From an uncultured Saprospiraceae bacterium (GTDB taxonomy: Bacteria; Bacteroidota; Bacteroidia; Chitinophagales; Saprospiraceae), in the NCBI GenBank assembly GCA_937921555.1, contig CAKZUV010000191.1, positions 1-34,767 on the forward strand: DNA of 34,767 nt, in the 5' to 3' direction. A program made the position numbers and the translations under genes. Numbering within the stretch: the first letter of the stretch is position 1; each line of letters opens with the position of its first letter. Below the pieces are notes generated by a model. That model did no database searches. It had not been told where the DNA came from and saw only the letters and a list, made by a program, of their open reading frames with translations. Shown here piece by piece: positions 1 to 34,767 of this stretch.

Positions 1-783
1 AGAACAGCTACAATCAGAAGGATCAAAAATGTCTATCGTCGAACAATCCCCGTCATCACAGGTTGTATCCACCGCAGGATCCGGGGTGTTAGAACAGCTA
101 CAATCAGAAGGATCAAAAATGTCTATCGTCGAACAATCTCCATCATCACAGGTTGTGTCCACCGCAGGATCCGGGGTGTTAGAACAGCTACAATCAGAAG
201 GATCAAAAATGTCTATCGTCGAACAATCTCCGTCATCACAGGTTGTGTCCACCGAAGGATCTGGTGGATTAGAACAACTACAATCAGAAGAATCGAAAAC
301 GTTCAGCGTCGAACAATCCCCGTCATCACAGCTTGTATCCACCGAAGGATCTGGTGGATTAGAACAACTACAATCAGAAGAATCGAAAACGTTCAGCGTC
401 GAACAATCTCCATCATCACAGCTTGTATCCACTGAAGGATCTGGTGGATTAGAACAGCTACAATCAGAAGAATCGAAAACATTCAGCGTCGAACAATCCC
501 CGTCATCACAGCTTGTGTCTACCGAAGGATCTGGTGGATTAGAACAGCTACAATCAGAAGAATCGTACACATTTAGCGTCGAACAATCTCCGTCATCACA
601 GCTTGTATCCACCGAAGGATCTGGTGGATTAGAACAACTACAATCAGAAGAATCGAAGACATTCAGTGTCGAACAATCTCCGTCATCACAGCTTGTATCC
701 ACCGAAGGATCTGGTGGATTAGAACAACTACAGTCAGAAAAATCGAAGACATTCAGTGTCGAACAATCTCCGTCATCACAGCT
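1..783 (-). repeat. Tandem array of 90-bp coding repeats (30 aa each)
   Basis: Units of exactly 90 bp recur at 694-783, 604-693 and so on down to 64-153. That makes eight full units plus a 63-bp partial unit cut by the window edge. Each encodes 30 residues with Cys at unit positions 2, 7, 18 and 20 and the acidic core CDDGDC. Two subtypes are visible. Units on the right (adjacent to the N-terminal domain) read STLNVFDSSDC and PPDPSVDTS. Those nearest the left edge read STIDIFDPSDC and TPDPAVDT. The switch happens inside the 181-270 stretch. High identity with block-wise variants suggests expansion by unequal crossing-over or slippage. Confidence 0.93.
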
Positions 784-1884
784 TGGTTGTTGCACATCAA
801 TTGAAATACTGTATTCCGGACAACCAGCAACTGTAATTGTATGCGGGCCAGGCGTGTTAGGAAATCCTGCGCCTGATATATCCAGAAGACCACCTCCATC
901 ATTGGCCGCAAAAGTTGTTCCTTCAAAAGCCCAGTTGTAGGCAACCATACCCGCAGTGGCAGAAGTCAGGTCTATTATGCAACCACTATTTATGTCGATT
1001 ACGACTGCGGGATTTAATGCTACACCGTTATCAGTCACAATTCCAAGACTACCATTATTTCCAGTAGCAAAGTTAGCACCATTGGCATAATCATAAAAGC
1101 CATTATTAGTCGCTTCATTACTATTATTTACAGTAATTCCTCCACCAACATCAGCACCAGTATAAGTAATCAAACCATTGTTTGTGATGCTAGAAAAAGG
1201 AGCAGCGGCTGTAAAACCTTTAATTTTACTCATTCCCAAATTTATAACGGCACAAACATCATTGAGAAGCGTTAATTGTGCGGGGCTATTTAGTGAGATA
1301 CCATCATTATTTGCCACATTTGATATATTAATCACACCAGCGTTGTTAATCACACCAGTGGTTGCGGTTGTACTAAGGCTATTAGAATTAATTGAAGTAA
1401 ATCCTTTCCTTCCCGTAACATTAACGGTTGCTCCAGCCCCCACGATAAAGGTACCGCCTACGCCCGTTGTACCAGCTGTAGTTCTAAACTGAATAGCATC
1501 TCTGGTAATATTAGCTGTAACGTTGAGGATTCCCGAGGCTATTTCAAGCGTGCTATTTCTAGCCACTTTTACAAGGTTAGCTTTAGATGATGTTACATTT
1601 AAAGTGTTACCACCAATATTAAAGGTGACGGTTCTACCATCACGAATGTCCACTATGTCAACGGTAGGAGAGGTAATAAAGGTAACGACTGCATCAAAAT
1701 CTCTAAATACAGCGTTGTCACCGGGGCCTGGTACAGCGCTTCCATTCCAATTATCCACATCTGACCAATTAGTTGTAGCTCCTCCTCCGCTCCAGGTTAT
1801 GTCCGCAGCATAAGCAGAATAACTAAAAGCCATCAAACTCAATAATAGAAAAATTCCTCTTCTTAGGTTATAAAACTTTTTCAT
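1..1884 (-). CDS. Secreted Cys/Asp repeat adhesin, partial (runs off left edge)
   Basis: The frame read leftwards from the ATG at 1882-1884 has no stop down to base 1, giving at least 628 residues; the C-terminus is outside the window. It starts MKKFYNLRRGIFLLLSLMAF, a clear signal peptide with likely cleavage after AYA near residue 26. Residues about 27-360 are Asn/Gly/Thr-rich and parallel the N-terminal part of the neighbouring 1610-aa adhesin, including shared LTSAT, GMVAY and NDGGGLLD strings. From Ser368 to the edge the protein is a tandem array of 30-residue units with the signature CDDGDCST and four Cys per unit. By analogy with its paralogue it is probably a T9SS-secreted surface protein, but its sorting tail is not visible. 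A shared operator-like motif lies about 115 bp upstream. Binding target unknown. Plus-strand open frames across this stretch are shadows of the repeat. Confidence 0.85.
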   Translation of the reverse strand, partial: MKKFYNLRRGIFLLLSLMAFSYSAYAADITWSGGGATTNWSDVDNWNGSAVPGPGDNAVFRDFDAVVTFITSPTVDIVDIRDGRTVTFNIGGNTLNVTSSKANLVKVARNSTLEIASGILNVTANITRDAIQFRTTAGTTGVGGTFIVGAGATVNVTGRKGFTSINSNSLSTTATTGVINNAGVINISNVANNDGISLNSPAQLTLLNDVCAVINLGMSKIKGFTAAAPFSSITNNGLITYTGADVGGGITVNNSNEATNNGFYDYANGANFATGNNGSLGIVTDNGVALNPAVVIDINSGCIIDLTSATAGMVAYNWAFEGTTFAANDGGGLLDISGAGFPNTPGPHTITVAGCPEYSISIDVQQPSCDDGDCSTLNVFDFSDCSCSNPPDPSVDTSCDDGDCSTLNVFDSSDCSCSNPPDPSVDTSCDDGDCSTLNVYDSSDCSCSNPPDPSVDTSCDDGDCSTLNVFDSSDCSCSNPPDPSVDTSCDDGDCSTLNVFDSSDCSCSNPPDPSVDTSCDDGDCSTLNVFDSSDCSCSNPPDPSVDTTCDDGDCSTIDIFDPSDCSCSNTPDPAVDTTCDDGDCSTIDIFDPSDCSCSNTPDPAVDTTCDDGDCSTIDIFDPSDCSCS

Positions 1885-1998
1885 GTTTCCTAATATTTTA
1901 CCGCTTTTTTAGACCATTTCATCGCTACCTATTATTTTAGGAAGGCTTTAGGAATGTTTAAAATTCTATGTAATTATATTATAATTAGCTACTACAAG

Positions 1999-2015
1999 TA
2001 TCCTGTACTATGCTG
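1999..2015 (-). promoter_or_regulatory. Operator-like motif upstream of the partial adhesin gene
   Basis: On the minus strand this reads CAGCATAGTACAGGATA, followed by C outside the listed span. It matches sites before the 1610-aa adhesin, the first lyase, and both susC and GH2. It lies about 115 bp upstream of the start codon. The recurrence in front of functionally linked genes suggests binding by a shared transcription factor; the factor itself is not in the window. Confidence 0.55.
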
Positions 2016-2088
2016 TTATTTAAAGAAGCTGTTCAAAATGAAGCTTCCGGAGGCAAATCGTCGGGGTATCGCTCAAAGTTAAAGACAA

Positions 2089-2166
2089 TTAATCGGTAAA
2101 TGAGTTAATCATTCCCGCTAACGTGTTCATCCGAGGCAGCACCTCGGAGAATTCTTATTGATTAAA
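2089..2166. repeat. Dispersed intergenic repeat, copy 1
   Basis: This stretch matches 11679-11788 over almost its whole length, from the TGAGTTAATC block through GTGTTCATCCGAGGCAGC to GAATTCTTATTGATTAAA (here with AGAATTC). It contains a perfect 6-bp hairpin, CCGAGG at 2131-2136 and CCTCGG at 2142-2147. The second copy carries about 30 extra bases. No coding content; function unknown. Confidence 0.7.
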
Positions 2167-2168
2167 GT

Positions 2169-2195
2169 CCTCTAAATTTTGGAATACTTTAGAGG
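2169..2195. repeat. Small perfect hairpin
   Basis: CCTCTAAA (2169-2176) and TTTAGAGG (2188-2195) form an 8-bp perfect stem around an 11-base loop. It lies downstream of the 1610-aa adhesin gene and may help end its transcript; there is no obvious U tract. Confidence 0.4.
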
Positions 2196-2226
2196 CAGGT
2201 TTCTTTTACAGAGGCTTTCAAAAACC

Positions 2227-2263
2227 AAAATAGTCTTCTCCAAAACTTGAAGAGGACTATTTT
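2227..2263 (-). terminator. Terminator-like hairpin after the 1610-aa adhesin
   Basis: AAAATAGTCTTCTCC (2227-2241) pairs with GAAGAGGACTATTTT (2249-2263) with about two mismatches around a 7-base loop. On the minus strand the stem is followed by GGTTTTTG, a short T run. It lies about 80 bp beyond the adhesin stop codon. The A/T flanks could let it work in both directions. Confidence 0.5.
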
Positions 2264-2268
2264 AGTAA

Positions 2269-2322
2269 GAGCTTGTCCAAATTTTCATGATTGTCCGAAA
2301 TTGGGGGAATTTAGACAAGCTC
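2269..2322. mobile_element. MITE-like element, 54-bp internally deleted copy
   Basis: The element begins GAGCTTGTC and ends GACAAGCTC, perfect 9-bp terminal inverted repeats, and is flanked on both sides by TAA (2266-2268 and 2323-2325). Its first ~35 bases match the 159-bp copy at 20558-20716; the middle is missing. A 3-bp TNA target duplication is typical of some IS5-family groups, so mobilisation by an IS5-type transposase is inferred. No transposase is in the window. Confidence 0.75.
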
Positions 2323-2344
2323 TAAGAAATGTTAAATAAATTAC

Positions 2345-5300
2345 TTAACGTAATAATATCATCTTTCGACTAGCTAGGTGCTTACCGGTTGACAACTGGT
2401 AATAATATACACCTGGTGCTCCAAAATCGCTTTTGTTCATCATCACCTGGTGCATACCCGATTCGTAAGATTTCGATTGTGACCAAACAATTCGTCCTGC
2501 TACATCAAAGATCGTTAAAGTAGCCTCAGCAGCCTCAGCCAACTGGAAGCCAATCATCGTCTGTTGACGGAATGGATTCGGTTGATTCTGAAGTAAGACA
2601 AATTCTTTTTCACCGGCATTCGTTTTTCCAAAATCCAGTACTGCCTCTTTTCGCAGGCCTGCCTGGTAAACTTCATTTGCCGTAATAGAAGAGTTGATTG
2701 CTAAGACCTCACTCAATTTAACTTGCTCTATAGCGGTAAACTTGAGACTAAATAAAGTTGCATCATCGACCATACTTATAGCTTGCATTTCGTTCCAACT
2801 GACCGTGATTTTCCCCTCATCTGATTTGGCAAAGCCAAAGTTATTAGCCGTCATTTTTGTTAATTCACTATGCTGGTAGTCGATTAACTCCAGAAGGTCA
2901 GCATCAAAGTCTAATGTAAACTGGAATCCTGAAACATCTTTAAAATCAGTTGCTTTGAAAGTGAGTTCATAACTTTGACCCGCTTTGAGCATTTGATCTT
3001 TCAACTTGAATTTCAATTCACCATCGGCAGATCGAGTATCTCCTGCTTGCAGTAAAGTCGGATTCGCACTCGCATTCAAATCACCCAATTTAACACCAAT
3101 AAAATTGGCAATTTCAGCATCCGTCAAATTGTTGATGTTATGGGCAGTTGGATAAGTCGTAGCAAATGGATTCTGTAAATTTGGGAATACATAAGCTGCA
3201 TCTACAAAGGTCCACGACCGTCCAGCACTAAGTTCATCATCAATATTTAAAATCAACCGGCGGAGTTGGATCATATCCGAAGCCGTGATACTTCCCGATT
3301 CGTTGACATCGGCAGCGATCAGCTTGTAGGGAGAATCCAGGAGATTCAATTCCAGTAAGTGTTGTCCAAGTAATATCAAATCATAAGTCGTGATACCATT
3401 TAGCGGATCATCATTTCTCGTTGGTTCGATGGAATAATTTTGCGCCATCGCTAAATCAAAATTATAGTAACCATCATCGTTGGTTGTCATTTGATTATTC
3501 ATAAAACCATCCACTGCTACATTTGCCAAAGCAATCATTTCGTTGTCTTCGGTATATAGGTTTCCTGATACCGTTGCAGTCAACGGCTCACTTGTGCCAT
3601 TATCAATAATTTGATAAACCGTGGTTTGAATTGTACTGTTACCACAATTATCCGTAGCGATAAAACTTACTTCCGTAGAGGCAAGTCCACTGGTGCAATC
3701 CATATTCGGGACCAAAGGACTATAAGATAAAGTAACCGCTCCATTGGAGCATTCATCAGTAGCAGACAAACTATTCAATTGACTAGTCGCCCAATCCGTG
3801 TACCCTTCTTCTAAATCTGCGTCGTTACAATCGGCCAATCCAAAAGAAACCGTTCCATTTATTACTGGACCATCCATATCTTTTATGACCACTAAGGCAG
3901 TACAAACAGCGCTTCGCCCGCAAGCATCCGTCGCTGTAAAAGATACAACTTGATACGCCACTGCTCCATCAACCGCTACAGTTGGGTTTGCACAATTTTG
4001 TGTAATAAAACCATTGGAATTGAAATTATTTGTAATGCTAACACTGGTTTCAGCGCAACTGGTATTTACCACTGCTAAATCTGCATAGCTATCAAATTGT
4101 GCTTGAATTTCATCCGTATCTGCTGGACATTCAATAACACAAATTTCAGCAGGGCAGACAAAGTCAGGTCCATCGTTGGCTAAGGTATAGGTTTGAACTG
4201 CTTCCGCAGATCGACCACAAGCGTCTGTTATCGTGTATGTGTAAGCTATCGTGGAACCATTACATCCGGGAGTGCCACTACTCGATTCGCTGACGGTGAC
4301 CGTTGCTTCGACCGCACATTCTGTCGTAAAGGCAAATAGATGAGGTTGCGGAATTGCGTTGACCGCACAATCAATCGTTTGATCCGATGGTACAGCAGTA
4401 ATTACTGGCCCCGTAGTGATTTGATCGTAAATAAAATTCTGCTCACAAGTACTCGCATTGCCACAAGCATCTGTGATGGTATATGTTCTAGTCAGTGTAC
4501 GATCTGCGGGATCATCAGCGCAGAAGTTTAACATCTCTTTACCAATCGGACTATTTGTAAAACCAATGGTAAGCTCAGATAATTCGCTGCAATCATCGGA
4601 GATCGTTCCACCGATTGTAATAAAATCTGCAATCGTTAACGCTAACGGAAGTGGGTCGTCACTACAAGTCAAGAATTGATCTGCCGGACAAGTAATCACC
4701 GGATCAGTAGTATCTTCAATGATAAAGCTGGCAGTGGTGGCAGCCGTATTTCCACAATCATCGGTGGCCGTAAAAGTAACCATTGCTGATCCGGTAGCAC
4801 CGCAATCATCCGATAAAGCGGTGAAGTTATTTGTAAAAATTACACCTCCACAAACATCACTAGCAGCAGCTCCGCCATTACTCGCCAGCCAGGCATCGAG
4901 CGCGGCGGTATTTCCGGCTCCGTCACATTCTACCGTCATGTCCATCGCTTCGGTATCAATGGTGGGATCCACCATATCTGGTTCAATCGTCAGCGTAAAT
5001 TCACAATCAACCGTTGATTCGCCTGCATCTGTTGTACCGTTTCCATTAAGGTCTTCTAAAATAGTAATGGTCCTAGTGATGGTTTGATTTCCAACTACAC
5101 AATTATCAATCATTGCGTCATCAGTGCAGAGGACGACTATATCTCCACAAGACTCTATGGTTAACCCGTAAGGAGCTGCTTCGGCACTCGCTTCGTCGGC
5201 TGGACAGTCCGGAATATCTGCCATGGTATTACAATTAAAAGTTCCGAGGTCGTTCGAGGCCGGGCATACAACATCCAGGGGTGGGACCTCACAAACATTC

Positions 5301-7177
5301 CCAATGCTTAACATTTCTGAAGTGTTTACTTCTGTAAAGTTGGCAGAAAAACCATCTCCGCTAATATGCCAGAATTCAAATAAAAATATCCCACTTCCTG
5401 CGGGGGTTTCTGTCCCCGTCAATGGTAATGGTAATATGTTGCCATTGGCATCATAGGCTTGTCCGCTAGTGATACTGACCATGTCCCACTGACTGCAAGT
5501 CGTCGAAGTAATCTCTACTACTTCGTGAAAGTAGTATTCACCATTCAGTAAATAATTCATTTCATCAGAACAAGCACAAGGGTCATCAATAATTGAGATA
5601 CAAGCCTCTAGTGGGATGGCTTCCCATACGCTTCTATTATCCGTGCTGGGAGCTGGACTATGGGTTACCGTTCCATCTGGATTATGATACAAGAATCTGC
5701 CAGGGGTTGTGGATGCAAATCTGTAGGTATCTGTGTTTGCGTCATAAAGTACTGTCCATATTTTATCGTTATCGGTTGATGGCGGAGCGCTAGTAGTACT
5801 TACCACTACAAAAGGGCCTCCCGGACCACCACCACCTGGTGCACGCAATATGCCAGTACCACCCGTTTCACTTCTGCTATCTATATTTATAAAATCGCCA
5901 CTTTCTACCAGCGACCAATGAGTGTTTTGCGATGCCTCTGAGTCTGGCATACAATCCAGGTCTCCCGGTTCTCCTAAATCTGACATCGTCACCGGTTGAG
6001 CACTTCCACCTGCAGCGGTTAAGTATTCTCCTGTTTCTACGTTTCTTAATCTAACAATATCGCAGCTTGATATTGGTAATTCAACTTCTATAACAGATGC
6101 TTCACAAACATTCGTTACATCGATTGAGACATTTGCTCCAGGAAAACAATCAACTGTAATCGTGTGCGGACCAGCTTCATTAGGGAATCCACCATTGGTT
6201 AAATCCAGAAGGCCACCTCCGTCATTGGTACCAAAAGTTGTTCCTCCAAAAGCCCAGTCGTATGCGACCATGCCTGAGGTTGCCGAAGTCAAGTCTATCC
6301 CACAAGTAGTACCTGCGTCAATTGAAACTGGGGGATTTAATTCTATACCGTTATCCGTTAGCGTTCCAATACCTTGATTTCCTGTAGCAAAGTTGGCACT
6401 ATTTGAATAATCATAAAAGCCGTTGTTTGTTGCTGTACTACCAACTCTCAAAAGAATTCCTCCGCTAGCACTAGTACCAGTATAAGTAATTAAACCATTG
6501 TTTGTTATGTTAGAACCAGTAGCAGTAAGATGAGTAAAAATTCTATTTTCCCCTAAATTTATAACCGCACATTTTTCATTGACAAGCGTTAATGGGTCAG
6601 AAGAATTTAATTCAATAGCATTACCTGTAACCATGTCTAAATTTATAACTCCAGAGTTAAAAATCTGACCATTGGCTGCACTACTCTGTGAAGTGAAACC
6701 TTCATCTCCGGTAAGATTAACAGTTACTCCAGCGCCCACAGTAAACTTACCGCCATCTCCTCTAAACTGAACAGCATCACGATCTGAAGCAGGTGTAATA
6801 TTAACTATCCCCGAGCCTATTATCTCAAGACAATGTGCAGTAGGCCGAACAGGATTACTATTAGCCACTACGTTCAAAGTATGACTACCGATATCTATAG
6901 TTACATTAGCACGAATGTCTAGTATTTTGACAGTAGTATTAGCATTAAGGACAACGGTCACATCAGCACTACCATCAAATAAAGCAGTGTCGTTATTATC
7001 AGGTACAGGATTTGCCGCTGGTGGTGTAGCAGTACTCATCCAATTAGCTGGATTTGACCACAAATTGTCCATCCCGTTTCCTGTCCAACGACTAGTCTGC
7101 GCCTGAGCAGCATAGCTAAAAGCCATCAAACTCAATAAGAGAAAAATTCCCTTTCTAAGGTTGTAATTTTTTTTCAT
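2345..7177 (-). CDS. Giant T9SS-secreted adhesin with trefoil, HYR-like, dockerin-like and cohesin-like domains
   Basis: 1610 aa. Signal peptide 1-26 (cut near AQA-QTS). Residues about 30-360 are Asn/Gly-rich beta-structure shared with the left-edge paralogue. About 373-523 is a trefoil-like module, with [19 protein letters not shown] and DNRSVWE strings, also found in the two lyase-like proteins to the right. About 640-1290 is a run of Cys-rich HYR/Ig-like repeats with DxCGN and PxITCPA motifs. About 1300-1440 has a CarboxypepD_reg-like segment and a dockerin-like duplicated Ca-binding motif (ADVNESGSITASDMIQLRR). About 1440-1530 looks cohesin-like (SGFQFTLDFDADLLEL). Residues 1535-1610 are a T9SS type A sorting tail (QNQPNPF, GVYYYQL, KMILLR). 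The likely role is binding polysaccharide or an algal surface; this is inferred. Operator-like motif about 190 bp upstream. Confidence 0.92.
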   Translation of the reverse strand: MKKNYNLRKGIFLLLSLMAFSYAAQAQTSRWTGNGMDNLWSNPANWMSTATPPAANPVPDNNDTALFDGSADVTVVLNANTTVKILDIRANVTIDIGSHTLNVVANSNPVRPTAHCLEIIGSGIVNITPASDRDAVQFRGDGGKFTVGAGVTVNLTGDEGFTSQSSAANGQIFNSGVINLDMVTGNAIELNSSDPLTLVNEKCAVINLGENRIFTHLTATGSNITNNGLITYTGTSASGGILLRVGSTATNNGFYDYSNSANFATGNQGIGTLTDNGIELNPPVSIDAGTTCGIDLTSATSGMVAYDWAFGGTTFGTNDGGGLLDLTNGGFPNEAGPHTITVDCFPGANVSIDVTNVCEASVIEVELPISSCDIVRLRNVETGEYLTAAGGSAQPVTMSDLGEPGDLDCMPDSEASQNTHWSLVESGDFINIDSRSETGGTGILRAPGGGGPGGPFVVVSTTSAPPSTDNDKIWTVLYDANTDTYRFASTTPGRFLYHNPDGTVTHSPAPSTDNRSVWEAIPLEACISIIDDPCACSDEMNYLLNGEYYFHEVVEITSTTCSQWDMVSITSGQAYDANGNILPLPLTGTETPAGSGIFLFEFWHISGDGFSANFTEVNTSEMLSIGNVCEVPPLDVVCPASNDLGTFNCNTMADIPDCPADEASAEAAPYGLTIESCGDIVVLCTDDAMIDNCVVGNQTITRTITILEDLNGNGTTDAGESTVDCEFTLTIEPDMVDPTIDTEAMDMTVECDGAGNTAALDAWLASNGGAAASDVCGGVIFTNNFTALSDDCGATGSAMVTFTATDDCGNTAATTASFIIEDTTDPVITCPADQFLTCSDDPLPLALTIADFITIGGTISDDCSELSELTIGFTNSPIGKEMLNFCADDPADRTLTRTYTITDACGNASTCEQNFIYDQITTGPVITAVPSDQTIDCAVNAIPQPHLFAFTTECAVEATVTVSESSSGTPGCNGSTIAYTYTITDACGRSAEAVQTYTLANDGPDFVCPAEICVIECPADTDEIQAQFDSYADLAVVNTSCAETSVSITNNFNSNGFITQNCANPTVAVDGAVAYQVVSFTATDACGRSAVCTALVVIKDMDGPVINGTVSFGLADCNDADLEEGYTDWATSQLNSLSATDECSNGAVTLSYSPLVPNMDCTSGLASTEVSFIATDNCGNSTIQTTVYQIIDNGTSEPLTATVSGNLYTEDNEMIALANVAVDGFMNNQMTTNDDGYYNFDLAMAQNYSIEPTRNDDPLNGITTYDLILLGQHLLELNLLDSPYKLIAADVNESGSITASDMIQLRRLILNIDDELSAGRSWTFVDAAYVFPNLQNPFATTYPTAHNINNLTDAEIANFIGVKLGDLNASANPTLLQAGDTRSADGELKFKLKDQMLKAGQSYELTFKATDFKDVSGFQFTLDFDADLLELIDYQHSELTKMTANNFGFAKSDEGKITVSWNEMQAISMVDDATLFSLKFTAIEQVKLSEVLAINSSITANEVYQAGLRKEAVLDFGKTNAGEKEFVLLQNQPNPFRQQTMIGFQLAEAAEATLTIFDVAGRIVWSQSKSYESGMHQVMMNKSDFGAPGVYYYQLSTGKHLASRKMILLR

Positions 7178-7366
7178 GGGTTAGTCTTTTAAAATATAAC
7201 TAATGCGAATTAATTTGAAAAAGTGGTGAGATTTTTTACGAATCAATTACTTATGAGAATCAAAGTCTATTATACTTTATTTCCTCAATCCGAATTTATT
7301 CAAAATTAAATAATGTTTTAAGATTTTTTATATATTGTAAATATAATTTTTTTATACAAAAAAACT

Positions 7367-7382
7367 GTCCTGTACTATGCTG
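7367..7382 (-). promoter_or_regulatory. Operator-like motif upstream of the 1610-aa adhesin
   Basis: The minus strand reads CAGCATAGTACAGGAC here, identical to the 1999-2015 site over the first 14 bases. It sits about 190 bp before the ATG. It is one of five well-matched occurrences, each in front of a transcription unit of this locus. Confidence 0.5.
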
Positions 7383-7488
7383 ATTATTTTTTGAGTATTT
7401 TGTCAAGCAGAAGACCTCAGCTACAGGTTATTTTCCCCTGCAATGAAAGGCTATTCCATGAATATTTTAATGACGGAGCATGCTCATA

Positions 7489-7647
7489 GCGCTTGTCTAG
7501 ATTTTCATGATTGTGCGAAGTTGATAAAAATTTTATTTTGAATAGGGCAAAAAAACAGGCGATATCCTAATATTGGTGAATCTTTTTAACAAAATTCAGA
7601 ATAAAATTTGCTAATTGCAGCCAATTGATAGAAGTTTAGGCAAGTGT
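7489..7647. mobile_element. MITE-like element, diverged 159-bp copy
   Basis: It aligns end to end with the element at 20558-20716 and has the same 159-bp length. It shares the ATTTTCATGATTGTGCGAA block, the TTTTTAAC and TTCAGAATAAAATTTGC blocks and the CCAATT near the right end. The ends are degenerate (GCGCTTGTC, GGCAAGTGT) and no target duplication remains, so this is an older insertion. Non-coding. Confidence 0.75.
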
Positions 7648-7728
7648 TCAGGTTAAATATCAGCTAAAAAGATCATTCTGGCAACTAATTTCAGGCATAT
7701 ATTTTTCGGCATAGCTTTTTTTTAAAAA

Positions 7729-7746
7729 CAGTACAGCACAGGATAC
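7729..7746 (+). promoter_or_regulatory. Operator-like motif upstream of the first lyase gene
   Basis: CAGTACAGCACAGGATAC, about 42 bp before the ATG at 7789. It matches the adhesin sites with pyrimidine changes only, giving consensus CAGYAYAGYACAGGATAC. It is the closest to a start codon of all copies. Confidence 0.55.
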
Positions 7747-7788
7747 TTACAATAGCTAAGTATAGTATTTTTAAAAAAAAGTACAAAT

Positions 7789-9354
7789 ATGAAAAATATG
7801 AAATCTGTTGCCCTTAACTGTTTATTGGTTTGCTGTTTTACCTTCACTTCTCTTTGTTTAATAGCCCAAGTCGCACCCGATCAAGATACGAACCCGGATT
7901 TAAGTTGTCCCGCTTCCGGTGAATTTCAAAACGACGATACCCGGGTTGTCGATATTCCAAACTCGGTTAATGTGGGGACTGTAGATGACAGAAGTTGTTA
8001 TTCAGATTATAGTGAAAGTTCTGCTTATGGCCAAACCTGGGGTGTTTACAACATCACACATCTTTCTAATCATTGGGATGCACCAAATACATTACAACCC
8101 AGAATTGAGCGTTCCATGCCCCGGTCCGTTGAAACAGGTGTAGGAAGTTATGCAAGATTTACAGGTACTTTAAGAATTCTGGAAGTCGGTGACGCAACAG
8201 GAACCAGCAATGATGGATCCTATCTTATGCAAACGAAAGGAAAGCACACCGGTGGTGGTGGCCCAGCAGATCCTGCGATCTGTTTGTATCTAGCCATGCC
8301 GGTATATGGTGATGACGGTAATGGCAACATAGCGCAAGTATCCTTCGATATTGTCAGAGAACAAATCAATTTCCGAGGTGGATCAGGGGCTGCTGGAAGA
8401 TCTATTGTTTTTCTTAAAAATGTAGGAAAAGATGAATTAGTAGATATTGAATTAGAGGTAGGTTTTAGAGCAGATCCTGACAATCCCAATTTAAAAATAC
8501 ATTATTCTGATGCCGTAATAGGCGGTGAAGCCTTTAACTGGAATATTCCCGAGCCGGAAAGAGGGCTGGAGTCCGGTATCAGATATGGGGCCTATCGTGT
8601 GAAAGGAGGCAGAGCTCAAATGAGATGGGCAAATACGACTTACCAAAAAAATGAAGTGGTTGACAATTCAGACCCGGCACCATGTACTGATTGTATCGCT
8701 TTAAGAAATGTAGAAACAGGACAATTCTTAACCGCTGCGGGAGGGAGTGCGCAACCTGTCACCATGTCAAATTCAAGAGAAGCTATAAATACACACTGGA
8801 GGCTAGTAGACAGTGGAAATTACATAAACATAGACAGTTATAGTCAAACAGGTGGTACTGGAATACTACGTGCACCGGGTGCTGGTGGGCCTGGAGGGGC
8901 TTACGTAGTGCTCAGCACGACAAAAGCGCCGCCAGCAGGCGATACCGATAAAACGTGGACGGTACATTATGACGCAACTACTGATACCTACAGATTTGAA
9001 TCCAGAACCGCTGGCAGATTTTTGTATCAGAATGCAGATGGAACGGTAACCCATATTGAAGTTCCGGCAACTGATAATAGAAGCGTATGGGAAGGTATCC
9101 CAACCGACGTAGTATCATCCCTTGAAATTGCTGAATCTAATGTTAAATCCATCAGGTTATATCCAAATCCTGTTCGACAAAATGAGGATTTAACGATTGA
9201 AAGCGAAAGTCAGCAGGCGTATCAAATATTTAATCTGCAAGGAATGCTTATCAAAAGCGGCACAGAAAAAACAATAAAAATGGATTTAGAAAAAGGAGTC
9301 TATTTTTTAAAGCAACAGAATAGTTCTAGCGTTGAAAAATTTATTGTTTACTAA
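7789..9354 (+). CDS. T9SS-secreted jelly-roll lyase, candidate PL28-like ulvan lyase with trefoil-like binding module
   Basis: 521 aa. Signal peptide 1-27 (ending CLIAQ). Residues about 30-290 look like a beta-jelly-roll polysaccharide lyase. They contain PRIERS (104-109), RFTGTLRI (123-130), an extended [14 protein letters not shown] loop, [15 protein letters not shown] (184-198) and the closing strand [20 protein letters not shown] (266-285). Residues 302-437 are a trefoil-like module with [15 protein letters not shown] and [10 protein letters not shown], and 450-521 a T9SS tail ([20 protein letters not shown]). Known PL28 ulvan lyases combine a jelly-roll, an ulvan-binding module and a sorting tail, which fits this architecture and the PUL nearby; the family call is inferred, not searched. 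Closely similar to the next gene. Expected to cut the polymer outside the cell or at the surface. Confidence 0.65.
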
Positions 9355-9368
9355 TATCAATTAGAAAT

Positions 9369-9379
9369 AGTACAAGATG
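9369..9379 (+). promoter_or_regulatory. Weak operator-like site before the second lyase
   Basis: AGTACAAGATG, two bases off the AGTACAGGATA core, about 45 bp before the ATG at 9424. It is in the short 69-bp gap after the first lyase. The second gene could also be co-transcribed with the first, so this is a weak call. Confidence 0.2.
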
Positions 9380-9423
9380 CTCAGGAATGTTAAATAAAGT
9401 ACACCCAAACATATTCTAAAAAC

Positions 9424-11661
9424 ATGAAAAACATTACAATTATTTATTTATTAGTTTTTTGTTTTACGCTCTTTTCACCTTTTTTAACAGCGCAAGACGC
9501 ACCACCTTCTACTGGTGTTTTCAGGTTGCAAAATGTTGCTACCGGACAATACTTAACAACTGGGGGAGGAAGTAGTCAGCCTGTCACCATGTCCGCTGCC
9601 GGAGATGCTCAAAATACACACTGGACGTTTGTAGAAAGTGGAGCATTTTATAATATAGATAGTGAAAGTGTAACTGGTGGTACTGGCATACTGCGTGCAC
9701 CAGGTACTGGTGGGCCGGGAGGCCCTTTTGTTGTTGTAAGTACGACGAAAGCGCCGCCAGCAACGGATACCGATAAAACGTGGACCATATATCATAACGC
9801 AACAGAAGACTCCTACAGATTTGAGTCAAGGACGGCAGGAAGATTTATGTATCATGAAGACAATGGAACGGTAACCCATATTGCCGCCCCGGATACGGAT
9901 GATAGAAGTAATTGGAAACTCATTCCTTTTGTACCGGTCGCACCCGATGAAGATACGAACCCGGATTTAAGTTGTCCGGCTTCCGGTGAATTTCAAAACG
10001 ACAATACCCGGGTTGTTGATATTCCAAACGCGGTTAATGTGGGAACTGCGGATGACAGAACTTGTTATGCAGATTACAGTGAAAGTTTTGTTTATGGCCA
10101 AACCTGGGGTGTTTATAATATTACTGACGGATCTAATCATTGGGATGCACCCAATACCTTACAACCCAGAATTGAGCGTTCATTGCCCCGGTCCGTTGAG
10201 ACAGGCGTAGGAAGTTATGCAAGATTTACAGGTACTTTAAGAATTCTTGAAGCCGGTGACACGGCAGGAACCAACGACGATGGTACCTATCTTATGCAAG
10301 CTAAAGGAAAGCACACCGGTGGTGGTGGTCCGGCAGATCCTGCGATCTGTTTGTATTTAGCTATGCCAGTGTATGGTGATGACGGTAATGGCAATCAGGT
10401 ACAAGTATCTTTTGATATTGTCAGAGAACAAATCACTTATCGAGGAGGATCAGGGACTGATGGAAGAACCATTGTTTTTCTTAAAAATGTTCTGAAAGAT
10501 GAAATAGTAGATATTGAATTAGAGGTAGGTTTTAGAGCAGATCCTGACAATCCAAATTTAAAAGTACATTATGCGGATATAGTAATTGGTGGCGAAGCCT
10601 TTAACTGGAATATTCCCGAGCCGGAAAGAGGGCTGGAATCCGGTATCAGATATGGGGCCTATCGTGTAAAAGGAGGCAGAGCTCAAATGAGATGGGCAAA
10701 TACGACTTACGAAAAAGTAGAAGTAGTTGACAATTCAGGCAGTGATATTGTTAGATTACAAAATTGTGCGACCGGACAATTCTTAACCGCTGCCGGAGGA
10801 GGTGGTCAGCCGGTCACCATGTCCGGTGCCGGAGAGGCTCCAAATACACATTGGACACTTGTAGAAAGTGGAGCATATCACAATATAGATAGTGAAAGTC
10901 AAACTGGTGGTACTGGCATACTCCGTGCACCAGGTGCTGGTGGGCCGGGAGGGGCTTTTGTTGTTGTAAGCACGACAAAAGCGCCGCCAGCAACCGATAC
11001 CGATAAAACGTGGACGGTACATTATGACGCAACTACTGATACCTACAGATTTGAATCCAGAACCGCTGGCAGATTTTTGTATGAAAATCCAGATGGAACA
11101 GTAACACATTCCGCAGTTCCGGCAACTGATAACAGAAGCGTATGGAAAGCTGTATCCATAAACACAGCACTACCGCTTGACTTTATTAGTTTTAAAGGTC
11201 AGGCCATAAAGACCGGTACTCAATTAAACTGGGAAATTGCCAACGAAATAAACAATAGTTATTTTGAAATATTAAAAGGTAATGATCTTAATGAATTTCA
11301 AAGTATTGGACGTGTTAGAAATGAAACGGGACAAAATTACTATCAGTTTTTAGATCAACAGATTACTAATCAAACCAGCTACTATAAAATAAAACAGGTA
11401 GATTTTGATGGTCAATTTAGTTTTTCTAAAATTATAAGTGTTAAATCTAACGCGGAATCCTTAGTTTTATATCCCAACCCGGTTAGACAAAATGAAGATT
11501 TTACTATTGAAAGCCAGGAAGGGAGCTACCAAATATTTAATTCAAAAGGTATACTTCTAAAAAGTGGTACGGAAAAGACAATAAAAATGGATTTAGAAAA
11601 AGGAGTCTACTTCTTAATAGAAAACAATAGTGCTCAAATTGAAAAATTTATTGTTTACTAA
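9424..11661 (+). CDS. T9SS-secreted jelly-roll lyase paralogue with two trefoil-like modules (candidate PL28-like)
   Basis: 745 aa. Signal peptide 1-24 (FLTAQ). Residues 31-168 are trefoil-like module 1. About 172-433 is the jelly-roll domain, closely similar to that of the previous gene ([40 protein letters not shown]). Residues 442-577 are module 2. About 582-674 is a fibronectin-like linker common before sorting tails ([22 protein letters not shown]), and 678-745 a T9SS tail nearly identical to the neighbour's ([17 protein letters not shown]). It differs from the 521-aa paralogue by an added N-terminal module and the linker, so it arose by duplication with domain shuffling. Same proposed function: endolytic cleavage of a uronate-containing sulfated polymer, with extra binding capacity. 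Lyase family assignment is inferred. Confidence 0.65.
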
Positions 11662-11678
11662 CCTCAGATGCGATACAG

Positions 11679-11788
11679 TTAACCGGTAGATGAGTTAATC
11701 AGTGTCCCGCTAAACCTGCCTTTGCTGGATTTCCTGCAGCAGGCGTGTTCATCCGAGGCAGCGTGTCGGTGAATTCTTATTGATTAAA
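11679..11788. repeat. Dispersed intergenic repeat, copy 2 with extra hairpin
   Basis: Matches 2089-2166 on both sides of about 30 extra bases (roughly 11714-11744). Those bases begin CCTGC and end GCAGG and so can fold back. The CCGAGG hairpin arm of copy 1 is present but its partner is mutated here. It begins 18 bp after the stop of the second lyase. Confidence 0.65.
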
Positions 11789-11883
11789 TTTATTTGAGTA
11801 CGTGACAAATTGGAGGATCTGTGTATTTTTATTGTTAGTTAGCCAGTTTGCTGTTAATTGTTGGCTTCCCTCGCCCGCGGTAA

Positions 11884-12267
11884 AGAAAGCTCCACTCACC
11901 AAATCAGAAAGAAAGAACACCACTCTATTCTAGTATTTATTCCGATTTAAGAGAAGATACTTTTGAAGGGGGGGGGCAACCTTTAGAGTCTGGATATACT
12001 TATGAATTTTGTAATTGTCCGGCTTGCTTAGAGATAGTTATAAGGAGGTATTACTGGAATGATTTGATAGGTGGTGAAGTAGATAAGGTTACCTATGAAA
12101 TAATTTTCCCCAGAGGTGCAAAATCTTCTAAGGGACTACCATCAAATATTCAAAAAGCATACGACGCAGCAATGTTTGTTCTGACAATAACAATTAGTCC
12201 AATCTCGATTTCACAAGATTATCTAAATGGAGTAATGAATCATGCAGATCATTATACAGGAATGTAG
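11884..12267 (+). pseudogene. Remnant of a DUF4145-like gene
   Basis: One frame is open from after a TAA at 11881 to a TAG at 12265, but the first ATG is at 12064, well inside the similarity. The translation has a knuckle-like CNCPAC, then IIFPRG, LPSNIQKAYDAA and an ISPISI segment. This order (Cys pair, short YP/FP stretch, LP..I...Y..A) recalls DUF4145 proteins. The usual downstream helical part is missing. In another frame just after the stop, coding-like peptides (GVSLALLGAVIW, then SDENIEVRQYAGIPANII) are interrupted by stops. A nine-G run lies at 11968-11976. I read it as a degraded, start-less gene unrelated to the PUL; a short expressed protein from 12064 (67 aa) is possible but unlikely. 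Confidence 0.4.
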
Positions 12268-12475
12268 AAGGAGTCTCTTTAGCTTTGCTTGGAGCTGTAA
12301 TATGGTAGTCAGATGAAAATATAGAAGTACGTCAATACGCTGGTATCCCAGCAAACATCATTTGAGTTTAGGTAAGAGGGAATAGATAAGGAAGGAACGT
12401 TAAAATAAAAAAAATGATCCTACACGGCAATTCGATTTTACTCAAATTTAAACCATATAGAACCATTTTTTAGCA

Positions 12476-12530
12476 TTAGATAATAAGCGCACGTTTAAAT
12501 AAATTTTAAACTAGCGCTAAAAATTATCTA
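12476..12530 (-). terminator. Long imperfect hairpin after susD
   Basis: Arms TTAGATAATAAGCGC (12476-12490) and GCGCTAAAAATTATCTA (12514-12530) pair with a small bulge, and an inner stem GTTTAAA/TTTAAAC extends it. It lies about 40 bp past the susD stop, as expected of a susCD transcript end. No clear T run follows on the minus strand, so the termination role is tentative. Confidence 0.45.
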
Positions 12531-12571
12531 GTATAGTATAGTTAGCATCTGTTTAGTTCTTCAATTTCATT

Positions 12572-14149
12572 TTATCTATAACCATTGTTGGTCGGATCAG
12601 ATTCCAGCAGGTTAGGATTCAACTGTAGTTCCTGTAAAGGGATCGGAAGTAAAACGTGGTGAGGTCTGATATTCACGTTCGGTTGCCAGAAACGAAATTC
12701 CAGATTTTGCACTACATCCAATAAAATCCCCCATCTGATCAGGTCGTATCTTCGGTGCGCTTCGGCAGCTAACTCCCATTTACGTTCATCATAAATTGCT
12801 TCTCTGAATCCTTGTTGGCTAAGACCTCTGATGGCCTCTGCTTCTTCCACGGTTGCAAAAGCACGTTCTCTAACCGCTCTGATATATTCAAAAGCATCGT
12901 CAGGATTCCCACCAGATCTTTCATTTTCACACTCAGCGGCCATCAAATGTACATCTGCCATACGAAATACCAATCTGTTATCTGAGTGATTAAAACGTGG
13001 AGAAGTTTCCAGGTCTAAATTCCAGAATTTAGCCATGTATGGAAAAACCAAATCAAATCCTAAATAATTATCTACAATATTCAATTCTCTTCTTAAATCA
13101 TTCATCGGGAATTTTTCCGCAAAATCTTTGGAAGCAACTTGCAGACCGGTACCATTAAAGGCCTGACCATTCTCAGCTAAGGCAGCCGCCAATGCATCTC
13201 TTTCGTTTGTATTCAATGGTTCATCTCTTAAACGAGGATTGAACATACTAGGTCTCCAACTATTATTACCAGCGAAAGCTCTACCTGGAAATGCGGGGTC
13301 AAATATTCCTTCTATGTCTTTTGCAAAATCTAAAGACCAGATAATCTCATCGTTATATTCATTTAAAGGATCAAAAACTTCCGCATAGGTTGGTAATAAG
13401 GAATGAGGCGACTCATTAATAATCTCCAAACACTTATCCAAACCTGCTTGCCAGTCTTGTTGTTTCATGTAAATTTTTGCTTCAACTATCGCTGCGGCCC
13501 ATTTTGAAGCCCGGCCTCGATCAGCTCCCGTGTAGGAGTCTTGCAGATTAGCTTGTGCAAATCGCAAATCTGCCAATACCCCTTCTATGATCGTTGCTTC
13601 GTCCGTTCTTCCTAATGAACCGATTTCTTCTAACGTAAGTACATCTGTGTAATACGGTGCATCTCCCCAGAGATTGGTAATATGCCAATAACATAAAGCC
13701 CGAATAAAAGTAGCATCCGCAATAATATCTGTTGCTGCTGCTTCCGATATCCCCTCATTACCAGTTACCCTGGCAATGATTGTATTTGTATTCAGAATTA
13801 CACGGTAGAGATCCTTCCAAGTATCTGACACACTCATTTTCTGAACCGATACATCCGCCAGGGCTTCATTCAGAGAGTAATTTCCAATGGGCTCTACGAA
13901 ATTGGCAGAACGATTGGGTTCGATAATGTCCGCACCATTATCATAAAAATGATCCAATCCAACCTGACCGTAGATAGAATTATTTTTTAGAATGGCGTAC
14001 ACACCATTAATTGCTTGTCTGGCATCATTTTCAGATGCGAAAAAAGTTTCTGGAGAAACTAGCGCTCTTGGATCCTCTTCCAGGAAATCACTACATCCAA
14101 AAAGAGACAGGATCATGAACGCGCCGAAAAGTATTTTTTTATTTATCAT
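12572..14149 (-). CDS. susD: SusD/RagB-family glycan-binding outer-membrane lipoprotein
   Basis: 525 aa, the usual size for the family. It starts MINKKILFGAFMILSLFGC, a lipoprotein signal with Cys at 19, followed by SDFLEEDPRALVSPETFF and a run typical of SusD N-termini (NDARQAINGVYAIL). The helical TPR-like middle and the C-terminal RRYDLIRWG motif are present. SusD proteins sit on the cell surface as the lid of the SusC transporter and bind released oligosaccharides. It starts 12 bp after the susC stop, so the two are co-transcribed. Given the enzymes opposite, the likely ligand is an ulvan-type sulfated oligosaccharide; that is inferred. Confidence 0.95.
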   Translation of the reverse strand: MINKKILFGAFMILSLFGCSDFLEEDPRALVSPETFFASENDARQAINGVYAILKNNSIYGQVGLDHFYDNGADIIEPNRSANFVEPIGNYSLNEALADVSVQKMSVSDTWKDLYRVILNTNTIIARVTGNEGISEAAATDIIADATFIRALCYWHITNLWGDAPYYTDVLTLEEIGSLGRTDEATIIEGVLADLRFAQANLQDSYTGADRGRASKWAAAIVEAKIYMKQQDWQAGLDKCLEIINESPHSLLPTYAEVFDPLNEYNDEIIWSLDFAKDIEGIFDPAFPGRAFAGNNSWRPSMFNPRLRDEPLNTNERDALAAALAENGQAFNGTGLQVASKDFAEKFPMNDLRRELNIVDNYLGFDLVFPYMAKFWNLDLETSPRFNHSDNRLVFRMADVHLMAAECENERSGGNPDDAFEYIRAVRERAFATVEEAEAIRGLSQQGFREAIYDERKWELAAEAHRRYDLIRWGILLDVVQNLEFRFWQPNVNIRPHHVLLPIPLQELQLNPNLLESDPTNNGYR

Positions 14150-14161
14150 TTTTATTTATTT

Positions 14162-17100
14162 TTAAAAAGTTGCATTTAAACCAAATGTTAAAACTCTTGG
14201 ATTTGGATATTCACCATCCGCATAACCTTGCGCAATATTACCCAGCCCATTTCTTCCAAAACGACTGGTCTCCGGATCAATTAATCTAAAGTTAGAAACT
14301 AATAAAAGATTTGTTCCGGTAAAGTAAATCGTTGCATTTGAAATACCTTTTATGGCATCTGGTGCAAAATTATAAGCTAGTCTAACGGTCTTTAACCGAA
14401 TGTGTGATCCATCCTCGACAAATAACGTATTACTTAAATTATTGGTAATCGCATCCGATCCTGCTCTTGGAATATCGGAAGTAGGATTTTCTTCTGTCCA
14501 ACGATTCGCCAGATCCGCAAATTTTGTGGTCTCTCCCCGGTTAAAGAAATGATTACGCATCCTTAGGTTATACATCTCATTTCCAACCGTACCTTGAAAG
14601 TAAAAGGAAAAATCAAAGTTTTTATACGAAAACGTATTTTCAAAACCAAAAATCAAATCCGGCGTAGGATCTCCTAAAACAACATTGTCCTCCGTTGAAA
14701 TAATTCCGTCACCATTCAAATCTTCGTACCTCGGGCCTCCCACCACTTGAGAAGTTAAACCAGATGCATCAATTTCTTCCTGACTTTTCCAGGTTCCTAA
14801 ATAGTTAACTCCGGTAAAAACAGGCACTGGCTGACCTACAATCAACCGGGTATTTCCCGAACCAATGATTGGATCGACCACCACATCAATAAATTCAGCC
14901 CCACCGAGATCCAAAATTTTATTGTTGTTAGACGACAAGGTAACGGTGGACATCCAGGTAAAAGCCTTACCCGTAATATTTCTTGAAGTTAAAAGAAACT
15001 CCCATCCTTTATTTTCTAAAGATCCAATATTTTGTAATTGGCTGGTAAAACCAGTCTGTCTCGGAATAGCAACATCCAGCAGCAAATCTTCCGTTTTCTT
15101 CGCGTAATAATTTATTTCTGTAAAAATTCTCCCTTTTAATAAAGAAGCTTCCAGTGCTATATCAAACGAACGGGTTGTCTCCCATTGTAAGTTTGGATTA
15201 GAAGGTCTACCAATCGTTAAACCTGGCACTTCCTGGCCATTAAGGGTCGTATTGGCTTCGGTTAACAATCCAAGTGTCCGGTAAGGACCAATGGCCTGGT
15301 TACCCGCTTTTCCAAGACTAGCTCTTAATTTCAGGTCTTCAAAAACATTCTGGTTTTGCATAAATCCTTCTTCAGTGATTTTCCACGCAGCAGCTATCGA
15401 TGGATAAAATTCGTATTTATTTCCCGGAGCGAAAACAGAACTACCATCTGTTCTTCCAACTACGGTAAACAGATATTTGTCTTTCAGCGTATAATTTATT
15501 CTTCCGAAGAAAGAAGCAATTTGAAATCCATTAAAACCGCTGGTAATAACTGCTCGGGTAGGATCAGAAAATCCTAAATTGTTAAAACCCGTGGCATCAC
15601 TGGAAATACCAAATGCTGACGCTAATGATCTTTCGGTTTGTACTTGCTGAAAAGAAGCACCAGCTAAGGCCGTGATACTGTGGTCTGCCCCAAAATCAGA
15701 GGAATACTGTATCGTATTTTCATTATTCCATCCGACGCTTGCCACTGAATTTACACTTGCCTGTCCACCATCCGTTACACCGATGGCCAAATTACCTGGC
15801 AATTGGCTGGAGGTGAATCTATTTTGTCTGGTGTTATTAAATTCTGGATTAAACGTAGAACGAATGGTCCACTTTGGAGCCGGACTATATTCCAGATAAA
15901 CAGTAGCCAATAAATTATTGGTAAATGTTTCGTTTGTATTCAATGCTATATTTGCCAGCGGATTGGAGAATGGTGCACCAACCACTTCATTAAATCCATT
16001 AAAAGAACCATCGTCATTAAAGATAGGCTGGGTAGGAAGGGTGGCAAAAGCATTACCAAAACTTGCTACACCGTTATCCCGGTTTATTCTTGAATAATTA
16101 AATCTGAATCCTGCACTTAATTTATCATTTAATTTCAAGTCTAAATTGGATCGGAAAATGTATTTTTCAATACCCGTACTCTTAATCAGTCCATCCTGGT
16201 TAAAATAACCTAAGGAAGTATAATATTTAACTTTTCCACTTTCTGAGGAACCAGAAATAGAAAGGTCAGCATTGTACATAGGAGATGGATCCAGTAACTG
16301 GTCATACCAATCAATATCGGGATAAGTGGAAGGATCATCCGGAAATGGTTGTGCGGCTGCTCTGAACCGGGCACTTTCATTGGTAAAGGCAATTTGCTCT
16401 TCCTGAGAAAGCATATCCGGTAATTCCGGAATCAACTGTACTCCACTGTAGAGGTTCAGACTTACTTGTGGTACGCCCGCATTTAAACCGCCACCGCTTT
16501 TGGTGGTCAGCAAGACTACTCCATTGGCACCTCGCGAACCATAAATGGCAATTGAAGAGGCGTCTTTTAGTACTTCGAGTGACTGAATGTCATTGGCGTT
16601 GATGTTATTTAAGTTGAAATTTGTTCCAACTACGATACCATCTATCACCCAGAGCGGTTCATTACTTCCGGTAATTGAGTTACCCCCTCTCACCCGAATG
16701 GCTGTTGGCGCACCAGGGGAACCATTGGTCTGGGTAACCTGCACCCCGGCAGCTCGTCCTTGCAATGCCTGATCTACTCTTGATACCGGTACTTTGGCGA
16801 TGTCTTTGGCACTAATACTCGCAACGGAACCCGTCAGATCAGATTTCTTTTGTTTACCGTATCCCACTACCACCACTTCATCTAACAATTCTCCTTCCCG
16901 CAAAACGACATCAATGTTTGTTCTGCCTCCTATAATTTCTTCCACGTCTTGATAACCGGTGTAAGAAAAAAGAAGCACTTTTTCCCCCTCACCAAGGGTG
17001 ATGGAATAGTTACCATTAACATCTGTGGCAGTACCGATAGTGGTTCCTTTTTGGACAATATTTGCTCCGATTAAACCTTCACCGTCTACAGATTTGACGG

Positions 17101-17239
17101 TTCCGGTGATCTTTTCCTGAGCAAAAGACGTCATCCAAAAAGAACTACTGAAGAAGAGAAAAGCAAGAAATCTAATCCCAACGGTTCGATTGGGTTTTAT
17201 TCGTAATTTCCTCGTCCAACTTTTGTTGATTTTTCGCAT
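14162..17239 (-). CDS. susC: SusC/RagA-family TonB-dependent outer-membrane transporter
   Basis: 1025 aa. A long signal peptide ends near residue 40 (TSFA-QEK). Residues about 43-112 form the carboxypeptidase-regulatory-like domain (GTVKSVDGEGLIGANIVQKG). The TonB-box/linker EVVVVGYGKQ is at 121-130, then a plug domain with QALQGRAAGVQV and the PLWVIDGI motif. The rest is a 22-strand-type barrel ending PRVLTFGLNATF. It imports oligosaccharides with its SusD partner, powered by TonB-ExbBD. It is divergent from the GH2 gene across a 242-bp gap with an inverted pair of operator-like sites. The first one, closest to this gene, ends about 120 bp upstream of the start. Confidence 0.96.
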   Translation of the reverse strand: MRKINKSWTRKLRIKPNRTVGIRFLAFLFFSSSFWMTSFAQEKITGTVKSVDGEGLIGANIVQKGTTIGTATDVNGNYSITLGEGEKVLLFSYTGYQDVEEIIGGRTNIDVVLREGELLDEVVVVGYGKQKKSDLTGSVASISAKDIAKVPVSRVDQALQGRAAGVQVTQTNGSPGAPTAIRVRGGNSITGSNEPLWVIDGIVVGTNFNLNNINANDIQSLEVLKDASSIAIYGSRGANGVVLLTTKSGGGLNAGVPQVSLNLYSGVQLIPELPDMLSQEEQIAFTNESARFRAAAQPFPDDPSTYPDIDWYDQLLDPSPMYNADLSISGSSESGKVKYYTSLGYFNQDGLIKSTGIEKYIFRSNLDLKLNDKLSAGFRFNYSRINRDNGVASFGNAFATLPTQPIFNDDGSFNGFNEVVGAPFSNPLANIALNTNETFTNNLLATVYLEYSPAPKWTIRSTFNPEFNNTRQNRFTSSQLPGNLAIGVTDGGQASVNSVASVGWNNENTIQYSSDFGADHSITALAGASFQQVQTERSLASAFGISSDATGFNNLGFSDPTRAVITSGFNGFQIASFFGRINYTLKDKYLFTVVGRTDGSSVFAPGNKYEFYPSIAAAWKITEEGFMQNQNVFEDLKLRASLGKAGNQAIGPYRTLGLLTEANTTLNGQEVPGLTIGRPSNPNLQWETTRSFDIALEASLLKGRIFTEINYYAKKTEDLLLDVAIPRQTGFTSQLQNIGSLENKGWEFLLTSRNITGKAFTWMSTVTLSSNNNKILDLGGAEFIDVVVDPIIGSGNTRLIVGQPVPVFTGVNYLGTWKSQEEIDASGLTSQVVGGPRYEDLNGDGIISTEDNVVLGDPTPDLIFGFENTFSYKNFDFSFYFQGTVGNEMYNLRMRNHFFNRGETTKFADLANRWTEENPTSDIPRAGSDAITNNLSNTLFVEDGSHIRLKTVRLAYNFAPDAIKGISNATIYFTGTNLLLVSNFRLIDPETSRFGRNGLGNIAQGYADGEYPNPRVLTFGLNATF

Positions 17240-17357
17240 AATTAATAGTTTTAATTTTAAAAGATTTACCTATTTGTAATACAATACTTAACCCATTGCT
17301 TTATTTAAACAACCAAGGATAATTTTAAACAAAATTATATTAGCAGAATTAAACATC

Positions 17358-17404
17358 TATCCTGTACTGTCGGCTATATCCTTTTTGCAGGAGAGTACAG
17401 GATA
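17358..17404. promoter_or_regulatory. Inverted pair of operator-like sites between susC and GH2
   Basis: TATCCTGTACT (17358-17368) and AGTACAGGATA (17394-17404) are perfect 11-bp inverted repeats with a 25-base spacer. The same core lies before the two adhesins and the first lyase. One half faces susC and the other GH2, about 78 bp before the GH2 start. The likely role is coordinated control of the divergent units by one regulator. A terminator-like function is less likely because the spacer is long and the position is at two promoters. Confidence 0.65.
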
Positions 17405-17481
17405 GCATACACGATAAAAAAACCCAACTTCAATAATTATTTTTATTGATAAATCAGCAATGAAAAAATCATTTTACAAAA

Positions 17482-20400
17482 ATGAATTTAATTAAAAAAA
17501 ATATACTGTTACTGTTATTTTTTTCAACCTCGCTAGTTGTTTTTTCTCAGCGGATAGAAACCAATTTCAATAATAACTGGCATTTTATTTTAAAAGATAA
17601 TTCCTCTTTTTCAAACGAAAAGGTGGATATTTCTGATTGGAAAAACTTAAATGTTCCTCATGATTGGTCTTTTGAAAAGGGAGTGAGAAAAGGTGGAGAC
17701 CAGGGGCAAGGTGGTGGTTATCACGATGGAGGTATTGGTTGGTATCGTAAATCGTTTACTGTAAAAAAGAATAATTTATCAAACACCACCTACCTCAATT
17801 TTGATGGTGTTTACATGAATAGTGAAGTTTGGATTAATGACAATTATTTAGGAAAAAGACCTTACGGATATATCAGTTTTCGATACGATATTTCTAAATA
17901 TTTAAAGGAAGGTAAAAACACGATTGCGGTGAGGGTGGATAATAGTTTGGAGCCTTCTGCGCGATGGTATCATCCCTGTGGGATTTATGCACCCGTAAAG
18001 TTGATTCAGGTAAATCCTCATCACATTGCTCCCAACGGCGTTTTTGTGACCACGCCAAAAATTGAAAAAAATCAAGCGACCGTTCATGTAAAAGTAGATT
18101 ATAATGATGCTTTAAATAATTTAAAGAGCAACGTAATAATTTTATCCCCCGAAGGAAAGGTATTAAAAACCAATTCAAAAACTATTAAGGGTTCTGAAAG
18201 CGATATTGATTTAACCATAAATAATCCTGAACTATGGAGTCCTGAAACCCCGATTTTGTACCAGGCAATCACCCAAATTTTAGAGGGTGAAAAAGTAATT
18301 GATGAAGTAAAAACAACTTTCGGATTTAAAACGGTAGAATGGAAAACCGAAACGGGTTTTTGGTTGAATGGAAAAAATATAAAACTAAAAGGCGTTTGCG
18401 AACATTGGGAAGGTGGTCCGGTCGGAGGTGCCTGGACAAAACCCATGTTACGTTGGAAATTACAATCCCTGAAAGAGATGGGCATCAATGCCATTCGTCC
18501 TTCTCACAACCCTACTCCACCGATGTTTTATGATATTTGTGATGAAATTGGATTGTTAGTCATGGATGAAATTTTTGATGGTTGGCACAAAAAAGCACCG
18601 GAAGATTATGGCAAACAGGCGTTTGATGAATGGTGGCAACGCGATGTGAAAGAATGGATTACGAGAGATAGAAACCACGCAAGCATTTTTGTCTGGAGTT
18701 TGGGAAATGAAACGCATGATGACATTGCTCCAGAATTGGTGCAGTTTGGAAAAAATTTAGACCCGACCCGATTATTTACTTCCGGCGCAGGAAATCCGGA
18801 AGACATGGATATTGAAGGCGTAAATGGCGGTTCCGAAACCAGGAAATTTATCGAAAGCGCAAATTTTGATAAACCATTTATTTCTACCGAAGCGCCGCAT
18901 ACTTGGCAGACACGGGGATATTACAGAACCCAAACCTGGTGGAGAGATAATGAATTACCAGGCACTTACCCTTTGCCAAATTTAACGGAAAAAGAAATTT
19001 TCTTCTACGAAGGCATCAACCCAAAAGATTGGAAAAACAGAAAACAAAGTTTCAATTCTTCCTATGACAATGCCACCGTAAGAGTTTCTGCCAGAAAATA
19101 TTGGGAAGTCATGCGGGATAATCCCTGGCATAGCGGTCATTTTAGATGGACAGGTTTTGATTATTATGGAGAAGCGGGTTTAGCACATGGCGGTTTACCA
19201 TTTAATTTATTTATGGGCGGTGCTTTGGATGTGGCGGGTTTTAAAAAGGATTTATTTTATTTCTACCAAAGCCAATGGACTAAAAAACCAATGGTCCATA
19301 TTTTACCACATTGGACACATCCAAGAATGAAAAAAGGAACCGTCATTCCTGTTTGGGTTTATTCAAATACAGATGAAGTAGAATTATTTCTAAACGGAAA
19401 ATCTTTAGGAAAAGACCAACCGGGCAAAGTTTGGAACGAAATGCAATGCGAATGGATGGTTCCTTATCAGGAAGGAACGTTAGAAGCAGTCGCTTATCAA
19501 AACGGAAAAGAAGTAAAAAGAACTTACTTTCACACCGCTAAACAACCGTCAAAATTAAAGACCAACCTACAAAAATTAAACGCAGAATCTGGCTTCACTT
19601 CGTGTTACATTATCACCTCAGCAGGGCTTGATGAAGACCATAATCTATTCCCGTACGGAGAAAATAAAGTGTATTATTACCTTCAGGGAGATATTAAAAA
19701 AATCGCTCTTGAAAACGGAAATCCGATTGACCCGACGAGCAGAACAAAGGCGGATTTTAGAAGTCTGTTTTTTGGTAAAACAAGATTATTTGTAAAAGAA
19801 AAAGAAAACGCTCAAAGTGCGTCAATCATCACGGGAGCCATTTTAGGTGACAAAGCATTATATCTTTCTAATAAAATTACCATTGACGCAAAACAACTGG
19901 AAATTTTGGGAGCAACCAATTATTCTGATTTAGAAATTCACTATACCATTAATGGTGAAAATCCTGAAACCAAAGGAATCGTTTATACCGCTCCGTTTCA
20001 AGTTGATGACGGAACGACCGTAAAAGCAGTGATAAAACAAAACGGAAAAGTGGTTTTAACGATGAGTGAAACCTTTGGAAAAAACGAAGGATTATTTTGG
20101 GGAGATGAGCACTCCAAGGATATGTGGAAAGGCAGAGGCATTAATATTGCTGCTGAAGAAGCGATACTTTCAGGAGCAGCCAAAGCGAGCGAAGACGCAC
20201 ATCATTACAAGGGTACTGGTTTTGTGAAATTTGATAAAAAAGAAGGGGCTATTACCTGGTACAAAGAAAATGACGGCGAAGGAAAAGCGTATAATATCCG
20301 TTTCAGATACATGCACAATGATGCGCATAATCGCTACCCCATGAAGCTGTATGTGAATGACGAATACGTAAAAACTTTTGAATTTAAACCGACAGGAGGT

Positions 20401-20520
20401 TGGGTGCAAAATTGGCGAGGGGTAAAAGCGAAAGTATTTTTTAAATCGGGCGCCAACAGCATTCGATTGGAAACGACCGGGCAAAGCGGTCCTTTTATAG
20501 ATGAATTGTTTATTGATTGA
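17482..20520 (+). CDS. Exported GH2 glycoside hydrolase (beta-galactosidase/glucuronidase superfamily) with C-terminal CBM-like domain
   Basis: 1012 aa. Signal peptide 1-22 (VVFSQ). Residues about 25-180 are the GH2 sugar-binding jelly-roll (VPHDWS, GGIGWYRK, WINDNYLG, WYHPCGIY), about 183-283 an Ig-like domain, and about 290-600 the TIM barrel. Predicted acid/base is Glu410 in WSLGNE and predicted nucleophile Glu470 in PFISTE. A DUF4982-like domain follows (about 615-685, EVELFLNGKSLG). A chitobiase-like Fn3-associated segment (about 800-865, LEIHYTINGENPET) and a CBM6/35-like domain (about 885-1012) end the protein. GH2 members with this C-terminal layout occur in algal-polysaccharide loci; exact sugar specificity cannot be told from sequence. 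First gene of the rightward block. Confidence 0.93.
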   Translation: MNLIKKNILLLLFFSTSLVVFSQRIETNFNNNWHFILKDNSSFSNEKVDISDWKNLNVPHDWSFEKGVRKGGDQGQGGGYHDGGIGWYRKSFTVKKNNLSNTTYLNFDGVYMNSEVWINDNYLGKRPYGYISFRYDISKYLKEGKNTIAVRVDNSLEPSARWYHPCGIYAPVKLIQVNPHHIAPNGVFVTTPKIEKNQATVHVKVDYNDALNNLKSNVIILSPEGKVLKTNSKTIKGSESDIDLTINNPELWSPETPILYQAITQILEGEKVIDEVKTTFGFKTVEWKTETGFWLNGKNIKLKGVCEHWEGGPVGGAWTKPMLRWKLQSLKEMGINAIRPSHNPTPPMFYDICDEIGLLVMDEIFDGWHKKAPEDYGKQAFDEWWQRDVKEWITRDRNHASIFVWSLGNETHDDIAPELVQFGKNLDPTRLFTSGAGNPEDMDIEGVNGGSETRKFIESANFDKPFISTEAPHTWQTRGYYRTQTWWRDNELPGTYPLPNLTEKEIFFYEGINPKDWKNRKQSFNSSYDNATVRVSARKYWEVMRDNPWHSGHFRWTGFDYYGEAGLAHGGLPFNLFMGGALDVAGFKKDLFYFYQSQWTKKPMVHILPHWTHPRMKKGTVIPVWVYSNTDEVELFLNGKSLGKDQPGKVWNEMQCEWMVPYQEGTLEAVAYQNGKEVKRTYFHTAKQPSKLKTNLQKLNAESGFTSCYIITSAGLDEDHNLFPYGENKVYYYLQGDIKKIALENGNPIDPTSRTKADFRSLFFGKTRLFVKEKENAQSASIITGAILGDKALYLSNKITIDAKQLEILGATNYSDLEIHYTINGENPETKGIVYTAPFQVDDGTTVKAVIKQNGKVVLTMSETFGKNEGLFWGDEHSKDMWKGRGINIAAEEAILSGAAKASEDAHHYKGTGFVKFDKKEGAITWYKENDGEGKAYNIRFRYMHNDAHNRYPMKLYVNDEYVKTFEFKPTGGWVQNWRGVKAKVFFKSGANSIRLETTGQSGPFIDELFID

Positions 20521-20526
20521 AAATTA

Positions 20527-20751
20527 GCCACGAAGACACAAAGTCACGAAGGTCTAAGAGCTTGTCCAAATTTTCATGATTGTGCGAAATTGAGGAAATT
20601 TTGTTTTGAATAAGGCAAAAAACACAGGCGATGCCTTAGCATCGGCGAGGCTTTTTAACGAAGTTCAGAATAAAATTTGCCAATTGTAGCCAATTAATGG
20701 AAGTTTAGACAAGCTCTAAATTAAAACTTAGCGTCTTTGAGCCTTCGTGGC
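20527..20751. repeat. Palindromic repeat interrupted by a MITE-like insertion
   Basis: The left arm starts GCCACGAAGACACAAAG (20527) and the right arm ends GAGCCTTCGTGGC (20751). Removing the 159-bp element and one TAA restores a hairpin of about 63 bp, very like the intact palindrome at 22228-22273. So the mobile element landed in its loop. Non-coding; it lies between the GH2 stop and the sulfatase start. Confidence 0.75.
20558..20716. mobile_element. MITE-like element, best-preserved 159-bp copy
   Basis: Ends GAGCTTGTC/GACAAGCTC are perfect inverted repeats, flanked by TAA at 20555-20557 and 20717-20719. The interior has no ORF but includes an imperfect hairpin, GATGCCTTAGCATC. A full-length diverged relative is at 7489-7647 and a 54-bp derivative at 2269-2322. 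The element is probably a non-autonomous relative of an IS5-type transposon, inferred from its ends and 3-bp duplication. Confidence 0.8.
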
Positions 20752-20766
20752 AAAAAATATTTTAAA

Positions 20767-22221
20767 ATGAAAAAAATCATAGGACTATTATTTGCTGCTT
20801 TTTGTTTTGCGTGCAGTAATGCACAAAATAACCAACCAAATGTACTCGTTTTTTATGTGGATGATTTAAGAGCAGAATTGGGTTGTTATGGCAGCGAAAC
20901 GGCGATCACTCCCAACATAGATAAAATAGCAAAGGACGGTGTTAAATTTAACAAGGCTTATGTCCAACAAGCTATTTGTGCCCCTTCCAGAATGAGTACT
21001 TTAACCGGTTTACGTCCGGAAACCTTAGGTATTTACAGCATTTTCACTCCATTAAGAAAAGTACATAAAGAGGTCGTTTCGCTGCCTCAATTGTTTAATA
21101 AAAATGGATACAAAACCATTAGTATCGGTAAAGTCTATCATCATGGTAGTGATGATAAAAATGTCTGGACGACCTATTTTAAAAAAGAACCGAATAGTTA
21201 TTTAAAACCAGAAAACATCGCATTGATGAAGCGTCTAAAAGAAGAAGGCGTGAAACCAATAAAAGGTCCCGCTTTTGAAAATGCAGCGGTGGAAGATGAA
21301 GCGTACAAAGACGGTCGTGCGGCTAAATATGCCATAGAAACCCTGCACAAAGTAAAGGACGATAAATTCTTAATGTTTGTGGGTTTGAGTAAGCCACATT
21401 TACCATTTAACGCGCCAAAAAAATATTGGGATTTATACGATAAAAATGATTTTAAAATACCTTCCAGAAAAAAAACTGAGGGTGCTTACCGGTTGGCGTT
21501 AAGTCGGTGGGGCGAATTAAAAAACTATTCCAATATTCCCCAAAAAGGAGACTTGGATGATGATTTGACCCGAGACCTGATTCATGGTTATCATGCGAGC
21601 GTAAGTTATATTGATGCGCAAATAGGGAAAATAATGACCACATTAGAAGAATTAGATTTGAGAAAAAACACCCTCATTATTTTTATGAGCGACCACGGTT
21701 ATAAAATCGGTGAGTATGCTGCGTGGTGTAAACATTCCAACATGGAAATAGATGTAAGAGTACCACTCATCATCAGCAGAGAAACAGCTTATCAAAAAAG
21801 AGTTACGGGAAAAACATCAGATGCCTTAGTAGAAAATGTAGATATTTTTTCAACGCTTGTCGAAGTTTGTAACATAAAATCAGCACCGATTTCAGATGGA
21901 AAAAGTATTGTACCAGTATTGGATAATCCGAATCAAAAATGGGACGATGCCGCTTATAGTGTCTATCCCAGAGGGGAAAAAATCATGGGGGTAACGACCA
22001 CCGATGGTGAATGGCGATATACGGAATGGAGAAATGCTACGACTCATGAAATCCTGGACGCGGAATTATATCAGCACAAAAATAGCCTTTTGTCTTACAA
22101 GAATTTAGCTGGAAATTCTAAGTATACTAAAGTAGAAGAAAGAATGAAAAAACTTTTAGATGTTCAATTTCCACCATCGGAAAAACCTTTTTTGCAGAAT
22201 GATATCACGAGGAAAAAATAA
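20767..22221 (+). CDS. Exported S1-family sulfatase, iduronate-2-sulfatase-like
   Basis: 484 aa. The ATG at 20767 ([20 protein letters not shown]) gives a clean signal peptide; an upstream TTG at 20737 would add ten residues from the palindromic repeat and is rejected. Metal-site VDD at 31-33; the formylglycine motif CAPSR has Cys71. SDHGYKIGE and KHSN follow in the second metal/active-site region. Overall order (VDDLRxELGCYG, [15 protein letters not shown]-like [17 protein letters not shown]) follows human iduronate-2-sulfatase. It shares the identical stretch [17 protein letters not shown] with the sulfatase at 32017, so the two are paralogues. The reaction is hydrolysis of a sulfate ester on uronate or rhamnose residues of the imported or surface-bound oligosaccharide; the exact position is unknown. 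Requires a formylglycine-generating enzyme, not present here. Confidence 0.93.
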
Positions 22222-22227
22222 TTCTAC

Positions 22228-22273
22228 GCCACAAAGGCGCAAAGAAAACTTAGTGTCTTCGTGTCTTAGTGGC
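22228..22273. repeat. Intact palindromic repeat before GH106
   Basis: GCCACAAAGGCGCAAAG at the left and GTGTCTTAGTGGC at the right form an imperfect hairpin 46 bp long, related to the interrupted copy at 20527-20751. It fills most of the 88-bp gap between the sulfatase stop and the GH106 start. It could act as an intercistronic mRNA-stability or attenuation hairpin, or simply be a REP-like element. Confidence 0.65.
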
Positions 22274-22309
22274 ATTACATATTGCTCTAAAAAAGAAACA
22301 TATCTAACA

Positions 22310-25300
22310 ATGAACAAGACTTTTACCATTATGACAATGTGTCTGTTTGCAAACGTTCTGTTTGCCCAGGAACAGCAGCCTGTAAGACACTCGCTTGAAA
22401 TGGGTTTCAAAAATCCACCCAACCAAGCCAAAGCCAGAACCTGGTGGCATTGGATAAGTGGTAACGTTTCTAAATCGGGTATCACAAAAGATTTGGAAGC
22501 GATGAAGGCAGTAGGTATTCAAGAAGCACAATTGTTTAATGTGCATTTAGGATTTCCGCAAGGTCCAGTCAAATACTTGAGCGAAGCGTGGTTAGACTTA
22601 TTCAAATTTTCTGCGGAAGAAGCCAAACGTTTAGATTTAGAATTGGGATTTCATAATAGTCCGGGGTGGTCGTCTTCGGGAGGTCCGTGGGTGACGGAGG
22701 AACATGCGATGCAAACCGTCGTTTATAGTGAGCTGATTATTCAAGGTGGAAAAAATATAAAACAAGCTTTACCAAAACCTGAAACTAAATTTGACTACTA
22801 TCAAGATATTACCGTCCTGGCATTTCCAAAACCAACACAAACCCAAAAAATAGAAGACTTAGATTATAAAATATTATCCGAACGCATTCGCAATCATTTA
22901 TTACCAGACACAAAAACGATTCCAGCGGCGTCGGTGATTTCAAAAGAAACGGTTATTAATCTTAGTGATAATTTTTCTGAAAATGGAATTTTAGAATGGA
23001 ACGCTCCGAAAGGCGAATGGATTATTTTAAGATTTGGGCACACGCCTATCGGTACGACAAATCGCCCTGCCCCACCCGAAGCGAAAGGATTAGAAGTCGA
23101 CAAAATGAGTAAAACAGCGCTGGATGCTTATTGGAAAGGCGGCGTGCAACCAATCATTGACAAATTGGGAGATTTAATCGGGAGTACGGTAAACAATTGT
23201 TTGATTGATAGTTATGAGGTAGGAACGACCAACTGGACATCCGGTTTTGAAACCCAATTTAAAGATTTAAGAGGTTACGATTTAACTGCCTATTTACCAA
23301 CCTTGGCAGGTTATTATGTTGAAAGTGGCGAAATATCAGAACGTTTTCTTTGGGATTTCAGAAGAACTATTGGCGATTTAATTGCCGAAAACTACTACGC
23401 CCATTTTCGGGAACTTTGCCATAAAAACGGAATGCAACTTTCGGTGGAACCTTATTGGGGACCTTTCGATAATATGCAAGTTGGTGCGACGGGAGATATT
23501 GTGATGTGCGAATTTTGGAGTGGTGGTTACCCGTTTTTTGATTCGCCTAAATTTGTTTCGTCTATCGCACATTTGAACGGAAGTGCTATCGTCGGGGCGG
23601 AATCTTTTACGGGTATCGGAGGCTGGCAGCAGCATCCTGCTACGATCAAATCTATCGGTGACAGAGCTTGGGCAGAAGGAATTACCCGATTTATTTTTCA
23701 TACCTATGTGCACCAACCCTGGGACGTTGGTCCGGGTTTGGCATTGAGTTATCATGGAACCGAATTTGACCGGTTAAATACCTGGTGGCAGCAAGGAAAA
23801 GCATTTATGGATTATGTGGGGCGGTCTCAATTTTTATTGCAGCATGGAAAAAGTGTTGCCGACGTTTTAGTATTTACAGGTGAGTCCTCGCCCAACACTG
23901 CATTTATAAAACCTGAAATTAAAAAGTTAGGATTTGATTATGATTTGATTGGTGCCAATAAATTAAAAGATTTATCGGTTAAAAATGGTACGATTTACTC
24001 CGCCGTTGGCAATCCCTACCAAGTTTTAGTTTTACCCAATTCTGATTTTGTCAAACCAGCAACATTAGAAAAAATAAAAGAATTAGTGGCAGGCGGTGCA
24101 AAGGTGATTGGTAAAAAACCTTCACAATCCCCAAGTCTTACCAATTACCCGGCCTGCGATATGCTGGTTAAAAAGTATGGGGATGAATTATGGAAAACTG
24201 GATTAGTAGAGGATATTTCCATTACTGATTTTTTAAAAAAGGAAACCCCTGATTTTAAAATAGAAAAAGGAAGTCCTGCTGACATCAGTTTTATTCATAG
24301 AAAGACGGAAGAGGCTGATATTTATTTTATAGCAAATTCTAAAAAAGAAAGTAGAACGGAACTTTTTCGTTTTCGAGTTTCAGATAAACAACCTGAACTT
24401 TGGAATGCGGAAACGGGCGATATGAAAGACCTGGTCGTTTGGCAAAAGAATGAAGATAGCACCACCAGTATTCCCATTCAGCTGGAGTCAGAAGAAGCGG
24501 TGTTTGTTGTTTTTAAAAAACCGATAAAAGCCGATGAGCATATTGTAAAAATAACAACGGAACTCAAAAAACCAAAACCAGAATTGCTTTCAAATTTAAA
24601 AATCATCAAAGCGGAGTACGGTACTTTTTTGCAAGAAGGATTGGTTGATGTGACCCCGCTCGTGGCAAATGAAGTAAAGGACAATCAACTTAATATTCAA
24701 GCTACCCGACATTTTTGTGATTGCGACCCGGCGATGGGTTATAAAAAAGAATTCCGTTTGGAATATCAAATTGGCACTTCCATTCAGCAAATGTCGGTCA
24801 TGGAGTTAGAGCATATTAATATTGATGCAGGCAATAAAGAATTAAAAATTCTAACAGCGGTGTTTGGAAAGTTTAAGCCTGAGACTAAAGGCGTTCCTAA
24901 ATACTATCCAACTTATGATATTACAGAAAAAATAAAAGCTAAAATTGCTGCCGGCATATCTGAAATTTCGGTAGACCATAATTTGGTGGCCGGTAAATCT
25001 GTCGAGGGAAATCAACCTGCATTGCGCATTACTTATTCGACGGATGGAGAAGAAAACACCTTGTCTATTCCAGCAGGTAAAAAACTTAATCTTTCCAAAG
25101 CGGACCCTAAGTCAGCACTTGTTTTTGAAAAAGGTAAAGTGCATTGGAAAACACCTTATGCCGGAAAAATGACCTGCCACACTTCCACGGGAAAAACAAA
25201 AACGGTTGAAGTAACATCCGTTCCTGAACCAATAGAACTAACGGGAATTTGGGACGTAACTTTTCCAAACAATCCTGGCGCAGCTAAAAAAGCAACCTTT

Positions 25301-25792
25301 AATAAACTGGATGCATGGTCTGATTCATCTGACGAGGAGATTCGCCATTTCTCAGGGACGGCAACTTACGTAAAACAATTTGAACTCTCCGAAGAATTGA
25401 TACAACCTGAAATCGATTTAGCATTAGACCTGGGAAGTGTTCGAGTGATCGCTGAAGTTTTTGTAAATGGAAAAAATGCAGGGACCTTATGGAAAGCACC
25501 TTTCAGCATTTCAATAGATGATTTTGTAAAAAAAGGTCAGAACACCCTCGAAGTTAAAGTGACTAATTTATGGGCAAACAGATTAATTGGGGATGAACAC
25601 TTGCCTTTGGATTTTGAACGCAAAGGAAAAAAAATAAAACAATTACCAGACTGGCTTTTAAACCACACCAAACGACCTTCCGAACGGACTACCTTTTCTT
25701 CTTTTAAGCATTGGAACAAAGAGGATGCGTTGCAAATTTCGGGATTATTAGGTCCGGTTAACATCATAATTTTTAAAAAAGCAAATCTTTAA
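22310..25792 (+). CDS. Exported GH106-family alpha-L-rhamnosidase
   Basis: 1160 aa from the ATG at 22310 (signal peptide MNKTFTIMTMCLFANVLFAQ). A longer frame from 22160 overlaps the sulfatase and the palindrome and is rejected. Residues about 25-500 form the GH106 catalytic barrel: ARTWWHWISGNVSKSGITKD, GFHNSPGWSSSGGPWV, LIDSYEVGTTNW (Glu303), SVEPYWGP (Glu380), CEFWSGG (Glu401) and GAESFTG (Glu431). Which Glu pair is catalytic cannot be fixed without alignment. A flavodoxin/GATase-like domain follows (about 515-640), then beta domains, and a GH2-type sugar-binding domain at about 990-1160 (EVFVNGKNAGTLWKAPF, NTLEVKVTNLWANRL). It removes terminal alpha-L-rhamnose; in this locus it would act on rhamnose freed of sulfate. 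The next gene starts one base after its stop. Confidence 0.9.
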   Translation: MNKTFTIMTMCLFANVLFAQEQQPVRHSLEMGFKNPPNQAKARTWWHWISGNVSKSGITKDLEAMKAVGIQEAQLFNVHLGFPQGPVKYLSEAWLDLFKFSAEEAKRLDLELGFHNSPGWSSSGGPWVTEEHAMQTVVYSELIIQGGKNIKQALPKPETKFDYYQDITVLAFPKPTQTQKIEDLDYKILSERIRNHLLPDTKTIPAASVISKETVINLSDNFSENGILEWNAPKGEWIILRFGHTPIGTTNRPAPPEAKGLEVDKMSKTALDAYWKGGVQPIIDKLGDLIGSTVNNCLIDSYEVGTTNWTSGFETQFKDLRGYDLTAYLPTLAGYYVESGEISERFLWDFRRTIGDLIAENYYAHFRELCHKNGMQLSVEPYWGPFDNMQVGATGDIVMCEFWSGGYPFFDSPKFVSSIAHLNGSAIVGAESFTGIGGWQQHPATIKSIGDRAWAEGITRFIFHTYVHQPWDVGPGLALSYHGTEFDRLNTWWQQGKAFMDYVGRSQFLLQHGKSVADVLVFTGESSPNTAFIKPEIKKLGFDYDLIGANKLKDLSVKNGTIYSAVGNPYQVLVLPNSDFVKPATLEKIKELVAGGAKVIGKKPSQSPSLTNYPACDMLVKKYGDELWKTGLVEDISITDFLKKETPDFKIEKGSPADISFIHRKTEEADIYFIANSKKESRTELFRFRVSDKQPELWNAETGDMKDLVVWQKNEDSTTSIPIQLESEEAVFVVFKKPIKADEHIVKITTELKKPKPELLSNLKIIKAEYGTFLQEGLVDVTPLVANEVKDNQLNIQATRHFCDCDPAMGYKKEFRLEYQIGTSIQQMSVMELEHINIDAGNKELKILTAVFGKFKPETKGVPKYYPTYDITEKIKAKIAAGISEISVDHNLVAGKSVEGNQPALRITYSTDGEENTLSIPAGKKLNLSKADPKSALVFEKGKVHWKTPYAGKMTCHTSTGKTKTVEVTSVPEPIELTGIWDVTFPNNPGAAKKATFNKLDAWSDSSDEEIRHFSGTATYVKQFELSEELIQPEIDLALDLGSVRVIAEVFVNGKNAGTLWKAPFSISIDDFVKKGQNTLEVKVTNLWANRLIGDEHLPLDFERKGKKIKQLPDWLLNHTKRPSERTTFSSFKHWNKEDALQISGLLGPVNIIIFKKANL

Positions 25793-25793
25793 A

Positions 25794-27203
25794 ATGGTTA
25801 AAAAACAATTGGTAGGGATGATGTGTTTTTTTTCAATCCTCTTAGCTTGCAACTCAAAAACCAAAGTTACTTCAGCCAAAGAAACCAGTACTTCAAAAGT
25901 AGATTATTTTGCCGATAATGGTTTTGGAAATGCCGTCGCAATTGTTCAACATCCGGCAGGCATTTACCACGAAGGGGTGACCTACGTTTGCTATCAGGGA
26001 CCACTCGAAGACCCTTATGTCGCTGCTTACAACCATAAGACCGGCGAATGGAAAGGCCCCTACAAAGCAGGTATAAGTGAGATGGGAAAAGACCTTTTTC
26101 GTAAAAAGAGCATAGATAACCACGGCAAACCCTCCATGATGATTGATGATGCGGGATATATTCACATTGCGTTTGGTGGTCACGGCGGCATGAGAAAACA
26201 TGGTGACAATCCATTAGGAAATCATCATTATGGAAAAAATTTACACGCAGTATCCAAAAAACCTTTAGATATTTCCAGTTGGAAAATGCTTGATAATATT
26301 CCGCCATTTGGCACTTATAATCAGTTTGTAAAAATGGATAATGGCGATATCTATCTGTTTTATCGTCATGGCGCCCACCGCAGTAATTGGGTTTATCAAA
26401 AATCTATCAACAATGGACTTACTTTCGATGCGCCCGTTTCATTTTTAAAACATAAACGCAGAACGGATATGGAAGCCGAAGACTCCTGGTATCCCTGGAT
26501 TACCAAAGGAAAAGGAGACGATTTAATTGTAGCTTTTGATTATCATCTTTGCAGAGATGCAAGAAATAGTGAAGACAAACGGGGGCATATTCCCGAAAGA
26601 CACAATTTGTACTATATGGTCTTTGATACCAAGAAAGGGTTATGGAAAAATGTAAAAGGGGAACCACTTAATATGCCATTAATTAGAGAAGAAGCAGACG
26701 AAAAAGCATTGGTCACAAAAATAAATAACGATTGGACTTTTCAAGCCGTCGTAGATTTAAATCCGGATGGTAATCCTCATGTTTGTATAAGAGTTGGAGC
26801 AGATACGGGCAGGCGAAGAAGTGCTCCAAAAAGTTTACATCATTTTCGCTGGAATGGAGTCGCATGGGTACAAAGTAAAAACGCTCAACTTCCCGTAGGA
26901 GGTGGAGATATAGCAATAAATTCTACCAATAATGTGAATATTTATTTAGATGATTCTGGAGCAGGTGAGGTAAGCAGATGGGATAGTTTTGACGCAGGAG
27001 ATACTTTTAAAAAAGGGCCTGTTCTTCTACGTAGAAATAATTCCGGTTTCGCAATATCTTCCCTTATCGATAATGCTCACCCGGACGCAAAAATTATTGT
27101 AGCAGAAAAAGAATCGGGAACGTATTTTAGGAAAATGTATCTTTTAGGGGATAAAGGTGCTGTTCAACGTGACAAGGAGGAGGCTGAGGTGTTGGAAGAT
27201 TAA
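25794..27203 (+). CDS. BNR/beta-propeller polysaccharide lyase lipoprotein, PL25/PL24-like ulvan lyase
   Basis: 469 aa. Lipoprotein signal with LLAC, Cys19. The body is a seven-bladed-propeller-like BNR_4 protein: GIYHEGVTYVCYQGP, then IDNHGKPSMMIDDAGYIHIA, FGGHGG with His130, paired His144-145, LFYRHG (Tyr190, Arg191), SWYPW and AFDYH (Tyr250, His251). Ulvan lyases of PL24 and PL25 use His/Tyr/Arg clusters in this fold, and these residues lie at comparable spacing; the match is from memory of the family, not an alignment. It would cleave rhamnose-3-sulfate to uronate linkages by beta-elimination, leaving an unsaturated uronate. Surface or periplasmic lipoprotein. Translationally close to GH106 (one-base gap). 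Confidence 0.75.
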   Translation: MVKKQLVGMMCFFSILLACNSKTKVTSAKETSTSKVDYFADNGFGNAVAIVQHPAGIYHEGVTYVCYQGPLEDPYVAAYNHKTGEWKGPYKAGISEMGKDLFRKKSIDNHGKPSMMIDDAGYIHIAFGGHGGMRKHGDNPLGNHHYGKNLHAVSKKPLDISSWKMLDNIPPFGTYNQFVKMDNGDIYLFYRHGAHRSNWVYQKSINNGLTFDAPVSFLKHKRRTDMEAEDSWYPWITKGKGDDLIVAFDYHLCRDARNSEDKRGHIPERHNLYYMVFDTKKGLWKNVKGEPLNMPLIREEADEKALVTKINNDWTFQAVVDLNPDGNPHVCIRVGADTGRRRSAPKSLHHFRWNGVAWVQSKNAQLPVGGGDIAINSTNNVNIYLDDSGAGEVSRWDSFDAGDTFKKGPVLLRRNNSGFAISSLIDNAHPDAKIIVAEKESGTYFRKMYLLGDKGAVQRDKEEAEVLED

Positions 27204-27252
27204 ATTAATAAATAGAAGTTGTTTAAAATTCCCTTTAATACAAAACGAAATC

Positions 27253-28752
27253 GTGAAAAAAGTAAATCTAATCATATTTGTTCTCCTTGCACTTTTCATG
27301 TCCTGCAACCCGGAAAAAAACCACGAGCGTCAAGCAGCAGAAACACCAAAACCCAATGTGTTATTTATCGCCGTCGATGATTTGAATACCTGGCTGGGCT
27401 GTCTGAATAATTTTTCTAACACTAAAACTCCAAATATTGACAAGTTGGCAGCGCAGGGTGTTTTATTCTCTAATGCCCATTGTCAAGCTCCGTTGTGTGG
27501 CCCGTCCCGTGCCTCCGTCATGACCGGTTTGCGCCCCTCCACGACGGGAATGTATGGAATGACGCCCGATGAGCAAGTACGTTCTGACAATCCAGTTACC
27601 AAAGACATTACCTTCCTTCCCGAATATTTTAAAGAGAATGGATACCACACGATGGGTATCGGAAAGTTGTTTCATGTTTATGCGCCAAAAGGATTATTTG
27701 ACGAAGAAGGAGGCAGAGTGAGAGGTTTTGGTCCTCATCCGGAAAAACGATTTGTCTGGGATGGATTTGGAACTTCAAAACAAAAAAAGGAAAAATATGG
27801 ACGGACCAATACAGATTGGGGGGCGTTTCCTGAGACAGATTCTTTGATGCCAGACCACCAATCCGTTGATTGGGTAATCGAACATTTAAACAAAAAATAT
27901 GAGAAACCATTATTTATGGGTTTGGGATTTTTGCGTCCTCATGTCCCTTTGTATGTTCCGCAAAAATGGTTTGATATGCATCCACTTGAAGGAATCGAAG
28001 TACCACCTTATTTGTCAGATGATTTAAATGACATTCCGCCCGTCGGTCTGCAAATTAATGATTTGCCGATGATGCCATCTACGGAATGGGCAAAGGAAAG
28101 TGGTGAATGGAAAAAGATTATTCAGGCTTATTTAGCTTGTGTAAGTTTTGTTGATTATGAATTAGGACGGGTGATGCACGCGCTGGAAAAAAGTGAACAT
28201 GCCGACAATACGATCATCGTTTTATGGTCTGACCACGGGTATCGTTTAGGAGAAAAAGGAACGTTTGCAAAACATGCGTTATGGGAAACCGCCACCCACG
28301 TCCCCTTAATATTTGCAGGACCTAATGTGCCAAAAGGAAAAATAGTCGATGCCCCCGTCGAACTACTTTCCCTCTATCCTACTCTTTTAGCATTAACCGG
28401 TCTACCCGCTTATAACAGAAATGAAGGTAAAAGTTTAGTACCTATGATGAATGATAAAAAGCAGGAAGAAGGAGCTTTCGCATTAACCACGTTCGGAATG
28501 AATAATCATGCGGTGAAGGCTAATGGAAATCGCTACATCAGATATGAAGATGGAACAGCGGAATTTTATGACCATAAAAAAGATCCAAACGAATGGACGA
28601 ATGAAGCTAAAAACCCAAATTACAAAAATGAAATAACTGCCCTGAAAAAATATTTACCAACCACCAATCTGCGCTGGGACGCAAATTCTAATTACCCGTT
28701 CCAACCTTATTTTGTGAAGCAAAAGCAACGGGTAAACGGGGCAGCAAAATGA
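27253..28752 (+). CDS. S1-family sulfatase lipoprotein, iduronate-2-sulfatase-like
   Basis: 499 aa with a GTG start at 27253, chosen because it begins the signal VKKVNLIIFVLLALFMSC (lipid Cys18). A longer frame from 27157 would overlap the lyase gene and add a non-signal leader. Metal-site VDD near 41-43; formylglycine motif CGPSR with Cys82; WSDHGYRLGEKG and the KHALWE active-site stretch later. Similar overall to iduronate-2-sulfatase (FLRPHVPLYVP, CVSFVDYELGR). Third gene type in the block acting after the lyase. Sulfate position attacked cannot be told from sequence. Confidence 0.92.
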   Translation: MKKVNLIIFVLLALFMSCNPEKNHERQAAETPKPNVLFIAVDDLNTWLGCLNNFSNTKTPNIDKLAAQGVLFSNAHCQAPLCGPSRASVMTGLRPSTTGMYGMTPDEQVRSDNPVTKDITFLPEYFKENGYHTMGIGKLFHVYAPKGLFDEEGGRVRGFGPHPEKRFVWDGFGTSKQKKEKYGRTNTDWGAFPETDSLMPDHQSVDWVIEHLNKKYEKPLFMGLGFLRPHVPLYVPQKWFDMHPLEGIEVPPYLSDDLNDIPPVGLQINDLPMMPSTEWAKESGEWKKIIQAYLACVSFVDYELGRVMHALEKSEHADNTIIVLWSDHGYRLGEKGTFAKHALWETATHVPLIFAGPNVPKGKIVDAPVELLSLYPTLLALTGLPAYNRNEGKSLVPMMNDKKQEEGAFALTTFGMNNHAVKANGNRYIRYEDGTAEFYDHKKDPNEWTNEAKNPNYKNEITALKKYLPTTNLRWDANSNYPFQPYFVKQKQRVNGAAK

Positions 28753-28873
28753 TTCAAGTCAGGACACTTCAGGATAGGTGCCCGTGTAAATACAGTTAAC
28801 TTGAGACAAAATACTTATGCCTTAGACTTTATATAAAAAAATTCTTTTTAACGGTACAAACGCTAACCTAAAA

Positions 28874-30526
28874 ATGAAGATAGTATCTCAAGTATCAATA
28901 GTCTTTTTTTTAACACTCATTTTTTTGAGCTGTGGCTCCTCAAAATCAGACAAAAAAAAGAATCATCAAAAAAGACCAAACATCGTATTCATATTTGCCG
29001 ATGATTTAGGCTGGACGGATCTAAGCACAGGAAACACAAATGAAAACAGAGGATCTGCAATTTATGAAACTCCCGTAATTGATAAACTGGCATCTCAGGG
29101 AATGTCTTTTACAAATGCATATACCAATCAAAATTGTGCACCATCAAGAGCCGCGCTAATTAGTGGCCAATATCCTGCCGGTGCAGATAATCAGGTTTAT
29201 AATGTTGGATCTCTGAAAAGACAAGACCAAAGAACCAAAGGATTTCCCAATGTCCTGATTGAACCATTCAAGCAAAAAAAAGTAATTTCAGAAGATGGAA
29301 TTAATATGTTTGATATACTAAAAACCCAAGGTTATCACACGGCATTGGTGGGTAAAAGTCACGGCACGCCACATCCTTTAAAAGGTGATTTCGGGATTGA
29401 TTTACCGGCAGACATTCACCATATTATAGCAGCTCCTATTGACGGAAAAAGAACAAAATCCTTTTACTTAGCTTTAAATGCTGATACAAAAGGATGGACT
29501 TTTAATTCGGAGTTTGTCGATAAATACGCAAATCCTTATGATGATGAATATATCAATACCATTTTAAAACCTTTTCATTCACCATCAGATGTCGCGCTTT
29601 TAAAAGGAACACCAAAACATCTTACAGATGCGATCGGCGATTTTTGTGCAGACTATATCAAAGAAAAAGCCAATGGCGAACATCCGTTTTTTTTATATGT
29701 ACCTTTTCACGCAGTACATTCTGATGTTACCGGTAGGAAAGATTTAACTCAAAAATATTTAGAAAGAGGTTTAAAACCTAAGATAGCGGAATACGCTTCT
29801 ATGATTGAGTTATTAGACCAAAATGTTGGAAAAATAGATCATGCATTGAGAGATCCAAATGGAGATGGCAATCTTGAAGATAATATTTCAGAAAATACCA
29901 TTTTTATATTTTATTCTGATAATGGAGGTTTATTTAAAAACACACCACTGAAAGGTAAAAAAGGAAATTTAACGGAAGGTGGAATCAGAGTTCCGTTAAT
30001 TTTCAGATACCCGAATGTGATTGCTAAAAATACAATCACGAATCAAGCGGTTCATTGCATTGATTTTTTACCGACTTTCGCAGAATTAGTCGGCGTAGAT
30101 ATAGCTAAACTTAAAAAGAAGGATGGAACTCAACCTAAATATGACGGGGCTTCATTCGCTAAAATTCTAAAAGGAGAAGCAAAAAGAATCTCAAGAGAAA
30201 AATTGTTTTGGCACTTGCCGGGATATATGGATGAACGTTTTTCTCCAACGACCTTGCTGCAAAAAAGAATTGAAAATGAGTATTACAAACTGTTTTATTT
30301 TTATGAAACAGAGGAATTTGAATTGTATAATATAACGAATGATATTTCTGAAAAAAGAAATATTTTAGAAAACCCCTCATCCACAGAAATGGAAATTGCT
30401 TTACAAATGAACGCGGATATGCTAACCTGGTTAAAGACAAACAATGCGCCAACTGGAACTTGGGTGAAAAATGGAAAAACAGTACCCTACCCTGAAATGG
30501 AGGGCGTTAAAAAATATAAAAAGTGA
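28874..30526 (+). CDS. S1-family sulfatase lipoprotein, arylsulfatase A/GALNS-like
   Basis: 550 aa. Lipoprotein signal MKIVSQVSIVFFLTLIFLSC, Cys20. FADDLGWTDL at 41-50 binds the metal; formylglycine motif CAPSR has Cys88; the second metal region is SDNGG with the KGKKGNLTEGGIRVPLIF stretch, typical of arylsulfatase A-type enzymes rather than IDS-type. It thus belongs to a different S1 branch from its neighbours at 20767, 27253 and 32017 and probably takes a different sulfate position. A 121-bp gap precedes it, the largest within the second half of the block, so a secondary promoter is possible. Its stop overlaps the next start. Confidence 0.92.
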   Translation: MKIVSQVSIVFFLTLIFLSCGSSKSDKKKNHQKRPNIVFIFADDLGWTDLSTGNTNENRGSAIYETPVIDKLASQGMSFTNAYTNQNCAPSRAALISGQYPAGADNQVYNVGSLKRQDQRTKGFPNVLIEPFKQKKVISEDGINMFDILKTQGYHTALVGKSHGTPHPLKGDFGIDLPADIHHIIAAPIDGKRTKSFYLALNADTKGWTFNSEFVDKYANPYDDEYINTILKPFHSPSDVALLKGTPKHLTDAIGDFCADYIKEKANGEHPFFLYVPFHAVHSDVTGRKDLTQKYLERGLKPKIAEYASMIELLDQNVGKIDHALRDPNGDGNLEDNISENTIFIFYSDNGGLFKNTPLKGKKGNLTEGGIRVPLIFRYPNVIAKNTITNQAVHCIDFLPTFAELVGVDIAKLKKKDGTQPKYDGASFAKILKGEAKRISREKLFWHLPGYMDERFSPTTLLQKRIENEYYKLFYFYETEEFELYNITNDISEKRNILENPSSTEMEIALQMNADMLTWLKTNNAPTGTWVKNGKTVPYPEMEGVKKYKK

Positions 30527-32010
30527 ACAGGAAATTCCCCATAATATTGTTATCAGTAATAATATTCAGTTTAATTGGATATTTGCTTCATAAGAATTCA
30601 AAATCAGACGCTTTTGCTAAAGTTGAAAACCAGCAACATCAAAGCAGCCAACCAAACATTATATTTTATTTAGCAGACGACCAGGATGTTTATGATTATG
30701 GTTGTTATGGTAATGAAAAAGTAAAAACGCCTGCGGTAGATCGTTTGGCAAAAGAGGGAATGTTATTTACCAATGCGTTTACCGCTCAAGCCATTTGTGC
30801 GCCGAGTCGGTCGCAAATTTTTACTGGAAAATATCCGCTTAAAAATGGTTGTTTTGCAAATCATACGGCCACAAAACCCGATATTGAAAGTGTAACTTCC
30901 AGAATGAAAAAACTAGGTTACGAAGTTGTTTTAGCAGGAAAAAGTCACGTAAAACCAGATAAGGTTTATGATTGGGATAAAGCATGGGAACCGGTTCCTA
31001 AAAAAAATGTACCAAGAGATTATATTCCTTTGGACAGCATTGAAAACTATTTTAAAACTGCAAAAAAACCGTTTTGTATGTTTATTACTTCAAAGTATCC
31101 GCATGGTAAATATTTTGAGGTCAACAACCCGAATGCAGAAGACATTAAGTTTTTTCCATTTAACGAAAGTAAGAAAACCGATAAAAAATTTGTCGCAAAA
31201 AAAGCAGGCTACTACAGAAGTATTGCGGAAGATAACACGCAAATAGAAAAAGTATTAGATTTGACAGATGAGCATTTGGATGAAAACACCTTGTTTATTT
31301 ATAGTGCAGACCACGGAGTTTCAGGAAAATTTACCGTCAAAGATATTGGTTTAAAAGTGCCGTTTGTTGCACGTTGGTCAAAAGTTATAAAGCCTAATTC
31401 GACCTCTAATCAACTCATTCATTATACCGATGTCTTACCAACGTTTCTGGAAATAGCCGGTGGTGAAGTTACAGATGATATGGATGGACATAGTATTTTA
31501 CCTTTATTAAAAGGTGAGGACGTTCCAATAAATAAGTATGTTTATGGAGTAAGAACAAATCAGAATATTTTAAATGCTGAAATATTTCCGTCAAGAATGA
31601 TTCGAGATAAACGGTATAAATACATTCGTAATTTTAATGCTTTAGAAGTGCTGGAACAAAATTTAACAGGAAAGTCTAATGTTGATTATTTTATCAAAAG
31701 AGGCGCGAATAAATTTAATAACGAACCCTTTGAAGAATTGTATGATTTACAAAACGACCCTTTTGAAATACAGAATTTGGCTCAAAATCCGGAATTAAAA
31801 ATAATTAAAGAAAAGTTGACTAACGATTTATTTATTTGGATGAAATCTCAGGGCGATTTTCTAAATAATGAATTAGGAAATATGCCCATCATTACTCCAA
31901 AAGGAAAAAAAGGTTTTAAATTGGACCAGGACACCCCAACCAGAAAAATCGCCGATTCGCTAAAAAATACTTTAACTAAAGACGATTACATCATCATTAA
32001 ACATTGGTAA
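30523..32010 (+). CDS. S1-family sulfatase, membrane-anchored or exported
   Basis: 495 aa with a GTG start overlapping the previous stop (GTGA), which indicates translational coupling. Residues 5-23 are a hydrophobic signal or anchor (FPIILLSVIIFSLIGYLL) without a lipobox. ADDQD at 51-55 and formylglycine motif CAPSR with Cys92; the second metal site reads SADHG. It is shorter in the middle than the IDS-like paralogues and has the LxVPFVARW stretch, recalling the sulfamidase/S1_8-type branch; the subfamily is uncertain. Acts on a sulfate ester of the same glycan. Confidence 0.9.
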   Translation: MNRKFPIILLSVIIFSLIGYLLHKNSKSDAFAKVENQQHQSSQPNIIFYLADDQDVYDYGCYGNEKVKTPAVDRLAKEGMLFTNAFTAQAICAPSRSQIFTGKYPLKNGCFANHTATKPDIESVTSRMKKLGYEVVLAGKSHVKPDKVYDWDKAWEPVPKKNVPRDYIPLDSIENYFKTAKKPFCMFITSKYPHGKYFEVNNPNAEDIKFFPFNESKKTDKKFVAKKAGYYRSIAEDNTQIEKVLDLTDEHLDENTLFIYSADHGVSGKFTVKDIGLKVPFVARWSKVIKPNSTSNQLIHYTDVLPTFLEIAGGEVTDDMDGHSILPLLKGEDVPINKYVYGVRTNQNILNAEIFPSRMIRDKRYKYIRNFNALEVLEQNLTGKSNVDYFIKRGANKFNNEPFEELYDLQNDPFEIQNLAQNPELKIIKEKLTNDLFIWMKSQGDFLNNELGNMPIITPKGKKGFKLDQDTPTRKIADSLKNTLTKDDYIIIKHW

Positions 32011-32016
32011 AACAAC

Positions 32017-33441
32017 ATGAAATCACTTTTAAAATGTATAGTTATTACACTTCTTTTTTTATCATGTAATAATGAAAAAAAAGATACGGCGGTCATGGAA
32101 GAAAAAAAGCCAATGAACATCTTGTTCATTGCGGTTGATGATTTACGGCCTGAACTTAATTTTTACGGTGCTCATCATATTCAGTCTCCCAACCTCGATA
32201 AATTAGCCGACAAGAGTTTGGTATTTAACCGTGCGTATTGTAATATTCCTGTTTGTGGTGCATCCCGGGCAAGTCTATTAACCGGAATGCGCCCTACAAG
32301 AAAGCGTTTCATCAATTATAGTACGAGAGTAGATGTTGAAGTACCTTTTGCTACGTCCCTGCCAAAGCTTTTAAAACAGAATGGTTATACTACCATTTCA
32401 AATGGAAAGAATTATCATCATAATTCGGATGATAGTTTAGCATGGGATTATAAATGGTTTCCGGAAGGTAATATCAGAAATTATCAACTGGAAAAAAATA
32501 TAATTGAAAACGGTCGCGCGAACTTAGCCATGGGAGGTGCCAGCGCTTTTGAAAATGCGGAGGTGGACGATACCGCTTATTTTGATGGAGAAATTGCCCA
32601 AAAGGGAATAGAAGATTTAAGACGTTTGAAAAATAATAAAGAGCCTTTCTTTTTGGCTTTGGGTTTCATGAAACCTCATTTACCATTTAACGCACCAAAA
32701 AAATATTGGGATTTATATGATAGCAATCAAATTGAATTGCCTGAAAGTTATGTGCAACCAGCATCTACCCCAAAAAAGGCATTCCACAACTACGGCGAAT
32801 TACGTAACTATGGCAATATCCCAAAGAAAGGGACTTTACCGGAAGATTTAGCAAAAGAATTAATTCATGGGTATTATGCCTGCGTGAGTTATGTCGATGC
32901 ACAAATTGGATTGGTGCTGGACGAATTGGAGCGGACAGGTTTAGCTGACAATACGATTATTGTTTTGTGGGGCGACCACGGTTGGAACTTGGGGGAGCAT
33001 CAACTTTGGTGCAAACACGTAACCTTTGAAACCGCGCTCCGGACACCTTTGGTCGTAAAAATACCTGGGAAAACAAAGGGTGAAAAATCAAATTCGATTA
33101 TTGAATATATTGATATATATCCAACGCTTTGTGAACTTTTAGGGTTGGAAATACCGGAAACCGTGGAAGGGAAAAGTTTGGTTCCCATCATAAATGGTCA
33201 AGCAAATAGTAAGGACTGGGCCGTTTGTAAATTTAAAGATGCCGTAACTTTAATCAAAGGCGATTTATTTTATACTGAATGGACGGATGACGCAGGAGTT
33301 GCTTATGAGCGGATGTTATTCGACCATACATCAGACCCTCTGGAATTAGATAATTTGGCGGAAAAAATTGAACACCAGGAAATCGTAGTTGAACTATCAA
33401 AAGAATTACGTCAAAAATGGGGAAATGATTTCCTAAAATAA
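32017..33441 (+). CDS. S1-family sulfatase lipoprotein, iduronate-2-sulfatase-like, CGASR variant
   Basis: 474 aa. Lipoprotein signal [17 protein letters not shown], Cys17. [13 protein letters not shown] binds the metal. The formylglycine motif is CGASR (Cys80), with Ala where the other four sulfatases have Pro; C-x-A-S-R is an accepted variant for maturation by anaerobic-type maturases. [16 protein letters not shown] is the later metal/active-site region. It shares [17 protein letters not shown] and the [15 protein letters not shown] region with the sulfatase at 20767, and the DNA is also near-identical there, so a recent duplication or conversion is likely. It starts six bases after the previous stop. 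Confidence 0.93.
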
Positions 33442-33456
33442 GAGCTTGTCTAAAGC
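33442..33456. repeat. Lone terminal repeat of the MITE-like element
   Basis: GAGCTTGTCTAAA directly follows the sulfatase stop codon TAA, matching the element's end and its usual TAA flank. No partner end is seen nearby before the next gene at 33478, so this is a remnant or chance similarity to one end. Confidence 0.4.
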
Positions 33457-33477
33457 GGTCAAAAATATATCAAGTCG

Positions 33478-34635
33478 ATGCAAAAGAATAAATTAGCAAA
33501 CCTCCTGTCACTTATCATAATCTTGATGACGATCAGTAGTTGTTCGTCAAAAAAAGAAACAACATTATTATTTATTGGAAGTTTTACGGATAAGCAACCC
33601 GGCAAGGGAATATCCATCTATGAGTTCAATAATGAAACAGGTGAAGCCGAATTGAAATTTCAATTAGACAGTCTTATCAATTCGTCTTTCTTACGGCTTT
33701 CGCCAAATGGGAAATTTCTCTATTCAGTCGTCGAAAGCCAAATGCCCTATCATGGCAAAATAGCTGCTTTCAGCATCGACTCCCTGAAGGGAAAAATTTC
33801 ACTATTAAATATGCAGGATTGTGGTGGCAGAAATCCAGTACATCTGGAGATAGATAAAACGGGTCAATATCTTATCAATTCAAATTATACCGACCCCAGT
33901 CTTAGCGTTTTCAAAATAAAACCGGATGGCAGCTTAAATGAAAATTCACAAACCATTCCTTTTCAGGGAAGTAGTATCATCGCAGAAAGGCAAGCAATTG
34001 CTCATATTCATTCCTCCAATTTTTCCCCGGATGGAAACTACTTATTCGCCCAGGATTTAGGGGCAGATAAAATTCATAAATTTAATATTGTTAAAAATAA
34101 AGAGGGAGATATATCCCTGCAAAGAGATTCTCCAATAGATGTAAAACCGGGTAGCGGCCCGAGACATTTCACTTTTCACCCAAGTGGCAAATACGGCTAT
34201 GGTATTACTGAATTGAGTGGAAAAATAACCGCCTACAAATTCACAAAAGACAGCTTGGAATTTTTAGAAGACTATCAGGCAAATCGTAAAAGCCAGGATA
34301 TTTACCGCTCGGCAGATATTCATATTTCGCCGGATGGTAAATTCCTATACGCTTCTAATCGCGGTCCGGAAGAAAATACCATTGCCATTTTTTCTATAAA
34401 CCCAATAGACGGTAAATTAAAGTTGGTGGGTCATGAATCTACTCATGGCAATCATCCAAGAAACTTTGCAATTGATCCATCCGGCAATTTTTTATTGGTC
34501 GCCAATCAACGTTCCGATAAAATTGTAATTTTCCGACGCCACCTAAAAACCGGAAAATTAAACAAACTACCTCATGAAATAATGCATGGCACCCCTTCAA
34601 GTCTGCAAATGCGAACTTATAAATTTCATCAATAA
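33478..34635 (+). CDS. Lactonase-family beta-propeller lipoprotein (6-phosphogluconolactonase-like)
   Basis: 385 aa. Lipoprotein signal MQKNKLANLLSLIIILMTISSC (Cys22). The body is the seven-bladed lactonase fold (PF10282 type): FIGSFTDKQPGKGISIYEF, FLRLSPNGKFLYSV, GRNPVHLEIDKTGQYL, SNFSPDGNYLFAQDLGADKI, GSGPRHFTFHPSGKYGYGI, DIHISPDGKFLYASNRG, and GNHPRNFAIDPSGNFLLVANQ. Family members hydrolyse sugar lactones such as 6-phosphogluconolactone, but an exported lipoprotein cannot act on a cytosolic phosphate sugar, so an unphosphorylated aldonolactone or a glycan-binding role is more likely; that is inference. Last gene of the block, 36 bp after the last sulfatase. Confidence 0.85.
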   Translation: MQKNKLANLLSLIIILMTISSCSSKKETTLLFIGSFTDKQPGKGISIYEFNNETGEAELKFQLDSLINSSFLRLSPNGKFLYSVVESQMPYHGKIAAFSIDSLKGKISLLNMQDCGGRNPVHLEIDKTGQYLINSNYTDPSLSVFKIKPDGSLNENSQTIPFQGSSIIAERQAIAHIHSSNFSPDGNYLFAQDLGADKIHKFNIVKNKEGDISLQRDSPIDVKPGSGPRHFTFHPSGKYGYGITELSGKITAYKFTKDSLEFLEDYQANRKSQDIYRSADIHISPDGKFLYASNRGPEENTIAIFSINPIDGKLKLVGHESTHGNHPRNFAIDPSGNFLLVANQRSDKIVIFRRHLKTGKLNKLPHEIMHGTPSSLQMRTYKFHQ

Positions 34636-34705
34636 CTTGTAAGTAATGGTCGAATAATAAGTTCCGCATTTTGGCAAGGGAATTTTGGTTCAAGATGAGG
34701 CATGA

Positions 34706-34764
34706 ATTCGCAAAGCGAATGAACCGCTTGCGGATGGGCTGGCTCAAGACGATGCCATAGCATC
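34706..34764. repeat. Short hairpins at the right edge
   Basis: ATTCGC/GCGAAT (34706-34720) and GATGC/GCATC (34751-34764) are perfect small inverted repeats in the non-coding tail after the lactonase gene. Part resembles the inner hairpin of the MITE-like element (GATGCCTTAGCATC). It may be the start of another repeat or element cut off by the window. Confidence 0.3.
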
Positions 34765-34767
34765 CTG

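Follow-up and report, generated by a model that had tools for sequence, protein, structure and literature searches.

A sulfatase-rich contig encodes part of a predicted ulvan utilization system in a marine Saprospiraceae bacterium

The window analyzed here, a 34,767-nt stretch of DNA that constitutes an entire contig (C191), very probably represents one part of the machinery by which a marine Saprospiraceae bacterium uses ulvan, and a degradation cascade is proposed for it below. Ulvan is the sulfated sugar in the cell walls of green seaweeds, and the locus is a system of an already known kind. Ulvan is supported as the predicted substrate because the window encodes three proteins of ulvan-lyase families and two further contigs from the same genome (C366 and C301) encode PL24, PL40, and a third PL28. 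Each feature corresponds to an open, full-length gene at the coordinates noted earlier, with family matches above the Pfam cutoffs. An SusC/SusD pair, ulvan lyases, sulfatases, and a member of a rhamnosidase family share one cluster, the combination by which ulvan polysaccharide utilization loci (PULs) of Bacteroidota are recognized. Direct observations on the locus comprise its gene content and the families represented, linkage that is conserved elsewhere, the FGly cysteines of the sulfatases, and the catalytic-site histidine of PL25.

RESULTS

Ulvan lyases and a large surface protein

The protein encoded at 25794..27203 (+) matches the BNR_4 family (Pfam, 72 bits) and aligns over residues 31 to 460 of 469 with 5UAM, labeled Ulvan Lyase-PL25 (536 bits). 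Its catalytic histidine, within the motif HGKP (Asn in 5UAS), is aligned with that of 5UAM, and the histidine of this His-Gly-Lys site was found by pattern in 73/73 PL25 relatives. By homology, this protein is a PL25 ulvan lyase. Two PL28 ulvan lyases are encoded farther toward the start of the contig. The first (7789..9354, +) scores 384 bits against PF22826 (cutoff, 27) and carries a beta-trefoil (PLH30, 169 bits) and a T9SS tail. The second (9424..11661, +) scores 391 bits, and its lyase domain is flanked on either side by trefoils (PLH30 in two stretches, with the repeats at 9526 and 10756), followed by a T9SS tail slightly below its cutoff. These two genes (7789 to 11661), the strongest evidence for ulvan, fall outside the coordinates covered by the earlier note. 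That note had proposed ulvan and had named, among the grounds for abandoning the proposal, assignment of the 25794 protein or of a jelly-roll pair to lyases for another polymer; this was checked and came out for ulvan, and the proposal is supported by PL25, the two PL28 genes, and the PL24, PL40, and third PL28 genes elsewhere in the genome.

A 1610-aa surface protein (2345..7177, −) contains PLH30 (the ulvan-lyase beta-trefoil), HYR, and cohesin domains and a T9SS tail (Pfam), together with a dockerin that scores below its cutoff. No lyase domain was found in it, and its N-terminal region is without a Pfam match. Over 309 to 339 nt, the DNA of its trefoil shares 75 to 81% identity with that of the PL28 trefoils. 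All 100 of the 100 Saprospiraceae-family genomes searched match this protein somewhere and, among the matches listed, nearly all fall in its C-terminal half; judged from these matches, this half is therefore a common Saprospiraceae surface module. A role of the protein as a cellulosome-like scaffold was considered and rejected, given that its C-terminal half is common across the family.

Transport proteins, glycoside hydrolases, and a lactonase-family protein

SusD (12572..14149, −; SusD_RagB, 99 bits) is encoded next to SusC, a TonB-dependent transporter (14162..17239, −) with plug and carboxypeptidase-regulatory domains (Pfam). SusD copies of 70 to 82% identity occur in 10/15 Flavobacteriaceae and 1/3 Saprospirales genomes searched, and in nine of these 10 Flavobacteriaceae genomes, SusD and PL25 share a contig and are 28 to 49 kb apart. 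The genome of locus L086 encodes an SusC of 72% identity adjoining an SusD of 81% identity. The best SusD in the genome of locus L017 reaches only 28% identity, and none above 30% was found in Nonlabens ulvanivorans and 4 others of the 15 Flavobacteriaceae.

The enzyme genes on the opposite strand begin with a GH2 (17482..20520, +) that includes DUF4982, an Fn3-associated domain, and a weak CBM6-like C terminus (Pfam). A member of the GH106 alpha-L-rhamnosidase family (22310..25792, +; PF17132, 647 bits against a cutoff of 29) precedes PL25. The likelier start codons are at 20767 (the first sulfatase, S1a), 22310 (GH106), and 27253 (S1b), and with these shifts the apparent gene overlaps vanish. 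The last gene (33478..34635, +), absent from the earlier account, encodes an exported 7-bladed lactonase-family protein (PF10282, 331 bits) that matches 3fgb and the PpgL structure 6igb; lactonase-family genes are also present in the PL25 loci L017, L026, and L081. For ten window proteins, NCBIfam returned no name above cutoff except for the jelly-roll domain of GH106, and Rfam gave no match at the gathering score.

Five sulfatases

All five sulfatases match PF00884 (128 to 164 bits; cutoff, 25) and retain the modifiable cysteine in motifs that conform to the FGly sulfatase pattern C/S-x-P/A-x-R (CAPSR, CGPSR, CAPSR, CAPSR, and CGASR, in gene order). Export was judged by eye from the N termini: four have a cysteine soon after a hydrophobic stretch, and S1d has an N-terminal hydrophobic segment. 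Subfamily assignments are those of the nearest solved structures. S1a (20767..22221, +) matches 6HHM, the 2-O-sulfoxylose sulfatase P18_S1_7 of Formosa agariphila, with 812 bits over 464 residues; it is very close to S1_7 and, by this closeness, would be specific for 2-O-sulfate on xylose. S1b (27253..28752, +; 6HHM, 204 bits; human IDS, 177 bits) and S1e (32017..33441, +; 6HHM, 328 bits) are likely S1_7 members as well, and for all three proteins the nearest solved structure is 6HHM, followed by human IDS, itself listed as S1_7. S1c (28874..30526, +) is nearest to S1_16, with matches to 6uss, 9fo1 (S1_16), and 7oza (BT3796_S1_16) of 177, 174, and 163 bits; two of these top three entries are S1_16, and human ARSB and ARSA appear lower in the list. 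For S1d (30523..32010, +), the best match reaches 119 bits, S1_11-type and S1_8 entries are mixed, and the predicted structure (pLDDT 46.7) is too poor for subfamily placement; 16 orthologues of 74 to 81% identity occur in PL25 loci. The earlier description of five exported sulfatases, three of them IDS-like, one ARSA-like, and one different, agrees with these observations, and the view that they represent a minimum of two or three S1 branches is supported.

The CGASR motif of S1e is kept in 26/26 homologues (≥40% identity, PL25 loci). Alanine replaces the motif proline in 369/4058 sulfatases (PMC5066984), and so neither CGASR nor CAASR is puzzling by itself.

The remaining steps are encoded on other contigs

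Nine of the 10 PF00884 sulfatases of the genome are encoded on three contigs: C191, C366, and C301. Together, C366 and C301 encode PL40, PL24, the third PL28, GH78, GH105, GH3, GH43, and an S1_25|GH78 fusion, as well as three further sulfatases. The third PL28, GH88/105, GH3, GH43, and GH78 are on C366, which ends in a PL40 fragment (393 bits to Uly1040); PL24 (230 bits to 6BYP) and the fusion (832 bits to 6HR5) are on C301. These findings bear on the suggestion, made in the earlier note, that the locus is a compact variant of known ulvan loci, and on the reading of the window as a compact locus complete in its own right. SusC/SusD, lyases, glycoside hydrolases, and sulfatases do lie within 34 kb. 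However, GH105/GH88, GH3, GH43, and S1_25 are absent from the window open reading frames (ORFs) scanned with Pfam, and these steps, including the GH105/GH88 for unsaturated uronate, which is on C366 with PL28, PL40, and sulfatases, are encoded on C366 and C301. Furthermore, the window is the whole contig, which ends 132 bp past the last gene, and Flavobacteriaceae commonly show the gene order GH2-GH106-PL25-S1. A stand-alone compact locus is accordingly improbable and was rejected in favor of one part of a predicted larger system. A Pfam scan of 16 ORFs of the window found no regulator.

The gene set also bears on the substrate. The GH2, GH106, and S1_7 families are not restricted to ulvan, and the locus could target another glycan that contains both rhamnose and uronate (rhamnogalacturonan, sulfated arabinogalactan protein, or glycosaminoglycan), with the ulvan families present by coincidence. 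According to the portion of PMC8406133 available, PL25 has its propeller and catalytic triad in common with GH145, active on arabinogalactan proteins. One solved member of S1_16, the subfamily nearest S1c, is labeled a kappa-carrageenan sulfatase. Nevertheless, the three contigs with nine sulfatases between them also encode PL24, PL25, PL28, and PL40, S1a and the S1_25|GH78 fusion each very closely resemble a characterized ulvan sulfatase, and GH106-PL25-S1b is also present in N. ulvanivorans. Another substrate is therefore very improbable and was rejected, and ulvan is retained.

C366 additionally encodes a sulfatase homologue, S_C, in which C-[SA]-P-S-L replaces C-x-P-x-R, so that the FGly-motif arginine becomes leucine. 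The best 50 matches of its predicted structure (pLDDT 69.9) are S1 sulfatases at 20 to 24% identity. S_C lies within 10 kb of PL25 in 32/40 Flavobacteriaceae loci, whereas here it is on a contig separate from PL25. No anSME was found at an E value of 0.001 or better in this genome (TIGR03942). An FGE candidate on C198 has a C-x4-C pair seen by eye, and a stricter pattern was without a match in it.

Conservation and probable transfer from Flavobacteriaceae

PL25 loci were collected with two peptide patterns, and the set is not exhaustive; orthologues were counted within flanks of ≤10 kb at 55% identity on the PL25 strand, such that farther, weaker, or inverted genes are missed. Among 40 Flavobacteriaceae loci, GH106 was present in 38 and S1b in 36, with S1a in 8/40 and S1c in 10/40. 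A separate plasmid search returned PL25 relatives in 8 records.

The identity of RpoB to 15 Flavobacteriaceae is 71 to 73%. The best Flavobacteriaceae identities of GH2 (79.5%), S1a (77.8%), S1c (83.1%), S1d (80.8%), and S1e (76.1%) are all higher, the GH2 and S1c maxima being found among Flavobacteriaceae PL25 loci and Flavobacteriaceae, respectively. Those of PL25 (70.0%) and GH106 (70.5%) do not exceed RpoB, and that of S1b (73.6%) matches it; transfer of these three therefore rests on trees. In the PL25 tree (74 rows), the Saprospiraceae copies are placed among Flavobacteriaceae. AU tests on PL25, with taxonomic groups tested after the tree was seen and trees built by a quick method, rejected a single clade for Flavobacteriaceae (p 2.4e-5) and likewise a clade uniting the window, L017, and L086 (p 3.4e-8). 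The GH106 and GH2 trees, unrooted and with no outgroup, contain no single branch that parts Saprospirales from Flavobacteriales. Because five genes exceed RpoB and PL25 trees nest Saprospiraceae among Flavobacteriaceae, the block was likely acquired from Flavobacteriaceae. Vertical descent from a common ancestor of the two families would fit PL25, GH106, and S1b, with identities near the RpoB level, but not the five more similar genes, the rejection of both family clades, or the unparted GH106 and GH2 trees, and is unlikely.

High similarity to Flavobacteriaceae could also mean that the contig is a contaminant from that family binned into a Saprospiraceae assembly, which has 403 contigs and 1.49% contamination. 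Against this, a MITE-like repeat element between GH2 and S1a (20557..20713; second copy, 7488-7644) occurs at ≥40 places on 38 contigs of the same genome. The closest relatives are from Saprospiraceae MAGs, namely, L047 (partial) and L017 (PL25, 89 and 73% identity; GH106, 90 and 75%), and many genomes of the Saprospiraceae family have matches to the C-terminal part of the 1610-aa protein. On these three grounds, contamination was rejected as extremely improbable, and acquisition by a Saprospiraceae genome remains the preferred reading.

DISCUSSION

From these family assignments, we infer a cascade whose compartments and order of steps are predictions. Surface PL28 lyases, exported by the type IX system, would hold ulvan with their beta-trefoils and cut the polymer, and the oligosaccharides would enter the periplasm via SusC/SusD. 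There, PL25, with PL40 from the other contig, may shorten them further; S1a would remove the 2-O-sulfate from xylose and S1b to S1e other sulfates; and GH106 and GH2 would trim off rhamnose and one other residue. GH105, GH3, GH43, GH78, and the S1_25|GH78 fusion from C366 and C301 would complete the cascade. Two reviews assign the endo- and exo-acting roles of P18_S1_7 and P32_S1_8 in opposite ways, and the role of GH106 in the ulvan locus of PMC13050008 is, in the available part of that source, a prediction.

Compared by names, PUL H of F. agariphila KMM 3901 likewise includes PL28, PL40, the S1_25|GH78 fusion, GH105, GH3, and GH43, and its GH2 and S1_7 members are consecutively numbered (P17 and P18), as they are neighbors here. 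The present system differs in having PL25 and GH106, a Saprospiraceae host, a split over contigs, and nine sulfatases on the ulvan contigs compared with three characterized in F. agariphila. The PLR locus of N. ulvanivorans (L081), whose PL25, NLR_492, is named as characterized (PMC13193363), shares the GH106-PL25-S1b order and the lactonase and has a PL40-type gene, but N. ulvanivorans lacks a close SusD. GH106-PL25-S1b also recurs in Polaribacter, Algibacter, and Hyunsoonleella PL25 loci, many of which contain GH2, S1c, S1d, and S1e. As far as the available text of PMC13050008 goes, the Pseudoalteromonas marina PUA1001 ulvan locus resembles this one in PL24, PL25, PL40, and GH106 but belongs to another phylum and has two sulfatases and no PL28 listed. 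Similarly, in the available part of PMC10233909, the 99-gene PUL of Algibacter sp. 4-1052 is rich in GH106, PL40, PL25, and sulfatases but also has GH29, and its predicted targets are fucoidan, ulvan, and/or rhamnogalacturonan.

It is possible, although we hold this only tentatively, that ulvan has more sulfate contexts than the characterized cascade explains and that S1b to S1e and S_C are ulvan enzymes of new specificity, S_C being active without its supposedly essential arginine. The analysis yields a short list of conserved, uncharacterized sulfatases linked to PL25. Should they prove active on ulvan, sulfate positions or contexts would emerge that the three-sulfatase F. agariphila cascade does not cover, and the enzymes would help to complete cocktails for green-tide biomass. 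S_C would put to the test the need for an arginine in the FGly motif. Saprospiraceae are a core family on seaweeds, according to the part of PMC10233909 available, and the present member of the family apparently has a full ulvan system, most likely gained from Flavobacteriaceae.

Gene content of the locus

The families of the genes in the window are clear from profile matches. The earlier note had read 12572-34635 as an ulvan-type PUL with five exported sulfatases, and the genes it listed are present at the given places. SusD (14149-12572) and SusC (17239-14162), both identified by family match on the (-) strand, are followed on the (+) strand by GH2 (17482-20520), sulfatase S1a (20767-22221), GH106 (22310-25792), a BNR_4 protein (25794-27203), sulfatases S1b (27253-28752), S1c (28874-30526), S1d (30523-32010), and S1e (32017-33441), and an exported lactonase-family protein (33478-34635). 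The likely starts of S1a (20767), GH106 (22310), and S1b (27253) differ from those of the longest frames. All five sulfatases retain the modifiable cysteine.

The BNR_4 protein matches 5UAM, a solved PL25 ulvan lyase, with 536 bits over residues 31-460 and keeps the His that is replaced by Asn in 5UAS; judged by sequence, it is a PL25 protein. Assignment to lyases for another polymer would have spoken against ulvan, and the protein falls instead in an ulvan lyase family, so that the ulvan reading stands. S1a matches 6HHM (812 bits), which is P18_S1_7 of Formosa agariphila, a 2-sulfo-xylose sulfatase acting on ulvan (PMC9096561). 6HHM, followed by human IDS, is also the best solved match of S1b and S1e; S1c is nearest to S1_16 among solved structures, and such matches place S1d in no single S1 subfamily. 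S1a, S1b, and S1e share 30-38% identity and are therefore old paralogues rather than recent copies.

Two PL28 ulvan lyases, at 7789-9354 and 9424-11661, lie outside the originally delimited locus; both have a type IX secretion tail, the first with an ulvan-lyase trefoil domain and the second with such trefoils on either side of its lyase domain. A surface protein at 2345-7177 (-) contains an ulvan-lyase trefoil domain whose DNA is 75-81% identical to that of the trefoils in the PL28 genes, lacks a lyase domain, and has a relative (48%) in the L017 PL25 locus; it is possibly an ulvan-binding adhesin. The open-ended protein at 1-1884 (-) resembles this 1,610-amino-acid protein at its N terminus and carries CDDGDCST... 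units, each about 30 residues long, in tandem; the contig ends within them.

The system extends over other contigs

The contig is exactly 34,767 bases long, that is, the window spans it entirely, and the window is part of the system, not the whole. Across the genome, PF00884 identifies 10 sulfatases: the five described here, three on contig C366, and one each on C301 and C304. Contig C366 spans 28 kb and includes the terminal part of a PL40 gene, which scores 393 bits against Uly1040, along with GH2, a GFO/IDH/MocA oxidoreductase, GH43, GH3, GH88/105, GH78, and a third PL28. C301 encodes a sulfatase-GH78 fusion, scoring 832 bits against 6HR5 (P36_S1_25), and a PL24-type protein (230 bits to 6BYP, LOR-107) that also has CBM6 and a type IX secretion tail. 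Thus, 9 of the 10 sulfatases are on ulvan-lyase contigs, and four ulvan-lyase families occur in one genome.

Judging from their sequences, C301 and C366 may be neighbors. Both ends of C301 (L004) match internal C366 repeats (L002, about 4525-4640 and 13635-13750), and its right end is similar to the start of another PL24-type gene. Among the ulvan genes of C366 are also genes for a PSCyt1/PSCyt2/PSD1 cytochrome-type protein, DUF1501, and NHL (L002:14019-19425), all typical of Planctomycetes. A candidate formylglycine-generating enzyme with a C-x4-C pair is encoded on C198 (L105); a search of the genome for anSME found none.

An Arg-less sulfatase homologue often near PL25 in Flavobacteriaceae

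One C366 sulfatase homologue, S_C (L003:6978-8288, (-) strand), has C-[SA]-P-S-L in place of C-x-P-x-R. Of 40 Flavobacteriaceae loci, 32 have a homologue of S_C no more than 10 kb from PL25, and in the metagenome-assembled genome (MAG) of locus L086, an Arg-less homologue, S1b, SusC, and SusD are consecutive. None of the 37 homologues from PL25 loci (≥40% identity) shows the canonical pattern; in an alignment with S_C, Leu replaces the Arg and the Cys is retained in every one, S_C included. Thirty-two are from Flavobacteriaceae, and the rest (43-46%) are from Alteromonadales and an Opitutaceae MAG. Across 17 aligned sequences there is no change at Asp36, Asp37, Lys150, His215, Asp274, or Asn275, residues typically found in the metal and catalytic site of sulfatases, and apart from the motif Leu, S_C is intact. 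The SulfAtlas authors recorded Ile or Leu at this position in 9 of 4,058 sulfatases, from Lentisphaerae and Planctomycetes, which they considered perhaps inactive (PMC5066984). A literature search on the motif listed no paper on ulvan-linked Arg-less proteins.

Conservation of the PL25 neighborhood

PL25 is rare: 7 of 395 genomes from the phylum had any match, and only three (this one, G304, and G178) had one above 50% identity. Scanning with three aligned PL25 proteins as the query yielded 75 loci, with full flanks for 36 of 40 in Flavobacteriaceae, 2 of 4 in Saprospirales, and 17 of 31 elsewhere. Counting neighbors at ≥55% identity on the PL25 strand, the 40 Flavobacteriaceae loci contain GH106 in 38, S1b, a particularly frequent companion, in 36, GH2 in 25, S1d and S1e in 16 each, S1c in 10, S1a in 8, and the lactonase in 2. 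The four Saprospirales loci contain GH106 (three), GH2 and S1a (two each), and S1b, S1d, S1e, and the lactonase (one each). By the same measure, the other 31 loci have none of these genes; weaker or turned relatives there include S1b at 51% (L060), S1a at 55% on the opposite strand (L090), and GH2 at 42% (L082).

Of the 39 Flavobacteriaceae loci whose upstream DNA is long enough, 31 have GH106 ending <400 bp before PL25. In six of the remaining eight (L018, L021, L023, L028, L031, and L044), a gene matching the C366 PL40 fragment at 35-37% lies between the two; L054 has such a gene but nothing that matches GH106, which is absent as well from the short contig of L046. Like the window, Nonlabens ulvanivorans (L081) has GH106-PL25-S1b and a lactonase; its PL25, NLR_492, is named as characterized (PMC13193363). 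SusD orthologues (70-82%) were found in 11 of 18 genomes searched (10/15 Flavobacteriaceae and 1/3 Saprospirales), the other seven, including N. ulvanivorans and the L017 genome, having no SusD above 49%. In 9 of the 10 SusD-bearing Flavobacteriaceae, SusD and PL25 share a contig and are 28-49 kb apart; Croceitalea has them on separate contigs. Neolewinella aquimaris (Saprospirales; L062) has a PL25 of another clade (51% identity) that groups with a Bacteroides-labeled MAG and has neither GH106 nor a close S1 block within 10 kb.

Probable horizontal transfer versus contamination

The RpoB of this genome is 85-87% identical to those of three Saprospirales and 71-73% identical to those of 15 Flavobacteriaceae; these values, together with a family code shared with G178, are the basis for assigning the host to Saprospiraceae. 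Exported enzymes usually evolve faster than RpoB. Against that 71-73%, the best identities to Flavobacteriaceae (matches with >60% coverage) are 83.1% for S1c, 80.8% for S1d, 79.5% for GH2, 77.8% for S1a, 76.1% for S1e, 73.6% for S1b, 70.5% for GH106, and 70.0% for PL25. The tree of PL25 puts the window copy together with L017 inside a Flavobacteriaceae-rich clade without Alteromonadales, and L086 elsewhere in that clade. The GH106 and GH2 trees, which have no outgroup, show similar intermixing; the S1d tree, with a single Saprospirales sequence, shows little. For PL25, AU tests rejected both Flavobacteriaceae (p = 2.4e-5) and window+L017+L086 (p = 3.4e-8) as clades, the groups being taxonomic but tested after the tree, one of a quick kind like the others, had been seen. 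Transfer is likely, its direction being inferred from nesting in the tree.

Flavobacterial contamination could also produce such similarity, but a repeat inside the operon recurs ≥40 times across 38 contigs of the genome (40 of 242 candidates scored; 64 rows, 24 being the same places on the opposite strand), which argues against it. The repeat is MITE-like, about 165 bp long with inverted ends, and its window copies are at 20557-20713, between GH2 and S1a, and at 7488-7644.

Proposed ulvan utilization

In the proposed scheme, PL28 would act outside the cell, SusCD would import the products, and PL25 and PL40 would act in the periplasm with the sulfatases and exo-glycosidases; the order of steps, the compartments, and the specificity of S1a are predicted. 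The scheme is that of the F. agariphila model (PMC8511951, PMC8360166, PMC6168547). More speculatively, the lactonase might open a lactone formed in the periplasm by a sugar oxidoreductase, for example that of C366. Whereas the characterized cascade has three sulfatases (PMC8511951), the ulvan contigs here encode nine, two of them close to characterized ones. Further papers drawn on are PMC8406133, PMC9549685, PMC12915356, and PMC13050008.

Saprospiraceae are a core seaweed family, and an Algibacter PUL is rich in GH106, PL40, and PL25 (PMC10233909); the available part of that paper describes no Saprospiraceae ulvan PUL. The locus is a Saprospiraceae member of the PL25/GH106 ulvan-locus type known from many Flavobacteriaceae, real and ordinary in kind.
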